Origin: Gammaproteobacteria bacterium
GTDB taxonomy: Bacteria; Pseudomonadota; Gammaproteobacteria; Pseudomonadales; Azotimanducaceae
DNA: 64,000 bases
Direction: 5' to 3'
Assembly: GCA_026707945.1 (NCBI GenBank)
Contig: JAPOVV010000016.1
Coordinates: 124,001-188,000, forward strand
Both the position numbers and the translations under genes were made by a program. The notes beneath the pieces are model-generated. The model saw only the letters and a program-made list of their open reading frames with translations, was not told where the DNA came from and searched no databases. This document shows, piece by piece, positions 1 through 64,000 of this stretch. The stretch's first letter is position 1. Each line of letters begins with the position of its first letter.

Positions 1-725
1 ATCAATTACACGGCGGACGTCGAGGATTTGCTAACCGTCTATGGTCAGGTACTCAGAACGGAAATTCCGTGCAGTTTGAGTTAACGAGCGCTGACGGAGA
101 TTCGGGTTTCCCCGGTGAAGTAGCTGTTCTTGCGAAGTACACCCTAAATGATCGCGTACTACGGCTGGACTTGACTGCCACAACATCGAAGGCTACACCG
201 ATCAGCTTGACGGCACACCACTATTTCAATCTAAGTAACGTTCACGGTACCTACGTAAGTGACCATGAAATTTCGATCAACGCTGATCACTACCTTCCTG
301 TGTCCGATGAATTGACACAACTCGGCCTAATCGCGGACGTAACCAACACGCCATTTGACTTGAGGAGCAGAAATCGGCTGGGAAAACAATTGCACAAAGA
401 ACATCCGCAGCTCGAACTAGCGGATGGGTTCGACCACACATTCGTACTTAACGATTCGGGGTTTCGCGACGCAGCACACATCTACGATCCCGACTCTGGC
501 CGATATTGCAAAGTTCGAACCGACCAACCCGGCATACAGTTCTACACCGCAAATACGCTTGATGCACCTGGAAAAAATGGCGTACACTATCGCACGCACC
601 GAGCGCTGTGCCTAGAAACACAGCAGTTTCCAGACGCTCCCAATCACCCTAACTATCCGGATGCTATATTGCGTCCTGGCGAGATCTGGACAGGTGTAAC
701 GGAGTACGAGTTTGGGTTCGCCTAG
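1..725 (+). CDS. galM: Aldose 1-epimerase (galactose mutarotase), 3' part
   Basis: Interconverts the alpha and beta anomers of aldoses such as galactose. The reading frame is open from base 3, so the gene starts outside the window; the GTG at 69 is internal. Family signatures are visible: LHGG followed by GF at the left edge, TAHHYFNLS (first catalytic His), GFDHTFVL (second conserved His) and LCLETQQFPDAPN near the end (catalytic Glu), then the usual EYEFGF-type C-terminus. The last 240 or so residues are present and intact. A hairpin follows the stop codon. Identification is secure; the upstream neighbours are unknown. Confidence 0.93.
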   Translation, partial: QLHGGRRGFANRLWSGTQNGNSVQFELTSADGDSGFPGEVAVLAKYTLNDRVLRLDLTATTSKATPISLTAHHYFNLSNVHGTYVSDHEISINADHYLPVSDELTQLGLIADVTNTPFDLRSRNRLGKQLHKEHPQLELADGFDHTFVLNDSGFRDAAHIYDPDSGRYCKVRTDQPGIQFYTANTLDAPGKNGVHYRTHRALCLETQQFPDAPNHPNYPDAILRPGEIWTGVTEYEFGFA

Positions 726-727
726 CC

Positions 728-750
728 GAGACTCTTCCGAAGTCTCTATT
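728..750 (+). terminator. Probable terminator after galM
   Basis: A perfect 6-bp stem (GAGACT at 728-733, AGTCTC at 741-746) with a 7-nt loop is followed by TATTTAAA, three bases after the galM stop codon. The T-run is weak, so termination is an inference from position and structure. Confidence 0.4.
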
Positions 751-1133
751 TAAACATCAACTTTGTGTAACACTTACTCGAGTTTGTATCGAACACCGTC
801 GTTTGCGTATCGGCTCTAACGGTTCCTAAATTGATGAGTGGCAACCTATCGTTCGTAGACATCAGTTGAAATATTTCCCCACCAATGTCGTAGGATTCAT
901 CAAAGCGGAACATGTCTAAACTTTCATCGCCTTGCTGTGGCAACTGATCGACACTTTAGGCTAAATCGCGCCCACAAATTGACTGGTACGATTCAACAGA
1001 AATCACTTCTTGACGGTATTCTTTGCAAGCGCAAGCAGAACCTGAAAAATGATCATGTCGCCAATAGTTAGTGCACCTAACCTTACTGTAATCAATTAGA
1101 GTCGTGTTCTTACGTATACCGAAGGAGTTCCGA
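751..1133. other. Intergenic stretch without a supportable gene
   Basis: About 380 bases separate galM from the next credible start codon. Two minus-strand ORFs (956-1201 and 746-943) lie in the same frame and are split by a single TAA. Neither has a recognisable domain or ribosome binding site, and the first overlaps the glycine-rich gene. They could be a decayed gene or chance. The promoter of the downstream cassette presumably lies here, but I cannot point to a convincing one. Confidence 0.4.
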
Positions 1134-1352
1134 TTGCCAACTCCTGCGTTCATCCGAATTGACGAATCCATTGAATTTACATGGCCTTGGTCGGCTACCA
1201 AAGGCTTACTGGTTGTTACTGGCGCCTCTGGTGGTGGCGGTGGCGGAATCGGAGGTCAGGGTTATGAGGAAGGTCAAGAAGGTGGTGACGGACCAAATGG
1301 CTTCGTTATATTCGTACCGTTGGGTCTAGATAGCGATGGTGAAGAGCAATGA
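1134..1352 (+). CDS. Small glycine-rich protein, first gene of unknown three-gene cassette
   Basis: About 72 residues. I chose the TTG at 1134 because AAGGAG (1122-1127) lies six bases before it; an in-frame GTG at 1104 would add ten residues but has no such site. A short beta-rich N-terminus (FIRIDESIEFTW) leads into a Gly run (GASGGGGGGIGGQGYEEG) and ends in a hydrophobic strand (GFVIFVPLG). This pattern recalls glycine-rich loops of phage tail tip or fibre proteins, but the protein is too short to assign. Its stop overlaps the next start (ATGA at 1349-1352), so the two are translationally coupled. Confidence 0.6.
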   Translation: MPTPAFIRIDESIEFTWPWSATKGLLVVTGASGGGGGGIGGQGYEEGQEGGDGPNGFVIFVPLGLDSDGEEQ

Positions 1353-1954
1353 ATTTGCGTCGTGCGGAATCGGGACTAGCTAGCAAGTTGGATAACTTTC
1401 AACTCGCATTTCAGAAAAAACTGACTAATGTGCGGGGCGATGGTTACTTGGCGATTGAAACAGGATCACGCCCAGCTTGCATGGTCTGGCATGAATCCGA
1501 CACCGATTTGAATGATGTCGACACTACAACGGACCCATCGGCTAGTGCGCAGACACTTCAGCCTATGCCATTCCCCGCTACTACAAAGACAAAGCGAAGG
1601 GGGATACAGGAGTATGAATCACGATTGGCATACCTGCGTGATGAGGCCGAAGACGACGATTGTGTGATTAATCCCCATTCTGAGACTGACTTCAGACATT
1701 TCATCGAGTCGCGACCTCGACTGCGAAAAGGTGACCTAGTGCTCATGGACAACGGGAACTTACGAGCCATATGGGAGAGTTATGACGGGGCTCAATTGGG
1801 TCTTCAGTTCCTAGGCGGCGGCTCTGTCCAGTTTGTAGTTTTTACACAACGACCGAGTGGAAATCAAATTTCTCGTGTTACCGGTCGTGATTCGATGACG
1901 GGTCTAGAGCAGCTCATTCGTGCGCTTGATGTACAGTCACTACTTTTCGAATGA
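1349..1954 (+). CDS. Conserved hypothetical protein, second gene of cassette
   Basis: 201 residues, no signal peptide, no membrane segment. The N-terminal third is a charged region (KLDNFQLAFQKKL) followed by a low-complexity acidic and Thr/Ser stretch. The C-terminal 75 residues look like a compact beta-rich domain: KGDLVLMDNGNLRAIW, then LGLQFLGGGSVQFVVF, then SRVTGRD and a short helix. I have the impression of having seen this C-terminal pattern (GNLRAxW with VQxVxF) in other bacterial hypothetical proteins, but I can attach no function. Its start overlaps the previous stop by four bases and its stop overlaps the next start (ATGA at 1951-1954), so all three genes form one coupled operon. 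Confidence 0.75.
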   Translation: MNLRRAESGLASKLDNFQLAFQKKLTNVRGDGYLAIETGSRPACMVWHESDTDLNDVDTTTDPSASAQTLQPMPFPATTKTKRRGIQEYESRLAYLRDEAEDDDCVINPHSETDFRHFIESRPRLRKGDLVLMDNGNLRAIWESYDGAQLGLQFLGGGSVQFVVFTQRPSGNQISRVTGRDSMTGLEQLIRALDVQSLLFE

Positions 1955-2397
1955 CGGGTTACGATCTACCCGAACGCGACCAAATCGTTCGATACATCAA
2001 ACCAAGAATGATCAAGCAGAACGGGAATGCTGACGGTTCAAGTTTCACGCTACGCACCGATATGCAGAATGAAACTGGTCTCCCGGTCAATTGGTTAGAA
2101 GTGTTGGGGTCTGATCGAAGTAACCAGCTATCCGAAGTTCGACGACTATCGCGCCTTGAACTTAGAAGAAATGGACGATTTGCTGAACTGAACGTTGGTG
2201 AAGTTATCCGTCGAGTTGCCCACGAGCTAGACACACTGCGGATCATGCACGTTCCACTTACCGAGTCAGAGGGCTTTCCTGCGGATTCATCGCACGCGTT
2301 GATATCCGGTTTGCCGCCTGGAGAATCTGATCATGCGTTGCTTGTCGGCGATCTGATAGCGAGATGTGTCGTATCAATGCACCCAGCGAAGGACTAA
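1951..2397 (+). CDS. Conserved hypothetical protein, third gene of cassette
   Basis: 148 residues, soluble, no recognisable catalytic motif. Notable segments are IVRYIKP near the start, LPVNWLEVLG in the middle, then an Arg-rich helix (EVRRLSRLELRRNGRFAELNVGEV) and HVPLTESEGFPADSSHA. The protein ends in a likely helix (LLVGDLIARCVVSMHP). It overlaps the preceding gene by four bases and is the last gene before a 160-bp gap to the convergent adenine deaminase gene. Coupling with two other unknown proteins argues for a shared pathway or complex, which is inference only. Confidence 0.75.
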   Translation: MTGYDLPERDQIVRYIKPRMIKQNGNADGSSFTLRTDMQNETGLPVNWLEVLGSDRSNQLSEVRRLSRLELRRNGRFAELNVGEVIRRVAHELDTLRIMHVPLTESEGFPADSSHALISGLPPGESDHALLVGDLIARCVVSMHPAKD

Positions 2398-2561
2398 TCT
2401 CTATGTCATATATCTAAGTCGAAGAAACGAGATACTTCGTCACCTATTCTGATTGCAGAAACTTAACTTGGAACTTGAAGCTCTATCGGATTCGGATTCT
2501 GAGCAAAAGACCGAGTCATTCGAACAATGGGATTTAGTAACCTGCCGAATAACGCGCCGAA

Positions 2562-3518
2562 TTAGAACGACGCGTCGTGCGCGTTCTGAACCAGTTCGCG
2601 TACGTCGGCAGTTGACAGATTCAATGCCTTAATTATCTCTTCAAAATTCTCATTGAGGTACCCGCCAAAGTAAGCGGGATCGTCGGAATTAACGGTCGCC
2701 TTGATCCCTGCATCGAGGAATCGTTTCAACTGGTGATTGCGAAGGTCATCTACGACGCATAACCGCAGATTCGACAACGGACACATCGTTAGAGGGATCT
2801 GATCACGCGCAAGTCGTTGCACGAGCACGGGATCCTCAATGGCCCGATTGCCGTGATCAATACGTTCAGCACCTAAGTCATCTAGCGCACCCCAAACGTA
2901 TTCCGGCGGTCCTTCCTCACCCGCATGCGCGACTGTGTGTAGCCCCAATTCGCGTGCTCGATCGAACAACTTTCTAAAGTTCTCCGGAGGATAACCGACC
3001 TCTGCAGACGCTAACCCGATACCGACAATGTTGTCGTAATACGGTTCTAGATCATCGAGACTCTTAAGCGCTTCACTTTCCGATAAGTGCCGCAAGAACG
3101 TTGGAATCAGTAACAGCTCAACACCACGTTCTTTCCAGACTTCTGCGGCGCGAATGCAACCACCTACGATCGCTTCAAGTGGCGTTCCAGTCATCGAAGT
3201 TCCTGCCTGCGCTTCGATAAACACCTCGGCATGAATGATGTTCTCTGCCTTTGCATGTTGGCAGTAGTCGTTCGCTAGATCTTCGTAATCCTCTACGGTA
3301 GCTAGACTATTGAACCCAACCAGGTAAATTTTGATGAAATCCAGTAGATCGGTAAATTCGTACTTCGCACGAAGTTCTTCGATCGTGTCATATGGCAGGT
3401 CTCGACCGTTTCTAGCTATGAACTTGAAGATGAGCTCTGGTTGAAGTGCACCCTCTAGGTGCATGTGGAGCTCCGCTTTAGGAAGCGACTTTGCGAGCTC
3501 GATCGCTTCTTCGTGCAT
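2562..3518 (-). CDS. Adenine deaminase (adenosine deaminase superfamily)
   Basis: 318 residues. A zinc hydrolase predicted to convert adenine to hypoxanthine in purine salvage. Metal and active-site motifs are present in order: H18-x-H20 in AELHMHLEG, VAHAGEEGPPEY (third His plus catalytic Glu), ERIDHGNRA (active-site His) and VNSDDPAYFGGY (metal Asp pair). The SDDPAYFGGY and CPLSNLRLCVV signatures are those of the adenine deaminase branch (yeast Aah1 and bacterial homologues) rather than classical adenosine deaminases. Adenosine cannot be excluded as substrate without a phylogeny. It lies 12 bp downstream of the VOC gene on the same strand, so they probably share a transcript. Confidence 0.9.
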   Translation of the reverse strand: MHEEAIELAKSLPKAELHMHLEGALQPELIFKFIARNGRDLPYDTIEELRAKYEFTDLLDFIKIYLVGFNSLATVEDYEDLANDYCQHAKAENIIHAEVFIEAQAGTSMTGTPLEAIVGGCIRAAEVWKERGVELLLIPTFLRHLSESEALKSLDDLEPYYDNIVGIGLASAEVGYPPENFRKLFDRARELGLHTVAHAGEEGPPEYVWGALDDLGAERIDHGNRAIEDPVLVQRLARDQIPLTMCPLSNLRLCVVDDLRNHQLKRFLDAGIKATVNSDDPAYFGGYLNENFEEIIKALNLSTADVRELVQNAHDASF

Positions 3519-3530
3519 GTATCGGTCGTC

Positions 3531-3926
3531 CTAGCTCGCTGGCGCTTTGCGCTGCGCAAGCGCGATTAAGTTGTCACTTGGGTCTTTCAGGAAAGCCATG
3601 TACTCCGACTCTCCCGCTGTTCCAAATGTTCCGTCTGCGTCGTGATGGATCGCGTGCGGTTCACCAACGACTTCTATGCCCTTAGTCTTAGCTTCGGCCA
3701 CCGCATCATCGATGTCTTCGACGTATAGATAGATAACGCTACCACTTACGCTGCCTTCTCCTTGTTCAAGCATAAGGCGAGTTCCAGTAAGATCGAGGAA
3801 AGCGAGCTTTACACCTTGATCAAAACGTGCCGTTAATGGTAGTCCCAGAATTTCATGATAGAAACTAACTGCCGCATCAAGGTCACGAACCGTCAAACTA
3901 ACTTGATGAAGCGACTTGACCTTCAT
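3531..3926 (-). CDS. VOC-family (glyoxalase/bleomycin resistance/dioxygenase fold) protein
   Basis: 131 residues from the ATG at 3926; a TTG at 3938 would add four residues. Two beta-alpha-beta-beta-beta repeats typical of the vicinal oxygen chelate fold are visible: LHQVSLTVRDLDAAVSFYHEILGLPL at the start with the first metal His, then LMLEQGE, VIYLYVEDIDDAVAEAKTKGI, and a C-terminal FLKDPSDNLIAL that normally supplies the last metal Glu or its equivalent. Substrate is not predictable. It is followed closely by adenine deaminase and preceded by an LLM oxidoreductase gene on the same strand. Confidence 0.85.
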   Translation of the reverse strand: MKVKSLHQVSLTVRDLDAAVSFYHEILGLPLTARFDQGVKLAFLDLTGTRLMLEQGEGSVSGSVIYLYVEDIDDAVAEAKTKGIEVVGEPHAIHHDADGTFGTAGESEYMAFLKDPSDNLIALAQRKAPAS

Positions 3927-3958
3927 ACCATCATTCAATGCAAATTCGATGCAAATAC

Positions 3959-4963
3959 TCAGCTTGTAAGCGCATTGAAGAACTCTTCGCGATGCGCTTG
4001 AGGTATCGTATCGTATGCGACCGATGTTCGATCAATCAGGTCGCCGTAACGACGCTTCAACTCACCTGCAAGGTTTTGAGGTTCATCGATGACAGCAAAC
4101 TCGCTCAAGATGTCATCCGTAATGAGGTTCCCCATCTCTTGCCATCTTCCTTGCTTCGACATCGAATTTAGCTCACCTTGTAGCTCGCCTGCACCGATGC
4201 TATCCAATACCCCTTTATAGGCCGGTGTAGAGCCGTAAAACGCGACTTGCTGACGCGTTGCACCCTTCGCACGTTCCAAACCCTTCTCATCGTCTGCTGT
4301 GACAACAAAACAGGGATAGCTGATTTCGAAATCCTCTCGATTCTTCCCTGCCTTCGCCCAGCCTTTCTCAAGCGCTGGAATGGTCGTTTCACGCAGATAC
4401 TTCTGGGTCGTAAATGGGTGAACGATCATGCCATCGGCTACTTCCGCAGCGACTTCAGTCATTAATGGTCCAACTGCAGCTAAGAAAACTCTTGGTGCGC
4501 CGAATTCGGTATTGGAAGGCGTGAAGAACGGTGTCATCAGAGTATGCGTGTAGAACTTGCCGACAAAACTCAACGGCTCGTTGTCGTACCAATTCGCCCA
4601 AATAGCACGCAATGCGAGAATGAACTCTCTCATGCGAGGCGCCGGATGCGACCAAGGCATACTAAAGCGCTTCGTGATGTGAGCTCGAATTTGGGATCCT
4701 AACCCAAGCACAAACCGCCCTTTCGATACGGCGTTTAGATCATGCGCAATCGGCGCAAGCACCATGGGTGTGCGAGCAAACGCCACGACGATACTCGTGA
4801 TCAAGTCAACGTTCGATGTGTGCAATGCCGCCTGAGCAAGCGGTAAGAACGGGTCGTGTCCGGTTTCGGCCGTCTGAAGACCCGTGTAACCGACCGCTTC
4901 CATGCGCGCCGCATGTTCTCCTACACCGCTGAGATCAAAACCAATGCTGGTGTCAACTTTCAT
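3959..4963 (-). CDS. F420/flavin-dependent LLM-class oxidoreductase (TIGR03617-like)
   Basis: 334 residues with a luciferase-like TIM barrel. The start MKVDTSIGFDLSGVGEHAARME, the TAETGHDPFLPL segment, FVLGLGSQIRAHI and VFLAAVGPLMTEVAAEVADGMIVHPFTT closely match the LLM subfamily catalogued as TIGR03617. That family is predicted to use reduced F420 or FMN. Its reaction is unknown. It is one of three LLM proteins in the window (with 5623-6630 and 14073-15065), none accompanied by F420 biosynthesis genes here. ATG start, minus-strand cluster with VOC and adenine deaminase genes downstream. Confidence 0.9.
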   Translation of the reverse strand: MKVDTSIGFDLSGVGEHAARMEAVGYTGLQTAETGHDPFLPLAQAALHTSNVDLITSIVVAFARTPMVLAPIAHDLNAVSKGRFVLGLGSQIRAHITKRFSMPWSHPAPRMREFILALRAIWANWYDNEPLSFVGKFYTHTLMTPFFTPSNTEFGAPRVFLAAVGPLMTEVAAEVADGMIVHPFTTQKYLRETTIPALEKGWAKAGKNREDFEISYPCFVVTADDEKGLERAKGATRQQVAFYGSTPAYKGVLDSIGAGELQGELNSMSKQGRWQEMGNLITDDILSEFAVIDEPQNLAGELKRRYGDLIDRTSVAYDTIPQAHREEFFNALTS

Positions 4964-4993
4964 AGTGATATTCCTTGATGATGATTGCCAAAT

Positions 4994-5617
4994 TTAGTCG
5001 CGAGAGGTGCAGATCCCTTCGATACTGTCACTGCCATCGCGAAAGTGATATACATGTGTCGCGTTTCCGCACGATTCCACCATGTGGACCACGCCATTTG
5101 GGATTCGCAACTGTAATTTTTGTTGATCGGTTAGTCCAATCAGAAGATCCAAGAGTACTCTCGTCGTGATCCCATGCGTCACAAACGCAACCCGAGAATC
5201 ACTATTGTCAGTAACCGCATTGAGCACCTTCGAGATGCGCGGTTTCATATCGCTGATCGACTCACCAGCCGGTGGTGAAAACCTTTCATTGTCTTGACGC
5301 CACTGACGGTATTCCACTTGCCATTCCTGCTGAATATCTTCAACACGTTGACCTTCCCATTGCCCCATGTTGCATTCGCGAAGGTCTGCGTCGAATCGCA
5401 TATCCACATCGCATTGTTCTCGAATGAGCGCTAACGTCTGGCGTACGCGGCCAAGATCCGACGCGTATATTCGAGACACGTTTTCACGGTTCAGCAGCTG
5501 ACCGTGTTGACGGGCTTGCTGCTCTCCTAAGGTCGTCAGCGCGGAATCTCCCCAGCCTTGCATCCGTCGTTCAACATTCCACTGGGTTTCGCCGTGACGC
5601 GCTAGGTATATCCGCAC
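4994..5617 (-). CDS. Histidine phosphatase (phosphoglycerate-mutase-like) family protein
   Basis: About 207 residues. The catalytic LARHGETQWN motif (phospho-accepting His) is at the N-terminus, RMQGWGDSALTTLGEQQA follows, and VAFVTHGITTR supplies the second catalytic His. This organisation matches small broad-specificity phosphatases such as CobC, GpmB or PhoE-like enzymes. An earlier TTG at 5641 would overlap the upstream LLM gene by 19 bases. I prefer the GTG at 5617, which puts six residues before RHGE and leaves a 5-bp gap. Substrate unknown. Confidence 0.85.
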   Translation of the reverse strand: MRIYLARHGETQWNVERRMQGWGDSALTTLGEQQARQHGQLLNRENVSRIYASDLGRVRQTLALIREQCDVDMRFDADLRECNMGQWEGQRVEDIQQEWQVEYRQWRQDNERFSPPAGESISDMKPRISKVLNAVTDNSDSRVAFVTHGITTRVLLDLLIGLTDQQKLQLRIPNGVVHMVESCGNATHVYHFRDGSDSIEGICTSRD

Positions 5618-5622
5618 GTACG

Positions 5623-6630
5623 TTAGTCGAATCGGAAGCAATCTTGTGTGAATGCATCAAAGGTCACGAATGCTTCGTCGAGACTCAATTTTCCGACAGG
5701 TGCGATGATGCTCGTAGTAATACCTTCGTCCGCATGCTGCTTTATTCGCGTACGGACTTCCTCAGGTGTGCCGATCACGCCGATTGAGTCAACAAGGTCG
5801 TCGTGGAAAGCGGCTGCTGTTCGAGCCCGGTCACGCGTAAGCCAACCCTCAAGCAACTCCTTCGCCTCGTCTGGATATCCGCACCAAGCAAGGAAATTGT
5901 TGTACACCGGATTTCCAAAATATGGTACAAACCAGCGACGGAAATACTCAAGCGCTGCTTCCTTATCGTCCGATACGATCGTCGCAAACCGATTGACGAT
6001 TTCCACATCCTCAAGTCGCTTACCAGCACGTTTTGCACCAATCTCAACGTGTTCGAGCATCTTTGGCAGTGCGGTACGTGGCCATAGATTAAAAATCACC
6101 CCGTCGCCGAACTCCGCTGCCATCTCGATCATCTTCGGACGCAATGCAGCGAGGTAAATAGGGACTACCGGCTCCGAAGGATCTTGCGAGTAGCCTCTGC
6201 TGTACACCGTATCCATTTCTGTAAAGTCCGACTTCACGCCTCGCATCATGCTGCGGACGAGTATGGCGGTTTCTTTTACCCGGGTTAGCGGTTTTTCGAG
6301 TTTAATGCCATTGAAGGCTTGCAATATTGCCTCACTAGAGGAACCCAAACCCAAGACAAACCGACCTGGTAACGCTTGCCCGAGAATGTCTGCAGAAGCC
6401 GCCAATACCGTCGGCGACCGTGTGTATACAGGCACAATCGCCATTCCAATTCGAAGTGTTTTCGTGTACGGTGCAATGGCCGCGGCGGTGGTTAAACCAT
6501 CAGGCGCCCCCGGATCTGCAAACCATCCGTCATCGAAACCGTTCTCCTCAGCCCATTGAACAACCTTGATGGTGTCCTGTAGCGACTGATTGATCGGAAG
6601 CGTCACTGCTATGCGTTTTTTAAATCTCAA
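5623..6630 (-). CDS. LLM-class flavin/F420-dependent oxidoreductase
   Basis: 335 residues with a bacterial-luciferase-like barrel. Start is TTG at 6630, giving MRFKKRIAVTLPINQS, the usual first strand. Hallmarks are WAEENGFDDGWFADP, LRIGMAIVPVYTRSPTVLA, GRFVLGLGSSSE and VPIYLAALRPKMIEMAAEFGDGVIFNLWP. The N-terminal GWFADPGAPDGLTTAAAIA segment is typical of F420-dependent members, but FMN cannot be excluded. It is only distantly similar to the LLM protein at 3959-4963. Probably the first gene of the minus-strand cluster. Confidence 0.88.
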   Translation of the reverse strand: MRFKKRIAVTLPINQSLQDTIKVVQWAEENGFDDGWFADPGAPDGLTTAAAIAPYTKTLRIGMAIVPVYTRSPTVLAASADILGQALPGRFVLGLGSSSEAILQAFNGIKLEKPLTRVKETAILVRSMMRGVKSDFTEMDTVYSRGYSQDPSEPVVPIYLAALRPKMIEMAAEFGDGVIFNLWPRTALPKMLEHVEIGAKRAGKRLEDVEIVNRFATIVSDDKEAALEYFRRWFVPYFGNPVYNNFLAWCGYPDEAKELLEGWLTRDRARTAAAFHDDLVDSIGVIGTPEEVRTRIKQHADEGITTSIIAPVGKLSLDEAFVTFDAFTQDCFRFD

Positions 6631-6801
6631 AATCTGGGAACCGATTGCGATCTGAGCCGAGAGTCTTGTGGCGCTGACTCACGTACCTTTATGAACAAGC
6701 ATGCCGCTACCATCAGTTTGCCACGGCGGCCGGCATTGAGGCGGCAGAATTTTAGAAGGCTGGTATCTGTCGCTTATCTTCATACCGATGCTCCTATCGC
6801 T

Positions 6802-6820
6802 TGAAGACGGTCTGTCTTCA
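6802..6820. repeat. Perfect 7-bp inverted repeat in intergenic region
   Basis: TGAAGAC (6802-6808) and GTCTTCA (6814-6820) form a perfect stem with a 5-base loop. It lies between the divergent genes at 5623-6630 and 6913-7824, about 90 bases before the latter. There is no T-run, so an operator or RNA hairpin is more likely than a terminator. Confidence 0.35.
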
Positions 6821-6912
6821 GACGAGTGAGTAACTCAATCTCTGGTTTTTACGGTACTTTTTAGATACAGTTTATGATGAAGCTACGCGGGTTTACAGTG
6901 GAGCGACCGGTC

Positions 6913-7824
6913 GTGAAAAAACTAATGTGCCTATTGGCTTGCATGTGCACCATCGGTGCAATCAATGCACAAGAGATCGCGCCTCCGGATGTCTATCAGG
7001 CGGTTCGTCAGGCTTCACAAGATATTGAGCTAGTTCGCGAAGTGATGGGACGCCCGAAACTTGAAGCGGATGCGTGGGTCGTCGAGCACGCTGAACCGCG
7101 ACATGTCTACTATCAAGCGCAAACACTCTTTCGCAAAGTTGCCCGTCTGAATCGACAGCTCACGGGCGAAGCTAGCACAATGCCGCCGGTTCCTACTGGT
7201 GAAATCGAACCCCAGCATGTATTGCAGGTCATTCATGCCGCTCAAGAACGCGTCGAAGCTATACGCGGGGAACTAGGCATCAACTATCGGAGCGAATTAC
7301 CGGCCCGAGAGGCGGATCGCGAACCTAAGGACGTGTTCCGAGAAACTGTCCAACTCGGCCGTCAACTGAACCTCATGCTCGATCGACCGATTCAACCGCA
7401 AGATGTGTACGCACAACTAGAGTTGGCCGCGACCTACGTCGCAGGCGCGTTGACAACGGACGAGAGCGCACCTGTGTACGGAACACTACCGCCCTTCGAG
7501 CCGCACAAAGTCCCTGCGGATGTCTATCGTCGAGTCCTTGAGTGTTTAGGCATCGCGCAAGATATCGGCGAGCAAAATGGAATCAGTGTTTTGCAGTTAA
7601 ACCTGAGACGAGAATTGCGGCGTCGCGACATCATGCCATCAGATGTATACGACTTGGCTACGACCGTCCTCGCCGAGGTGGCGTATCTAACCTTGACACT
7701 CGATGCGGTCGATGTCGACGTTCCGCCGATTGAACGTCCTAAGCACATCTTTCCGTCGCACGTCTATCAATTGGTAGGCATGCTACAGGAAGAACTAGCG
7801 CGACTTGAGTCGCATTTACTGTGA
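6913..7824 (+). CDS. Exported protein with eight DVY repeats, function unknown
   Basis: 303 residues from the GTG at 6913; an ATG at 6874 would add 13 residues in front of the signal peptide. VKKLMCLLACMCTIGAINA is a good Sec signal, cleaved before QEI. The mature protein is eight degenerate repeats of about 35-45 residues. Each opens with a Pro-x-(D/H)-V-(Y/F/L) signature (PPDVY, EPRHVY, EPQHVL, EPKDVF, QPQDVY, VPADVY, MPSDVY, FPSHVY) and continues as one amphipathic helix. Linkers are rich in Pro and acidic residues. A periplasmic, mostly helical repeat protein is inferred. No catalytic motif is visible and it stands alone between divergent and convergent neighbours. Confidence 0.85.
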   Translation: MKKLMCLLACMCTIGAINAQEIAPPDVYQAVRQASQDIELVREVMGRPKLEADAWVVEHAEPRHVYYQAQTLFRKVARLNRQLTGEASTMPPVPTGEIEPQHVLQVIHAAQERVEAIRGELGINYRSELPAREADREPKDVFRETVQLGRQLNLMLDRPIQPQDVYAQLELAATYVAGALTTDESAPVYGTLPPFEPHKVPADVYRRVLECLGIAQDIGEQNGISVLQLNLRRELRRRDIMPSDVYDLATTVLAEVAYLTLTLDAVDVDVPPIERPKHIFPSHVYQLVGMLQEELARLESHLL

Positions 7825-7904
7825 CTTGACGAAACGAGCGAAATCAAGCGACGTTTAAAACAAAGAGCGAGACACGGCGACGACGTCGCTTCGCGACGAT
7901 GCAG

Positions 7905-9566
7905 CTAAAACAGCCCGCCTATCTGCCCGTTGTCATCAAGCGTGAAGTCTGATGCGGCAGGTCGTCGCGGTAAGCCTGGCATCGTCATGATGTTGCCGCA
8001 AATGGCGACGACAAATTCCGCGCCCGCTTTCAATTGAACTTCACGCACCGTCAGTTGGTGCCCCGTGGGCGCACCAAGCAGTTTGGGATCGCCAGAGAAG
8101 CTATATTGCGTTTTTGCAATACAAACGGGCAAAGATCCGAATCCAAGCGACTCGAAGCGTTGAAGTTCGGTTGCCGTATTGTTGAGGTATTCAACGCCGT
8201 CAGCACGATAAACCTCACGCGCTACAGACTCGATTTTCGCAGACAACGAATCTTCATTTTGGTATAGCCAATGCGGCGCTGAAGGTGCGGACTCGACGCT
8301 CTCAACCACCGCCTTCGCTACGTCTACACCGCCGCTGCCACCATCGCGCCATTGCGATCCGACGACACCTACGCACCCTAATCCGGTGATCACTCCGAGT
8401 GCGGCTTCGATTTCGGCTTCACTGTCAGCTTCGAATCGGTTAACTACAACCACCGGCTCATAGCCAACCTTGCGGATATTCTCAATGTGACGGATGAGGT
8501 TTGGCGCTCCTCGCCGCACCGCTTCTACGTCGTCCTCTTCTAAATCGTCGACTTCAACGCCTCCATGCATCTTCAGAGAGCGCACGGTGGAGACGAGCAC
8601 GATCGCATCTGGCTTGAGACCAGACTGACGGCACTTGATATTCAGGAATTTCTCTGCGCCTAAGTCAGCGCCGAAGCCTGCTTCGGTCACGACAAAGTCA
8701 CTGTGCGCGAGCGCTAAACGCGTGGCAAGCACTGAATTGCAACCATGCGCGATGTTTGCAAAGGGACCACCGTGGACGAACACCGGATTGTGTTCGAGGG
8801 TCTGGACGAGATTGGGAGCCATCGCATCTCTCAGAAGCGCACCAAGTGCGCTTGTGGCTTCAAGATCATCAGCCTTGATCAATTCGCCTTTAGCAGATGG
8901 ACCGACAACGATGTTGCCAAGCCGACGTTTTAAGTCGGATAGATCTTCAGCAAGACAGAGCACTGCCATGATTTCTGATGCCGCGGTGATATCAAAACCA
9001 GCATCCCTCCTCAATCGCCGACGCACTCGTAGATTGATTTCGCGCAACGCGCGATCATTTAGATCAACCACCCGCCGCCAACTAACTTTGTCTGGTTCTA
9101 GTTCGAGCTGATTACCCCAATAAAGATGGTTGTCGACCAAGGACGCAAGAAGGTTGTGCGCGGATGTCACTGCGTGGAGATCACCCGTAAAGTGGAGATT
9201 TATGTCCTCCATCGGGGCAACTTGAGCACGCCCACCGCCATGAGCACCACCTTTCATGCCGAAACTAGGACCCAAAGAAGGTTCGCGTAGACAAGCGCTC
9301 GAATTCACACCAATGAGATTCAGAGCATCCGTTAAACCGATGGTCGTGGTGGTTTTCCCTTCGCCCGCTGGTGTAGGTGACATCGCCGTAACCAGCACCA
9401 ACTTTCCGCGGCTAGGCGTTCGGTTCGACATGACGTAGTCGAACGAGATTTTTGCCTTCGTCCTCCCGTACGAATGAATTACGTCTGAAGGAATAGCAAG
9501 TTTTTCGGTTGCTATATCAACAATAGGGCGAAGCTCGATTTCCCGAGCGATTTCTTGGTCGTTCAA
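7905..9566 (-). CDS. fhs: Formate--tetrahydrofolate ligase
   Basis: 553 residues, the normal length (about 556). Catalyses ATP-dependent formation of 10-formyltetrahydrofolate from formate, feeding purine synthesis and one-carbon metabolism. The P-loop TPAGEGKTTT is at residues 65-74, followed by the family signatures EPSLGPSFGMKGGAHGGG, NLHFTGD, FVHGGPFANIAHGCNS and VTEAGFGADLGAEKF. The C-terminus ends GEVMTMPGLP-like (GNIMTMPGLPRRPAAS). No folD, glycine cleavage or formate dehydrogenase gene is nearby. About 80 bp separate its stop from the convergent DVY-repeat gene. Confidence 0.98.
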   Translation of the reverse strand: MNDQEIAREIELRPIVDIATEKLAIPSDVIHSYGRTKAKISFDYVMSNRTPSRGKLVLVTAMSPTPAGEGKTTTTIGLTDALNLIGVNSSACLREPSLGPSFGMKGGAHGGGRAQVAPMEDINLHFTGDLHAVTSAHNLLASLVDNHLYWGNQLELEPDKVSWRRVVDLNDRALREINLRVRRRLRRDAGFDITAASEIMAVLCLAEDLSDLKRRLGNIVVGPSAKGELIKADDLEATSALGALLRDAMAPNLVQTLEHNPVFVHGGPFANIAHGCNSVLATRLALAHSDFVVTEAGFGADLGAEKFLNIKCRQSGLKPDAIVLVSTVRSLKMHGGVEVDDLEEDDVEAVRRGAPNLIRHIENIRKVGYEPVVVVNRFEADSEAEIEAALGVITGLGCVGVVGSQWRDGGSGGVDVAKAVVESVESAPSAPHWLYQNEDSLSAKIESVAREVYRADGVEYLNNTATELQRFESLGFGSLPVCIAKTQYSFSGDPKLLGAPTGHQLTVREVQLKAGAEFVVAICGNIMTMPGLPRRPAASDFTLDDNGQIGGLF

Positions 9567-9722
9567 CAGTAGAAAGGCCGCATCTTTCGGCTGAAACGTG
9601 TTGGAGCGCGTTTTTTACCAGAAACTAGCTCGTTTCGCGCAACCAGTCTTCTAGCGGTTCAGATATTCGAAGTAAAAACGATGCGTCAAATCACCCTCCA
9701 CCTCGATAAATCGCAATGCACC

Positions 9723-11570
9723 TTATACGTATCGCGACGCCTGAGCGTTGAACATCTTCGCGTACATACCACCGTGTGCCAAGAGGTCTTCATGAGTACC
9801 TTGCTCGATGATCTGACCTTCGTCGACAACGGCAATGTAGTCTGCCATTCGAACGGTACTAAAGCGATGAGAGATGAAAATCACCGTTTTGTCAGCAGCA
9901 TGTCGAGCAATCTCGTCGTATAGATCGTGTTCTTTCAATGCGTCGAGCGCTGCGGTAGGTTCGTCAAGAATGAGAATCGGGGCATCGCTCATGAATGCCC
10001 GTGAAATGGCCATTTGCTGCCACTCGCCACCCGATAAGTCAACCCCTTCGTCGAAGGTCTTGCCGAGTACTGTGTCGTAACCCTTCTTCAGACGAGTGAT
10101 AAACGTTGCGGCACCCGCCGCTTGAGCGCTTTGTTGCACTAAATCGCGGTTCTCAATCTCCTCAATTCGTCCAATCCCGATGTTCTCCTGCACGGTCAAG
10201 TCGTATCGTGCGTAATCCTGAAAGACGATTGACACCGAGTTGCGCAGCTGTTTTAGGTCGTATTCTGTAAGAGAGATGCCATCCAACTCTATGCGGCCTT
10301 CCGTAGGGTCATAGAAACGAGCGAGCAACTTGATAAGCGTTGTCTTACCCGCACCATTTACACCGACGATCGCAACTTTCTTCCCCGCTGGGATGGTCAA
10401 TGTGAGGTTCCTTAGAACCGGTTCTGAGTTGATCGGGTAAGTGAACGACACATTTGTCAGCGAGATGCCGTTTGTCAATGAACTCGGGACCGAGATTCCC
10501 TTATTGCCATCCGCCAACGCTCCCAGAGCGCCATCGACGGACAGCGGATCCATATCCACCAATTCGAAGTAGCGACGCATGAATAACGATTGCTGATACA
10601 GACTCCCAAGTTGCCTTATCACGCCGATCAAACCCGAACTGCATTGCTGCGCCGCCTGTGCGACCATCGTCAATTCGCCGATCGTTATGCGACCAAGAAC
10701 CGCGCTAAACACTGCATAGCAGTAGATGGACACGATACCCAGATATGACACGAGCGACATACCGACATTGGCGCCAAACAAACGTACCAAGAGTCGTTGA
10801 AGGGCTTGGATTAATTCGTTTCGAGTTTTGGAGAATCTGTTGAGAAAGTAGTTGCGCAATCCGAATGTGCGGACCTCACGGGCTGTCTCCTTGCTAGTCA
10901 GTAGCCGAATGATGTAGTCCGACATTCGGTAGTAGCGAACGAACTCCATATTTAGATCGAATCGTCTTCGTGCGTGCCACCCCTCTACGAGTATGCGAGG
11001 TACGACGGTGCCGATGAGCACAACGATCGCTAGTGGATGGAGGATCGAGAGCAAGCCAAACATCAGACATAGGCTAACCATCGATTGAACGAGTGACAGT
11101 GTGGAGTACCCGAGATTTTGAATCTGCCAAAGCTGATTTGAAGCATGGTGCAGCTGATCGTGTTGCTGAGGGATCTCAAAAAAGGCAAGGTCCAGGTCTG
11201 TAGCCTTTGCCATCAGTCTTTGAGCGGCAACGCTATACGTACGCTCGGAGAGCACCTCAGTTACGATGCTGTCGATACCTCCAATCACGGCTTGAAGCAT
11301 CCACAATCCGAACAACATGGCAAGAGGCGTGAACACGACACTCCATTGAGGTTCTACCCCAATCAGACTGACGACGCCATCGATGATGTCCTTCGTCAGC
11401 CAGATGACCCCTGCCGGAATCGTCGCCAGCACGACATGCACCGTTAGCGTTAACACGGCATAAACACGCGAGGCTTCCCACAGAATGCGAAACGCCATCG
11501 GGAGCATGGCAAGACCGCTCCCTATGGAGCGAAGAATGGACTGCTCTGGTGGTCGAAACGGATCACTCAT
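9723..11570 (-). CDS. ABC transporter, fused permease and ATPase (exporter type)
   Basis: 615 residues. The N-terminal half has about six membrane segments (residues 35-60, 75-100, 155-195 and 265-330). The ATPase domain has Walker A GVNGAGKT (403-410), Q-loop Gln451, an unusual signature LSGGEWQQ (512-519), Walker B ILILDEP (532-538) and the switch His in ISHR (567). This is a half-transporter that would act as a homodimer, exporting a lipid, peptide or drug. The substrate cannot be read from the sequence. It lies upstream of fhs on the same strand with a 156-bp gap, so linkage is uncertain. Confidence 0.92.
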   Translation of the reverse strand: MSDPFRPPEQSILRSIGSGLAMLPMAFRILWEASRVYAVLTLTVHVVLATIPAGVIWLTKDIIDGVVSLIGVEPQWSVVFTPLAMLFGLWMLQAVIGGIDSIVTEVLSERTYSVAAQRLMAKATDLDLAFFEIPQQHDQLHHASNQLWQIQNLGYSTLSLVQSMVSLCLMFGLLSILHPLAIVVLIGTVVPRILVEGWHARRRFDLNMEFVRYYRMSDYIIRLLTSKETAREVRTFGLRNYFLNRFSKTRNELIQALQRLLVRLFGANVGMSLVSYLGIVSIYCYAVFSAVLGRITIGELTMVAQAAQQCSSGLIGVIRQLGSLYQQSLFMRRYFELVDMDPLSVDGALGALADGNKGISVPSSLTNGISLTNVSFTYPINSEPVLRNLTLTIPAGKKVAIVGVNGAGKTTLIKLLARFYDPTEGRIELDGISLTEYDLKQLRNSVSIVFQDYARYDLTVQENIGIGRIEEIENRDLVQQSAQAAGAATFITRLKKGYDTVLGKTFDEGVDLSGGEWQQMAISRAFMSDAPILILDEPTAALDALKEHDLYDEIARHAADKTVIFISHRFSTVRMADYIAVVDEGQIIEQGTHEDLLAHGGMYAKMFNAQASRYV

Positions 11571-11933
11571 CGTGACTGAACTTACATAGGTGAAAAAGCG
11601 TTCTGAATGTCTTAGCTAGATCGAAGAAACGTTAGTTCCAAGTCGATAGCGGCGCACAACCCACTCTATGGCTGCCTCCGGGCTCTCAAATTCAACAAAT
11701 GCGGAGCCCAAGCAGGGGTATCGTTGGCGCAATAGTAGCAATGTCCCACAAGATTCGCCCTGTTTCGGAAAACCAAACACGACGGCTTTGAAGCGTTACG
11801 GTATGCCGTTACGAAAACGGTTGACGGTATTCGGTCAAGCGCTCAAAAATGGAGGTACTTACTAAAATTGGATGCTGCCACAGACCCATCTGTGCGATCC
11901 CAACCTAAATAAACCATGATGTACCTGTAATCC
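11571..11933. other. Divergent intergenic region between ABC exporter and serine hydrolase genes
   Basis: 363 bases between divergently transcribed genes. It contains the small RRM-like minus-strand ORF annotated separately (11616-11780). The plus-strand ORF across the same bases (11668-11865) is its shadow. The remaining 150 bases before 11934 should hold the promoter of the serine hydrolase gene, but no clear -35/-10 pair stands out. Confidence 0.4.
11616..11780 (-). CDS. Small RRM-like ORF, possibly a remnant
   Basis: A 54-residue ORF from a GTG at 11780, too short for routine ORF calling. It contains GSAFVEFESPEAAIEWVVRRY, which resembles the RNP-1 strand plus second helix of an RNA recognition motif. 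Just before the GTG, the frame encodes FKAVVFGFP, which resembles the RNP-2 strand, but a TAA three codons further upstream blocks a normal start. The middle of the fold is short compared with a standard 80-residue RRM. It may be a truncated small RNA-binding protein, a decayed gene or chance similarity. It precedes the ABC exporter gene by 45 bp. Confidence 0.33.
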   Translation of the reverse strand: MFGFPKQGESCGTLLLLRQRYPCLGSAFVEFESPEAAIEWVVRRYRLGTNVSSI

Positions 11934-13922
11934 ATGCCTATGTCACGTAGATTCCGACATTTTGGCACTACGGCAATTCGATTAGTTCTGCTGCTTTTGT
12001 CTTTGGGCGTTAGCTACGTGAGTAGTAGCGCAAACGAAGTAACGAGATCTGTTCCCTTGTTACATTCTTCCAATGACTCGTTTACAGGTGTATTGCGCTT
12101 TATCAACCACTCTAAAGACGTTCAGTCTGTTTCGATTGTTGGGTTTGACGATGAAGGAACCCAGTACGGCCCTGCATCTTTCACCATAGGTAGTCAAGAA
12201 AACAAGCTGATCTATGCGGATGACTTGGAGAATGGGTCCGACGATATAGACGAAGGTTTAGGCCGTGGCGTCGGAAGTTGGCGACTACAAATAACGATGT
12301 CACGGGACGTTGAGACGACCGCATTCGTTGAAGCACAGGATGGTCTGTTGGAGAGTCTCCATCAGACTATACAAGGAGAAAACGGGTGCTGGCGAGTACC
12401 CACTTTTTATTCTGCGGATAACTTAACAGTCTCAAAACTACGCCTGACGAACACTAGTTCTGACACTGCTAACATCAAGATAAGTGGCCGAGACGACCGA
12501 GGTTCCGTAAGCGCGTCGCCAATAGAACTCACACTCGCTCCGTTGGTTACCACTTCGCTTACCGCATCAGACTTAGAAGACGGTACCGATGACTTCGAAG
12601 GGTCATTAGGAAACGGTCGCGGGAATTGGCAACTAGCAGTTGAATCTGACCGTCTCATAACGGTCATGAACTTGATTGAAGGCGATCGCTCGATATCTAA
12701 CGTGTCAAGTCGACCTTCCTATGCCGCCGGTCATTGCTGGCTTGGCAAAACACTCGCGAATGCAGACCGATCAATCGGCAATCAAGTAGAGCCTTACGTT
12801 CTACCTGATAGGCTAGAAGAATCTGCGCCCATTACACCTGCGATTTACGCTGCGATTTATGACGAAACTGGCGTTCGAGCCATAGCTGCAGAGGGTGTAA
12901 AGCACATCGAAAGAGAAGCGGAAGCTTCGATTCATGATCGCTTGTTTCTTGGGTCAATAACTAAACCCATGACGGCAACCATGATTGCCACTCTTGTATA
13001 TGAAGATCAGAGTACGTTCGCGAATGGCTGGTCAACTTCGATACAAGATGTCTTCAGTGATTCAATTGATGACATTCATGAAGACTACCACGAAGTCACC
13101 ATAAAAGATATCTTGACGCACCATGGTGGCATTCACGAAAATCCACCGTTGTTGTTGCAAGACGACGAAGAACAATCTCTGACTGAGCGACGTCTTGCAG
13201 CGACGCTCGAGACGCTCGCGTTAGAACCAGAAAGCGAACCTGGTACGGTCTCATACTCCCATGCTGGTTACCTTGTTGCTGCGTCGATGGTAGAGAAACT
13301 CACGGGAAGAACGTATGAGACCTTGATGCAAGAGCAACTCTTCGACCCACTTGGCATGTCGAGTGCCGGGTTCGGTCCGCCCGCAACGTTCGATAGCGAA
13401 AACGAACCCTGGGGACACACGCTATCGGATGACAATGAATGGATACCCACGCAAGACGATTGGCACGTAGTTCTACAACCTTCCGCGGGCGTGCACGCGT
13501 CCATGGAGGATTTAGGCAAATTCCTACAACTGTGGATGGACGATAAGGAACCTATGCTGTTGACCCGTGATCAGATACAAGCCCTAACTAGGCTAGCGGT
13601 TCAAGAGGACGGTACGCTCGTGCGGTTCATTTTTAGTGGTGGATCGCCTAGTGCGGGCTGGTGGCTTTATCGAGATGTGTTCGGGTATGGCGAAGCTCTG
13701 AACACGCCGGGTTCAAACGGTAATTGGTACTCGCTCGTCTGGGTCATGCGCGATATCAGTCGAGCGTATCTAGTTGTCACGAATTCAGTTCTACCTAACA
13801 GAACGCCGAATCCGAGCGCTCGAATCAGCATCAACCGAGTACTAACTCCTGTCATCACAAGATTAGCGACTAGTCCGGCTCGCAGCGAACCGCCAAAACT
13901 ATCGACAGATACGCCTCACTAG
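11934..13922 (+). CDS. Exported serine hydrolase (class C beta-lactamase-like) with N-terminal repeat modules
   Basis: 662 residues. Signal peptide about 1-34, then two copies of a roughly 110-residue module (about 38-145 and 150-262), then a beta-lactamase/DD-peptidase-fold domain (about 295-640). The nucleophile motif is S341-I-T-K344. The second motif, normally Y-x-N, reads Y441-S-H443. GSNGNWYS near 593 is in the position of the third motif. Each N-terminal module ends with GxGxWRL or GRGNWQL preceded by DLExGxDD. The same module occurs four times in the protein at 22794-25814. Substrate may be an ester or peptide; no resistance role is implied. Confidence 0.85.
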   Translation: MPMSRRFRHFGTTAIRLVLLLLSLGVSYVSSSANEVTRSVPLLHSSNDSFTGVLRFINHSKDVQSVSIVGFDDEGTQYGPASFTIGSQENKLIYADDLENGSDDIDEGLGRGVGSWRLQITMSRDVETTAFVEAQDGLLESLHQTIQGENGCWRVPTFYSADNLTVSKLRLTNTSSDTANIKISGRDDRGSVSASPIELTLAPLVTTSLTASDLEDGTDDFEGSLGNGRGNWQLAVESDRLITVMNLIEGDRSISNVSSRPSYAAGHCWLGKTLANADRSIGNQVEPYVLPDRLEESAPITPAIYAAIYDETGVRAIAAEGVKHIEREAEASIHDRLFLGSITKPMTATMIATLVYEDQSTFANGWSTSIQDVFSDSIDDIHEDYHEVTIKDILTHHGGIHENPPLLLQDDEEQSLTERRLAATLETLALEPESEPGTVSYSHAGYLVAASMVEKLTGRTYETLMQEQLFDPLGMSSAGFGPPATFDSENEPWGHTLSDDNEWIPTQDDWHVVLQPSAGVHASMEDLGKFLQLWMDDKEPMLLTRDQIQALTRLAVQEDGTLVRFIFSGGSPSAGWWLYRDVFGYGEALNTPGSNGNWYSLVWVMRDISRAYLVVTNSVLPNRTPNPSARISINRVLTPVITRLATSPARSEPPKLSTDTPH

Positions 13923-14072
13923 AAATCTCACTTCATACCAGCATAGTTAGACCGTAGAACTTCAAACCGGCATTTAATGTCGTCAGATTGACTTCTATGT
14001 CTTTTGAATGACGAACTTTGAGCGAACGATCAATGCGATACTTCCGATGTTTAACCAATTTAAGGTAGTTTC

Positions 14073-15065
14073 ATGCAGTTAGGTGTTTTAGCCGGCATGG
14101 GTCGCGACTGGCAGGATTCGATCGAAAAAGTTCGAGTTGCCGAGTCGCTTGGCTATACGATGGTCGCAACGGGTGAAGCTTGGGGACCTTCCAGTATTCC
14201 GTGGATGACCCTGCTCGCTACTCATACCGAGAAGATACAGATTGCAACGTCGATTCTGAATGTCTTTTCCAGGTCGCCAGGTGCAATCGCTCAAGAGTTC
14301 GCATCGCTTGAAATGTTGTCAAAAGGTCGGATGGTATGTGGCTTAGGTTCGTCCGGGCATCGAGTGATTGAGCATTTTCATGGTGTTGCATTTGATCGCC
14401 CTCTACGCCGTATTCGCGAATACGTGGAAATCATCAAGCTACTACTCGAAGGGCAAGAACTCAATCACGACGGCAAGCTCATGCAGATGAGCCGCGGTTT
14501 CAGACTTGACTACGAACGCCAACGCGAATCAGTACCGGTCTATATCGCCGCGATCACACCAAAGTCGATCAAACAAACGGGCGAAATCGCCGACGGAATC
14601 TTCCCTATTCACTGGCCAAGCGAACGCTTTGCGTCACTGAAAGAAGACTTGCGTGCTGGCGCTGCCGCGGCAAATCGAGAGAACATAAACCTCACCGTCG
14701 CGCCTTTTACGAACGTATATGTGGGCGACAGCGATGACGAATCGCTGTGGCAAGCGGCGCGTCAACCGTTATTCCACTACATAAATCGAATGGGCGATTT
14801 CTATTGGAACATGTTGGTGAGCAATGGATTTGAGGACGACGTGCTCGCGTCACGTGCCGCATGGCAAGAACGAGATCGAGATGGTGCCTTCAGTGCGATT
14901 TCGAAAGACATGGTTCAAGCAATTCAGGTGATTGGTCCACCGGACGCCATCGCGGGTCAGCTTCAGCAACGCGCTTCAGACGGCGCTGACATTCAGCTCA
15001 TTCCTATGCCGCAAGGATCCTTAAGTGATGTTGAACGCCAACTTTCGTTCTATTTAGGCGTCTAA
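14073..15065 (+). CDS. LLM-class flavin/F420-dependent oxidoreductase
   Basis: 330 residues with a luciferase-like barrel. LGVLAGMGRDWQDSIEKVRVAESLGYTMVATGEAWGPSS at the start is followed by IQIATSILNVFSRSPGAIAQEFASLEMLSKGRMVCGLGSSGHRVIEHFHG, the usual cofactor-binding strands. VPVYIAAITPKSIKQTGEIADGIFPIHW and VIGPPDAIAGQLQQRASDGAD complete the family pattern. The ATG has an AAGGT-type ribosome site. It is 32 bp upstream of the Eis-like gene and probably co-transcribed. Substrate unknown. Confidence 0.9.
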   Translation: MQLGVLAGMGRDWQDSIEKVRVAESLGYTMVATGEAWGPSSIPWMTLLATHTEKIQIATSILNVFSRSPGAIAQEFASLEMLSKGRMVCGLGSSGHRVIEHFHGVAFDRPLRRIREYVEIIKLLLEGQELNHDGKLMQMSRGFRLDYERQRESVPVYIAAITPKSIKQTGEIADGIFPIHWPSERFASLKEDLRAGAAAANRENINLTVAPFTNVYVGDSDDESLWQAARQPLFHYINRMGDFYWNMLVSNGFEDDVLASRAAWQERDRDGAFSAISKDMVQAIQVIGPPDAIAGQLQQRASDGADIQLIPMPQGSLSDVERQLSFYLGV

Positions 15066-15097
15066 CTCCGATTCGCAACCCCGCAAGGAGATTCCGG

Positions 15098-16321
15098 GTG
15101 ACTTCAATGGACAACATCGAGTTTCGATCAATCGAGAAAGATGAACTCGATTCCTTCAACAAGGTTGTCAAGTATGTGTTCGCCGAAAGTTCTACCGATC
15201 CGGTTCCTGAAGAAGACGAGCTGAAACCCGAGTGGACAACAGCAGCATTCCATAAAGGAAAAATCGTCGCGACCTCCGGAGGCTTTCCATTCGAGATGCG
15301 ATTCAACGGGAAACCGATCGCTGTCGATGGTCTAACAGCAGTAGGCACCGAACCCGGATTTAGGCGACGCGGCTTAGTTCGCGAAATGGTAACGCGCCGT
15401 TTACACGCGGTCCATGAACACGAGGAACAGTCCGCATCGATTCTGTGGGCGTCGATGGGAGCAATCTACCAACGTTTTGGCTACGGGCTCGGTAGCAGTC
15501 AAATCCAATGTAAATTCGATCCACGTTTCACGCAATTCCAATTCCCAGGCGATGTTAACGGTTATGTCCGCATCGTCAGTGAAGAAGAAGGCGGACAAGT
15601 GATCAGAGACCTATATAGTCGTTTTGTTGAAGACCGAACGCTTGATTTACATCGTGACGACGATGTGTGGTGGAAGGGCTACTTTGGCACTAAGAAGCGT
15701 CTTTCATATATCGCCATTTATTTCAATGCGAACGACGAACCCGAAGGCTATGTTGCTTACAAAACTTCAACCTTCAGTCAATCACCCGATGAAGGACCTG
15801 ATCAGAAACTCTGGGTTCGCGAGCTGATTTATCTAAACATTCAAGCCTATCGCGCACTTTGGGAATTCATACGCGAACATGACTTGGTCGCTAAAGTAGA
15901 GATGCAGATGGCGCTCGATGAACCTGCGATCAACATGCTGCTGGAACCGCGAGCCATGCGTCTCAATGTATTGGATGGAATTTGGATGCGGATCGTCGAT
16001 GCTGAGAAAGCACTCACACAACGAGAATATAGTGGACCCGGCAATGTCGTGCTCGAGATTCAGAATGACTCAGAGTGTCCATGGAATGAGCGCCGGTTCG
16101 AGTTAGAGACGGACGGTGAGACTACCGAAGTGGCTGAAACGAACAAGAGTCCGCAACTAACTATTTCTCCGAATGGATTAGCGAGTCTAATGACAGGGAA
16201 CGCGAGCCTTTCAGAGCTAAATCGAGTCGGACGCGCAGATGTCTCGGATACGAAAAAGATGCGTTACTTCGACTTTATGTTCTCAACGAAGTATCGACCG
16301 TTTTGTCGCAATGGGTTCTAG
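15098..16321 (+). CDS. Eis-like GNAT N-acetyltransferase
   Basis: 407 residues. Start GTG at 15098, with AAGGAG at 15085-15090. The N-terminal GNAT domain carries the acetyl-CoA loop VGTEPGFRRRGLVREM. A second, cofactor-free GNAT-like domain follows, and then the sterol-carrier-like C-terminal domain typical of the Eis family. The protein ends in ...RPFCRNGF; a terminal carboxylate on the last Phe acts as general base in characterised Eis proteins. Members acetylate amines such as aminoglycosides or lysines, but environmental homologues are of unknown substrate. Probably an operon with the LLM gene 32 bp upstream. Confidence 0.88.
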   Translation: MTSMDNIEFRSIEKDELDSFNKVVKYVFAESSTDPVPEEDELKPEWTTAAFHKGKIVATSGGFPFEMRFNGKPIAVDGLTAVGTEPGFRRRGLVREMVTRRLHAVHEHEEQSASILWASMGAIYQRFGYGLGSSQIQCKFDPRFTQFQFPGDVNGYVRIVSEEEGGQVIRDLYSRFVEDRTLDLHRDDDVWWKGYFGTKKRLSYIAIYFNANDEPEGYVAYKTSTFSQSPDEGPDQKLWVRELIYLNIQAYRALWEFIREHDLVAKVEMQMALDEPAINMLLEPRAMRLNVLDGIWMRIVDAEKALTQREYSGPGNVVLEIQNDSECPWNERRFELETDGETTEVAETNKSPQLTISPNGLASLMTGNASLSELNRVGRADVSDTKKMRYFDFMFSTKYRPFCRNGF

Positions 16322-16358
16322 GTCTAGCGTCTCGCAAGCAAACTGAACCCCACGTGGT

Positions 16359-17537
16359 CTACGTGTCGACAGTTGACGTGTCGATCGGTGACAATGTGGA
16401 TGCTTCATCTACTGCTTCAAATTCCTTCCGGATTGCAGCCGAATGTTCACCAAGGCGCGGTATGCGTACCGTTCCGTCTTCGACTTTACGCTCCGAGTCC
16501 GGATAGGCAGGCATTTCGATCGGTCCGGTCGCGCTCTCATATCGTGTTCGACGCAATTCCGGATGCATAGCGAAGGCAGGCATCTCGTTTACGACGCCAA
16601 ACGCGATGCGGGCGTTTTTCAATAGTTCAACGAGTTCTTCCTTCGAGCGCTTTCCAAAGAACTCCTGCACCATACCATCCACTTTCGGTCGTCGCTCCAT
16701 ACGTACAGGATTTGTCGCGTAGAGTGGATCTGCAGTCAATTCCGGTCGCTCTAGGACCTGTTCGGTAAACGCTTTCCACTCGCGATCGTTCTGAACGGAA
16801 ATCACAATCGTGACACCATCCCTCGATACAAATCCACCATAGGGTGTGATCGAAGGATGAGCTAGACCAACCCTGTCGGGACCAACACCTTTCTCCTCAT
16901 GCTGCAAGAGTGGCACAGACATCCAATCCGCGATCACGTCAAAGAGCGAGAGTTTGATGGCTCGCCCTTCTCCTGTCCTCGCGCGTGCAACAATCGCCTC
17001 ATTAATGGCGAGTGCGGCAGTCAGACCCGTAGAAATGTCGACAAGCGAAACGCCAATCCGACCGTACTCGCCCGGCGCGCCAGAGATCGAAACAAGCCCC
17101 GATTCTGCCTGAATGAGCAGATCGTAAGCCTTCATATCACGATACGCGCCTGTCTCACTGTATCCTGAAATGTCACACGTAATTAGGTGCGGAAACTCAT
17201 CGCGCAAGACGTCGGAGCCCAAGCCAACGCGAGCCGCAGCGCCTACACTGAGATTCTGAATGAACGCATCGGACCTACTGAGAATACGTTTGATAAGCTC
17301 AACATCGTCCGGGTCCTTGATATCAACCGTAAGGGACTCCTTGCCACGATTCGCCCACGCGAAATACGCGCTTTGGCCGTTCGCGGCCGTGTCATAGGTC
17401 CGTGCGAAATCACCAGTCTCTCGCTCAAGTTTGATGATGCGCGCCCCCGCATCAGCAAGGCGACACGTCGCCACTGGCGCCGCGACCGCTTGCTCGAGCG
17501 CTACTACGGTGATGCCCTGAAGCGGTAAATCGCTCAT
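16359..17537 (-). CDS. CaiB/BaiF-family CoA transferase
   Basis: 392 residues, normal for class III CoA transferases, which move CoA between carboxylic acids through enzyme-bound anhydrides. Visible signatures are LADAGARIIKLERETGDFAR, the WANRGKESLTVDIKDP strand and helix, and KAYDLLIQAESGLVSISG, with D139 in the position of the catalytic Asp. Its ATG overlaps the stop of the upstream YejE-like permease gene (17534-17537), so it is coupled to the peptide importer operon. This link to a peptide transporter is unusual and suggests use of an imported acid or peptide-derived compound, which is inference. Confidence 0.92.
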   Translation of the reverse strand: MSDLPLQGITVVALEQAVAAPVATCRLADAGARIIKLERETGDFARTYDTAANGQSAYFAWANRGKESLTVDIKDPDDVELIKRILSRSDAFIQNLSVGAAARVGLGSDVLRDEFPHLITCDISGYSETGAYRDMKAYDLLIQAESGLVSISGAPGEYGRIGVSLVDISTGLTAALAINEAIVARARTGEGRAIKLSLFDVIADWMSVPLLQHEEKGVGPDRVGLAHPSITPYGGFVSRDGVTIVISVQNDREWKAFTEQVLERPELTADPLYATNPVRMERRPKVDGMVQEFFGKRSKEELVELLKNARIAFGVVNEMPAFAMHPELRRTRYESATGPIEMPAYPDSERKVEDGTVRIPRLGEHSAAIRKEFEAVDEASTLSPIDTSTVDT

Positions 17538-18604
17538 TGACTTCGGGCTTCGATAGGAGTCTGTAGAGCCGGACCTTCGCCTCTGGTGGTACCTATCGAT
17601 CGCCGCGGATCTAAGGCGTCACGTACACCCTCGCCGATGAAGATCAACAGGGTCAACATCACGACCAAAGTCGTAAACACGCCTGCGCCGATCCACCATG
17701 CTTGAAGGTTGCTCTTCGCGGCCGAGAGTAACCTGCCTAAAGACGGTGACTCAATCGGTAAGCCAAATCCGAGAAAGTCGAGCGCCGTCAAAGAGACGAT
17801 CGAACTGGTCAGAATGAACGGTAGATAAGTCAGTGCAGAAACTGCTGCATTGGGTAATACGTGACGGAATATCACAATAAAGTCGCGAACGCCTAATCCC
17901 CAAGCGGCACGTACAAATTCGAAATTTCTCGCACGCAAGAATTCGGCTCGTACGACGCCGACTAGTGTCATCCAACTAAACATGACCAAAATGCCGAGCA
18001 ACCAATAGACGTTTGGCTCGACCATACTGGCAAGAATGATCAGAACGAACAACACAGGTAGTCCGATCCAGACCTCGACGATTCGTTGTCCGATCAGATC
18101 AACCAGGCCACCGAAATAGCCTTGGACAGCACCAACGCAGATTCCGATGGTTGAACTAAAAATCGTGAGGATGATGCCGAACAAGACCGACAATCGAAAC
18201 CCATAGAGCAGCTTCGCGACGATGTCCGTGCCGAAGCCATCAGTACCAAGCCAATGTTCAGAGTCAGGCGCCGCCGGTACGATCGTACGATCCCAATCTA
18301 GCGTATCGAATGAATAACGGATGGCAGGCCATAGCGCCCAACCATGCTCTTCGATTTCACGTTCTGTAAACGGATCGATATACCAGGCTTCGGTCTCGAG
18401 TACCCCTCCGAGCTGCTTGTCAGAATACGTAAAGATCAGCGGCAGGTAAATCTCGCCTTTGTAGCTGAAAATGATCGGTTTGTCGTTCGCGATAAGTTCC
18501 GTGACCATGCTGACCGCAAACAACAAACCGAATATCCATAGGGAGTAATAAGCGCGTTTGTTCTTACGGAAATTCTCAAGCCGACGCTGGTTCAGTGGAC
18601 TCAT
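17534..18604 (-). CDS. yejE: Peptide ABC transporter permease, YejE-like
   Basis: 356 residues, inner-membrane permease of the DppC/YejE type. The N-terminus NQRRLENFRKNKRAYYSLWIF and a long periplasmic loop before HWLGTDGFGTDIVAKLLYGFRLSV are typical of YejE. The cytoplasmic EAA loop reads FVRAAWGLGVRDFIVIFRHVLPNA. It overlaps the permease gene upstream and the CaiB gene downstream with ATGA junctions. The operon contains no YejF-type ATPase within the window, so the transporter must borrow an ATPase encoded elsewhere or one of the opp-type ATPases. Confidence 0.9.
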   Translation of the reverse strand: MSPLNQRRLENFRKNKRAYYSLWIFGLLFAVSMVTELIANDKPIIFSYKGEIYLPLIFTYSDKQLGGVLETEAWYIDPFTEREIEEHGWALWPAIRYSFDTLDWDRTIVPAAPDSEHWLGTDGFGTDIVAKLLYGFRLSVLFGIILTIFSSTIGICVGAVQGYFGGLVDLIGQRIVEVWIGLPVLFVLIILASMVEPNVYWLLGILVMFSWMTLVGVVRAEFLRARNFEFVRAAWGLGVRDFIVIFRHVLPNAAVSALTYLPFILTSSIVSLTALDFLGFGLPIESPSLGRLLSAAKSNLQAWWIGAGVFTTLVVMLTLLIFIGEGVRDALDPRRSIGTTRGEGPALQTPIEARSQ

Positions 18605-19677
18605 GTTTCGCGCGTCTCAAAATCAATTCGTGGGTCGACCACAACGTACATCAGATCGCCTACAAGTTGCATGGTTAAGCCGAGCAGACTGAACATATAC
18701 AACGTGGCAAATAAGACGGGATAGTCGCGGACAATAACTGCTTCATACCCAAGCAGTCCGATCCCTTCAAGCGAGAAGATAACCTCGATCAGCAATGCCC
18801 CGGTAAACAAAATGCCGACGAAAGCCGCCGGGAATCCCGCGATGATGATCAGCATCGCGTTGCGGAAGACGTGTAGGAATAACGTGCGCTTTTCGGTTAG
18901 TCCTTTTGCTCGCGCGGTTAGCACGTACTGTTTTCCGATTTCTTCAAGGAAACAGTTTTTTGTCAACATCGTTAATGTGGCAAATCCGCCCAGCGTCAAA
19001 GCGATTACCGGTAGTGCCAAATGCCAAAGAACGTCCGTCAGTTTGTCGAAGAAACTGAGATCTGCAAAGGACTCCGAGACAAGCCCCCGCATAGGAAAGG
19101 CGTTAAGCCATTCACCTCCTGCTAATGTCACCAAAAAGATGATCGCGAATAGAAATTGAGGAATCGCGTAAGCCGTGAAGATCACGGTACTCGAGAAGAT
19201 ATCAAGCGGTCCGCCATCGCGGATCGCTTTGACTACGCCAAGTGGGATCGAGATCGTGTAGATGAGAAACATCGAACTCAATCCCAGTGAAATCGATACC
19301 GGGAGTCTTTCAATGATGATGTCAAGGACGTTACGATCCTGGTAGTACGACTTGCCGAAGTCGAACCGTAGATAGTTCCACAACATTAAGCCAAATCGCA
19401 CATGCGCGGGTTTGTCGAACCCAAATCGTTCCTCGATTTCAGCGATAAACGCTGGATCTAGTCCGCTGGCGCCTTGATAACCGGACTCTGACGAGGGTCC
19501 CATTGACTCCGCGGTCGAGATATTCGCAGTGGTCGACATGGTGAGACCTGAGAACTGAGCGATCGCCTGCTCCACGGGACCGCCAGGCGCAAATTGGATG
19601 ATGGTGAAGTTAAGAAGAAGAATCCCGAATAGCGTGATCGGGATCAGGATTAAGCGTCGAAGTACGTAATGAAACAC
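18601..19677 (-). CDS. yejB: Peptide ABC transporter permease, YejB-like
   Basis: 358 residues, six membrane segments. MFHYVLRRLILIPITLFGILLLNF with IIQFAPGGPVEQAIAQ is the standard DppB/YejB start. The loop between the first two segments is long and contains the YejB-type FGFDKPAHVRFGLMLWNYLRFDFGKSY. The EAA loop is YVLTARAKGLTEKRTLFLHVFRNAML. The GTG start shares one base with the stop of the binding-protein gene upstream, and its stop overlaps the next permease, so translation is coupled throughout. Confidence 0.92.
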   Translation of the reverse strand: MFHYVLRRLILIPITLFGILLLNFTIIQFAPGGPVEQAIAQFSGLTMSTTANISTAESMGPSSESGYQGASGLDPAFIAEIEERFGFDKPAHVRFGLMLWNYLRFDFGKSYYQDRNVLDIIIERLPVSISLGLSSMFLIYTISIPLGVVKAIRDGGPLDIFSSTVIFTAYAIPQFLFAIIFLVTLAGGEWLNAFPMRGLVSESFADLSFFDKLTDVLWHLALPVIALTLGGFATLTMLTKNCFLEEIGKQYVLTARAKGLTEKRTLFLHVFRNAMLIIIAGFPAAFVGILFTGALLIEVIFSLEGIGLLGYEAVIVRDYPVLFATLYMFSLLGLTMQLVGDLMYVVVDPRIDFETRET

Positions 19678-21554
19678 TAGTAACGATCCGAGTATTCCGC
19701 TACTTTCGCTGCCTTCTCTTCATCCCACCACCAATGCTGAATGTGTGACGTTATGCGAGTTAAAGGCACCGGTTCGGGCTGGCCGAATCGATCCCAATAA
19801 GCCAAGCCAACTTTCGTTTTTGCCATCCCCGGAATAAAGTAGAAATTCCAGAGCAATACCCGATCCAACGCACGAATCGCGGCGGCGTAGTCCTCAAACT
19901 CATCGGCAGTCTTGATGCGCTCGATCAAGAAATCAATCGCCGGGTCTTTGATGTTCGCCCAGTTCGAACTGTAAGCCAAGTCTGCCTGTGCACTGTGAAA
20001 GAAGTTGTCGATGTGAGATGTTGGGGTGTTATCAGGCAGGAACCAGATCGCCCCTGCGTCAAAATCACCCGTGCGCATACGCGACAACCAATTCGAAATC
20101 TCAGGAGATTTCGCCGTCGCGGTGATACCTAATCGTCTAAGTACCTGCATGTAGTGAATAAAAGACGACGCGAGCGCTGGTGATACAGCAACCATCCGAA
20201 TATGGAACGCTTCACCGGTCGTTTCGTGAACGAGTTTCTGATTTTTTAGTACCCAACCCGCTTGACGTAACAACTCCTGTGCACGCAGCAATGTCTCACG
20301 GTCGTATCCGCCCCCCTGATTTGGCGGCGGACGATAGGGGTCCGTGAACACCCTCGGTGGAACGAGACCACGGATAGGCTCTAAGTGCCGAAGTTCCCTC
20401 TCATCTGGGAGACCTGTCGCCGCATAGACATCGGATCCATGGAAGTAGCTCGTCGCTAGATCGTAGAAGTCGTAGTTACGCTTGTTCAGAAATACGAGAT
20501 CATGGACCAACCAGAGAGCTTCGCGAACACGAACATCTTGGAACCGCTTTTGCTCTAGGTTCCAGAACACGGGCCACCATAGACCCGCTGGTCGCATTTG
20601 CGGAACGTACGACTTCTGAAACAACCCGAGCTCCCGGGGGCGAAATTCGTATGCCTGCTCCCACAGTCGCGGGATGTTCTCCACGTGCACGTCAATGACG
20701 TCGCCTTTCAAACTCTCGGTTTGCACCTGATCGTCACGAAAGTAATCAAACTTCACAAAGTCGAAGTTGAAGCGTCCGCGATTGACGGGCAAGTCACGAG
20801 CCCAGTAGTCTTCAACACGCTTGTAACGAACCCATTGCCCGACATAGAAGTCATCAATCTCGTAAGGTCCAGAACCAAGCGGCGGTTTCACCGTCGTTTC
20901 CAGTATGTCTCGTTCTTCGCCCGTCCAGTAGTGCTTCGGCAAGATCGCCATCGTGCCGATTCGTATCGGGAGCAAAGGATCTGTGCGATATGCCTCATCA
21001 ATGTGAAACCGAACCTCGCGATCGTTGATCACTTCGACACTCGAGAATCCAGCGATTGGATTTTGAATGCTGGGGTTTGCCTCAAAGCGATAGGTGTTAA
21101 AGGTGAAGACCACGTCGTCAATCGTGATCGGTTCACCATCGTGCCACTTTGCGAAGTCTCGTAGTCGAAATGCCACCCACGAACGATCGGGCGCGACAGC
21201 GATCCCTTCTGCGATTAAGCCGTAGATTGATGCGACCTCGTCTGAAGCCGTCTCCATGAGCGCGTCCAGGAGCAGGTTGTCTGACGGCGAACCCACGGAA
21301 AGTGCCGCGGCAACACGACCACGCGGGGGGACTGGATTGAAGCTATCCCAATTCCCCATCTGCGGTATCCGAATCTGACCGCCCTTAGGAGCGTTTGGAT
21401 TGATGTACTTGAAGTTTCGGAAGTCAGGTGGTAAGTTCGGTTGACTGAGGAACGCATAACCGTGTTCGTAAACGATTGGTTCCGATGGTATGGCAAATGT
21501 GGTACTTATCAGTACCACTACCAATGAAAGTTGCCTGACTAACTTCAAAACCAT
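19677..21554 (-). CDS. yejA: Extracellular peptide-binding protein, YejA-like
   Basis: 625 residues, SBP family 5. Signal peptide about 1-22 (LVRQLSLVVVLISTTFAIPSEP). HGYAFLSQPNLPPDFRNFKYINPNAPKGG is the YejA signature, followed by NLLLDALME, DRSWVAFRLRDFAKWHDGEPITIDDVVFTF and the C-terminal HIQHWWWDEEKA. It delivers periplasmic peptides, in enterobacteria including microcin C, to the YejBE permease. First transporter gene of the minus-strand operon, 35 bp downstream of the amidohydrolase gene. Confidence 0.92.
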   Translation of the reverse strand: MVLKLVRQLSLVVVLISTTFAIPSEPIVYEHGYAFLSQPNLPPDFRNFKYINPNAPKGGQIRIPQMGNWDSFNPVPPRGRVAAALSVGSPSDNLLLDALMETASDEVASIYGLIAEGIAVAPDRSWVAFRLRDFAKWHDGEPITIDDVVFTFNTYRFEANPSIQNPIAGFSSVEVINDREVRFHIDEAYRTDPLLPIRIGTMAILPKHYWTGEERDILETTVKPPLGSGPYEIDDFYVGQWVRYKRVEDYWARDLPVNRGRFNFDFVKFDYFRDDQVQTESLKGDVIDVHVENIPRLWEQAYEFRPRELGLFQKSYVPQMRPAGLWWPVFWNLEQKRFQDVRVREALWLVHDLVFLNKRNYDFYDLATSYFHGSDVYAATGLPDERELRHLEPIRGLVPPRVFTDPYRPPPNQGGGYDRETLLRAQELLRQAGWVLKNQKLVHETTGEAFHIRMVAVSPALASSFIHYMQVLRRLGITATAKSPEISNWLSRMRTGDFDAGAIWFLPDNTPTSHIDNFFHSAQADLAYSSNWANIKDPAIDFLIERIKTADEFEDYAAAIRALDRVLLWNFYFIPGMAKTKVGLAYWDRFGQPEPVPLTRITSHIQHWWWDEEKAAKVAEYSDRY

Positions 21555-21589
21555 CTACTCAATCGATTGGAACTTTCATCGTCGCAAGT

Positions 21590-22594
21590 TCAAACTCGAT
21601 AAATCCGAGCAGCGGTTCCGTAGAACATCGCATCTTTCTCTCCCTCTGAGAAGTCGGCGACGATCTTCTTCAATCCGTTCCACAGAACCTGATAAGAAAT
21701 CGAGAGTTTGTCCACGGGAAAATTGCTTTCGAACATGCAACGGTCAGGACCAAAAGACTCGATCGTATGTAGGTAGTAGCGTCTTTGAGCTTCGGCGAAT
21801 TCGTCTGACGTCGGCGGCCGCTCATTCTTGTCCCAGCCGAACCCATTGTCCGGCATAGCGAGTCCACCTAACTTCGCGACGACATTTGGGCACTTGCCGA
21901 TTTCGGCCATGTCCCCTTTCCACTGCTCGAATATCTCTTCCTGCTTGCCAGCGTATGCGCCTACACCTAACGGCGTTCCAAAATGATCAAGGATCATCGT
22001 TGTGCCAGGACAGGCGCGAGCCAGCTCCAAGTACTCTCGGTTCTGATGAAAGAAATGCCACGTATCGTAGGTGAAACCTATCTCGCCTAGCGTCGTTACA
22101 CCTTCGCGGAAGTCTGTTTGGGAGTACGGACACGGTCTGCCTCGACCCGCGTTTGTTAGAGTCCCAGTCGTGTCATAAGGTCCTGCATGCCGGATACCAC
22201 GAAATCGTCCGTCGCCGGCCGCTTCGTGTGCCTCGAGAACTTCGACGACACCTTTGCCTAGCGTCATATCTGCGTGGCTAACGATGCCAGCAATCGTTGC
22301 TTGCGACGAGTCCTTTTCACTCTCCTTCGCGACGCCCGCGACGTATTCCGTCTCGCCAATCGGCCGCATATGAGCCGGACCATCTTCCCGGTAATTGGAA
22401 TGGCAGTCGATAAAGACCGTTTTTTCGACGTTGTGACCGGAACCAGTATCACGCCACAAATCCTCTAGTTCATACTTTCCCCAAAACGAAGCTGTCGACC
22501 ATAAATGGTGATGGGGATCAATGATGCGACGCTCGGGTTCAACAATCTCTTCTTGGACGAGTGCACGCCACTCGTCAGTACTAGGCTCTGGCAC
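21590..22594 (-). CDS. Amidohydrolase-family (PF04909-type) metal hydrolase
   Basis: 334 residues, TIM-barrel hydrolase related to 2-pyrone-4,6-dicarboxylate lactonase and fuconolactonase. Metal-site motif is DPHHHLW near residue 22, followed by FRGIRHAG, TMILDHFGTPLGVGAYAGK and the C-terminal MFESNFPVDK carrying the conserved Asp. ATG start at 22594. It precedes the YejABE-CaiB genes at 35 bp and is probably the first gene of that operon, so it may act on an imported lactone or amide. That role is inferred from position only. Confidence 0.88.
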   Translation of the reverse strand: MPEPSTDEWRALVQEEIVEPERRIIDPHHHLWSTASFWGKYELEDLWRDTGSGHNVEKTVFIDCHSNYREDGPAHMRPIGETEYVAGVAKESEKDSSQATIAGIVSHADMTLGKGVVEVLEAHEAAGDGRFRGIRHAGPYDTTGTLTNAGRGRPCPYSQTDFREGVTTLGEIGFTYDTWHFFHQNREYLELARACPGTTMILDHFGTPLGVGAYAGKQEEIFEQWKGDMAEIGKCPNVVAKLGGLAMPDNGFGWDKNERPPTSDEFAEAQRRYYLHTIESFGPDRCMFESNFPVDKLSISYQVLWNGLKKIVADFSEGEKDAMFYGTAARIYRV

Positions 22595-22793
22595 GAAAGG
22601 TCCTTCTGTGTTTTACGAAAGTATGAGTCGCAATTGGTCGCCGATCTGCGCTAGAGACGACGAAGTACGATTTATATACGGTGGCAGCTACCACTCAGTC
22701 TCCGTATCCATACGCCAAAGCGTACGACCCTCACGATGCCGAACCGGTAGTCGAACCGTGCGGAACTCGGGCTACGTCAACCCGTCGATCCCA

Positions 22794-25700
22794 TCAGTCG
22801 ATTGCCAGCGGGTCCGATTCCTCGCTCCACGCACCGCAAGCTCCGTCCTCGTTCAACGAGCAGACGCGGATCGTGTAGGTCGCGGGGGACACTCCCGACC
22901 ATCGAAACATCGTGCGGTCGTATGGTCCCAGCGATCGCAAGTAGTTGGGTTCCGCAGTTTTCATCACGTGTACGCGGTAACGCGCGTTTGGCACCTCGCT
23001 CCAGCTGCCGCGCAATTCTCGCCTCCTCGGACTATCCAGCGTCACCGTCGCTGGCGGCGGCAGTGGCGCGGCGCGAGTGCGTTTGAACCCACGCCACCGG
23101 TCCGCGTACGACAGATTTGTAAGGCGCCCGGTGGCACTCACGACCAGGTTTAGTACAACAATATCGTCCGCGTCGACACGCAGTCGCCACTTGCCCGACC
23201 CGTCGCCCAGCGCTCCCTCGTCGATTAACCCTGGCGCGGTCGACTCACCCGACTCCAACTCCGCCGCCGTCAGTTCCATCGCATCGCCGCCTTCCATCCA
23301 CAACCGCACCGTCGTCCCCGGGCGCACACCGGTGTCGTCCGTTCCGGTGATCCGCACCAGGCGTCGGTTCTCCGTAGGGTTGACGAGACGCAGCACACTC
23401 GTGCTGTCAGCGTCGTTAGCCGAGTTGAAGAACGGTACCCGATGTACTCCGTTACTCTCGGGAGCCCGCGCTTGCATTGACGTCAAGAACCCGTCCGCAT
23501 GGCGGACGTAGTCGTTGGCTTCGAACTTGATTCTCTGGCTGGACATCGCCAGCCGCCATATTCCCGTGCCTGCCCCCGTGCTTCCTGTCATATTCTGGTT
23601 CGAGCTTCCGAGCTCGAGAGCGTTCGCGTCAAGATGCGCCATGTCCGTGCTGCCCATTTCGAGCGTTAATGGCTCGTATTCGGTGTCGCCATCGTCGAAC
23701 GCACTAATTAGCACATCTCCGGCGTTCGGCGATCGGTTCGCAATCCGGACAAAGCCCTGCCGCCCGTACTCGTCGGCCATCGCAGGGAATAGGGGCACGC
23801 GCCACGTCCCATCAGGGTCCTCAGCCGCGACCCCTGACAGGTTTGCCAAGTGACCCTCCGGACTCGTCAGCAGGCTCATTGCCACCAGAGGCGGTGTGGA
23901 CTCGATACGCAAGCGCCACCTGCCAGAACCGTTACCGAGACCCTCTTGCGCGACGCCACAAGGCAGACCACTGCCAGACTCCAGCTGTGTCGCATTTACC
24001 GTGCACGACGTCGCCGCCGGTACGGTCAGCCGCACCGGTTCGCCCGGTGAGCGACCAGCGTCGTCCACGCCTACCACGGTCACCTCCGCGTCCTCACCAC
24101 CCGGGTTTACGAGGCGCAGCAGACTCGTCTGGTCGAGCTCACTTGCCGGGTTGAATATCGCTACCGCGAGCGAGCCATCGGGGCGCATCGGAACCGTCAT
24201 TCCCAGCGCCGCCAAGTGCCCGTTCGCAGCGCCCACGTACGACAGTGCCTCGAGGTTCCGTTCCGCACTGTCGATCGTGAGCCGCCAAGCGCCAGTACCA
24301 GATCCAGTGGCCCCGATCAAGCCTTTCGCCGCGTTGCCGCGTTCCAGATCGTCAGAGTTGAAATGCCTGACCTGCCTCGGCCCGAGGGCTAGCGTCAGTG
24401 GACCATACTCGGAACCCGCGTCGTCGGTCGCCGCCACCGTCGCCTCGATCTCTATCTTCGAATGGTTTTCCACCCGTACATACCCGTCCCGGAGTGGGTC
24501 CGAGGCGGACGGTAAGTACCAGATCCTCTCCGGTCCGTCAACGACGACCGAGAAGGTCTGCCGAGCGAAGCCGCCGTGGGGATCCGTGGCCGTCAAGATG
24601 ATCTCAGCAATACCACGGTGCACGCCCCGCAAGACGAGCGCAGCGCCGTCGATCCCTGCTATGGCGACCGTTGAGTCGGAGGACTCAACCATGTACTCAA
24701 GCGTATCTCCGTCTGCGTCATAAAACGCCTCTGGGAGAGCTATCTCGACCGCTGCACGTGGCTCGACCGCCTGTTCGCCGATCGGCTCAGCCGCCTCCGG
24801 TGTATGGTTGGTCGTTGTCGGTTGCTGCGGCGGCTGCTGTGGCGGAGGTTGCTGCGGATTGTTTGTCGTCGTCGCGCTGGCGACGTTCGACGGTAATCCT
24901 CTGCCGACTGAGTTGACGGCCGAAACCTGGTAGTGACGCGTGGTGTTAGCCGTGAGCCCGATGTCGGCGTACGCGGTTGCGACGCTCCCCGTGTTCGAGA
25001 TCAAGTCTGAGAAGTTCGTTCCGTCGCTGGCGTACTCGATCCAGTAGTGGGAGATGGGCGAACGGCCATCACTCAGGGGCTCACTCCAGGACAAGTCGAT
25101 CCTGCTCGTACTGGCGGCATTCGCCGTCAGGTTCGTTGGTGGACCAGGTGCTCGGGGCGGCTGCGACGGCCAAAGGCTGACCGTTACCTTGTCGCCCGCA
25201 TGCCAGTCCACGCCAGTATGGCTCCATGAAAACGTGTAAGACGCATCAGGTCCCGTCGCTCGACTGAAAGCGAAAGCGAGGTTAACGAATTTGAAATACC
25301 ACCCATTCGACGCAGGACTGGGGTCGCTAGTGAACGAAATGGTGTGGTTGTCGGCAGTATCCAAAATCTGGTCAATCGTGTAAGTGATGCCATCTAGAGT
25401 GAACGTATCAGGGGATAGATTCCCAATGGAAGACGCGACGTATCCGTCCCATTGCTTTGCTTCGTCGGTTCCTGCTGTCAAACAGGCCGTCCAGAGGGCG
25501 CCGCTGGGGACAGTGTCACCTTCGCAGGGAGTGCCGGAGGATTCATCGCTGGTAGATTGTTGGGCACCGAGGGGATGCAACGAGAGGGCTAGCACAAACA
25601 TCGCGACTCTGGTGGTAAGACGAATTGGCGCGCCTATTGCCCTGAGGGGCGCGACAGACTTGACAGGTTTTATCTGTCTGTGCTTTTCCGTATCCGAAAA

Positions 25701-25814
25701 CTTTGCGCGGATGATGCCGGAGGCAGCGTGTGCACATATGCAACAAGGGAAATTCAAACGAATTCGCGACAGCACGGGCGGACGGGATCCTTCTTGGTGA
25801 ACCCCTGATTCCAC
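22794..25814 (-). CDS. Large exported FN3 and repeat-module surface protein
   Basis: Up to 1006 residues from a GTG at 25814. The likely signal core (RLTTRVAMFVLALSLHPLGAQ, 65-85) starts far downstream, so the real start is uncertain; the ATG at 25601 would leave no basic n-region. Order after the signal: a beta-rich domain (about 95-215), a fibronectin type III domain (about 225-315), a Pro/Gln/Thr linker (318-338), an Ig/cadherin-like domain (340-428), four modules of about 120 residues (431-545, 546-665, 666-789, 790-905) and a C-terminal FN3-like domain (920-1004). Each module ends with GxGxWRL or SGRWRL. G+C is clearly higher than in the neighbours. Probably a cell-surface or secreted binding protein. 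Confidence 0.8.
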   Translation of the reverse strand: MESGVHQEGSRPPVLSRIRLNFPCCICAHAASGIIRAKFSDTEKHRQIKPVKSVAPLRAIGAPIRLTTRVAMFVLALSLHPLGAQQSTSDESSGTPCEGDTVPSGALWTACLTAGTDEAKQWDGYVASSIGNLSPDTFTLDGITYTIDQILDTADNHTISFTSDPSPASNGWYFKFVNLAFAFSRATGPDASYTFSWSHTGVDWHAGDKVTVSLWPSQPPRAPGPPTNLTANAASTSRIDLSWSEPLSDGRSPISHYWIEYASDGTNFSDLISNTGSVATAYADIGLTANTTRHYQVSAVNSVGRGLPSNVASATTTNNPQQPPPQQPPQQPTTTNHTPEAAEPIGEQAVEPRAAVEIALPEAFYDADGDTLEYMVESSDSTVAIAGIDGAALVLRGVHRGIAEIILTATDPHGGFARQTFSVVVDGPERIWYLPSASDPLRDGYVRVENHSKIEIEATVAATDDAGSEYGPLTLALGPRQVRHFNSDDLERGNAAKGLIGATGSGTGAWRLTIDSAERNLEALSYVGAANGHLAALGMTVPMRPDGSLAVAIFNPASELDQTSLLRLVNPGGEDAEVTVVGVDDAGRSPGEPVRLTVPAATSCTVNATQLESGSGLPCGVAQEGLGNGSGRWRLRIESTPPLVAMSLLTSPEGHLANLSGVAAEDPDGTWRVPLFPAMADEYGRQGFVRIANRSPNAGDVLISAFDDGDTEYEPLTLEMGSTDMAHLDANALELGSSNQNMTGSTGAGTGIWRLAMSSQRIKFEANDYVRHADGFLTSMQARAPESNGVHRVPFFNSANDADSTSVLRLVNPTENRRLVRITGTDDTGVRPGTTVRLWMEGGDAMELTAAELESGESTAPGLIDEGALGDGSGKWRLRVDADDIVVLNLVVSATGRLTNLSYADRWRGFKRTRAAPLPPPATVTLDSPRRRELRGSWSEVPNARYRVHVMKTAEPNYLRSLGPYDRTMFRWSGVSPATYTIRVCSLNEDGACGAWSEESDPLAID

Positions 25815-26212
25815 GTTACCGCGAATCGAGCGGGGATTTACTAATAAAAAAAGCGGAGCGGGTTAAAGGTAGAGGGCAAAACCCCTTGCAACAACGATTC
25901 GACGACGAATGTGCATAGAAAACTATACTCATACGTCTTGAACGACTCAAACTCTACGCAATCAACACGGATCGAACACGATAGTGAGGCTCGTGTCGAA
26001 GATTCTAGAGGTGTCGACACGTTGGTGGACGTGGCCGTTCCAGTCAAATTTCCCAAACGTGGTTAACACAACACGAAACTTTTCATCAAAATCTATACCA
26101 GATCACGTCTCAACGCACAATCGCATACTTAACAGAAGAGCTACGTTTATTGGTAGTCGCTAAATTTCTCTCAGCTGAATCACGTGGCGTCGTTCACAAT
26201 TAAAGTCGAAGG
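25815..26212. other. Intergenic region without a supportable gene
   Basis: About 400 bases, AT-richer than the gene to its left. It contains an AATAAAAAAAGCGGAGCGGG stretch near 25843 and a perfect inverted repeat at 25992-26021. Short ORFs here lack ribosome sites and resemble nothing I know. It should contain the promoter of the large surface-protein gene and the end of the PhyH transcript. Confidence 0.4.
25992..26021. repeat. Perfect 8-bp inverted repeat
   Basis: CGTGTCGA (25992-25999) and TCGACACG (26014-26021) are perfect inverted arms around a 14-base spacer. The repeat lies about 180 bases upstream of the surface-protein start and could be an operator or an RNA hairpin. No T-run follows. 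Confidence 0.35.
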
Positions 26213-27175
26213 TTAGTGATCGTCATACTCCATCCCATGTGCGCCCGGCACCATAACATCGTAGCCTTCCTCAAGTGCCACCTTAGGGCGTAAACAGTCC
26301 GCAAAGTAGTTGAGTGCGCCACCACCCTGCGTGTAGCCGATCAGACGGCGCATCTCCTCAGATAGCGTTCGCGCTACGCTCGGCGGGCATGAGAGGAACT
26401 GGTTTTCCTCTTGCGACAAGAACGACAAGCTGTAGTCGATATTCATGCCGATACGACGCTCATCGCTGGTGTTCGCACCTGCACCGTGGACGGTCCAGCC
26501 GGTCCAAATTAGCACACTCCCAGCTTGCATCGTCGCTTGTACTGATTCGTCGTCGACTTTGCCTAACCAAGTTCGCGTTCCTTTCTGTTCTTGACCTTGC
26601 ATAACGTCTGGCCAGCGGTGACTACCTGGGATCACGTGAGTGGCACCATTTTCAGACGTGAAGTCCGTTAGAGCCCACATCGTCTCAATCTGGGGATCCA
26701 ATCGATCAGGCGCCAAGTCGTGCACCCACAACCCGTTGCCACGATGCACACCTTGTTTTTGCTGTCCGGGTCCGACATCAATGATCTGCGTTAAACCAAC
26801 CCGCCACGGATATCGACCTTCCCCACGCGGCGTCTGCGTTATTCTGACTTCCTTCCCTTCTCGTACCTGATAGCCAAGTATCTGTTCGCAAACGTGGAGC
26901 ACCGCCGGGTGCGCGATCGCTCTATGGGAAGCTTGTGAGCGTGCAACAAGTGCTCCCACACGACGGGAACGGTCTAAACCATGAAGACCGTGCGGTGTGG
27001 TGTCAATGTACGGCCGCATTTCATTGACGATCTCGGTTACGTGATCTACCGACAATGCGTCTTCGACTACTACTGCACCGTCCTCACAAACTGTGTCGAC
27101 CAATCGTTCATAAAAGTGGTCGAGCGAATCTGAGGCGACAGCATCAGCATAGTTGAGACGCTTCAGCGATGGCAT
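26213..27175 (-). CDS. Phytanoyl-CoA dioxygenase (PhyH)-family protein with altered HxD motif
   Basis: 320 residues, double-stranded beta-helix fold of Fe(II)/2-oxoglutarate oxygenases. Family landmarks are WALTDFTSENGATHVIPGSHRW and MQAGSVLIWTGWTVHGAGANTSDERRIGMNIDY (distal iron His230, oxoglutarate-binding Arg at 240/241). The C-terminal LIGYTQGGGALNYF is usual. Where related proteins have HxD, this one has H144-R-G146 in KQGVHRGNGLW, so one iron ligand is missing. Gly or Ala at this place is known in Fe/oxoglutarate halogenases. It may therefore be a halogenase-like, altered or inactive enzyme. ATG start at 27175, divergent from the first solenoid gene. Confidence 0.87.
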   Translation of the reverse strand: MPSLKRLNYADAVASDSLDHFYERLVDTVCEDGAVVVEDALSVDHVTEIVNEMRPYIDTTPHGLHGLDRSRRVGALVARSQASHRAIAHPAVLHVCEQILGYQVREGKEVRITQTPRGEGRYPWRVGLTQIIDVGPGQQKQGVHRGNGLWVHDLAPDRLDPQIETMWALTDFTSENGATHVIPGSHRWPDVMQGQEQKGTRTWLGKVDDESVQATMQAGSVLIWTGWTVHGAGANTSDERRIGMNIDYSLSFLSQEENQFLSCPPSVARTLSEEMRRLIGYTQGGGALNYFADCLRPKVALEEGYDVMVPGAHGMEYDDH

Positions 27176-27316
27176 TTCTAGATGAACCTCAGATATACAT
27201 AGCGATGGAAAGGTTAAGCCAATAGGAGTATAGATTCGTCCGAAAACGTGAGAGTACGGCGCTAAATCTCATCAGTCTCGTTCTGATCCATCGTGTCCAA
27301 ACCGTTCATGCTTCGT

Positions 27317-27324
27317 TAGGATTT
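27317..27324 (+). promoter_or_regulatory. TAGGATTT element upstream of solenoid copy 1
   Basis: TAGGATTT ends 32 bases before the ATG at 27357. It recurs at nearly the same distance before all six paralogues. TAGGAT matches four of six positions of the bacterial -10 consensus, which would give an untranslated leader of about 25 nt. No conserved -35 is visible. Confidence 0.6.
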
Positions 27325-27356
27325 AAGCACAACCGAAGCGTACTAGAACCCTAGCC

Positions 27357-29195
27357 ATGCGAATCGAACGCTCTAATCTCATCTCGGGGCTGATTGGCTC
27401 AGTGATTGGGGGATTCGTGATAGGTATGTCTGTTTTTGTCTTCGTAGGTCGCTTTGAATACGTCAGTGAATCACAAGACCAGCGATTTTCAAACGAAGAA
27501 AGGAAACGTGATACTACTGCAATTACGCCTCGCTTTCCAGAAGATACCAAACTCGATCTAGCAAGTTACGTTCGTGTTCAATCGATCCAAGACATCGCGC
27601 AACTCGATAGTGATTTCGATCGTAACACATCACTACATCTACTACTCTCCCGTGCCGATGTCGATGAAATTGAAAGGTATATCCACCAGAGTATGTCCAT
27701 TCCCTCAAAGAATCAGAGGGATTCCGTTTTATCGACCATCTTTGGTAGGTACGCGTCGGTAGACCCCAATAGAGCATTGGAACGTGTTCTAGCGCTCAGT
27801 CAATTAGACATGAGCGAAAAATCCAACCTTATACGGTCCTCTTTCCACGAATGGTCGCTACTCAACTTCAGTGAAGCCGTTGCGGCTATTGATGCTCTGC
27901 CTTTGCGATTTCAGGAAGTAGCTGCAGAGACGATTATGGTGCGAAGTGAGGGGCTCGCTTTACAACAAAGAGTAGAACTCGCTAGACGGATCGGTCCAAA
28001 CAATGATTGGATCTATCGCACAGTAAATGCCATACGTCGCAGCGTATATAGAGAAGATCCGAGACGTGCGTTCTACACCCGCATCAGTGAAACATCTTTG
28101 CCTAGTGAGATGCTAGGGGACCTAACTTCAATCGCCGAGTATTGGTATGAACGCGACGGAGTAGGAATTCTTGCAGAAATCAATGAATCAATAAGTAACG
28201 CAGTAACGCGGAAACTGGTGTTACAAGGTGTGATTCGGGAAGCCATCTATACCCAAAAGGCAGATCCATTGTTGGTACTCGATGCCGTATTAGCGTTTCC
28301 TAACAAAAAAGATGTTGAAGCAGCAGCAGAATCTGTTTTTTCCAACTGGTCAAGGTCGGAACCTCGACGAGCATTCGAAATGTCGCTACAGTACGATCAT
28401 GTAGTTACCCGAGAATTTCGATCTACACTTTTGTGGAAATGGGCATCCGAGTACCCAGAAGACGTACTTACGGAAGTCGATGGATCGCTAGCCGATTTCC
28501 GTGATCGAGACATCGCCATTGGCTGGGCGCTCGCGCAGATCACTCGTGACTCCCCGGAGGCGGCTATACGTCTCGCAGGTAAACTAGATACGCCGGCAAT
28601 GAGGGTGAAGGCAGGCGATCAAATAATCCAACAATGGGCAGAATACGATGCAGAATCAGCATTTGAATGGTTCATAGAACACAGCGACGAAAAAAATGTA
28701 AGTTATTCCGATTCGTCATTGCTATACGCTTTCACCTCATATTTACGCCAGAATTTCGAATCGGCTAGAGACTATGCGAATCAACACGAGGGAAGGCTAA
28801 AACGAAGGCTCGTCAACCAAGTCGCAAGACACCTCGTCTATTCGGATTTGAATCTAGCGATCGACTACTTACCTAATGTTGATACAGAGTCAAGAACATG
28901 GCTATTGGACGAAATAGGTTGGCAACTCGCCACTCAAGATCCCATCAAAGCACTCGATCTTGGTAAGACAATCGACCATCGGCACCGCGAGAGTTTTTAC
29001 GATTCCCTATTAACCGCATGGGCGAGCGACGATGCCGACACATTACTTGACAGTATCAAGCGAGTGCCACGAGTATATCGGTCAAAAGCGGCAGAGGCAT
29101 TAATCCGCGTACACGAACGCGAGCAAAACTTGAGTAATCGCGACATTCGGGTACTTAACGCTATAGTAGCGGAACACGGCGCAGGTCCACCATAG
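27357..29195 (+). CDS. Membrane-anchored helical-repeat protein, copy 1 of six
   Basis: 612 residues and the most divergent copy. Residues 1-10 are followed by a single membrane segment (about 10-32, GLIGSVIGGFVIGMSVFVFV, with a GxxxGxxxG pattern), a polar linker to about 75, then helical repeats to the end. Repeats of about 33-36 residues carry W or F, then D/NxxxA (for example GRYASVDPNRALERVLAL and QWAEYDAESAFEW). The segment 85-215, which is best conserved among copies, reads NQRDSVLSTIFGRYASVDP here. The C-terminal tail is LSNRDIRVLNAIV. Expected topology is N-in with the solenoid in the periplasm. No catalytic motif is seen and function is unknown. No good ribosome site precedes the ATG. 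Confidence 0.85.
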   Translation: MRIERSNLISGLIGSVIGGFVIGMSVFVFVGRFEYVSESQDQRFSNEERKRDTTAITPRFPEDTKLDLASYVRVQSIQDIAQLDSDFDRNTSLHLLLSRADVDEIERYIHQSMSIPSKNQRDSVLSTIFGRYASVDPNRALERVLALSQLDMSEKSNLIRSSFHEWSLLNFSEAVAAIDALPLRFQEVAAETIMVRSEGLALQQRVELARRIGPNNDWIYRTVNAIRRSVYREDPRRAFYTRISETSLPSEMLGDLTSIAEYWYERDGVGILAEINESISNAVTRKLVLQGVIREAIYTQKADPLLVLDAVLAFPNKKDVEAAAESVFSNWSRSEPRRAFEMSLQYDHVVTREFRSTLLWKWASEYPEDVLTEVDGSLADFRDRDIAIGWALAQITRDSPEAAIRLAGKLDTPAMRVKAGDQIIQQWAEYDAESAFEWFIEHSDEKNVSYSDSSLLYAFTSYLRQNFESARDYANQHEGRLKRRLVNQVARHLVYSDLNLAIDYLPNVDTESRTWLLDEIGWQLATQDPIKALDLGKTIDHRHRESFYDSLLTAWASDDADTLLDSIKRVPRVYRSKAAEALIRVHEREQNLSNRDIRVLNAIVAEHGAGPP

Positions 29196-29313
29196 TCGCT
29201 ACGAGTATGAACCGATTTCCATTTGATTTGCGCGAAGGGCGAGCATCTGTTCGTTAACTTGCATAACCGCCGGGTGCGAGCGGATTGGTCCATCCAGATC
29301 GTCGAACTCCGAG

Positions 29314-29321
29314 TAGGATTT
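29314..29321 (+). promoter_or_regulatory. TAGGATTT element upstream of solenoid copy 2
   Basis: TAGGATTT, preceded by CCGAG, ends 32 bases before the ATG at 29354. It is the same element and spacing as in the other five copies and is read as a -10 region or regulator site. Confidence 0.6.
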
Positions 29322-29353
29322 GAGAGCGTACCAAACTAGCCTCAAGCCTCAAC

Positions 29354-31201
29354 ATGCGCATCAGCGGTTCAATCCTCATCGCTATAGGAACCGGCATCTT
29401 GATCGGAGCTGCAGCCGGTATCTCGATGTACACATGGGTAAAGAAAGGAAGCCCCCGCCAAGTAACAGATTTGAGCACACCTAGCTCGGTCGCGATATTC
29501 GATACGACTTCGAGCTCACCGGCTAATGTGGGGGAAGTTCGCACAGACGAATTGGATTCACATCTGCGAGTCCAATCGGTCCACGAATCATTGGCTTTAG
29601 CAAGTGATTTTGCGCAGAGAGCTTCACTCTATCTCCTGCTTGCAAATGCTGATGAAGCTGACTTTGAAAGATACATCGTAGAGGGTCTCGAGATATCCTC
29701 CAAAAATCAACGCATGGTTGCACTCTCAATCGTTCTTAGTAGATATGCAACGATAAATCCACAGCGCGCCCTTGATGATGCGTTAAGGCTTGATGTTTTA
29801 ACGGAACAGGAGAGGGGTAATCTAGTGTGGTGGATTTTCAATGAATGGATGGAAAGCGATCTCGATGCCGCCGTCACCGCGATGCAAGAGCTACCTCAAG
29901 AATATAAGCGGAGTGCAGCGATGGCCGCGATGTGGCGTCACGATGGCTTGTCAGCGGAAGAACGCGAAGAACTTGCTCGACGGGTTGGATCGACGGATTC
30001 CTGGGTTGACCGCACAGTCGACTCGATTCGGCGTGAGTCATACAGAGATGATCCAAGAACGACATACTACGAGCTTCTTCGCGACACCTCACGTGATAGT
30101 GAAGACAACACTGATTTATCTGAAGTAGCCAAGTACTGGATTGAATCAGAAGGGGTTGCGGTTCTAAGAGAGATTTACGACTCAATTGAGAGCGCTGATG
30201 CTAGATTCTCTGTGCTAAATAACGTGCTTTGGGATGCGATTGAAAACAAGAAGGCGTCGCCCACTTCTTTGCTGCACGAAGTTTCGAAATTCCCTAGGAC
30301 ACGCGAAGCTAAGCAGTTAACACACTACGTACTTCAGCATTGGGCAAATTCATACCCTGAAGCAGCATTCGAAGCATCACTCGAATCCGACCCGCAGTTG
30401 GTAACCGACCATACCAAACAGAGCATATTGGGTATCTGGTCATACGACAATCCAGAAGGGCTATTTGAAGCGGCAATGACCTTTCCAGCCCAATTTCAAG
30501 GCTCGGCGATAACTGAAGCCTTAGTTCAAATTTCACGCAATTCCCCACAAGAGGCAATACGACTTGCACGAAACCTGGATACTCGCACTCTCCGCACATC
30601 AGCGCGGGACGCAATCGTTCGAGGCTGGCGTTCGTCCGATGCAAAAGCCGCGTTCGAGTGGCTCATGAACAACAGACTAGACGTAAAAGCTCCCCGTGAT
30701 ACCTCACTTTGGCACCACACTTTCTCTGTGTATTTAGATGAAGATTACGGAAGCGCTCGAACGTACGTTGATAAGTACGAGGGTGAGTTTAAAGACCTAC
30801 TCACCGAGGCTACGGCACAACACCTTATCGATTCTGATGTGCAGCTGGCTATCGATTACATTCGAAACTTAGATTTAGAAATGACTGAACCGTTACTTCA
30901 TCAGATTGCGTTTTCTTTCGCTAAATTCGATCCGATGGAAGCGCTTAGCTACGGTGAGACGTTAACGAGCGACCAACAGAACGAGTACTACGAAAGCGTG
31001 ATCTGGGAATGGGCAAGCAGCGACTTCGTCGGGTTATTCGACAACATAGACTTGGTTCCTAACGAGTATCGATCGCTAGCTGCAATGCGATTACTCGAAA
31101 TTGATGGGCGGAAGTACTATCTCAGTGACGAAAACGTGAAGAATCTCGAATCGATGATCGATCCAAAAGAAACGGATTTGGAATTGATTGACACGCGGTA
31201 G
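29354..31201 (+). CDS. Membrane-anchored helical-repeat protein, copy 2 of six
   Basis: 615 residues. Begins MRISGSILIAIGTGILIGAAAGISMYTWVKK, a signal anchor with small-residue packing motif, then a linker and the alpha solenoid. The conserved block reads DFAQRASLYLLLANADEADFERYIVEGLEISSKNQR, LSRYATINPQRALDDALRLD and WWIFNEWMESDLDAAVTAMQELPQ. Later repeats include HWANSYPEAAFEASLE and GWRSSDAKAAFEWLMNN. Tail: YLSDENVKNLESM. It is 158 bp downstream of copy 1. No enzymatic residues are recognisable; a scaffold or binding role is the plainest inference. Confidence 0.87.
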   Translation: MRISGSILIAIGTGILIGAAAGISMYTWVKKGSPRQVTDLSTPSSVAIFDTTSSSPANVGEVRTDELDSHLRVQSVHESLALASDFAQRASLYLLLANADEADFERYIVEGLEISSKNQRMVALSIVLSRYATINPQRALDDALRLDVLTEQERGNLVWWIFNEWMESDLDAAVTAMQELPQEYKRSAAMAAMWRHDGLSAEEREELARRVGSTDSWVDRTVDSIRRESYRDDPRTTYYELLRDTSRDSEDNTDLSEVAKYWIESEGVAVLREIYDSIESADARFSVLNNVLWDAIENKKASPTSLLHEVSKFPRTREAKQLTHYVLQHWANSYPEAAFEASLESDPQLVTDHTKQSILGIWSYDNPEGLFEAAMTFPAQFQGSAITEALVQISRNSPQEAIRLARNLDTRTLRTSARDAIVRGWRSSDAKAAFEWLMNNRLDVKAPRDTSLWHHTFSVYLDEDYGSARTYVDKYEGEFKDLLTEATAQHLIDSDVQLAIDYIRNLDLEMTEPLLHQIAFSFAKFDPMEALSYGETLTSDQQNEYYESVIWEWASSDFVGLFDNIDLVPNEYRSLAAMRLLEIDGRKYYLSDENVKNLESMIDPKETDLELIDTR

Positions 31202-31397
31202 TGGACTCAACCTTAGCAATACGTTCGCAGAGTTTTCCAACAGCGTAGTTGAAGAACGGGGAAATTCTGAGCAATTACGCGTATCGGTAGATAGTGGCGT
31301 ATACCTGTATTGAGTTGTTCAGAACGGACTAATCCGATTGGGTTCTTCCCAACGGATAGACCGACGGCTTTCTAGGTCACTAGCTTGAAGACTTGAG

Positions 31398-31405
31398 TAG
31401 GATTT
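31398..31405 (+). promoter_or_regulatory. TAGGATTT element upstream of solenoid copy 3
   Basis: The longer match ACTTGAGTAGGATTT ends at 31405, 31 bases before the ATG at 31437. Copies 3 and 4 share the GACTTGAG/CACTTGAG extension upstream of TAGGATTT. Confidence 0.62.
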
Positions 31406-31436
31406 CATCGAAGCCACCTACCCCAAGAGACTCAAT

Positions 31437-33281
31437 ATGCGGACCAGTGTGGCCATCATCATCTCCATGGTAGTGGGCACTCTGTTCGGCGGCCTTATCG
31501 CCGGTGTATCCGTTTACGTGTGGTCAGATCAAGATCATCCAGCCCAGATATCAGACCTGAACGTACGGATACCTGATGCGATGCGGGATTCCACTTCTAT
31601 TTCGCCAGCAATTGCTCGGGAACGATTTACTGGCGATCTGAATTCCAGCCTTCGCGTCCGAACGGTGCACGGTTCAACTCAATTTGCGAGCGACTTCGAT
31701 CAGAGCGTGTCGCTCTATCTGCTTCTCTCAGGAGCCAACAAACGTGACCTTGAAAAATACATCAGCGAGAGTTTCTCAATATCCTCTAGAAATCAACGTG
31801 TTGCAGCACTCTCCATCATCTTTGGTCGTTACGCAGCACTAGATCCATCCGAAGCGCTCACCCGGGCACTTGCACTCAGTCCGTTGACAGCGCAAGAGCG
31901 ATCCAATCTAGTACGGTCCATCTTCAACGAGTGGACAGTGGCCGATCTAGATGCCGCGGTAGCCGCCATTGAAGAATTGCCACAGCCATTCAAATTCACA
32001 GCCGCGTCAGCAGTTGTGTGGCGAAGCGACGACCTTACCCTGGAACAACGTCGACAGCTCACGCAACGCGTTGGACCGACTGATGCGTGGATCTCGCACA
32101 CGCTTAACAACATCGAGATGGACGAACTAAAACACAATCCACGACAAGCCTATTACGATCGTATTCGCGATTCAACCCACACGCGTGAATCCAACTCCGC
32201 CTTATTAGGTATAGCAAGACATTGGTTTGAATTAGAAGGTGTTTCCGTTCTTGAAGAAATCCATGATTCGCTCGATAACTCGCAAGCGCGGAATTTCGTC
32301 TTGACTAATTTGATTTGGAACGCGGTGGGAAGTGGTACGGCTGAACCTAGTGAGATACTCGAGGTCGCTTCTGGTTTTGACAACAAACAAACCGCGAAGC
32401 AGGCAATGGAGTACGTATTTCAATCATGGTCGAACACAAATCCGAGAGACTCTTTTGAGGCGTCGCTTGAGTACGACGATCAGCTAGTTACACACGAATT
32501 TCGATCGTCGCTTTTGCAACGATGGGCAGTTCGGGATGCAGAGGATTTACTCGTGGAAGCAACCTCCTTGCCGACTCGCTATCGTGACACTGCAATAGCG
32601 AAAGCGCTCGGGGGTATGTCACTCAAATCTCCTGACGAAGCAATCCGTTACGCACGCACCTTAGACTCCCACAAGCTACGTATGAGCGCTCGAGATGAGA
32701 TTCTCAAGCAATGGTCAACGGTTGATGCGAAATCAGCGTTCGAATGGTTATTGACGGATGACCTGAGTGGAAACAGTCCACCGGACCTTTCCCGCTGGCA
32801 CCGTACATTTTGGGCGTACCTGACGCAAGACTTCGAATCAGCAAAGACTTTCGCAACGAATCATCAAGGTGAACTTCGAGAGCATCTCATCGAATCCGTA
32901 GCGGGACACTTGGTTAGATCGGATGTAAAACGTGCGATCGAATACTTACCAAATGTAGAGAAAACCTATAGACCCAATTTACAAAATCAGATCGGTAGCG
33001 AGTTAGCACGTATGGATCCTTTTGAAGCGCTCAAATATGCGTCACAGGTCGCGCCAGCTCACCGATTCAGCTACTTCAACACCGTGCTCAACGCATGGGC
33101 ACAAATGGATATGGTCTCACTTCACGACAACATTTCACAAGTACCAAGCAAATACCGATCAGAGGCGGCTAGAGTGCTGCTCCGTGTTGACGGACGAAAG
33201 AACCTACTTAGCGATCGCGAGATAAAGAGTCTAGAGGAAATGGTTGCTAATGACGATGATTTCATCGCAACGTCGGAATAA
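31437..33281 (+). CDS. Membrane-anchored helical-repeat protein, copy 3 of six
   Basis: 614 residues. Membrane segment about 7-30 (IIISMVVGTLFGGLIAGVSVYVW), linker to about 80, solenoid to the end. The conserved block reads SDFDQSVSLYLLLSGANKRDLEKYISESFSISSRNQRVAALSIIFGRYAALDP and is nearly the same in copies 4 and 5. WSTVDAKSAFEWLL and AYLTQDFESAKTFA are typical later repeats. Tail: LLSDREIKSLEEMVA. Separated from copy 2 by 235 bp containing its own TAGGATTT element. Function unknown. Confidence 0.88.
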   Translation: MRTSVAIIISMVVGTLFGGLIAGVSVYVWSDQDHPAQISDLNVRIPDAMRDSTSISPAIARERFTGDLNSSLRVRTVHGSTQFASDFDQSVSLYLLLSGANKRDLEKYISESFSISSRNQRVAALSIIFGRYAALDPSEALTRALALSPLTAQERSNLVRSIFNEWTVADLDAAVAAIEELPQPFKFTAASAVVWRSDDLTLEQRRQLTQRVGPTDAWISHTLNNIEMDELKHNPRQAYYDRIRDSTHTRESNSALLGIARHWFELEGVSVLEEIHDSLDNSQARNFVLTNLIWNAVGSGTAEPSEILEVASGFDNKQTAKQAMEYVFQSWSNTNPRDSFEASLEYDDQLVTHEFRSSLLQRWAVRDAEDLLVEATSLPTRYRDTAIAKALGGMSLKSPDEAIRYARTLDSHKLRMSARDEILKQWSTVDAKSAFEWLLTDDLSGNSPPDLSRWHRTFWAYLTQDFESAKTFATNHQGELREHLIESVAGHLVRSDVKRAIEYLPNVEKTYRPNLQNQIGSELARMDPFEALKYASQVAPAHRFSYFNTVLNAWAQMDMVSLHDNISQVPSKYRSEAARVLLRVDGRKNLLSDREIKSLEEMVANDDDFIATSE

Positions 33282-33305
33282 GCACATTGCTTTCTTTTTG
33301 ATTTC

Positions 33306-33332
33306 AGTGCTCATTTCGACTTGGTGAGCACT
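33306..33332. promoter_or_regulatory. Perfect inverted repeat next to the copy 4 promoter element
   Basis: AGTGCTCA (33306-33313) and TGAGCACT (33325-33332) are perfect 8-bp inverted arms around an 11-base spacer. The second arm ends four bases before TAGGATTT. The same TGAGCACT lies four bases before TAGGATTT in copy 5 (39280-39287). This placement suggests a regulator-binding site. Confidence 0.5.
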
Positions 33333-33336
33333 TGAG

Positions 33337-33344
33337 TAGGATTT
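33337..33344 (+). promoter_or_regulatory. TAGGATTT element upstream of solenoid copy 4
   Basis: The match GAGCACTTGAGTAGGATTT ends 32 bases before the GTG at 33377. It is the fullest version of the shared element and is adjacent to the inverted repeat at 33306-33332. Confidence 0.65.
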
Positions 33345-33376
33345 GGAATTTAAGTTCGTGAACGAGCAGACCCATC

Positions 33377-35221
33377 GTGCGCGTCAGTCGCTTAACGTTA
33401 ACTGTGAGTGTAGCTGTAGCTTTGATCGGTGGCTTCTCGGTCGGAGTATCGGTTTACTCTTGGCTAGGTAAAGAGCGTACTGTCCAATTGCCGATCGCAG
33501 GGTCGGTGAACTCGGAACGGATGCAGGTATTTGATCCAATTTCACCCGACTCTACGCATGCGGAACCCACCAGCACACTAAACCAAGCCCTCCGCGTCCA
33601 GTCTGTACTGGAATCCACGAAATTGAAGAGCGATTTCGATCAAAGCGTATCCATGTACCTGCTTCTTGCTCGAGCCAAAGAGGAAGACCTTAACAGATAC
33701 ATTAGTGAGAGTTTCTCAATTTCGTCGAGAAATCAACGCGTTGCAGCTTTTTCCATCATCTTTGGTCGATATGCCGCAATCAATCCCAATCGCGCGCTTG
33801 AACGAGCACTAGCGATTGATCAGTTGACAATGCAGGAGAAGTCAAACGTCATACGCTCAATTTTCAATGAATGGACGGTCGGCGATCTAGACGCTGCAGC
33901 AGTAGCCGCGGCGAACTTATCTCAGCAGTACAAATTCTCGGCTGCTTCCGCCATCATGTGGCGAAGCGATTTCCTTTCTTCAGACGAACGAGCCGAACTT
34001 GCTCGTCTAATCGGTCCCAATGATGCATGGATTGACAACGCGATCGCTTCGATACGAAGTGATGAAGCTAAGGTTGATCCGCGCGCAGCGTTTTACGATC
34101 ACATTCGCGTCGCAGCGCATACGCAGAAGCACTACACGGAACTCTTTGGCATTGTTCGGCATTGGTTTGAACGCGATGGCGCAACGATACTCCCGGAACT
34201 TCATGAGTCGCTCGAAAACCCTAATGCACGAAGGTTCGTCCTACAAAACTTGATCTGGAATGCGATTGCAACTAAAACGGCGACACCTGTCGAAATTCTC
34301 AATGTGGTTGCTGAACTTCCCAAACAACAAGATGCCAGACAGGCAATGGAGCATGTCTTTCGGTCGTGGGCGAACCTAGATCCGAAGCAATCTTTCGAAG
34401 CATCGCTTGAGTTTTCTGGTCCTCTCGTCACGCATGACCTTCGAACGTCAATGCTGCGAATTTGGGCAGCTAAGGACTTCGAGGGATTACTCAGCGAAGC
34501 GTCGAGTTTGCCGCCAGAGTACCGAGACGCCGCGGTTGTACAAGCACTCGGACGCATGTCCATCAATGCACCTCAAGAAGCAATTCACCACGCACGAAAT
34601 CTAGACACGCATGCACGGCGCATCGCTGCACGAGATGAAATCGTTGCGCAGTGGTCGAATGCCGATGCAAAAACCGCTTTTGAGTGGCTGATGAACGACG
34701 GTTTTAGCGAAAACGACGAAAGCGTGCCTTCGATTTGGCGCCAGACGTTTTCGAAGTACATAGAACAGAACTTTGATGCTGCGCAGGCTTACGCCAGTAC
34801 CTACGAAGGTGCGTTGAAAAATCAGCTCATGGAGAAAGTAGGAAGTCATCTGATCCGCTCGGACATCGATAAAGCAATCGATTTCTTGCCGAACGTTAAA
34901 GGCAAATGGCACACTTTCCTACAAAACGATATAGGACGAGAACTTGCCCGTCAGAACCCAATCAGAGCTTTGAAATTTGGCGAGACCGTACCGGCGAGTC
35001 AACGCGACGAGTATTACGTAGCCATGATCAATGCATGGGTTGACGAAGACGTCGCTGCCTTGTATGACAACATACAGCGCGTACCTGAAACGCATCAGTC
35101 ATTTGCAGCTGAGCAAGCGCTCTACCGCGATGAAAACAGACAATACCTAAGCGAACGCCAGATAAAGAGACTTGAGTCGATGGTGACGACTGAAGAGGTG
35201 ATTGTCAACAGTTGGGATTGA
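33377..35221 (+). CDS. Membrane-anchored helical-repeat protein, copy 4 of six
   Basis: 614 residues from a GTG start; the GTG is followed by CGC as in copy 5, and both are preceded by CCATC. Membrane segment about 8-29 (TVSVAVALIGGFSVGVSVYSW). Conserved block at 85-215: SDFDQSVSMYLLLARAKEEDLNRYIS, SISSRNQRVAAFSIIFGRYAAINP, IRSIFNEWTVGDLDAAAVAA, SAIMWRSDFLSSDERAELARLIG. Later repeats are more variable (RSWANLDPKQSFEASLE, QWSNADAKTAFEWLMNDG). Tail: YLSERQIKRLESM. Only 95 bp separate it from copy 3. Function unknown. Confidence 0.88.
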   Translation: MRVSRLTLTVSVAVALIGGFSVGVSVYSWLGKERTVQLPIAGSVNSERMQVFDPISPDSTHAEPTSTLNQALRVQSVLESTKLKSDFDQSVSMYLLLARAKEEDLNRYISESFSISSRNQRVAAFSIIFGRYAAINPNRALERALAIDQLTMQEKSNVIRSIFNEWTVGDLDAAAVAAANLSQQYKFSAASAIMWRSDFLSSDERAELARLIGPNDAWIDNAIASIRSDEAKVDPRAAFYDHIRVAAHTQKHYTELFGIVRHWFERDGATILPELHESLENPNARRFVLQNLIWNAIATKTATPVEILNVVAELPKQQDARQAMEHVFRSWANLDPKQSFEASLEFSGPLVTHDLRTSMLRIWAAKDFEGLLSEASSLPPEYRDAAVVQALGRMSINAPQEAIHHARNLDTHARRIAARDEIVAQWSNADAKTAFEWLMNDGFSENDESVPSIWRQTFSKYIEQNFDAAQAYASTYEGALKNQLMEKVGSHLIRSDIDKAIDFLPNVKGKWHTFLQNDIGRELARQNPIRALKFGETVPASQRDEYYVAMINAWVDEDVAALYDNIQRVPETHQSFAAEQALYRDENRQYLSERQIKRLESMVTTEEVIVNSWD

Positions 35222-35360
35222 GACGACTTCGTACGTATTAAGAAAGACTTAGCGTCACAGTTTTGAGAATATTTGATTCCTTGTAAATATCGCCATCAAC
35301 CGCCAACAGTTGTATTAACTCGGCGAGAAATAATGACAACCGCGAATTGGAGAGATCGAT

Positions 35361-37646
35361 ATGCCACTTCCACAAGCTTCTTCAGACTTCAAAGGGAAAA
35401 TAGGTCCCACAGTAGCTGAATCCGAACCCTACTTCGAGCAGCGACGCCACCCAGGTTCTGATTCGCCGAACGTCGCGATCGTGCTGTTGGACGATGTCGG
35501 ATTCTCACAGTTTGGTTGTTACGGCTCGGATATCGATACTCGACACATTGACCGGCTCGCTGCGAACGGATTGAAATTCACGAATTTCCACGTCACGCCT
35601 TTGTGCTCGCCAACTCGTGCGTCGTTGCTGACCGGCCGATCCCAGCACGCCGTCGGCATGCGCACCATCTCAAACTTCACCACCGGTTTTCCTAACCAAC
35701 TCGGGCATATTGCGAATAACGCAGGAACCATCGCCGAGGTGCTTCGCGCTGAAGGTTATGTCACTCTGTGCACAGGTAAGTGGCACTTGGCACCGACAAG
35801 TGAGACGTCAGCCGCTGGCCCGTTTGACCAATGGCCACTTGCCCGTGGCTTCGATCGCTTCTACGGTTTCCTTGAGGGTGAGACTGATCAGTTCCACCCG
35901 GAACTCGTAGTCGACAATCACCACATCGACGCTCCCAAAACCGCCCAACAAGGCTACCACCTGAGCGAAGACCTCGTTGATCAGCTTCTTAGAATGATCA
36001 ACGACAACCGATCCATACGCCCGGATCGACCATTCTTCGCGTACCTTCCATTCGGTGCGACACACGCACCTCATCAAGCGCCGCAAGCCTATTTAGATAA
36101 ATACCGCGGCGGCTACGACGACGGCTGGGACGTCGTGCGCCAACAGTGGTACGAACGCCAGATCGACTTTGGCGTTATTCCTAAGCACACCACGCTTGCG
36201 CCACACAATCCGGGCGTAAAGCCTTGGGAGGAACTCACCGACAACGAGAAACTGCTTGCCTGTCGTCTTCAAGAAGCATTTGCCGCGTTCTTAGACCACA
36301 CCGATGACCAAATTGGGCGGTTCGTCAACGGGCTTGAAGCGATGGGTGAGTTGGACAACACCATATTGATCGTCATGGCGGACAACGGCGCGTCTCAGGA
36401 AGGCGGTCCGCACGGCGTACTGCACGAAATGAAGTACTTCAACGGCATTGTCGAGTCCCCGGACGAAGCCGTTCAAAGCGTCGACGAGATCGGTGGACCC
36501 AGAAGTCACACCAACTACCCTTGGGGATGGGCTCAGTGTGGCAATACACCGTTCCGGTGGTATAAGCAGAACACTCACGAAGGGGGCGTTCATGTCCCAA
36601 TGATTCTGCACTGGCCGCGACAAGTCAGCCAGTCCGATCGCGGCACCCTTAGACACCAATTCATTAACGTCTCCGATATTGCACCGACGATCTACGATCT
36701 GCTCAACGTCACTGCACCCGATGAACTTAAGGGGCATAAGCAGCTACCAATCACGGGGCGATCGTTTGTGACAGCGATTGAAAGTCCCGACGCCCCCGCA
36801 ACCAACCAACTGCAGTACTTCGAAAACGGCGGTTCACGCGGGCTGGTAGTGGAGCACGACGGTTGTTGGTGGAAAGCGGTAACTCGTCATATTCAGGGCG
36901 TCCCATTTGATGAAGATCGGTGGGAGCTCTACGATCTAGATTCTGACCCGTCCGAGTGCAACGATCTCGCAGAGACTGAGCCTGAGCGACTCAAGTCATT
37001 GATTGATCTGTGGTGGAGTGAAGCGGAGCGACATGGCGTATTGCCGCTTGACGATCGCATGAGGCAGTTGTTCCGGCGCAAACCCGATGACCATTCACCT
37101 CATCCGACCAATAGACGTTATCGCTACCGTCCACCAATGTCGCCGATTCCCACCGCGGCGTCACCGTTGCCAGGCGGTTCAGCTTGGGACATGCAAGCGC
37201 GCATAACCCGACGTGAAGGTGAAGAAGGTGCTATCTTCGCAATTGGTAACGCGAACGCTGGTTTATCGGTATTTATCCAGAATGAACGCCTCATCTTCGA
37301 TTACAACGCCTTTGGAGCTCATACGATCGTCGAGTCCGCAACGGACGTACCGGTCGATGAATCTTCGGTCTCGGTCCACCTTCGCCGCACGGCGGGAACG
37401 CCGGGTGGTAACGCGACGGTTGCCATAAACGGTAATGTCTGTGGCGATGCTGAGATTCCCTACATGATGTTCGCGATCAGCTCGGTAGGTTCTAGCGTTG
37501 GAGAAGACTACGGACTAGCCGTTTCAGACCGTTACGAAGCGCCATTCGCGTTCACCGGCACCCTGCATGAAATTGACATCGAATTGGGCAGCACGAGCGA
37601 CGCGCAAGTCGCTGCACATGCCCGGGCTGAGCTGGCACGCCAGTAA
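35361..37646 (+). CDS. Arylsulfatase (type I, formylglycine-dependent)
   Basis: 761 residues. The sulfatase domain begins NVAIVLLDDVGFSQFGCYG, with the metal Asp pair at 44-45. The modification motif C82-S-P-T-R86 sits in VTPLCSPTRASLLTGR, where the Cys becomes formylglycine. GKWHLAP, PFFAYLPFGATHAPHQAP, VMADNGASQEGG and GGVHVPMILHWP complete the active site. A C-terminal region of about 200 residues looks like a beta-sandwich. No Sec signal peptide is visible at the ATG. Size and motifs match large arylsulfatases acting on sulfated organics. It sits between copies 4 and 5 of the solenoid array. No maturase (anSME or FGE) gene is nearby. Confidence 0.93.
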   Translation: MPLPQASSDFKGKIGPTVAESEPYFEQRRHPGSDSPNVAIVLLDDVGFSQFGCYGSDIDTRHIDRLAANGLKFTNFHVTPLCSPTRASLLTGRSQHAVGMRTISNFTTGFPNQLGHIANNAGTIAEVLRAEGYVTLCTGKWHLAPTSETSAAGPFDQWPLARGFDRFYGFLEGETDQFHPELVVDNHHIDAPKTAQQGYHLSEDLVDQLLRMINDNRSIRPDRPFFAYLPFGATHAPHQAPQAYLDKYRGGYDDGWDVVRQQWYERQIDFGVIPKHTTLAPHNPGVKPWEELTDNEKLLACRLQEAFAAFLDHTDDQIGRFVNGLEAMGELDNTILIVMADNGASQEGGPHGVLHEMKYFNGIVESPDEAVQSVDEIGGPRSHTNYPWGWAQCGNTPFRWYKQNTHEGGVHVPMILHWPRQVSQSDRGTLRHQFINVSDIAPTIYDLLNVTAPDELKGHKQLPITGRSFVTAIESPDAPATNQLQYFENGGSRGLVVEHDGCWWKAVTRHIQGVPFDEDRWELYDLDSDPSECNDLAETEPERLKSLIDLWWSEAERHGVLPLDDRMRQLFRRKPDDHSPHPTNRRYRYRPPMSPIPTAASPLPGGSAWDMQARITRREGEEGAIFAIGNANAGLSVFIQNERLIFDYNAFGAHTIVESATDVPVDESSVSVHLRRTAGTPGGNATVAINGNVCGDAEIPYMMFAISSVGSSVGEDYGLAVSDRYEAPFAFTGTLHEIDIELGSTSDAQVAAHARAELARQ

Positions 37647-37674
37647 CATGATTAATTGAAGGCAGCGAGGTTTA

Positions 37675-38700
37675 TTACTCCGTTACGTTGATCTCTGTTC
37701 CGCCGGCTGGTAGCTGCAATGTCATCCCATCCTGAGCCAGACGCCAATCGAGCGAATGGCCCTCCTCAATGCCCTCCTCAACACCTTTGGTAAAGGTTTC
37801 CTCGAACCCGGGCATACCCGCTTGCGTAAGGTGATTCAGCACCAGCATCTTCACGCCCGCCGACTGGGCTAGTTTCGCGGCTTCCCGCGGTTCGGTATGG
37901 TAGGTCACCGTGTCAGCGAGAAGCGCAGCACCCCGTGGATTTACTTGGCTCACGCTACGCGAAACTGCCACCATCATGTCGTTACTCTGCGCCTCATGGA
38001 TGAGCACATCCGCACCTTTAGCAACGATACCGAGCGGCGGCCAGTTCACGGTATCACCACTAATTACCACGGAGCGTCCTTTGTAATCAAATCGGTAACC
38101 GAAAGCAGGACTGACGGGATCATGAACGACACGAATTGCCGTAATGGTTAGTTCTCCATCGTTCAAGGCAATCGCCGTGCCCCCTGGCTCCGGAATTTCG
38201 ACGATTTTCGAACGCAGCTCAGCAGCATCCAGTGGGAACTTGACGACCCCATGTTCGTGATGTGCTTTACGGAATACCCGGTCTCGTTCGTAGACGAGGT
38301 TGAATCCGTTGGCTAATTTGTCCACACCGTCAGGTCCGATTACTGTCAACGGCACGTCTCGACCTCCGATCCAGCTCTGTTGGGCTGCCTCACCGATACC
38401 AGCTATATGGTCACTGTGCAGATGGGTAACAAGGATTGCCTTCAATCTAGTTACCGGCGCCCGCATCCGCCGCAACGTATTCCAACCGCCTACTCCGTTA
38501 TCGACCAGATAAAGCGCGTCACCTGCCTGAACGGCCGTGCAAGGCTCGGCACGGCCAGAGCCTGGAAGAGGCCCTCCGGTCCCACAGAAATAAACCTTGA
38601 GACCATCGAAGCCTTGCGCATGTGCTGTATTTAAAGTGACAAGAGATATCACAGTCACAACCAGAACTGATCTAGCTACCGTGAGTGCATTTCTGCTCAT
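37675..38700 (-). CDS. Exported metallo-beta-lactamase-fold hydrolase
   Basis: 341 residues. Signal peptide about 1-29 (RSVLVVTVISLVTLNTAHA before QGF). The zinc motif H93-L-H-S-D-H98 in VTHLHSDHIAGIGE identifies the RNase Z/arylsulfatase-like branch of the fold. VVISGDTVNW supplies the bridging Asp and a C-terminal VLNHL the last His. Similar exported proteins are annotated as arylsulfatase- or lactonase-like hydrolases. Convergent with the type I sulfatase gene (28-bp gap), so both may act on related sulfate esters, which is inference. Confidence 0.88.
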   Translation of the reverse strand: MSRNALTVARSVLVVTVISLVTLNTAHAQGFDGLKVYFCGTGGPLPGSGRAEPCTAVQAGDALYLVDNGVGGWNTLRRMRAPVTRLKAILVTHLHSDHIAGIGEAAQQSWIGGRDVPLTVIGPDGVDKLANGFNLVYERDRVFRKAHHEHGVVKFPLDAAELRSKIVEIPEPGGTAIALNDGELTITAIRVVHDPVSPAFGYRFDYKGRSVVISGDTVNWPPLGIVAKGADVLIHEAQSNDMMVAVSRSVSQVNPRGAALLADTVTYHTEPREAAKLAQSAGVKMLVLNHLTQAGMPGFEETFTKGVEEGIEEGHSLDWRLAQDGMTLQLPAGGTEINVTE

Positions 38701-39334
38701 TTGATTTCTCCGTGAGTCGCCGCATACTAGACGGGCGATGACGTTACTCGTACCTGGCTCGTGTTTCGAAATTTGGACACGCCTTGATGCCAGTTCTAAC
38801 TCTATCCCGCGTATCCTAGCGACCGAAAGGGCTCTCCCTTACTAGGACGCAGTAAAACGCGTAGTGAGCACGATCGAAGCCGAGTTATTTCCATACTTTT
38901 TTCGATTTACCATGATCGTGAGTCCCCTTCGGCGACAGCTTGATCATTGTCGCTGTGTGGCGGTCGAGAGCCAATCTGAATGGCAGCTGGCTGACTGAAG
39001 CGGCTACGCGACATCCATACGAATTTGATTGACAGTCTGTCTCGGAGATGGTCATTGCACATAGAGAAAAACGAGACTCAGAACTACTGTCTAATGGTCA
39101 TTGTGAGCTTTCGGTCCTGCAAGTGTCCAACTCTACAACTGATCAACAGATCGGAAATCTCGCACGCATGCCGATGCGTATTACTTGAATTTCGGAGTGT
39201 CATGATTCGCGTCAATTCACTCTCGTAGAACGCGGTTTCTCCAAAATGGTCAGCTCCCTACACAATGATCTCAAGTGTTTGAGCACTAACGTAGGATTTA
39301 GGAATATCTAACAGAAAGAACTGGGAACGCCATC
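38701..39334. other. 634-bp intergenic region before solenoid copy 5
   Basis: No gene is supportable. A GCGACA/TGTCGC inverted pair occurs around 38930-38955. At the right end lie TGAGCACT (39280-39287) and the TAGGATTT element of copy 5. The rest has no long ORF and no recognisable gene remnant on either strand. It may represent an old deletion or insertion scar within the array. Confidence 0.4.
39292..39299 (+). promoter_or_regulatory. TAGGATTT element upstream of solenoid copy 5
   Basis: TAGGATTT ends 35 bases before the GTG at 39335. TGAGCACT lies four bases upstream, as in copy 4, and TAGGAAT follows as in copy 6. Confidence 0.62.
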
Positions 39335-41179
39335 GTGCGCATCAGTAGCTCCGTTCTGATTACTAGCGTAGCTCTCGCGTCGCTCGCTTGTTTTACCGCC
39401 GGACTAGCCGTCCACGCGTGGCTCGCCAAAGAGCAGCCGGTCCAATTACCCCATCAACGTTCACCCATCGCTGAACCGACGGTTGAATCTGCACCTGCGA
39501 TTACAGCACGTGCCCAGGAGCGTTCGAATAGTGCACTAGACGCCCTCTTTCGAGTCCGGTCTGTTAAAGCCTCAACGGAATTCGCAAGCGATTTCGATCA
39601 AAGTGTATCGCTGCACCTGCTCCTGGCTCGGGCAGACGAAAATGAGCTGAAGAGATACATCAGTGAAAGTTTCTCGATCTCGTCTCAAAATCAACGTGTT
39701 GCGGCTCTCGCCATCATTTTTGGTCGTTACGCAGCAATCGATCCAAACGAGGCGCTCGAACAGGCACTTACGCTCACTCAGTTGACGGTACAGGAGAGAT
39801 CGACCCTCATACGGTCCATTTTTAACGAGTGGACCTTCGGCGATCTAGAAGCTGCGGTGGTGGCACTGGACGACTTACCTCAACATTACAAACCATCGGC
39901 CGCTTCAGCGATCATGTGGCGAAGCGATTTCCTTTCTCGAGATCAACGTGTGCAACTTGCAGAGCAAATCGGATTAGATGAAGCGTGGACTAATAGAACT
40001 GTCGCTTCCATCCGACACGAATCCGCAAAGGCTGATCCCCGAAGTGCGTTTTACGACCAAATTAGAGACGTGCCTCATACACAAGAAAACTACGCTGAAC
40101 TGTCTGGCATTGTTTTGCATTGGCTCGAACGCGACGGCGTTGCGATTCTCCTAGAAATCCACGAAGCACTCGATAACTCGAGAGCAAGGGTGTCTGTACT
40201 ACAAGGCTTGATATGGAACGCAATCTCAACTAATACGGCAACACCAACCGAGATTCTCAATGTCGTATCTGATCTTCCAAACAAACAAGACGCGTGGCAG
40301 ACAACGGAGTACGTATTTCGTTCTTGGGCAACCTTTGATCCCAAAAAATCCTTCGAAGCGTCGTTTGAGTTCACCGATCCATTGGTAACACGTGCTTGCC
40401 GATCTTCGATACTACGAGCGTGGGCCTCTAAAGACGCAGACGGGTTACTTACGGAAGCGTCGTCATTCCCCTTTGAATATCGAAATACCGCGGTCATCAT
40501 CGCGCTTGGACGAATGTCGCGCGACGCACCAGAAGCAGCGATACGACACGCACGCAATCTGGACACGCACGGATTACGAAGCCAGGCACGAGAAGCGATC
40601 ATACGCGAATGGTCAGAGGTCGATGCGAAATCGGCATTTGAGTGGTTCATGAATGACAGCTTTAACGACGATGCAAGAGACGACTATTCAATTTTTTGGC
40701 GTGTATTTACTTCCTATTTAGGTCAAGATTTTGAGTCGGCGCAGAGATACGCTGAAGCGTACGATGGCGAGTTAAAACATCGAGTAACCGAAGCTGTTGC
40801 AAGATATTTGATCGATACGGACTTGGAACGCGCCATGGAATATTTACCGAAGGTGCGAGTAAGCGCTCGTGGGTCGCTTCAATATGCAATCGGTCAGGAG
40901 ATGGCAGAATCAAGACCTCTTGAAGCTCTCGATTATGGCGCGACGATCCATAAAGAGCGCCATGACCAATACTACGGCCAACTACTAGGTAGGTGGGCTA
41001 ACAGAGACTTCTTCTCGCTCCATCAAAATATTCAAAAGGTTCCACACGCATATCGAGGTCATGCGGCGCGGGACTTACTCCGCATTAATAAACACAAAAG
41101 CTACTTGAGCACTCGTGACGTCCGGACACTTGAGGATATCGTGGCGTCAGCGCCGCCAATTGTTCCTCAGGGGGAGTGA
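39335..41179 (+). CDS. Membrane-anchored helical-repeat protein, copy 5 of six
   Basis: 614 residues from a GTG start. MRISSSVLITSVALASLACFTAGLAVHAWLAKE is the signal anchor; a Cys lies inside the membrane segment, unlike the other copies. The conserved block reads SDFDQSVSLHLLLARADENELKRYISESFSISSQNQRVAALAIIFGRYAAIDPNEALEQALTL. Later repeats include RSWATFDPKKSFEASFE and EWSEVDAKSAFEWFMND. Tail: YLSTRDVRTLEDIVA. Separated from copy 4 by the sulfatase and metallo-hydrolase genes. Function unknown. Confidence 0.88.
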   Translation: MRISSSVLITSVALASLACFTAGLAVHAWLAKEQPVQLPHQRSPIAEPTVESAPAITARAQERSNSALDALFRVRSVKASTEFASDFDQSVSLHLLLARADENELKRYISESFSISSQNQRVAALAIIFGRYAAIDPNEALEQALTLTQLTVQERSTLIRSIFNEWTFGDLEAAVVALDDLPQHYKPSAASAIMWRSDFLSRDQRVQLAEQIGLDEAWTNRTVASIRHESAKADPRSAFYDQIRDVPHTQENYAELSGIVLHWLERDGVAILLEIHEALDNSRARVSVLQGLIWNAISTNTATPTEILNVVSDLPNKQDAWQTTEYVFRSWATFDPKKSFEASFEFTDPLVTRACRSSILRAWASKDADGLLTEASSFPFEYRNTAVIIALGRMSRDAPEAAIRHARNLDTHGLRSQAREAIIREWSEVDAKSAFEWFMNDSFNDDARDDYSIFWRVFTSYLGQDFESAQRYAEAYDGELKHRVTEAVARYLIDTDLERAMEYLPKVRVSARGSLQYAIGQEMAESRPLEALDYGATIHKERHDQYYGQLLGRWANRDFFSLHQNIQKVPHAYRGHAARDLLRINKHKSYLSTRDVRTLEDIVASAPPIVPQGE

Positions 41180-41454
41180 AAGTCCTTTTTTGACACATTA
41201 GCGCCGCGAACACTTGCGGTTTCCATGGTTTAAACGGAAAATAATTTGACGTCGATGGAATCACCAGTCTTCTGGTATCCACGTAAGAAAGCTGGTGCGT
41301 TGGATTCCTTGATCAATTTATCTGCAAATTACAGATTGCCACCGACGTATCGATCTGACTGCTAACGTGTACATTTCGACGTACCGAGATGGAGGATCGT
41401 TTTCCGTAAGATCGCATATGACTGAAAGTAGTAAAAATGCTAAGTTAATTGTCA
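41180..41454. other. Intergenic stretch after solenoid copy 5
   Basis: 275 bases with no recognisable gene. A 36-residue ORF starting near 41253 lacks family similarity that I can see. It is followed directly by the two gene remnants annotated at 41455-41745, so the whole gap between copies 5 and 6 is best viewed as degenerated sequence. Confidence 0.35.
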
Positions 41455-41660
41455 TATTTCCGGTAAATTTGCCAATACGTATAGCAGAAGTCCCACCAGC
41501 CTTGAGCGATCGTTCTTTCTATTTGTACCTCGCGGCACCGGTAAAACGATTTAGATTAAAGACCGGTTCAACGACGCACTTGCATTTGACTTACTCGACT
41601 ATGCGACCTTTAGCCGATTGTTCCGAAACCCTTCGGAGCTTTACGATGAGGTCGCAACGT
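41455..41660 (+). pseudogene. Remnant of a DUF4143-type AAA ATPase gene (5' part)
   Basis: Two frames together read as the N-terminus of an AAA ATPase of the DUF4143 group. The first (from 41463) gives LPIRIAEVPPALSDRSF. After a frameshift near 41510 the second gives RSFFLFVPRGTGKTI, an in-frame TAG, then IKDRFNDALAFDLLDYATF and SRLFRNPSELYDEVATS. Walker A PRGTGKT and the DALxFDLLD strand are typical. The homology stops about 41660, before Walker B. The plus-strand ORF 41367-41759 crosses the wrong frame and is not a gene. Confidence 0.72.
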
Positions 41661-41745
41661 CGAATCTATCGTTTTCACCCTTGTAATGGAGAGAGTTTGC
41701 CGCGGACAGGTGATCGCCGATCATGCAACAGTAAGAGCGCTCACT
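41641..41745 (-). pseudogene. Remnant of a metallophosphoesterase 3' end
   Basis: On the minus strand this reads SYCCMIGDHLSAANSLHYKG then ENDRFDVATSS and stop. It aligns without gaps to the C-terminus of the intact protein at 43715-44458, which has YDYMIGDCRCVANPCGYPGE then SDRFESAKIVEV. About 14 of 30 residues match (Y, MIGD, AN, Y, GE, DRF, A), and the DNA is visibly alike over some 84 bases. Everything upstream of the C-terminal 35 residues is gone, replaced by the promoter region of copy 6. Confidence 0.7.
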
Positions 41746-41749
41746 TAAG

Positions 41750-41757
41750 TAGGATTT
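41750..41757 (+). promoter_or_regulatory. TAGGATTT element upstream of solenoid copy 6
   Basis: CACTTAAGTAGGATTT ends 32 bases before the ATG at 41790, matching the copy 4 version in all but one base of the CACTT-AGTAGG stretch. A GAGCGCTC palindrome lies just upstream. Confidence 0.62.
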
Positions 41758-41789
41758 AGGAATTACTTCTAGTCACTGGGAGCTCAGTC

Positions 41790-43646
41790 ATGCGTATCGG
41801 TGGCTCAGTTCTAATCGCGGTCGTAGTTCTGGCATTGATCGGGGGCTTCGTTGCGGGAATATCTACTAATTCACTGCTACCAAAAAAGCAATCTGACTCA
41901 GTTTCTCGTCACCACGAGCCACACTCTGAATCCACAAGTGAATCCGGTCCGATTCCACGACACACTGCTACGAGGTCACACGCTGCCGCACTAGAAGACC
42001 CCGTCGCCGATATCCAATCGATCCTCGATTTATCGAGATTCGCTAGCGACTTTGACCAGAGCGCGTCGCTTTACGCCTTTCTCGCCAATGCCGAAGAAGA
42101 AGACCTTATTAGATACATCAGCGACAGTTCTGCCATCTCGTCGATTAACCAACGTGTTGACGCTCTCTCTATCATCTTTGGTCGCTACACTGCGATCAAT
42201 CCGCACGAGGCACTAAAGCGGGCATTAGCACTTAAGCAGTTAACGTTGCGGGAGAAATCAAACGTTATACGAGCAATCTTCAATGAGTGGACGGTGCAAG
42301 ACTCAGATCGTGCCGTCGCAGCGATGAAGAGCCTCCCTCATCAGTTTCGATTCCCTGCCGCAGTAGCCGTTCATTGGCGTAGCGATTTCCTCTCCGTCGA
42401 CCAGCGTATTCAACTTGCTCAACAGATCGACCTGAATGAAACTTGGGTTGCGAACGCTATCGCCTCGATTCGCAGTGATGCGGCCAGAGGCGATCCACGA
42501 ACCGCTTTCTACGACTATATTCGTAAAACAAGCCCTTCTCAAGACACCCATTTGGAGTTGTTTGGCATCGCTAGAAATTGGTTTGAGCTCGACGGCATCG
42601 CGGTTTTGCCCGAAATTTATAAGTCGCTCCCGAGCATAGACGCTAGAAAGTATGTGTTACAGGGTCTGGTTCGACATGCGATTGGAACTAGACTGGCTCA
42701 ACCAGCAACAGTTCTCGGCGTAGTGGCAGAAATCCCCAACACACAAGATGCAAGACGGGCAGCAGAACATGCATTCCGATCGTGGAGCGAATACGATCCG
42801 AAGCAGTCGTTCGAAGCTTCCATAGAGTTCGGCGATCACTTAGTCACACCTAGGTTTCGGGCGACATTACTTCAGATTTGGGCGGCTAAGGATCCTGAGG
42901 CTTTACTTCGAAACGCGTCTGCACTACCTCGGAAATATCAAGATGCTGCTGTCGTTAAGGGACTTGGACAGTTGTCTATTGATACACCAGACGTAGCCAT
43001 TCGATACGCACGAAGCTTAGATACACGCCCGCTTCGAATCCTGGCAAGAGATGAGATCTTGACTCAATGGTCATCCGTCGACGCGAAATCTGCCTTTGAG
43101 TGGCTAATGGATGACGGTTTCGACGGCAGCCATAGGAGCAATCCTTCGATTTGGAGCGACATTTTTGCTAAATTTCTCGAACAAGACGTTGAAGCCGCTA
43201 GAACATACGCTGAAAACTACGACGGCAGCCTACGAAATAGTCTAACTGAAAGCGTTGCTCGATATTTGATCCATTCGGATGTGGAACGAGCAATCAAGTA
43301 TCTACCTAACCTAGAAGACTGGCGCCAGAGTTGGTTACGGGAACACGTTGGTAGAAAACTCGTCACGGTAAACGCAAACAGAGCTATAAGTTATGGTGTA
43401 TCCCTACCGAAGGAGTTTCAACGAAGATACTTCACGGACGTGATAAATGAGTGGGCATATCGAGACCTCGTCAATTTGACCGAGAACATTCAGCTCGTTC
43501 CGTCGGAATTTCGATCTATCGCGGCGAAGGAAATTCTTGGTTGGAACGAAGAGAGGGGATACCTTAGCGATCACCAGATTACAAGACTTGAGGCCATGGC
43601 ACCTAGCGACGAGGAGGAGTTAATCGTTACGAGTGGAGGGTGTTAG
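41790..43646 (+). CDS. Membrane-anchored helical-repeat protein, copy 6 of six
   Basis: 618 residues, ATG with GGGAG 8-12 bases upstream. Signal anchor MRIGGSVLIAVVVLALIGGFVAGIS, then a His/Ser-rich linker (HHEPHSESTSE) longer than in the other copies. The conserved block reads SDFDQSASLYAFLANAEEEDLIRYISD, SINQRVDALSIIFGRYTAINP and IRAIFNEWTVQDSDRAVAAM. Later repeats include RSWSEYDPKQSFEASIE and QWSSVDAKSAFEWLMDDGF. The tail YLSDHQITRLEAMAPSDEEE ends in GGC, an unusual terminal Cys. Function unknown. Confidence 0.88.
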   Translation: MRIGGSVLIAVVVLALIGGFVAGISTNSLLPKKQSDSVSRHHEPHSESTSESGPIPRHTATRSHAAALEDPVADIQSILDLSRFASDFDQSASLYAFLANAEEEDLIRYISDSSAISSINQRVDALSIIFGRYTAINPHEALKRALALKQLTLREKSNVIRAIFNEWTVQDSDRAVAAMKSLPHQFRFPAAVAVHWRSDFLSVDQRIQLAQQIDLNETWVANAIASIRSDAARGDPRTAFYDYIRKTSPSQDTHLELFGIARNWFELDGIAVLPEIYKSLPSIDARKYVLQGLVRHAIGTRLAQPATVLGVVAEIPNTQDARRAAEHAFRSWSEYDPKQSFEASIEFGDHLVTPRFRATLLQIWAAKDPEALLRNASALPRKYQDAAVVKGLGQLSIDTPDVAIRYARSLDTRPLRILARDEILTQWSSVDAKSAFEWLMDDGFDGSHRSNPSIWSDIFAKFLEQDVEAARTYAENYDGSLRNSLTESVARYLIHSDVERAIKYLPNLEDWRQSWLREHVGRKLVTVNANRAISYGVSLPKEFQRRYFTDVINEWAYRDLVNLTENIQLVPSEFRSIAAKEILGWNEERGYLSDHQITRLEAMAPSDEEELIVTSGGC

Positions 43647-43714
43647 CGCACGATCCAGTCGCTATTCCCCCGTCGGAAATGCGTTTGGACTACCGTCCAT
43701 ATACAAGACGATAC

Positions 43715-44458
43715 TTACACCTCAACAATTTTCGCAGACTCGAAACGATCACTTTCACCCGGATAACCGCAAGGATTTGCGACGCACCGGCAATCGCCGA
43801 TCATGTAATCGTACGGGACATGTGTGTGTCCGGATATCCACACCTCTGGACTCAACTCTCGCACCAAGTCTTCTTTATCGTTGATGAAGTAAGAATTCAA
43901 TAGGCTCGCAGGGTTCGTAGGATCCCTGAAATGTTTCGAGATCGCGTGCAACGACGGCGGGAAATGGGTCACGACGACGTTGGCTCTCTCGCCAATCTGT
44001 AACCATGATGTCGCGACCTCGTGCGCGGATTTATGGTCTAGTACACCCCAATCGTCCGGTTGATTGAATGGCGGTCGAAAGTCTGAAACGCCTAGTTCAG
44101 CGAACCGTCCGTCCCCACCCCAAAAATCGGAATACCACGTCGCACCCTTAATCCGAACGCCATTGATTTCAGTTTCATCCAATGGCAGGTAATGCAGACC
44201 ATGAAGTTCACGGGTGGCGACTTCTCTCCACCATGCATCCAACTGCTTACGACGATGTCCACCGTAATACTCGTGGTTACCTGGAACATACACGACCTCG
44301 GAAATCTGCAATTGTTCCGAAATAAATGAAAGCGCGCCACGCCCGACGGAGATATCTCCAGCCAGTACGAGTAAATCCCGATCTACTGGACTCAATCGTC
44401 GAGCGTTCGATCCACCATCGAATTCCAAATGTAAATCGGAGGCGATCTGTATCTTCAT
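43715..44458 (-). CDS. Calcineurin-like metallophosphoesterase
   Basis: 247 residues with all five motifs of the dimetal phosphoesterase fold: ASDLHLE (Asp8, His10), LVLAGDIS, VPGNHEYYGG, VVTHFPPS and SGHTHVPYD. No signal peptide, so cytoplasmic. Substrate may be a nucleotide or phosphodiester and cannot be read from the sequence. It converges on solenoid copy 6 with a 68-bp gap. A broken copy of its last 35 codons lies between copies 5 and 6, evidence that this gene was duplicated along with the array. Confidence 0.93.
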   Translation of the reverse strand: MKIQIASDLHLEFDGGSNARRLSPVDRDLLVLAGDISVGRGALSFISEQLQISEVVYVPGNHEYYGGHRRKQLDAWWREVATRELHGLHYLPLDETEINGVRIKGATWYSDFWGGDGRFAELGVSDFRPPFNQPDDWGVLDHKSAHEVATSWLQIGERANVVVTHFPPSLHAISKHFRDPTNPASLLNSYFINDKEDLVRELSPEVWISGHTHVPYDYMIGDCRCVANPCGYPGESDRFESAKIVEV

Positions 44459-44599
44459 GCGGATTGAGTTGTTAGCGAATTTGAACAGGTGGTGTCGACA
44501 CTAAGCTCGACGCCAAGTGGTCAAGATCCTCCGCGAAAACCATACACAGAAATTCTTACGCGCGCAGATTCAATTGCAGCTCTTGCCGATCTCACGATC

Positions 44600-45226
44600 C
44601 TAATCAAGAAAGAGAGATATCTCGCGAATGAACGGTTTCAACTCTTGCATAGTCGGGTGTCCCGATGAGAAGCTGGACGATCCCATCACGCTCCCATGCT
44701 TGAGAATAAGTTCCTTGGTATATTCGGAAGTGTCGTAGCCAAGTCGAATGATCACTCGACAGGACTCGCTCGACGACGGCGCAAGGTAACCATTCTCCCA
44801 CGACACGATCGTTCCGCCGTAGTCCCACCCAAATCCAGTCAATCTGAACGGTTTTCGGTTGTGCGCTTCAATTGATTGCAAATCCATGCCTAGCTCAAGT
44901 CCACTTGGTAACTTCCACGAACTTTGCCGACCACTAATACGCACCCTTCGCAGTGACTGCTGGGTATGAGGATCACCCCAGAAAATCTCGACTTCGTCTT
45001 CGGATCCCGGAAAGATGAGAGCCCCGTGATGGTAAAAGCCTTCAGACCCGTGAATCTCCGCTTCTATTACGTTGCTTACACCAAACGTCCGGATTAGAGA
45101 ATCGAAATTCGTTTCGGAATTGAATACGGACCCGCATTCAAGTACGCGTTTGTTTTGGAATGCGTGTGGTATGGTCACCGACACCAGAATTACAAGGACG
45201 ACGGCGTGGGTTCTGATGCCTTTCAT
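44600..45226 (-). CDS. Exported hypothetical protein
   Basis: 208 residues from the ATG at 45226, chosen because MKGIRTHAVVLVILVSVTIPHAFQ is a proper Sec signal peptide. The ORF runs upstream to 45370, but those 48 residues do not look like protein sequence. The mature part has GALIFPGSEDEVEIFWGDP, SGRQSSWKLPSGLELGMDLQSIEAHNRKPFRLTGFGWDYGGTIVSW and a C-terminal helix. This resembles small periplasmic proteins of unknown role that contain one beta domain. Stands alone between the metallophosphoesterase and the PhyH gene. Confidence 0.75.
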   Translation of the reverse strand: MKGIRTHAVVLVILVSVTIPHAFQNKRVLECGSVFNSETNFDSLIRTFGVSNVIEAEIHGSEGFYHHGALIFPGSEDEVEIFWGDPHTQQSLRRVRISGRQSSWKLPSGLELGMDLQSIEAHNRKPFRLTGFGWDYGGTIVSWENGYLAPSSSESCRVIIRLGYDTSEYTKELILKHGSVMGSSSFSSGHPTMQELKPFIREISLFLD

Positions 45227-45430
45227 GCGAGTTCGCGGACCGCTATTTCTTATATGACATTTTTTGAACTGATTGATCGCGAAGGTACTGCCTAGTTGCG
45301 ATCCCGACACTCGACTGAATGGGTTTAGCTGATCCAACGTAGCTAATTGGACCGACATTCTTAAAATCACGCGTGCGTAAAACGTGTCAATATTTATCCG
45401 GCTTGCTGGAATCAGAGGTTAGCGACTGAC

Positions 45431-46639
45431 GTGAAAGACAGCGAAACCCTATTGGTGTGGGGAGAAACGGACGTTGGCTGGGACGCGAACACACCGATCA
45501 ACGAGACTCTCGACGAAAACGGTAACGTTCCTGACGCCAAAAGAGGATTTGGCATCGCCGACCCACGCGCACCTAAAGCACGCGTCTACGACGATCCATC
45601 CGTCGAAGAATTGCGAGAGAAGCTCCGCGACCACAATGGCTATCACGAATTGGATATCTGTGATCCCGATGAACTTGAGCGTGCAGCAACGATTTTCTGG
45701 CGGGACGGATTCGTCGTTGTCCGAGATCTCTTAGACGAGGAAAACCTCGCAAAATTCCGCGAAGGCAGCAGTCGCGTTCTACGAGAAATACTGCGACCTG
45801 ACGGCGACGACGGTCGTAAATACATCACAGAATCGAATCGGCTACCACATCGATACAGCTACGGAACGACCTCGTCGTCTCGGCAGCTGCTTCATGATGA
45901 CGCTTGGGCTTCGATGGTCGATCTCGATACGACCACACCGTTACTTACGAAGCTCTTTGGCGGTCCTGATTACGTCGTAGTGGGCGCTGGTGGTGATTTG
46001 TGTCTACCTGGCGCTGTCGAATATCAACATTTGCACTCTGACGTTTATGAGCGTTTCAATCTGCCCGAAAGCCGTATTACCCAAGCTGAAGCGCTAGGTA
46101 TCAAAATCCGTCGAGATGACGAAACTGGCGAAATAGAAGACCGTACAAAGCGTCTCATATGTGACCGAACGCCAGCAATCATCACGATCAACTTCGTTAT
46201 GAGCGACCTAACTTGGGAAAACGGTCCAATCCGTCAAATACCGGGTACTCACATGGCGGCTCGCCATCCGCCGCCGCCGACCGAAGAACCAGAATGGATG
46301 CGTATGTGCACGCTGGTTGGCGCGAAGGCTGGCGCAGGTGTATTCCGAGACAATCGTGCTTGGCATGGGGCTACCCCGAATCTAAGTCGCGAAATTCGTT
46401 CGCTACCTAACGTTGAATACGGCGCACCGTGGATCGCCGGTCCACATCACGGAAAGACCATGCCGTACAAGGTATGGGAAACGCTGAGTGACCACGGAAA
46501 GCACATTTGTCGTTTCGTACACGAAAAACCAGGCGTTTGGCCTGCTGGTGCTGGTCTAAACCATAGCCTTGGACATGTACGAAAGGAAGCCAAACAGTCT
46601 CTGACCACACCACCTGAGCACTACAGACATCTCGTCTAA
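45431..46639 (+). CDS. Phytanoyl-CoA dioxygenase (PhyH)-family oxygenase
   Basis: 402 residues from a GTG start. Fe(II)/2-oxoglutarate oxygenase: the intact iron motif H-S-D is in YQHLHSDVYERFNLPES, ENGPIRQIPGTHMAARH is the typical next strand, and GVFRDNRAWHGATPNLSREIRSLPNVEY gives the distal His and oxoglutarate Arg. The N-terminus has AATIFWRDGFVVVRDLLDEENL, the usual first helix of the family. Length is greater than in simple PhyH proteins (about 290), with an N-terminal extension of about 80 residues. Substrate unknown; it contrasts with the HRG variant at 26213-27175. Confidence 0.88.
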   Translation: MKDSETLLVWGETDVGWDANTPINETLDENGNVPDAKRGFGIADPRAPKARVYDDPSVEELREKLRDHNGYHELDICDPDELERAATIFWRDGFVVVRDLLDEENLAKFREGSSRVLREILRPDGDDGRKYITESNRLPHRYSYGTTSSSRQLLHDDAWASMVDLDTTTPLLTKLFGGPDYVVVGAGGDLCLPGAVEYQHLHSDVYERFNLPESRITQAEALGIKIRRDDETGEIEDRTKRLICDRTPAIITINFVMSDLTWENGPIRQIPGTHMAARHPPPPTEEPEWMRMCTLVGAKAGAGVFRDNRAWHGATPNLSREIRSLPNVEYGAPWIAGPHHGKTMPYKVWETLSDHGKHICRFVHEKPGVWPAGAGLNHSLGHVRKEAKQSLTTPPEHYRHLV

Positions 46640-46761
46640 CCGTCAGACAATGGACGTTCCGACCTAGGCCGAAAGCGTCTTTGAAACGTGGTTAAGGTTG
46701 GTCGCGCACTCGAAAGCGACCCGAACCCCGACGCATATAACATCGTGGTGCGTTACGTCTA

Positions 46762-46778
46762 AATGGTTCCTAACCATT
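46762..46778. terminator. Hairpin between convergent genes
   Basis: AATGGTT (46762-46768) and AACCATT (46772-46778) form a perfect 7-bp stem with a 3-base loop. It lies between the ends of the PhyH gene and the convergent XRE gene. There is no T-run, so a role in termination is only suggested by position. Confidence 0.35.
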
Positions 46779-46832
46779 AAGGTCGGTTGAAAGCACGTTC
46801 TTGAAGCCGCAACGCCTCTCGTCGGTTGCGCG

Positions 46833-48095
46833 TTAGGCGTTGAGTTGACTTCGCAGCCCGCTGTCCCCGACAAATTGGCTCAAGATCGAGTAATCTCTCG
46901 ATTCCCTTCGAATTCGGCCTGCTACGATACTCGCCCCGACCGAAAGCCGCGCCGCGTCCATTTGTACCGCTTGTTCAGTTCGCGTTACCCGCGACACGCA
47001 TGCGTCCCATTCATGTGGCGCAATCAATGTGTCGAGCGCAAATTCGTCGGCTTCGCGTTCGAGCATGTCATCGATTGAAGCGTCATCGTCGTCGAAGAAA
47101 TCGAACCCTCGATTTGAAGAGAGATGTAAAAACACGTGCCCTAGCTCGTGAAATAGCACATACCAGAATCTATCCAATTGGTCGTATCTCAGAGTGAGTC
47201 CAATGACCGGATTGCCTTCGGAATTCAACATCGCAGCGCCATCGAGAATGGACCTATCAAGACACTTCTCGACAACAAGTGCGATGCCGTTTTCTCCCAA
47301 TAGGTTCACAGCTCTCGTAGGACCATCCGACGCTTGCGTAAGCGCTTTCAAGTCCAAAAGCCATTTATCGTCACCCTCAAACGGCGGAGTTCCGTGTTGC
47401 TGGAAGAGTAAATTAGCCTGTTGAATCACCCGCGCTTGCCAAGCTAGGAGCGAATACTCGTCAATCGTCGCAGCGCCACGTACTTTTTTACGATGGAGCG
47501 CTGCCGATAACGTAGGATCATCACACGCGTTCTCGAAGAATCGTCTTGTTGCATCGAGTCGACGTTCTTCGTTCGGGACACTGAACCATTCTCCTTCGAC
47601 CATTTCCTTGATCGGTAACCGTTGCCAGTCTATTTCAGTCTCCCTCGACCACACCAGCAACCCTCCTCCTTCATGGCGTTGGTTGCGAAAGAAACCCTCA
47701 ACACAAACACCTAGCACGTTAGATATCTCTATCAATCGCGAAAGGCTTGCTCCTTGGTAGTTCGAAGCTTCATAACGTTGAATTTGCTGAGGTTTCAAAT
47801 CAAGGCGAGTTGCCAAGTCTGTCTGTGTCATGCCCGATGCGATACGGGCTCGCACCAAAACATCCGGTAGACGCTCCATGGCGAACGATTTAGCGAACGT
47901 GATCCCACCCGACTTCAACAAGTCGTACTCAGCAATCTCTTGCTGCAGATTCTCGATTTCACTCTGAATCGCGGCAATCTGTACTTCCCGGTGCCACTCT
48001 TCTTCTAATTCAGCACTTTCGATTTCTGTAAGGTCTCTTTTGAAGTTCCCGATCTCACGAATCGAACTATGTCGTTGCTTATCGCTCAAAAGCAT
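46833..48095 (-). CDS. XRE-family regulator fused to ImmA/IrrE metallopeptidase
   Basis: 420 residues. An N-terminal coiled coil (about 17-60) is followed by an XRE helix-turn-helix (about 76-130, VLVRARIASGMTQTDLATRLDLKPQQIQRYE) and an ImmA/IrrE zinc peptidase domain with H316-E-L-G-H320 and EREADEFA (347-354). Such proteins act as antitoxins or as stress-responsive regulators that cleave a partner repressor. No HigB- or RES-type toxin gene adjoins it. The palindrome 45 bases upstream of its ATG is a likely autoregulatory operator. Divergent from a Phd/YefM-type antitoxin gene. Confidence 0.87.
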   Translation of the reverse strand: MLLSDKQRHSSIREIGNFKRDLTEIESAELEEEWHREVQIAAIQSEIENLQQEIAEYDLLKSGGITFAKSFAMERLPDVLVRARIASGMTQTDLATRLDLKPQQIQRYEASNYQGASLSRLIEISNVLGVCVEGFFRNQRHEGGGLLVWSRETEIDWQRLPIKEMVEGEWFSVPNEERRLDATRRFFENACDDPTLSAALHRKKVRGAATIDEYSLLAWQARVIQQANLLFQQHGTPPFEGDDKWLLDLKALTQASDGPTRAVNLLGENGIALVVEKCLDRSILDGAAMLNSEGNPVIGLTLRYDQLDRFWYVLFHELGHVFLHLSSNRGFDFFDDDDASIDDMLEREADEFALDTLIAPHEWDACVSRVTRTEQAVQMDAARLSVGASIVAGRIRRESRDYSILSQFVGDSGLRSQLNA

Positions 48096-48139
48096 GTCGA
48101 ACTTCCAAGTCGCGTACTAAAAACATCGGAGTGTTAATA

Positions 48140-48159
48140 TTACAATTATTATGTTGTAA
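48140..48159. promoter_or_regulatory. AT-rich palindrome, probable operator of the XRE gene
   Basis: TTACAA (48140-48145) and TTGTAA (48154-48159) are inverted arms around 8 AT-rich bases, 45 bp upstream of the XRE-ImmA start. Size and symmetry fit binding by a dimeric XRE protein and hence autoregulation. Confidence 0.5.
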
Positions 48160-48362
48160 GTCAGAACAGCTAAAAGCTATAGTCACGTCGCTACAGTGAA
48201 CTGAGCGGATACTGCGACTTAACGCTTCAATTCATCGATTAGATGCGATCGGTCAGCAAGCTTCTGGAACCTCGCGATGCCCATCGGTACTCAAAATTCA
48301 TTCTGCGTTGAAACGAAATGTTTTCACAATTGAGTCCTTATTACCCATAGTTTGGACTCACT

Positions 48363-48602
48363 TTGAATCCAGAAACCACGATCAGCGTAACGAGACTTCG
48401 GCGAGAGATTCACTCCCTTCTCGACAATCTCCCCCCTGAGGGACTAATAATTACAAACCGCGGTCGACCAGTGGCGCAAATCCTTCCATGTCACATGAAG
48501 CCTGAAGACATGATCGGAAGGCTGAAGGGCGAGTTTGAGATTCATGGCGACATTTACTCTACTGGCATAACTTGGGAAGCTACCAAGGATCCAAACGAAT
48601 AG
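48363..48602 (+). CDS. Phd/YefM-family antitoxin, apparently orphan
   Basis: 79 residues from a TTG start. ISVTRLRREIHSLLDNLPPEGLIITNRGRPVAQILPC is the DNA-binding Phd/YefM fold. The C-terminus MIGRLKGEFEIHGDIYSTGITWEATKDPNE is the usual toxin-neutralising tail of VapB/Phd proteins paired with PIN-domain toxins. In those systems the PIN toxin gene follows within a few bases. Here the next gene is an ABC importer ATPase at 48735 and no toxin ORF is present, so this is an orphan or solitary antitoxin. An alternative is recent loss of the toxin gene. Confidence 0.72.
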   Translation: MNPETTISVTRLRREIHSLLDNLPPEGLIITNRGRPVAQILPCHMKPEDMIGRLKGEFEIHGDIYSTGITWEATKDPNE

Positions 48603-48734
48603 CGCTATTCGATAATCGCGTCTCGAGGCATAAGGAATGTGTTCGAATGAGCATTCATCCTGAAGTCGAAGTTGATCGAGGCGAGTTGCACCATGACCGT
48701 TAATTTGCAGAGCTAAGTTGGATTTAGAGACCAC

Positions 48735-49817
48735 TTGACCACTCACGTCGAATTCAAGAACGTCGCGAAGTCGTTTGACGGCCACACAAATGTTGTCGAA
48801 GACATTAATCTTCAGATCCCTCGTGGCGAATTTCTGACCTTACTCGGACCTTCCGGGTCTGGTAAGACGACGTGTCTGATGATGCTCGCAGGATTCGAAT
48901 CCCCGACCGAAGGCGAAATCCTCGTTGACGGCAAATCTGTCCAGGACGTTCCTGCGCATCAGCGAGCATTTGGCATCGTGTTCCAAAGCTACGCGCTTTT
49001 CCCGCACATGAGCGTCGCAAAAAACCTTGCGTTTCCACTTGAAGTACGCGGTATAGAAACGTCCAGACGTGACGAACTCGTCGAGCGAGCGCTGAAGTTA
49101 GTTCAACTTGAAGGTTTTGGTTCGCGAAAGCCGAACCAGCTTTCAGGCGGTCAGCAGCAACGGGTCGCAATTGCGAGAGCTTTGGTTTACGAACCTGAAC
49201 TGGTGCTGATGGATGAGCCGCTTGGTGCGCTTGACCGTCAATTGCGTGAAGAAATGCAATACGAGATTCGTCGTATTCAAGAGGAAGTCGGCGTCACGAT
49301 GATCTACGTGACACACGATCAAGGCGAAGCGATGGTCCTTTCTGATCGGATTGCTGTATTCGAAGCTGGCCAAATCAAGCAACTAGCAGCTCCGATTACG
49401 CTCTACGAAGAACCGGACGACCCGTTTGTCGCAAGCTTTATCGGCGAGAACAACCGATTGCATGGCACGGTGACGCACGTCGGTGAAGCGCTTTGTACTG
49501 TTGATGTTGACGGACATTCAATCCAAGCCGCTCAAGTAACCGAAAGTACTGCGCCTGGCGACAAAGTCGTCGTGGTCATAAGACCAGAGCGCGTCTCCAT
49601 ATTGCAATCGGACGACAGCCTCAGTAATTCACAGCAAGCGACCGTTCGCAATATCACGTTCGTCGGCGACCACCTAAGGGTTCAGTTAGACACCTGCGGC
49701 AATCCCGACTTCATCGCAAAAATCCCAAATATCGCCGGTCACGGTAGTGTCTTGAAAGGGGATAACGTGAATGTCGGCTGGGCAACACTCGACTGCCGCG
49801 CACTGCCCTTACGCTAA
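48735..49817 (+). CDS. potA: Polyamine-type ABC transporter ATPase
   Basis: 360 residues from a TTG start. Walker [10 protein letters not shown], signature [15 protein letters not shown], Walker [13 protein letters not shown], switch His in [10 protein letters not shown]. The C-terminal TOBE domain ([15 protein letters not shown] and [11 protein letters not shown]) is typical of PotA-type importer ATPases. First gene of a complete four-gene operon (ATPase, binding protein, two permeases). The substrate is probably spermidine, putrescine or a related small cation, though iron or other solutes are known for relatives. Confidence 0.92.
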
Positions 49818-49835
49818 ACAAGGAGTATCAGCATC

Positions 49836-50918
49836 GTGAAAAACTACTTAACTACTGTACTTTGCACAATCGTGATGGTGCTTGGCAGCGCAATCGTCGC
49901 TGAGGAGTCAGTCACCGTTGTGAGTTTCGGCGGCTCGTACGCCAAGGCTTGCGTTGAGGGTTACCACAAGGCGTTTGAAGCAGAAACCGGCATCAAGGTG
50001 AATCTGGAGGACTACAACGGTGAGCTGTCACAACTGCGTGCGCAAGTCGAAGCCGGCTCGGTGACCTGGGACGTCATTGATGCCGAAGGACCTCAAGTCG
50101 CCATTGCGTGCGATGAAGGATTAATCGAAACGATCGATGCGCTAAACCTGCCACCGAGCCCAGACGGCGTTCCTGCGGAAGAAGATTTCGCACCCGGTAC
50201 CTTAACCGAATGCGGTGTAGGCAAGGTGTATTACGCCACGATGGTCGCTTACCATCCTGACGCATTTCCGGACAACGAACCTACTAAGGTCGAGGATTTC
50301 TTCGATCTTGAGAACTTCCCCGGGCGACGAGGCGTTCATCGCAGTCCTCAAGCAGTATTAGAAATCTCGCTGATGGCAAGTGGCGTTGCGCCTGAAGACG
50401 TGTACGACACCTTAGAGACAGAAGAAGGCATTGAGCGTGCATTCGGGATGCTCGACAGCATCAAGGACGATATCGTGTGGTGGGAAGCAGGTGCCCAGCC
50501 GCCCCAGATGCTAGCTGACCGCGAAGTGAGCATGACCATTGCATGGAATGGGCGAATCTTCAATGCACAGATGCTTGAAAATCAACCGTTCAAGATTTTG
50601 TGGGACGGCCGCACCATAGACTCCGGTGGTATGGTCATCGCAGCTGACGCACCGAATCTGGAAAACGCACGTAAATTTGTCGAATTCAGCGCGCGCGCAG
50701 AGTCCGAAGCAGGCGTTGCATCGTATATCGCGTACTCGCCAGTTCGCAAGTCAGGGTATGACTTGGTCGGTAACCATGCAATTACAGGCAAACCAATGAA
50801 GCCGCATCTACCTACAAACCCGGAGCATGGCGGACGTCAACTAACCCTTAGCACTGATTTCTGGATTGACCGCAGAGACGAGCTGGTTGAACGTTTTGCC
50901 GCATGGTTGAACCGCTAG
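49836..50918 (+). CDS. potD: Polyamine-type ABC transporter periplasmic binding protein
   Basis: 360 residues from a GTG start with AAGGAG at 49820-49825. Signal peptide about 1-21 (LTTVLCTIVMVLGSAIVAEE). SVTVVSFGGSYAKACVEGYHKAFEAETGIKV is the PotD/SBP_bac start, and the pattern WDVIDAEGPQVAIACDEGLI and VVWWEAGAQPPQMLADREVSM follows. The ligand pocket residues cannot be assigned, so the substrate remains open among polyamines and similar compounds. 18 bp after the ATPase gene and 26 bp before the permease. Confidence 0.9.
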   Translation: MKNYLTTVLCTIVMVLGSAIVAEESVTVVSFGGSYAKACVEGYHKAFEAETGIKVNLEDYNGELSQLRAQVEAGSVTWDVIDAEGPQVAIACDEGLIETIDALNLPPSPDGVPAEEDFAPGTLTECGVGKVYYATMVAYHPDAFPDNEPTKVEDFFDLENFPGRRGVHRSPQAVLEISLMASGVAPEDVYDTLETEEGIERAFGMLDSIKDDIVWWEAGAQPPQMLADREVSMTIAWNGRIFNAQMLENQPFKILWDGRTIDSGGMVIAADAPNLENARKFVEFSARAESEAGVASYIAYSPVRKSGYDLVGNHAITGKPMKPHLPTNPEHGGRQLTLSTDFWIDRRDELVERFAAWLNR

Positions 50919-50944
50919 TTCAAGTCCAAATGCGCAACATTTGA

Positions 50945-52123
50945 ATGGAGCGACTTAAGGCGAGTTCCCTCGCCCTACCCCTTATCGCCTTCGTGATCGT
51001 CACGTTACTCGTGCCGATCTTCTCTCTAGTACGGTTGAGCGTATACGACAGCACCGTTGCGGACGCACTTCCGAAAACAGCGGAAGCACTGCAGCAGTGG
51101 TCGGGTACCGACCTACCTTCGATTGCGGTTTTTGAGACGCTCGCGGAAGAATTAACGACAGCCCAGCAGACGCGCGAACTCGGACGGATCGCATCCCGCG
51201 TCAATCGCATCCTGAGCGGGTCCAGATCCACCATCTCAAAAACGCCGCGGCGTTTCGCCCGTTCCGATGAACCAGACGCACGGGCAGCATTTATCGCGAT
51301 CGACGAGGATTGGGGTGAGCTGGATATTTGGCATGCGCTGAAGCAAGCCACGGACACCTTCACCAGTCGAAATTTCCTGCAAGCCGTCGACTTTCGACTC
51401 ATGCCTGACGGCTCGATCGCGCGGATGCCAGAGACCCAGCAGGTTTACGTCACGTTGTTCATACGTACGCTTGGGGTAAGCATCGCAGTGACCGCATTGT
51501 GTTTTTTCATCGGCTATCCGATGGCTTATGCGATGGCACACGCATCTCCTGGTTGGGCGCGTCTGCTACTCGTCCTCGTGCTCATTCCGTTCTGGACATC
51601 GCTGCTGGTCAGGACCACCTCATGGATCGTGATATTGCAGCAACAAGGGGTGCTCAACGACATCTTGGTCTTTATCGGCCTGGTGGCCGACGACAACCGC
51701 TTAACGATGGTTCACAACATGACGGGCACGCTGGTTGCTATGACACAGGTCCTGCTGCCGTTCATGATCCTGCCGCTCTACTCGGTCATGACCAATATCC
51801 CACGTGATTTGACGAAAGCGGCGAGTTCGCTTGGCGCAAATCCGTTCCAATCCTTCACGCGCGTGTACTTCCCTAATTCCCTACCAGGCGTAGCGGCGGG
51901 TGGTTTACTCGTGTTCATTCTTTCGATCGGCTACTACATCACGCCGGCGTTAGTCGGTGGCTCAAAAGGTCAGCTCATTTCAAATCTGATCGCCTATCAC
52001 CTACAAACGTCACTGAACTGGGGGCTTGCTGCCGCGCTCTCGGTGATCCTGCTAGTAGGCGTGATGGTGCTCTACGTCGTGTACGACCGCTTCATCGGGA
52101 TTGACCGGATGAAACTCGGATGA
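50945..52123 (+). CDS. potB: Polyamine-type ABC transporter permease 1, with enlarged periplasmic loop
   Basis: 392 residues against about 290 in E. coli PotB. The extra 100 residues lie between membrane segment 1 (about 9-30) and segment 2 (about 178-200). They form a hydrophilic loop (LPKTAEALQQWSG, GRIASRVNRILSG, RFARSDEPDARAAF). The permease core has GYPMAYAMAHASPGWARLLL and the EAA-type loop LTKAASSLGANPFQSFTRVYFPNSLPG. Its stop overlaps the next permease start (ATGA at 52120-52123). Similar loops occur in other proteobacterial importers, where they may contact the binding protein. Confidence 0.88.
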   Translation: MERLKASSLALPLIAFVIVTLLVPIFSLVRLSVYDSTVADALPKTAEALQQWSGTDLPSIAVFETLAEELTTAQQTRELGRIASRVNRILSGSRSTISKTPRRFARSDEPDARAAFIAIDEDWGELDIWHALKQATDTFTSRNFLQAVDFRLMPDGSIARMPETQQVYVTLFIRTLGVSIAVTALCFFIGYPMAYAMAHASPGWARLLLVLVLIPFWTSLLVRTTSWIVILQQQGVLNDILVFIGLVADDNRLTMVHNMTGTLVAMTQVLLPFMILPLYSVMTNIPRDLTKAASSLGANPFQSFTRVYFPNSLPGVAAGGLLVFILSIGYYITPALVGGSKGQLISNLIAYHLQTSLNWGLAAALSVILLVGVMVLYVVYDRFIGIDRMKLG

Positions 52124-52956
52124 ACACCGTGTTTTGGCGTAGCGTTAAGGGTGCCATTGGGGTCTTCACTGCCTTCGGCTTCCTATTCCTTATCGGTCCG
52201 CTCTTCGTGATCGTACCGCTGAGCTTCAACGCAGAACCCTATTTCACGTTCCGTCCCGAGATGCTCATGCTCGACCCGGAAGCGTTTTCGCTTCGGTGGT
52301 ATGAGAACCTCTTCAATGACGAGGAATGGCACCGCGCGTTATTCAACAGTTTCTTTATCGGTATTTGTGCGACGATCCTTGCGACGACTCTCGGTACGCT
52401 CGCCGCCATCTCTCTAAATCAGTCGAACTTCCCGGCCCGTCGCACGGTGATGGCGTTGTTGATCTCACCGATGGTGACACCAATCGTGATTGTCGGGGTT
52501 AGCGTCTTTTTCTTCTATTCGCAACCTTTTATCGGTCTGGCTCAAACCTATCTCGGGATCATCCTCTCACATGCGATGCTCGGTGCGCCGTTCGTTGTTA
52601 TTACCGTGACTGCGACACTGGCTGGTTTCAACCAGACTCTCATGCACGCGGCTTCAAGTCTTGGTGCGAACGCATGGACAAGATTTCGCCGAATACAGCT
52701 ACCGCTGATCTCGCCTGGCGTGATCACGGGCGGGCTTTTTGCGTTCGCAACCTCCTTCGATGAAGTCGTCGTCGTACTGTTCATGGGCGGCTTGGAACAA
52801 CGCACCCTACCCCGCCAGATGTGGAGCGGCATCCGCGAGGAAATCAATCCTACGATCCTCGCCGTCGCAACCCTTTTGATCATTTTTGCGGTACTGGTGC
52901 TATTTACGGTAGAGTGGTTGCGTTCACGTACCGCCAAGCAACTGCAACCACAGTAA
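52120..52956 (+). CDS. potC: Polyamine-type ABC transporter permease 2
   Basis: 278 residues, six membrane segments. FFIGICATILATTLGTLAAISLNQS is the first conserved pair, and MHAASSLGANAWTRFRRIQLPLISPGVITGG is the cytoplasmic EAA loop. FDEVVVVLFMGGLEQRTLPRQMWSGIREEINPTILAVAT is the typical PotC end. ATG overlaps the stop of the previous permease gene; last gene of the operon. Confidence 0.92.
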   Translation: MNTVFWRSVKGAIGVFTAFGFLFLIGPLFVIVPLSFNAEPYFTFRPEMLMLDPEAFSLRWYENLFNDEEWHRALFNSFFIGICATILATTLGTLAAISLNQSNFPARRTVMALLISPMVTPIVIVGVSVFFFYSQPFIGLAQTYLGIILSHAMLGAPFVVITVTATLAGFNQTLMHAASSLGANAWTRFRRIQLPLISPGVITGGLFAFATSFDEVVVVLFMGGLEQRTLPRQMWSGIREEINPTILAVATLLIIFAVLVLFTVEWLRSRTAKQLQPQ

Positions 52957-53034
52957 AGTAACCTTCTAACAAGGCGCTTTACTTCCTTCAAAACGCGCCT
53001 ACAATCAAGCTAAGCAGTTACGCTGGAACTCGAA

Positions 53035-53388
53035 ATGAAGATTCTTGGTTACATTTTCTGTGCATTAGCCGTCGTCATCGGCGTTTTAATGCTTGTTGAC
53101 GCACTTTTCTTGGAATCCGCAGGTCAGATCTGGGATCCCCTCGACTACGTGATCTCTGTAGCCCTTGCCGTCTGCGTCATAGTCGGTGTTAGGGACTACA
53201 TGACGGAAGGAGGACGTGCGATTGGTACCGGCGTCTTACTCAGTATATTCGCGTTTCTAGTCTTTACTGAAACGTTTATTGCGTATATGAGTGGGTCCGA
53301 AATGGCAACAATGCAATGGATGTGGGCCGACGCGATCGCAGTCATTGCGCTTTTGCGTGAAGGAGGGCGTCTCACCGCAAGTGAGTAG
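53035..53388 (+). CDS. Small membrane protein of unknown function
   Basis: 117 residues with four predicted membrane segments (about 4-26, 33-55, 64-86 and 94-109) joined by very short loops. No family motif is recognised. It is 78 bp after the last importer gene, on the same strand but with its own spacing, and is followed by a strong hairpin. Confidence 0.6.
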   Translation: MKILGYIFCALAVVIGVLMLVDALFLESAGQIWDPLDYVISVALAVCVIVGVRDYMTEGGRAIGTGVLLSIFAFLVFTETFIAYMSGSEMATMQWMWADAIAVIALLREGGRLTASE

Positions 53389-53418
53389 CGTCTAGACCAC
53401 CCTAACCTCTTCATCTAC

Positions 53419-53455
53419 AGCCGATGTATCCCGCATAGCGCACGGTACATCGGCT
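53419..53455. other. Strong 10-bp-stem hairpin before the MoxR operon
   Basis: AGCCGATGTA (53419-53428) and TACATCGGCT (53446-53455) are perfect 10-bp arms around a 17-base loop that itself is GC-rich (CCCGCATAGCGCACGG). It lies 31 bp after the small membrane-protein gene and about 80 bp before the MoxR gene. There is no T-run. An RNA attenuator, operator or REP-like element are all possible. Confidence 0.5.
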
Positions 53456-53532
53456 CGTCGAGGTCACTGCATAATTCACGACCTGTCAAGTCCGGAAACG
53501 GACGCTATATCGTCCGCATCTCCGAGGGGTCC

Positions 53533-54477
53533 GTGACCGACATTCAGAAATTGGCCGAATCGGTCGATTCACTTAAAGATAGCTTCGAAGATCATCGCTA
53601 TATCTGTAGTAATCAGATCGCGACTGCCGTCTATCTCGCCTACCACCTACGTAAACCGGTTCTGATCGAGGGACCGCCTGGAGTTGGCAAAACAGAGCTC
53701 GCGAAGACAACGGCTACGATGTTCGCTCTGCCTCTCATTCGACTACAGTGCTACGAAGGACTGGACGAAGCCAAAGCCATCTACGAGTGGAAATACGGCA
53801 AGCAGCTGCTCTATACCCAAGTCCTGAAAGAGACCTTGGACGAGGTCCTGCAAGGTGCGACGGGTTTCCGCGAGTCGGTCAACCGATTGCATGAATTTGG
53901 CGATATCTTCTTCTCTGAAGAGTTCATGGAACCACGGCCGCTCCTTAAAGCGCTACAGGAAGAAGACGGTTGCGTTCTGTTGATTGACGAAGTCGATAAG
54001 TCAGACCATGAGTTTGAATCGCTGTTGCTTGAGATTTTGTCCGACTTCCAAGTATCCATTCCAGAGATCGGCACGGTCAAGGCTCGCGCTGAACCGCCGA
54101 TGGTGTTTCTGACGAGTAACAACACCCGCGAGATTTCAGACGCACTGAAACGTCGTTGCCTTCACCTCTACATTCCGTTTCCTGACGTCGATCTTGAGCA
54201 GAAAATCATCCATGCACGTGTACCCGAAATCCCGCCACAACTACGGACGCAGCTAGTCACGTTCATTCAAGAACTTCGCGACATGGATCTCAAAAAAGTT
54301 CCTGCCATTAGTGAGACTATCGATTGGGCACGAACTCTGCTACTCTTACACACTGAATCGCTTGATCCCGAGCTGGTGCGCGAGACGTTGAACGTGATCC
54401 TTAAGTTCCAGGAAGATATCGATAACATCGATCACGAAATTTCAACGCTTACGCAGAAGGCAGTCTCGGCGAACTGA
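53533..54477 (+). CDS. MoxR-family AAA ATPase
   Basis: 314 residues from a GTG start. Walker A GPPGVGKTEL, Walker B CVLLIDEVDKSDHEFE and sensor 1 VFLTSNNTREISDALKRRCLHLYIPFP are those of the MoxR branch related to CoxD, NorQ and CbbQ. Such ATPases act as chaperones that load metals or mature enzyme complexes with a VWA partner, here the next gene 11 bp downstream. No target enzyme (CO dehydrogenase, NO reductase or Rubisco) is encoded nearby, so the client is unknown. Confidence 0.92.
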   Translation: MTDIQKLAESVDSLKDSFEDHRYICSNQIATAVYLAYHLRKPVLIEGPPGVGKTELAKTTATMFALPLIRLQCYEGLDEAKAIYEWKYGKQLLYTQVLKETLDEVLQGATGFRESVNRLHEFGDIFFSEEFMEPRPLLKALQEEDGCVLLIDEVDKSDHEFESLLLEILSDFQVSIPEIGTVKARAEPPMVFLTSNNTREISDALKRRCLHLYIPFPDVDLEQKIIHARVPEIPPQLRTQLVTFIQELRDMDLKKVPAISETIDWARTLLLLHTESLDPELVRETLNVILKFQEDIDNIDHEISTLTQKAVSAN

Positions 54478-54488
54478 TCGAGAAGGCG

Positions 54489-55985
54489 ATGGACAAAACC
54501 CTTACGAGTTTCATCGCCACGCTACGAAATGCGGATGTTCGTATTTCGCCGGCGGAAACACTTGACGCACTCAACGCGGTCGAACTAACCGGTTATCGCG
54601 ACCGCGAATTCCTCAAGAATACCCTCGCACTCGTCCTACCGAAAACGGCAGACGAGAAGGACACGTACGACACCACGTTCGAGCAGTTTTTCCGGTTCGC
54701 TGAGGTATCTGGCGAAAGCTCAACAACCTTAGCCGCCGACGGTGAAGAAGGAGAAGGTGAGGGAGACGGCGAACGACAAGGTCAAGGTGATGGCCAAGGT
54801 GGCAGTGCCGGTCAAACCAAACCAACCAACTCCAAGCGCAAGGCTCGTCCCCGCTTCAGCGCGGTTGGCGAAGAAGACAAGGAGGAAGAAGAGGACCTCG
54901 GCTCCGGCGAGATATCCAATCCTGTCTCCGCGCTTGGCAAATTGCTCATGCAGGACAGTCGGGTCGAGTTGAGCGTCCAGATGGCCGATGCTGCGAAAGA
55001 AGTCAATCTCGACGAGATCCAGGTTTTCACGCAAAAAGGTCTCTACACGCGGCGCATCATGGATCAGATGGGTCTTCCCGATCTACTCAAGGAAGTCTCT
55101 GCTCTCAAACAGAGTTTCAATCTACCTGATCGGCGACTTGCGCAGGAACTCAAGAAACGTCAGGAGTGGCTGCGCGAACAGGTTCGTGATTACGTCGAAC
55201 GGCAGTTTCTGCTACATGCCGACGCAACGGGCATGCGTCTCCGAGAAGAACTGCTCCGCAAGATCAAACTCTCGAACGTGGAGCACCGTAATTTCCGGCT
55301 GATCCAGGAAATCGTGTATCGCATGGCTAAGAGGCTCGTGACGATGCACTCCCAACGAAAGAAAGTTTTTAAACGTGGAACACTGAACGTGCCTCGGACG
55401 TTACGACGCAATATGAGCTACGACGGTCACATCTTCGACCTGCAGTGGAAATCGGTGAAGGTGGATCGGCCAAAGGTTTTCGCCATTTGCGATGTCAGCG
55501 GGTCCGTCGCCAACTACGCACGATTCATGCTCATGTTCCTGTATGCGCTTGAAGAGGTCATGCCGAAGGTACGTTCCTTCGCGTTCTCATCAGATCTCGC
55601 AGAGGTGACCGAACTCTTCGAACGGAACAAAATTGAAGACGCCATATCGAAGACACTGCGGGATTTCGGGGGCGGATCGACCGACTATGGACAGGCGCTC
55701 GTCGACTTCAAAAAGAAATGTTTGGATGACGTCGACAACCGAACGACCATAATCATCCTTGGTGATGCGCGGAATAACTACGGTGACTGCAAGCAAGACA
55801 TCCTTCAAGAGATTTACCAAAGAAGCAAACGTGTAATATGGTTGAATCCGGAACCGCGCAATACGTGGAATACTGGCGACGCTGAAATGCGAAAGTACAC
55901 GCCGTACGTGCATCAAGCGGAAGAGTGCAATTCACTCATACATCTAGAGCGCACCGTCGGCAATTTACTGAAGACTGTACAGTGA
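54489..55985 (+). CDS. CoxE-like VWA-domain protein
   Basis: 498 residues. N-terminal helical part with DADVRISPAETLDALNAVEL-type motif, a long acidic and low-complexity region (Gly/Glu/Asp/Gln-rich, about 83-145), then a C-terminal VWA/CoxE domain with the metal-ion-dependent adhesion motif D-V-S-G-S (in AICDVSGSVANYARF). DFGGGSTDYGQAL and TTIIILGDARNNYGD supply the remaining metal-binding positions. It follows the MoxR ATPase gene and forms the usual MoxR-VWA pair. It is 93 bases before the oppA-type gene. Confidence 0.9.
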   Translation: MDKTLTSFIATLRNADVRISPAETLDALNAVELTGYRDREFLKNTLALVLPKTADEKDTYDTTFEQFFRFAEVSGESSTTLAADGEEGEGEGDGERQGQGDGQGGSAGQTKPTNSKRKARPRFSAVGEEDKEEEEDLGSGEISNPVSALGKLLMQDSRVELSVQMADAAKEVNLDEIQVFTQKGLYTRRIMDQMGLPDLLKEVSALKQSFNLPDRRLAQELKKRQEWLREQVRDYVERQFLLHADATGMRLREELLRKIKLSNVEHRNFRLIQEIVYRMAKRLVTMHSQRKKVFKRGTLNVPRTLRRNMSYDGHIFDLQWKSVKVDRPKVFAICDVSGSVANYARFMLMFLYALEEVMPKVRSFAFSSDLAEVTELFERNKIEDAISKTLRDFGGGSTDYGQALVDFKKKCLDDVDNRTTIIILGDARNNYGDCKQDILQEIYQRSKRVIWLNPEPRNTWNTGDAEMRKYTPYVHQAEECNSLIHLERTVGNLLKTVQ

Positions 55986-56078
55986 GCGTTTATCCTGGCT
56001 GAATCAAGTAACGAAACCGTCGCTAATGTCATTCCTGGTTCCGGGCGACAACTTTTCCGCTACGGCATCTATGCTGTC

Positions 56079-57695
56079 GTGGGCTTTGTCGTACTGCTGT
56101 TCCTCTTGGGGCAAGTCAACCAATGCACGGGAATGCGAAGCTCGTCGATCGGCGCGGTCGACGCCGCTAGCGGGACGATCACGCTAAACCTCGCACAAGA
56201 ACCACCACAACTCGATTCCACCAAGGCCACCGACCAAGTTTCCGGCATGGTGCTTGGCCATGTCATGGAAGGGCTATTGCGGTATGACGCCAACGACGAT
56301 CTCGTTGAAGGTGTTGCTGAATCCTGGTCCGTTACGGACACTGAAGCCAATTTCAAGCTGAAGCAGAACCTGCTCTGGAGTAACGGGACACCGATTACGG
56401 CACACGACTTCGTGTTCGCGTGGCGCAAGGCGGTTGATCCGATGACGGCATCGCAGTACGCGTTCATTCTTTTCTTTATCGAAAACGCGCGCGAGATCAC
56501 CAGCGGCGACATGCCAGTCGAATCGCTCGGTGTCACCGCCGTCGACGACTACACATTGAATGTGCGACTAAGAGAGCCTACGCCATTCTTCTTGTCGCTG
56601 ACAGCGTTTCCAACCTACTTCCCGATCAACCAAGCGTTCTACGAGTCGAGAGACGGTCGTTACGGTGCGAACGCAGAAGATCTGATCTACAACGGACCGT
56701 TCACCATCTCACAGTGGGTCCACAACGCCAATGTTCGTTTAGAAAAGAACGAGAACTACTGGAACAAAGAAGCGGTTCACCTGAACGTCATTGACTTCGC
56801 TTACATCCTGAGCGATGCGAACGCGATCATCAACCTGTTCGAAAGCGGTGACATCGCGCAAGCGGGATTGAACGTCGAACTGGTCGATCGTGCATTGCGC
56901 AATCGATGGGATATTCGTCAGCACGTCGATGGTTCCGTGTTCTTCATTGAAATCAACCACCGAGAAGAACGGTTAACGCGCAACTACAACCTGCGCAAAG
57001 CGTTGCAGTACGTGAACGACCCTTCAGAACTGGTTAACAAGGTCATCAAACTACCTGGGAACCTGCCCGGTGAATCGATCTTCCCGGTATGGCTAAAAGG
57101 GGTCAACGGCAAGTTCCGCGAGGAGTTTCCTGCGAAACCGCTGATGACCAACAATGACAAGGCGAGAGAGCACTACGCATTGGCGTTAGAAGAACTTGGA
57201 CTCGACAAGATCACGTTGGTGATGCTCAGTGGCGACAACCCATCGGCCAACAAACAGAGCGAGTACTACCAGAGTAAATACGCTAAAGAGCTCGGGCTTG
57301 AACTGAAACTGGACCGCCAGATCTTCAAGCAGCGTCTCCAAAAAATGACCGACGGTGATTTCGATCTGGTCCTGGCGGGATGGGGACCGGATTACGCAGA
57401 TGCGCTGACGTTCGGGGACTTGTTCACGTCCTGGAACGAAAACAACCGCGGACGATACGCTAGTCCAGAGGTCGATCGGCAAGTGGACATCGCGAAGAAC
57501 TCGAGCGACGCCAAAGTTCGAATGGAAGCGTTTGCTCGCGTCCAGGACATTCTGAACGAAGACGTTGCGATTCTGATGAATTACGAACGCGGCAGTTTGT
57601 ATGTCGTCCACGATCGGCTCGAGAACGTTGCGCGACGTAGCGTAGGTCCCGACCCCGACTATGCATTTGCACGTATCGTCGACAAGGAGTCGTAG
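56079..57695 (+). CDS. oppA: Oligopeptide ABC transporter binding protein (OppA-like)
   Basis: At least 538 residues, SBP family 5. IGAVDAASGTITLNLAQEPPQLDSTKATDQVSGMVLGHVMEGLLRYD and WSNGTPITAHDFVFAWRKAVDPMTASQYAF are standard OppA features. The start is odd. GTG at 56079 leaves a hydrophobic N-terminus with no basic residues. The frame is open back to the previous stop, with GSGRQLFRYGIY just upstream but no ATG, GTG or TTG. A CTG at 55997 or another rare start may be used. The hydrophobic stretch ends at NQC, possibly a lipoprotein. First gene of oppABCDF. Confidence 0.9.
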   Translation: MGFVVLLFLLGQVNQCTGMRSSSIGAVDAASGTITLNLAQEPPQLDSTKATDQVSGMVLGHVMEGLLRYDANDDLVEGVAESWSVTDTEANFKLKQNLLWSNGTPITAHDFVFAWRKAVDPMTASQYAFILFFIENAREITSGDMPVESLGVTAVDDYTLNVRLREPTPFFLSLTAFPTYFPINQAFYESRDGRYGANAEDLIYNGPFTISQWVHNANVRLEKNENYWNKEAVHLNVIDFAYILSDANAIINLFESGDIAQAGLNVELVDRALRNRWDIRQHVDGSVFFIEINHREERLTRNYNLRKALQYVNDPSELVNKVIKLPGNLPGESIFPVWLKGVNGKFREEFPAKPLMTNNDKAREHYALALEELGLDKITLVMLSGDNPSANKQSEYYQSKYAKELGLELKLDRQIFKQRLQKMTDGDFDLVLAGWGPDYADALTFGDLFTSWNENNRGRYASPEVDRQVDIAKNSSDAKVRMEAFARVQDILNEDVAILMNYERGSLYVVHDRLENVARRSVGPDPDYAFARIVDKES

Positions 57696-57698
57696 CTA

Positions 57699-58631
57699 GT
57701 GGCTTGGTACACGGTAAAACGCCTTATCCAGGGGATCATCACCGTTTGGTTCATCGCAACCGCCACCTTCTGGGCAATGCACCAAGTACCGGGGGATCCG
57801 TTTATCGGTGAGAAAGCCGTCTCACCCGAAGTCGAAGCGAATCTCAAGGCGCGCTGGGGGCTCGATAAGCCTCCGCTTGAACAGTACTGGATCTTTATGC
57901 GGAACATGGGGCAAGGAGACTTCGGTATCTCGTTCGCTCAAGAAAGTCGAAGCGTCAACGACATCATCCTCGAACGCTTTCCAGTATCTGCCATATTGGG
58001 CATCCTCGCGATCGTGTTCGCAGGACTTGGGGGTGTGCTTTACGGTGCTTTAACGGCGCTGTATCGGAACCAATGGCCCGATGTGCTCATCATTCTGCTG
58101 GTGATCATCGGGATTTCTGTGCCTAGCTTCGTGTTCGCGTCGGTCGGGCAACTGGTTCTAGTCATCATCAATCAAATCCTCGGCTTCAACGTATTGCCCG
58201 TCGCGGGTTGGGGCGACATCTCGCACATGCTCATACCAGCACTTGTACTCGGGTTAGGCACGATGGCGTTCCTCACGCGACTGATGCGTTCATCGATGCT
58301 AGAGATCGTGAGCGCGGATTTCATTCGAACCGCACGATCAAAAGGTGTTCCCTCAGCACAGGTCTTCTCTAGACATCAGTTGCGAAACGCGGTATTACCG
58401 GTCATCACGGTCCTAGGTCCGTCCGTTGCTTCGATCACGACGGGTGGATTCGTCGTTGAGAACATCTTCGGCATTCCCGGACTTGGGCAGTCATTCGTGC
58501 TGGCCGTCCAACAAAGCGATTACGGGGTCATCATGGGAACGACGGTGTTCTACGGTGCATTCCTTGTTCTGATGGTGATCATCGTCGACCTGCTCTATGC
58601 CTGGATCGACCCAAGGGTACGTCTGGAATGA
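57699..58631 (+). CDS. oppB: Oligopeptide ABC transporter permease OppB-like
   Basis: 310 residues from a GTG preceded by AAGGAG (57684-57689). MAWYTVKRLIQGIITVWFIATATFWAMHQVPGDPF is the usual DppB/OppB start. The EAA loop reads FIRTARSKGVPSAQVFSRHQLRNAVLP and the C-terminus FYGAFLVLMVIIVDLLYAWIDPRVRL. Its stop overlaps the next ATG by four bases (58628-58631), coupling it to the OppC-type gene. Confidence 0.93.
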   Translation: MAWYTVKRLIQGIITVWFIATATFWAMHQVPGDPFIGEKAVSPEVEANLKARWGLDKPPLEQYWIFMRNMGQGDFGISFAQESRSVNDIILERFPVSAILGILAIVFAGLGGVLYGALTALYRNQWPDVLIILLVIIGISVPSFVFASVGQLVLVIINQILGFNVLPVAGWGDISHMLIPALVLGLGTMAFLTRLMRSSMLEIVSADFIRTARSKGVPSAQVFSRHQLRNAVLPVITVLGPSVASITTGGFVVENIFGIPGLGQSFVLAVQQSDYGVIMGTTVFYGAFLVLMVIIVDLLYAWIDPRVRLE

Positions 58632-60004
58632 GTGATATCGGCACGTACTCGTTTAAACGCGCTCAGGTTGATCTTGATCGGGAAGAGATCAGTCGACCGT
58701 CGTTATCGTATTGGCAGGACGCTTGGTATCGAATCCGCACCAATCGACGAACGCTCGCCAGTCTTTTCATCGTCGTCTTCATGGTGGTGGTCGCAGCATT
58801 CGGGCCGATGCTATGGCATTTTGAGTACGACACCCAAGATCTGAACCAAACGTCGAAACCACCATGGGCAAGTCGCGCGATGACCGTCATCGAGCCGTAT
58901 ACACCTTGGGTTGATCGACCAGTCGTTGAACGATGGAGCGATACGGGCGCTCCGGCTGACATACAAGCCATCGGGTTTCCGTCGATTGAATTCGTACGCC
59001 TTACCTGGGCTCCGGTTCAAGGCGCGACACGTTACACGATCTATCGAACCATCGTTGATCCAGAAGATGGACCGCTCGGACTTCCGCTTGGAAACGTCAT
59101 TGGCGAGAGCGAGAACACCTACGAGGATCGAATTGATTTAGAGCAACGAACGTACTGGTATTCCGTCGAAGCAACGTTCGCCGATGGCTCGACTACATCT
59201 ACGACGCAATCATTGGACGTTGCGGCAGCAGCCACGCTCGACGGTGCGATTGAGAGCGGATGGATCGAAGCGGATTCAGACCTTCAGCCAGGTGACACGC
59301 TAAAAACGCCATGGCATCCTTTGGGAACGGACTACCTCGGGCGCGACATGCTTGCACGGCTGATGAAAGGCGCGCAGATTTCTCTATTCATCGGCATTGT
59401 CGCGCCGTTGCTGTTCATTCTGCTCGGGGTCGTGTACGGCAGTTTCGCGGGATTCCTTGGAGGGAAGGTAGACTCACTTCTCATGCGATTCGCGGATTTC
59501 GTGGTCGCCCTACCCTTCCTGCTCTTCATGATCTTGTTCAAGCTCGTGTTTGGCATAGGCGCTGGGGAGAGCGGCATCCTGCCGATGCTGGTCGCACTTG
59601 TGCTGTTAAGTTGGCCTGCCGCGGCTCGGTTGGTGCGAGGCCAGATCCTGCAGATTCGCGAAGAGGGTTACATCGACGCCTCCAGGTTGCTGGGAACTAA
59701 GACAACCCGTTTGATTCTGCGACACATGATTCCTAATACCATGGGCGTGATCCTGGTCACGTTTACGTTTGCTGTCCCATCCACTATCTTCACAGAGGCA
59801 TTTCTGTCGTTTATAGGTATGGGTGTTGAGCCACCGATTCCTTCGTGGGGAAGCATGTGCAACGACGGGCGCAAGACGATGGAAACAACGCCACACGAAC
59901 TGATATTCCCAGCGATCTTCATCAGTATCACCGTGCTCGCGTTCAACATTCTCGGCGACGGATTGCGTGACGCGCTCGACGCGCGCATGCGTTCTACGGA
60001 GTAA
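58628..60004 (+). CDS. oppC: Oligopeptide ABC transporter permease OppC-like with inserted FN3 domain
   Basis: 458 residues instead of about 300. After membrane segment 1 (about 42-60) an extra periplasmic region of roughly 150 residues appears. Its core, about 118-198, reads as a fibronectin type III-like domain (FVRLTWAPVQGATRYTIYRT, then NTYEDRIDLEQRTYWYSVEATFADGS). The canonical permease resumes at HPLGTDYLGRDMLARLMKGAQISL (231-254). The EAA loop is YIDASRLLGTKTTRLILRHMIPNTMG. Reading frame and stop are clean, so the fusion looks genuine. The domain could bind the peptide-loaded OppA or cell-wall material. Confidence 0.92.
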   Translation: MSDIGTYSFKRAQVDLDREEISRPSLSYWQDAWYRIRTNRRTLASLFIVVFMVVVAAFGPMLWHFEYDTQDLNQTSKPPWASRAMTVIEPYTPWVDRPVVERWSDTGAPADIQAIGFPSIEFVRLTWAPVQGATRYTIYRTIVDPEDGPLGLPLGNVIGESENTYEDRIDLEQRTYWYSVEATFADGSTTSTTQSLDVAAAATLDGAIESGWIEADSDLQPGDTLKTPWHPLGTDYLGRDMLARLMKGAQISLFIGIVAPLLFILLGVVYGSFAGFLGGKVDSLLMRFADFVVALPFLLFMILFKLVFGIGAGESGILPMLVALVLLSWPAAARLVRGQILQIREEGYIDASRLLGTKTTRLILRHMIPNTMGVILVTFTFAVPSTIFTEAFLSFIGMGVEPPIPSWGSMCNDGRKTMETTPHELIFPAIFISITVLAFNILGDGLRDALDARMRSTE

Positions 60005-60009
60005 TCAAA

Positions 60010-61014
60010 TTGGCTCTACTCGACGTCAAGAACCTGCACGTGGAATTCACGACGTATGGCGGCATCGTTCATGCCGTGCGAGGAGTCGACTTCAGTGTTG
60101 ATGAAGGTGAGACGCTCGCGATTGTTGGTGAATCCGGCTGCGGCAAATCCGTCACCGTGCAAAGCATCATGGGATTGATTCCCATGCCGCCGGGTCGTAT
60201 CACGCAGGGAACCGCACACCTGAGAGGTCACGACATCATTCAGAGCAAGATCATCGACGGCAAGGACATCCGAGGCAACTTTGTCGGGATGATCTTTCAG
60301 GACCCGATGACATCGCTGAATCCCACCATGACGATCGGCGCGCAGATCGCAGAACCGCTAGAAGTGCACCGAGGTCACTCGCATAGAGACGCGATGAAAC
60401 GCGCAACCGAGTTGCTCGATATGGTGCAGATCCCAGAAGCGGCCAAACGTGCTCGACAATACCCGTTCGAGTTCTCAGGCGGCATGCTGCAGAGGGCGAT
60501 GATCGCAATGGCCATCGCTTGTGAGCCTCTGGTGTTGATGGCCGATGAGCCGTCCACAGCACTCGACGTCACAATACAGGCTCAGATTCTGGATCTTGTG
60601 AAATCGATTCAGAAAGAAACCGGCATGGCGATCATCCTGATCACGCACGATCTAGGCGTGGTCGCGCGACTTGCCGATACCGTCAGCGTGATGTACGCAG
60701 GTGAGGTAATGGAAGCCGGTAGTGTGGACGATGTCTTCTATCGATCGGCTCATCCGTATACGCTAGGTCTGAAAGAAGCGATGCCTACGAACCAGACGGG
60801 TCGGTCTCGACAGCTCAAGCCGATCGATGGTTCTCCGCCTGATCTGTTCTCGCCGCCGAAGGGGTGCTCGTACGCGGCACGTTGCCCCCACACGATGGAA
60901 GTCTGTTTAGAGAACAATCCGAACGCATTCGCGATGCAGGAAGGGCATCAAGCTAAATGCTGGCTGCACCATGAAGAGTGTGAGGTTGCTGCAGAGGATC
61001 TATATCAGGCATGA
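60010..61014 (+). CDS. oppD: Oligopeptide ABC transporter ATPase OppD-like
   Basis: 334 residues from a TTG start. Walker A GESGCGKS, signature FSGGMLQRAMIAMAIA, Walker B LVLMADEPSTALD and switch His LITHDLGVVARLAD. The C-terminal Cys cluster CSYAARCPHTMEVC is a known iron-sulfur-type element of OppD/F ATPases. It works with OppF as a heterodimer on the permease pair. ATG of oppF overlaps its stop by four bases. Confidence 0.94.
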   Translation: MALLDVKNLHVEFTTYGGIVHAVRGVDFSVDEGETLAIVGESGCGKSVTVQSIMGLIPMPPGRITQGTAHLRGHDIIQSKIIDGKDIRGNFVGMIFQDPMTSLNPTMTIGAQIAEPLEVHRGHSHRDAMKRATELLDMVQIPEAAKRARQYPFEFSGGMLQRAMIAMAIACEPLVLMADEPSTALDVTIQAQILDLVKSIQKETGMAIILITHDLGVVARLADTVSVMYAGEVMEAGSVDDVFYRSAHPYTLGLKEAMPTNQTGRSRQLKPIDGSPPDLFSPPKGCSYAARCPHTMEVCLENNPNAFAMQEGHQAKCWLHHEECEVAAEDLYQA

Positions 61015-61979
61015 GTGAACCACTGCTAACGACGCAAAACCTCACGAAGCATTTTCAGCTGAGCTCGAATGCCCTCGTTCAAGCCGTAGACGATATCTCC
61101 TTAGAGATTGCACCTCGAGAAATCCTCGGTCTGGTGGGCGAAAGTGGCAGCGGCAAGTCAACGTTCGGCAAAACCGTCATCGGTTTACACGACAAAACGA
61201 GCGGGACCGTGACGTTTAACGGTGAGGAGATGCCGGATCGTTATCAGGCGGGCGACTTCCAGCGTTTCGCCAACAGGATGCAGATGATCTTTCAGGATCC
61301 CTATTCGTCACTGAACCCACGGATGACCGTGGGCGAAATCATCGGTGAAGGTCTTATGCTGCATTCGGACCTCAAACGATCCGAAGTCAATGAGCAAGTC
61401 GCAGATTGGTTGCGAAAGGTCGGCCTAAATGCAGACCATATGTCACGCTATCCACACGAGTTCTCAGGTGGACAGCGACAGCGCATTGGTATTGCGCGTG
61501 CTTTGATTCTCAATCCTGAGTTTGTGGTATGTGACGAACCTATCTCCGCGCTAGACGTATCTGTCCAAGCACAGGTTGTCAATCTGCTCGGCGAGTTGAA
61601 AGACTCGATGGGTTTGACATTGTTGTTCATCGCCCATGATCTGTCAATGGTTCGCTATGTGTCGGATCGGATCGCGGTTATGTACTTGGGGAGCATGATT
61701 GAGATCGGACGATCAGACGATGTCTTCTTCGATCCGCAACATCCTTACACCCAGTTACTCATAGGTTCAAACCCCGAACCTGACCCCAATCACGAGCGAA
61801 CGCGTACATCGGTATCGATCCCTGGCGAAATTCCGTCGCCGGTGAATATTCCACCTGGATGCCGCTTCGCGTCTCGCTGTCCAAAAGTAATGGATGTCTG
61901 TCGTGAGCAAACGCCGGCGCTAATTCCATTGGAGAATATTGGCGAGCGCCATCACGTCGCCTGCCATTTGTTTAGTTAG
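61011..61979 (+). CDS. oppF: Oligopeptide ABC transporter ATPase OppF-like
   Basis: 322 residues. Walker A GESGSGKST, signature FSGGQRQRIGIARAL, Walker B FVVCDEPISALDVSVQ, and C-terminal Cys set CRFASRCPKVMDVCREQTP with CHLFS at the end. Partner of OppD. Last gene of the operon. The sequence downstream turns AT-rich. Confidence 0.94.
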   Translation: MSEPLLTTQNLTKHFQLSSNALVQAVDDISLEIAPREILGLVGESGSGKSTFGKTVIGLHDKTSGTVTFNGEEMPDRYQAGDFQRFANRMQMIFQDPYSSLNPRMTVGEIIGEGLMLHSDLKRSEVNEQVADWLRKVGLNADHMSRYPHEFSGGQRQRIGIARALILNPEFVVCDEPISALDVSVQAQVVNLLGELKDSMGLTLLFIAHDLSMVRYVSDRIAVMYLGSMIEIGRSDDVFFDPQHPYTQLLIGSNPEPDPNHERTRTSVSIPGEIPSPVNIPPGCRFASRCPKVMDVCREQTPALIPLENIGERHHVACHLFS

Positions 61980-62382
61980 GCGAAATAGTCACTAGTTTTA
62001 TAAATGAAAACGATTTTATATGGTCGCGAGGGACCAATTCAATTCAGAACATGCCTTTGACTTACTATCAAATTTACGTACTTTAGCTTGACCAATTTAG
62101 ATAATGTCAATAAACAGATTACAAATTATGCGCGAGGTGTTCACAGTGAGTCGCTTAAGTTAAGATTAATCTCTCTACGGCAAACAATCTTGCTTCTATA
62201 TATGTCTAATCGGTCAGCTCAAGTTGCGCCTATCGATTTCAGGTTTTCTTAAATGAATAGGATTAAGAACCAAAACACAATCAAATATATGTTCCTATTT
62301 TAGACCTAGCTTCGCAATGGAAAACCGTATGATATCGCGTAAAATTCTGCATTACTAAGACTATTTTGATGACAAATCACTT
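61980..62382. other. AT-rich intergenic region, probable island border
   Basis: 403 bases, markedly richer in A+T than the opp operon. No ORF above 20 residues with a ribosome site is seen. It marks the change from chromosomal-type to foreign-looking sequence and may hold the promoter of the next gene. Confidence 0.45.
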
Positions 62383-62919
62383 ATGAGTTTTTTAGATGAC
62401 AAACTCCATGAACTCAAAAAGAAGGGCTATCAACCGCCATATAAACCAAAATATGGATTAATTATATACAATCTAAAGGCGCCCGCCTCAAAAACTTTAT
62501 GGAAGTGGGCAAAAGCGATAAACATAGAATCTAGCCTGCGACCGAACTTTATCTGGTGCCACATGCTTGTTGATCGTTTTAACAACGGAAGGAAGCCGAA
62601 GGAGTTACCTACGCGCCCAATAGTATGTGCCATTGTCGAAGCTGGTTTACTTGAGGGTGAAATACACAGTAAAGGTAAATACTTGAGAGGATCTCGACTA
62701 GTCTTGTATCTTGGCGGTCCCATGTTGGAACAAAGAAGACTCGAATTGGAGAATATGGGATTCACGGTGACTAAACGTACTCCTAGACCCCATATACTAC
62801 TCAAATTAGACTCAAATGAGTTCGATTTAGAAAAAGCGTCAGCGAACATCACCCTATTAAAAGAGACTATACCCAACGTGGAGTTTCTTCCGAACGAGCT
62901 CTGGAGAAAATGGCGATAG
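62383..62919 (+). CDS. Possible 2H-phosphoesterase-fold protein, Acb1-like, with altered catalytic motifs
   Basis: 178 residues, AT-rich codons unlike the rest of the window. The order of elements matches 2H phosphodiesterases of the phage T4 57B/Acb1 type: GLIIYNLKAPASKTLWKWAK; W-C-H60-M-L62; RLVLYLGGPMLEQRRLELENMGF; R-P-H137-I-L139-LKL. In active enzymes the two histidines start H-x-T/S pairs. Here both are H-x-Leu, so the protein may be inactive, act as a ligand binder or use other chemistry. A phage or mobile-element origin is likely. The match is by eye and weak in the middle. Confidence 0.6.
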   Translation: MSFLDDKLHELKKKGYQPPYKPKYGLIIYNLKAPASKTLWKWAKAINIESSLRPNFIWCHMLVDRFNNGRKPKELPTRPIVCAIVEAGLLEGEIHSKGKYLRGSRLVLYLGGPMLEQRRLELENMGFTVTKRTPRPHILLKLDSNEFDLEKASANITLLKETIPNVEFLPNELWRKWR

Positions 62920-63289
62920 ATTCCGTCGCTGAATTTCTTTATTAGGTGTATTTTGAGGCGTGAAGACCAAAGGATATTACACAAAGACTGAAATTATGTC
63001 CTCGTTGCAATACTCGCTTCTTTTTCGCGATCTATTGATATGTTTTTGAGCGTCATTGTTACAGTGAATGAGAATTTTTCGTTCACGAAGCTCATGGCGA
63101 ATGAGATGATACCTATGAATGGGACCGCAGGTAGTGTATTTTCGAATCGAATTAAGAGTTTGTAAGAGAAGGTTCTACATCAGTGTAGTTAGGAATCTCG
63201 AATTGCCGGAGAATGACCAAGTTGGTCCGCATATCCGGACCCACACGACTAACGTCCTCCAGTCGTTCGACACATCGGGTACAAACACC
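62920..63289. other. AT-rich non-coding stretch before IS remnant
   Basis: About 370 bases in which I see no supportable gene. The ORF at 63119-63316 overlaps the start of the transposase relic in an uncertain frame. Likely part of the decayed mobile region. Confidence 0.4.
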
Positions 63290-64000
63290 GAGGTTCCCTA
63301 TTGCGGATCGTTATGACGCCGCAAATTCGCGCCCGTCGTCGAACGAGATGTCTGCACCGGAAGGATGCTCTTGTCGTTTGACATCTGGGTCGCGGCCGTC
63401 TAGCAAATGCACATGAGCCTGAAAGGGGTGACCAGCACCGAGCTGGCAGATGATCTCGGCATCAGTCAGTAGTGCGCCTGGCACCTGGGTCATCTTATCC
63501 GCGCCGACTTCGCCCATGGTCAAGACCGTCTCACGCTCGGACCCATCGAGGTCGACGAGACCGAAATTGGTGGTAAGGTGAAGAACCAACACATCTCCCA
63601 GCGAGACGGGAAGCGGGAAGTAGGTGGTAAGTACCTCGTCGCCGGTATCCTCGATCGAGCAACCGGCGAAGTACGCGCCGAAGCCGTTAACGACGCGAAA
63701 AAGGACGAGTACAGGGCTATCTCGAAGCGAATGTCCGCTCCGACGCGACCGTGTATTCGGTTATAGATGCGACGCTAAGATGACCTGACGCAACCATACA
63801 AAGCCATACAGCACCAGCGAATATGTCCGTGGCAAGGTCCAACAATATTGGCGCATTCCAATCGCATTAAGTCATTCTGTTCGATGCTGAAACGCGGTTA
63901 CGTACGCATCTACCATCGGTTTCGTAGCAACATATGGATCGGTACGTCAAGGCGTATGCCAAGCGTCGTAGTATGCGCGACCTAGATACCATCGACCAAT
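63290..64000 (+). pseudogene. Degenerate IS1595-family (ISXO2-like) transposase, runs off the window
   Basis: From a partial zinc ribbon (PYCGS at about 63298) one frame gives LSFDIWVAAV, a TAG at 63401, QMHMSLKGVTSTELADDLGISQ, a TAG at 63470, then CAWHLGHLIRADF, GPIEVDETEIGGKVKNQH (first catalytic Asp) and LVAGILDRATGEVRAE. Later frames continue ANVRSDATVY, EYVRGK, KSFCSMLKRGYVRIYHRF and HMDRYVKAYAKRRSMRDLDTIDQ. At least three frameshifts and two stops are present, so it cannot be active. No terminal inverted repeats are identified. Confidence 0.88.

Follow-up and report, generated by a model that had tools for sequence, protein, structure and literature searches.

A six-gene locus of predicted membrane-anchored alpha-solenoid proteins with a common upstream box, and the expansion of its family in related genomes

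Introduction

PPR proteins are intracellular or organellar RNA binders, and the superhelical domain of the soluble lytic transglycosylase is a periplasmic alpha-superhelix. Sponge symbionts are reported to have ankyrin-repeat proteins that act on host cells. In the available text of PMC8163846, sponge symbionts are described as enriched in eukaryote-like repeat proteins.

The locus presented here lies in a window of 64,000 nucleotides (the whole stretch of DNA analysed), for which the gene set, the predicted fold, the predicted anchor and its orientation, a common upstream box, the expansion of the family and, in one array, the retention of orthologues were computed. The box, the expansion, the orthologue retention and the co-expansion of redoxins are new here. 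The sequence-only reading that preceded this work knew of no described system of such form, and neither a fitting family in four model libraries (Pfam, NCBIfam, PHROGs and PADLOC) nor a published description in the accessible part of the open-access (PMC) literature was found.

Results

Six paralogues of 612-618 aa, all with open frames, are coded on the plus strand between positions 27357 and 43646, in the following setting:

22794-25814, fibronectin type III protein near the array
26213..27175, minus strand, PhyH dioxygenase, conserved left boundary, 86-89% identical in four relatives' loci
27357..29195, plus strand, paralogue 1, 612 aa, predicted membrane-anchored alpha-solenoid (AlphaFold2 pLDDT 81)
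29354..31201, plus strand, paralogue 2, 615 aa
31437..33281, plus strand, paralogue 3, 614 aa
33377..35221, plus strand, paralogue 4, 614 aa (AlphaFold2 pLDDT 83), helix 7-27 of low confidence, solenoid from about residue 77
35361..37646, plus strand, sulfatase (PF00884, SGSH_C) within the array, G010 relative 88% identical
37675..38700, minus strand, MBL-fold hydrolase within the array
39335..41179, plus strand, paralogue 5, 614 aa, closest relatives from G017 (70%, part of a broken copy) and from G010 (61%)
41790..43646, plus strand, paralogue 6, 618 aa, closest relative from G017 (67%)
43715..44458, minus strand, calcineurin-like phosphoesterase, conserved right boundary, 77-88% identical in three relatives' loci

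The six proteins aligned end to end with 36-42% identity to paralogue 1 and 36-53% pairwise; together with the ORF list, this alignment bore out the set of same-direction genes with shared motifs that had been described from the sequence. The array is not uninterrupted, the sulfatase and the MBL-fold gene separating paralogues 4 and 5; the sulfatase relative in G010 likewise lies between two family members. No remnants of additional copies were detected between the window genes at E<=10.

AlphaFold2 models of two of the six proteins (paralogues 1 and 4) began with a disordered stretch that contains a hydrophobic helix and continued as an all-helical solenoid of about 16 hairpins (mean pLDDT 81 and 83, pTM 0.54 and 0.63). 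The internal repeat exceeds chance, the self-similarity of its profile being 1610 with 16 anchors placed by hand, versus 1315 +/- 37 (maximum 1443) for 1000 jittered anchor sets. At the fold level the prediction is that of an alpha-solenoid, with repeated hairpins arranged as a superhelix, and the solenoid of repeats proposed earlier thus agrees with both the models and the repeat test.

A strong hydrophobic segment was present within the first 80 residues of 170 of the 190 family ORFs, and in 157 of these 170 the positive charge was greater before the segment than after it; two members resemble lipoproteins. Anchor and orientation predict a single-pass inner-membrane protein with its N-terminus inside, and the solenoid domain would be located in the periplasm. 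Because pLDDT was <50 over the first 67-71 residues of both models, hydrophobic helix included, the N-terminal anchor of the sequence-only reading rests on hydrophobicity and charge and not on the predicted structure.

The columns that never or hardly ever vary among 51 diverse members were M1, W437, P235, W426 and A500, and because no catalytic-type residue is found among them, residue conservation indicates a non-catalytic family rather than an enzyme. No cysteine occurred after residue 30 in 137 of 190 members. Twenty-two solenoid positions were fixed within orthologues and different between paralogues, 16 in helix A, 4 in helix B and 2 in loops (from totals of 232, 154 and 124 positions, respectively), an excess in helix A that speaks for specificity at the surface and rests on five orthologue groups and hand-set helix boundaries.

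Exactly six copies of TAGGATTT were found in the 64 kb, both strands counted, with one copy 39-43 nt ahead of each of the six start codons:

27317..27324, plus strand, box of paralogue 1, 40 nt before the start
29314..29321, plus strand, box of paralogue 2, 40 nt before the start
31398..31405, plus strand, box of paralogue 3, 39 nt before the start
33337..33344, plus strand, box of paralogue 4, 40 nt before the start
39292..39299, plus strand, box of paralogue 5, 43 nt before the start
41750..41757, plus strand, box of paralogue 6, 40 nt before the start

In relatives the box was mostly retained at the same place before family genes, and the form TAGGAT(A/T)T was not exclusive to them, 8 of its 12 sites in five named loci lying at family genes and 4 elsewhere. 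It was not evident in G008, where TAGGAT was near 2 of 82 ORF starts (the starts there are uncertain). Separate promoters had been guessed at, and the guess gains support from the common box ahead of each start, although a sigma-70 consensus scan gave no site at the boxes. We infer a role of the box as promoter or regulator site.

Within a single bacterial family the distribution of these proteins was patchy (46 of 150 genomes), and elsewhere they were very rare; the six window genes form a local branch of the protein family. Ten genomes of sister species, 2.5-3.4 Mb in size (G002, G003, G005, G007-G009, G011, G012, G014 and G015), contained 39-116 matches, up to about 8% of one genome (estimated from 116 matches of 1.85 kb in 2.7 Mb). 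Copy number ranged from 0 to 116 within one genus, so that no fixed six-part assembly exists, and syntenic orthologues stay distinct; of the two roles suggested earlier, a family that diversifies the surface with which it binds therefore suits the data better than a scaffold of six interchangeable subunits. A secreted TlpA-like redoxin family was co-expanded with the solenoids, its genes sometimes adjacent to theirs. A partnership with sulfatases was rejected as a general rule because sulfatase counts fall as solenoid counts rise (Spearman -0.55, 18 genomes); seven of the ten expanded genomes had none, and G003, G007 and G015 had four each. No conserved genomic partner was seen in 12 stretches from other genera.

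At one syntenic site there are six copies in the window, three in G010 and one in G016, a rapid turnover of the family between neighbours that are mostly 77-98% identical, and the family genes of this locus had dN values of 0.18-0.6 versus 0.01-0.1 for most flanking genes. The view that the genes are maintained rather than decaying holds for the window and not uniformly for relatives, since G010 and G017 have broken copies (stops or a split frame). The dS was uneven along single gene pairs, which suggests recombination. A mosaic tract in the G016/G017 pair was left unused because that G017 copy is frame-shifted.

The survey of gene number and order found arrays in several species, with syntenic orthologues that stay distinct: the 12 full ORFs of the G008 array had 7-8 reciprocal best matches with each of four syntenic arrays, at a median identity of 66-85% (flanking genes 83-92%), and dN/dS was 0.17-0.35 in 14 chosen orthologue pairs (one array compared between species). 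Because most genes of this array have one-to-one orthologues at such ratios, the copies in it appear to hold distinct retained roles. The dN/dS was below 1 in every region compared and highest in the N-terminal part; nothing therefore points to positive selection on the solenoid.

Structure and profile searches returned generic alpha-solenoids and placed the family in no known, functionally described group. The six window proteins had no Pfam match at E<=1 to TPR or to the lysozyme-like catalytic domain of the soluble lytic transglycosylase. Among the 51 diverse members, TPR_19 matched three, TPR_14 two, and TPR_6, TPR_10 and TPR_12 one each (best TPR E 8.6e-4); PPR models matched one member in Pfam (E 0.028) and one in NCBIfam (E 7e-4), and HEAT_2 one (E 0.044), so that these models do not assign the family to TPR, PPR or HEAT proteins. 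With seven proteins, PADLOC gave one chance-level match only (Csn2, E 0.032), which does not place the family in known anti-phage defence, and PHROGs gave none. Carriage by phages or plasmids was rejected on this absence of PHROGs matches and on the absence of a plasmid match for the one member searched.

Discussion

On balance, and with moderate confidence, we read the six gene products as non-catalytic periplasmic scaffolds or receptors, anchored in the inner membrane and diversified at their surfaces; the box would control each gene separately, and duplication would have multiplied the genes. Every product would cross the inner membrane once, with its N-terminus inside, and its large C-terminal domain of about 16 helical hairpins would stand in the periplasm as scaffold or receptor. 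The proteins probably serve binding; since the common fold would be conserved while exposed residues diversify, we infer a different partner for every paralogue. The genes would be switched individually via the common upstream element and thus form a co-regulated set, and duplications would have enlarged the family twice independently, once in the lineage of the window and once in the sister clade.

A host-facing function, in which the solenoids reach the surface or are released and act on sponge host cells, is unlikely. It would suit the rapid turnover between conserved flanks, the nearby fibronectin type III protein, the enrichment of eukaryote-like repeat proteins in sponge symbionts (available text of PMC8163846) and the label COS on two of four relatives' MAGs, if COS stands, as we guess, for Coscinoderma, a sponge used in MAG studies. 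However, the anchor resembles an inner-membrane helix in most members, the relatives' record titles give no habitat, and ankyrin, LRR and WD40 are absent from the best 25 of the 38 Pfam families matching the 51 members, in which TPR and HEAT matches are stray and weak.

That the solenoids are scaffolds for partner enzymes, above all the redoxins, seems improbable. Across 18 genomes of the genus, those with more solenoids also tend to have more redoxins (Spearman 0.88), yet among the ten expanded genomes alone the coefficient is 0.42 (p 0.23), and a clade difference may therefore explain the joint rise. For ten of the 69 listed redoxin genes a listed solenoid gene is no more than 500 bp away, versus 0.8 expected at random (69 of 121 redoxins and 147 of 248 solenoids in four genomes, with a random placement that ignores the clumping of both families), whereas no redoxin of that family was found in the 12 stretches from other genera or among the eight window neighbours scanned with Pfam, and the solenoids are mostly without cysteines.

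Envelope antigens or recognition proteins that vary in the course of conflict with phages or competing cells could show the copy-number differences, elevated dN and signs of recombination described above, but the chance-level PADLOC match, the lack of PHROGs matches, the lack of a recognised toxin or immunity gene among the Pfam-scanned neighbours and the purifying selection on orthologues in the compared array of the expanded clade make this very improbable. Near-neutral duplication, with copies of little function piling up, was already disfavoured and is scarcely credible: broken copies in two relatives and 25 of 57 tree cherries joining same-genome copies (in a sample dominated by G008, 79 of 170) are outweighed by six open window genes of 612-618 aa, each behind a box, by dN/dS well below 1 and by syntenic orthologues in the sister clade.

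The preferred reading of periplasmic scaffolds or receptors allows a wider, more tentative proposal, that the genus has a genome-scale repertoire of fixed-format envelope receptors with variable surfaces, distinct orthologues across species and co-expanded redoxins, possibly a new system for recognition or sorting in the periplasm. A share of perhaps a twelfth of one genome is, in our judgement, unusually large for a bacterial protein family lacking a model in four libraries. The syntenic orthologue sets, the common box and the co-expanded redoxins offer concrete tests of which partners are bound, why dozens of versions persist and whether a recognition repertoire can be built from periplasmic solenoids.

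Compared with known systems, the family shares with the eukaryotic-like proteins of sponge symbionts that these are repeat proteins, and differs in not being recognisably ankyrin, LRR, TPR, HEAT or WD40, the classes counted in the available text of PMC8163846. The superhelical domain of the soluble lytic transglycosylase gave a weak profile match that was not significant (E 0.09), and the family is without the catalytic domain. HEAT/ARM solenoids (PP2A A subunit, importins, SF3B1, CAND1) have the general shape of many of the Foldseek matches listed, 50 per model, two of the top three for one model being designed proteins; they differ in being eukaryotic cytosolic or nuclear proteins with no sequence relation and whole-length TM-scores <=0.36 among the matches listed. 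None of the TPR or PPR models picks out the family as a whole, which is predicted to be membrane-anchored and periplasmic; because the predicted anchor and orientation would put the domain outside the cytoplasm, they speak against sequence-specific RNA binding. What the family has in common with TPR and PPR solenoids are helical hairpins of about 33 residues stacked in a superhelix, and the match of the 51-member profile to designer PPR chains in the PDB (6een, E 3e-13) reflects this similar solenoid architecture only.

Six paralogues at the window locus

The six paralogous open reading frames described in the sequence-only reading were present at 27357-43646, and their products (612-618 residues; 36-53% identity between pairs) could be aligned end to end in a single profile, A1:
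27357-29195 (+), solenoid paralogue 1
29354-31201 (+), solenoid paralogue 2
31437-33281 (+), solenoid paralogue 3
33377-35221 (+), solenoid paralogue 4
39335-41179 (+), solenoid paralogue 5
41790-43646 (+), solenoid paralogue 6
The array proved not to be uninterrupted, since a sulfatase and an MBL-fold gene separate paralogues 4 and 5, and no remnants of extra family copies were found in the gaps between the genes. Most flanking genes were 77-98% identical in relatives, with dN mostly 0.01-0.1; the best family match at each corresponding locus had 36-70% identity and dN of 0.18-0.6, dN being the safer measure here because dS was often saturated and many family pairs are non-orthologous. A 256-residue protein at 44600-45370 (-), with no Pfam match and 53-74% identity in relatives, evolves fast, like the solenoids, amid slow neighbours. 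A fibronectin type III domain occurs in the 1006-residue product of the second gene upstream of the array, at 22794-25814 (-).

Predicted fold and topology

The proposed helical-repeat architecture was supported by structure prediction, AlphaFold2 giving essentially helices only beyond the N-terminal stretch, both from the six paralogues (pLDDT 81, pTM 0.54) and from 17 sequences (pLDDT 83, pTM 0.63). The N-terminal stretch, up to about residue 67-71 and including a hydrophobic helix, was of low confidence in both models. Sixteen units of about 33 residues, each anchored manually on the second helix of its hairpin, share a profile with a core of W/L-A, then D-P, then A-L; the self-similarity score was 1610, versus 1315 ± 37 (maximum 1443) in 1000 jittered anchor sets.

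The stretches examined yielded 190 family ORFs with a length of 400 residues or more. An N-terminal hydrophobic segment was scored in 170 of them, and possible lipoboxes in five (two convincing by eye); 15 had neither, some of these probably being edge-cut or late-starting ORFs. In 157/170 the side preceding the segment had the more positive net charge, from which the solenoid domain is predicted to sit on the outer side. Most ORFs (137/190) were cysteine-free after residue 30. With conserved columns that are structural, a solenoid predicted to lie outside and few cysteines, a role as a binding scaffold is most likely, not one as an enzyme. The features fit a scaffold or receptor of the envelope with a surface that varies between paralogues; by simple count, 16 of the 22 positions constant in orthologues yet different among paralogues fell in helix A.

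Distribution and copy number

The family is real, maintained and strongly expanded. Ten of the other genomes of the genus (G001-G017) carried 39-116 matches to a second family profile, A2.

Matches per genome to A2, not always whole genes, and to TlpA-like redoxins (E<=1e-20). G001, G004 and G013 are <90% complete.
Genome: A2; redoxins
G008: 116; 40
G014: 98; 32
G007: 87; 15
G012: 77; 23
G005: 64; 48
G015: 60; 27
G009: 58; 18
G002: 51; 32
G003: 46; 26
G011: 39; 14
Window genome: 7; 0-3
G017: 6; 0-3
G010, G004: 3 each; 0-3
G001: 2; 0-3
G016: 1; 0-3
G006, G013: 0 each; 0-3

The seventh match of the window genome was distant, partial and on another contig. Sequence retrieved from G008 confirmed 79 distinct ORFs of full length (560-720 residues); the A2 match count of that genome covers 120 of 130 candidates, and A1 gave 118 matches there, some being two pieces of one gene. 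With up to eight candidate places scored per genome, 46/150 genomes and 18/37 genera of the taxonomic family (own genus included) had a match at E<=1e-10, and genus g328 held a second, smaller expansion with counts reaching 22, many matches there being pieces. Outside its taxonomic family the solenoid family is rare: 3/368 other genomes in the class sample and 2/397 others in the phylum sample (up to three candidates scored per genome). No A1 match was seen in 21 genomes of the same order. COS labels on two of the four named relatives' MAGs hint tentatively at the sponge Coscinoderma.

Evolution of the family

In a FastTree phylogeny of 170 full-length members (midpoint rooting), the window's six copies grouped with eight from G001, G010, G016 and G017 in a single clade of 14 (support 1.0), so that the expansion in the window lineage looks independent of the large one. 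Sister-clade arrays in G009, G012, G005 and G002 each shared a flanking gene with a G008 array on one side, the flanking genes being 82.6-92.4% identical. These arrays, incomplete since taken from 20-kb stretches, contained reciprocal best partners for 8, 7, 7 and 7, respectively, of 12 full G008-array ORFs, at median identities of 84.6, 77.5, 81.8 and 65.8% (lowest single pair, 42.9%). Selection on the solenoids is purifying and looser than on their neighbours, with dN/dS of 0.17-0.35 in 14 chosen solenoid pairs versus 0.05-0.20 in eight flanking pairs. Uneven dS along single gene pairs (e.g. 0.07 vs 0.53) suggests recombination, and broken copies occurred in G010 and G017.

An upstream box

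Across both strands of the 64 kb, the element TAGGATTT had six copies, one lying 39-43 nt upstream of each paralogue start codon; by our arithmetic, about two would be expected by chance in 128 kb of even base composition. At the starts of 46 further ORFs of the window, the best match was 7/8 in one, 6/8 in two and 8/8 in none. The ten genes of relatives examined matched at 6-8 of 8 bases; in nine, the distance to the start used was 39-43 nt, and it was 22 nt in G010a, whose family match has an internal stop and an uncertain start. The consensus over all 16 genes was CTTGAGTAGGATTT. Against exclusiveness, TAGGAT(A/T)T had 12 sites in five named loci, eight before family genes and four elsewhere, and the box was not evident in G008. 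A sigma-70 scan did not call it as a promoter; possible identities are a -10-like box and a regulator site.

Companion redoxins and other neighbours

The G008 arrays also contained a second protein family of about 600 residues (12 members in the stretches examined), which by our reading of the N-termini would be secreted, some as lipoproteins. All six members scanned had a TlpA/AhpC-TSA redoxin domain, and DUF4369 was above cut-off in one and below it in two more. Examples from stretches L064-L070 are:
L068:4667-6511, TlpA-like redoxin
L064:15262-17145, TlpA-like redoxin
TlpA-like redoxins were co-expanded with the solenoids (14-48 per expanded genome, n = 10, versus 0-3 in the other eight). 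Sulfatase (PF00884) counts ran inversely to solenoid counts over the 18 genomes: five genomes holding 0-7 solenoid matches had 11-17, the ten expanded ones 0-4, and the incomplete G001, G004 and G013 had 7, 4 and 0.

A 935-residue protein with bacterial PH domains (bPH_2) lies among the G008 arrays (L068:14847-17654). Family members in other genera adjoin a gene that is sugar-isomerase-like by our reading of the sequence and carries the repeat MKPISVQLYSLR close to its start (L136:15260-16003, L138:6594-7349, L142:11139-11957). In genome G018 the family member adjoins a gene that we read as peroxiredoxin-like (L103:11585-12142).

Relation to known families

The view that no described system fits held: searches of Pfam, NCBIfam, PHROGs and PADLOC with family proteins returned nothing of weight, and the family is nameless. 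In Pfam, the six window proteins had nothing above cut-off and 51 diverse members only scattered weak matches among the 25 families listed out of 38. The NCBIfam DnaD_dom match of paralogue 3 (E 2.6e-4), below the model's cut-off and absent from the other five, was taken as chance. The profile of the six paralogues alone had no match of weight; with the profile of the 51 members, lytic transglycosylases were not significant (E 0.09) and designer PPR chains matched at E 3e-13. The 50 Foldseek matches listed against the PDB were mostly alpha-solenoids, judged by title, with some designed proteins, at whole-length TM <=0.36. The novelty lies at the level of the family, the fold being one already known.
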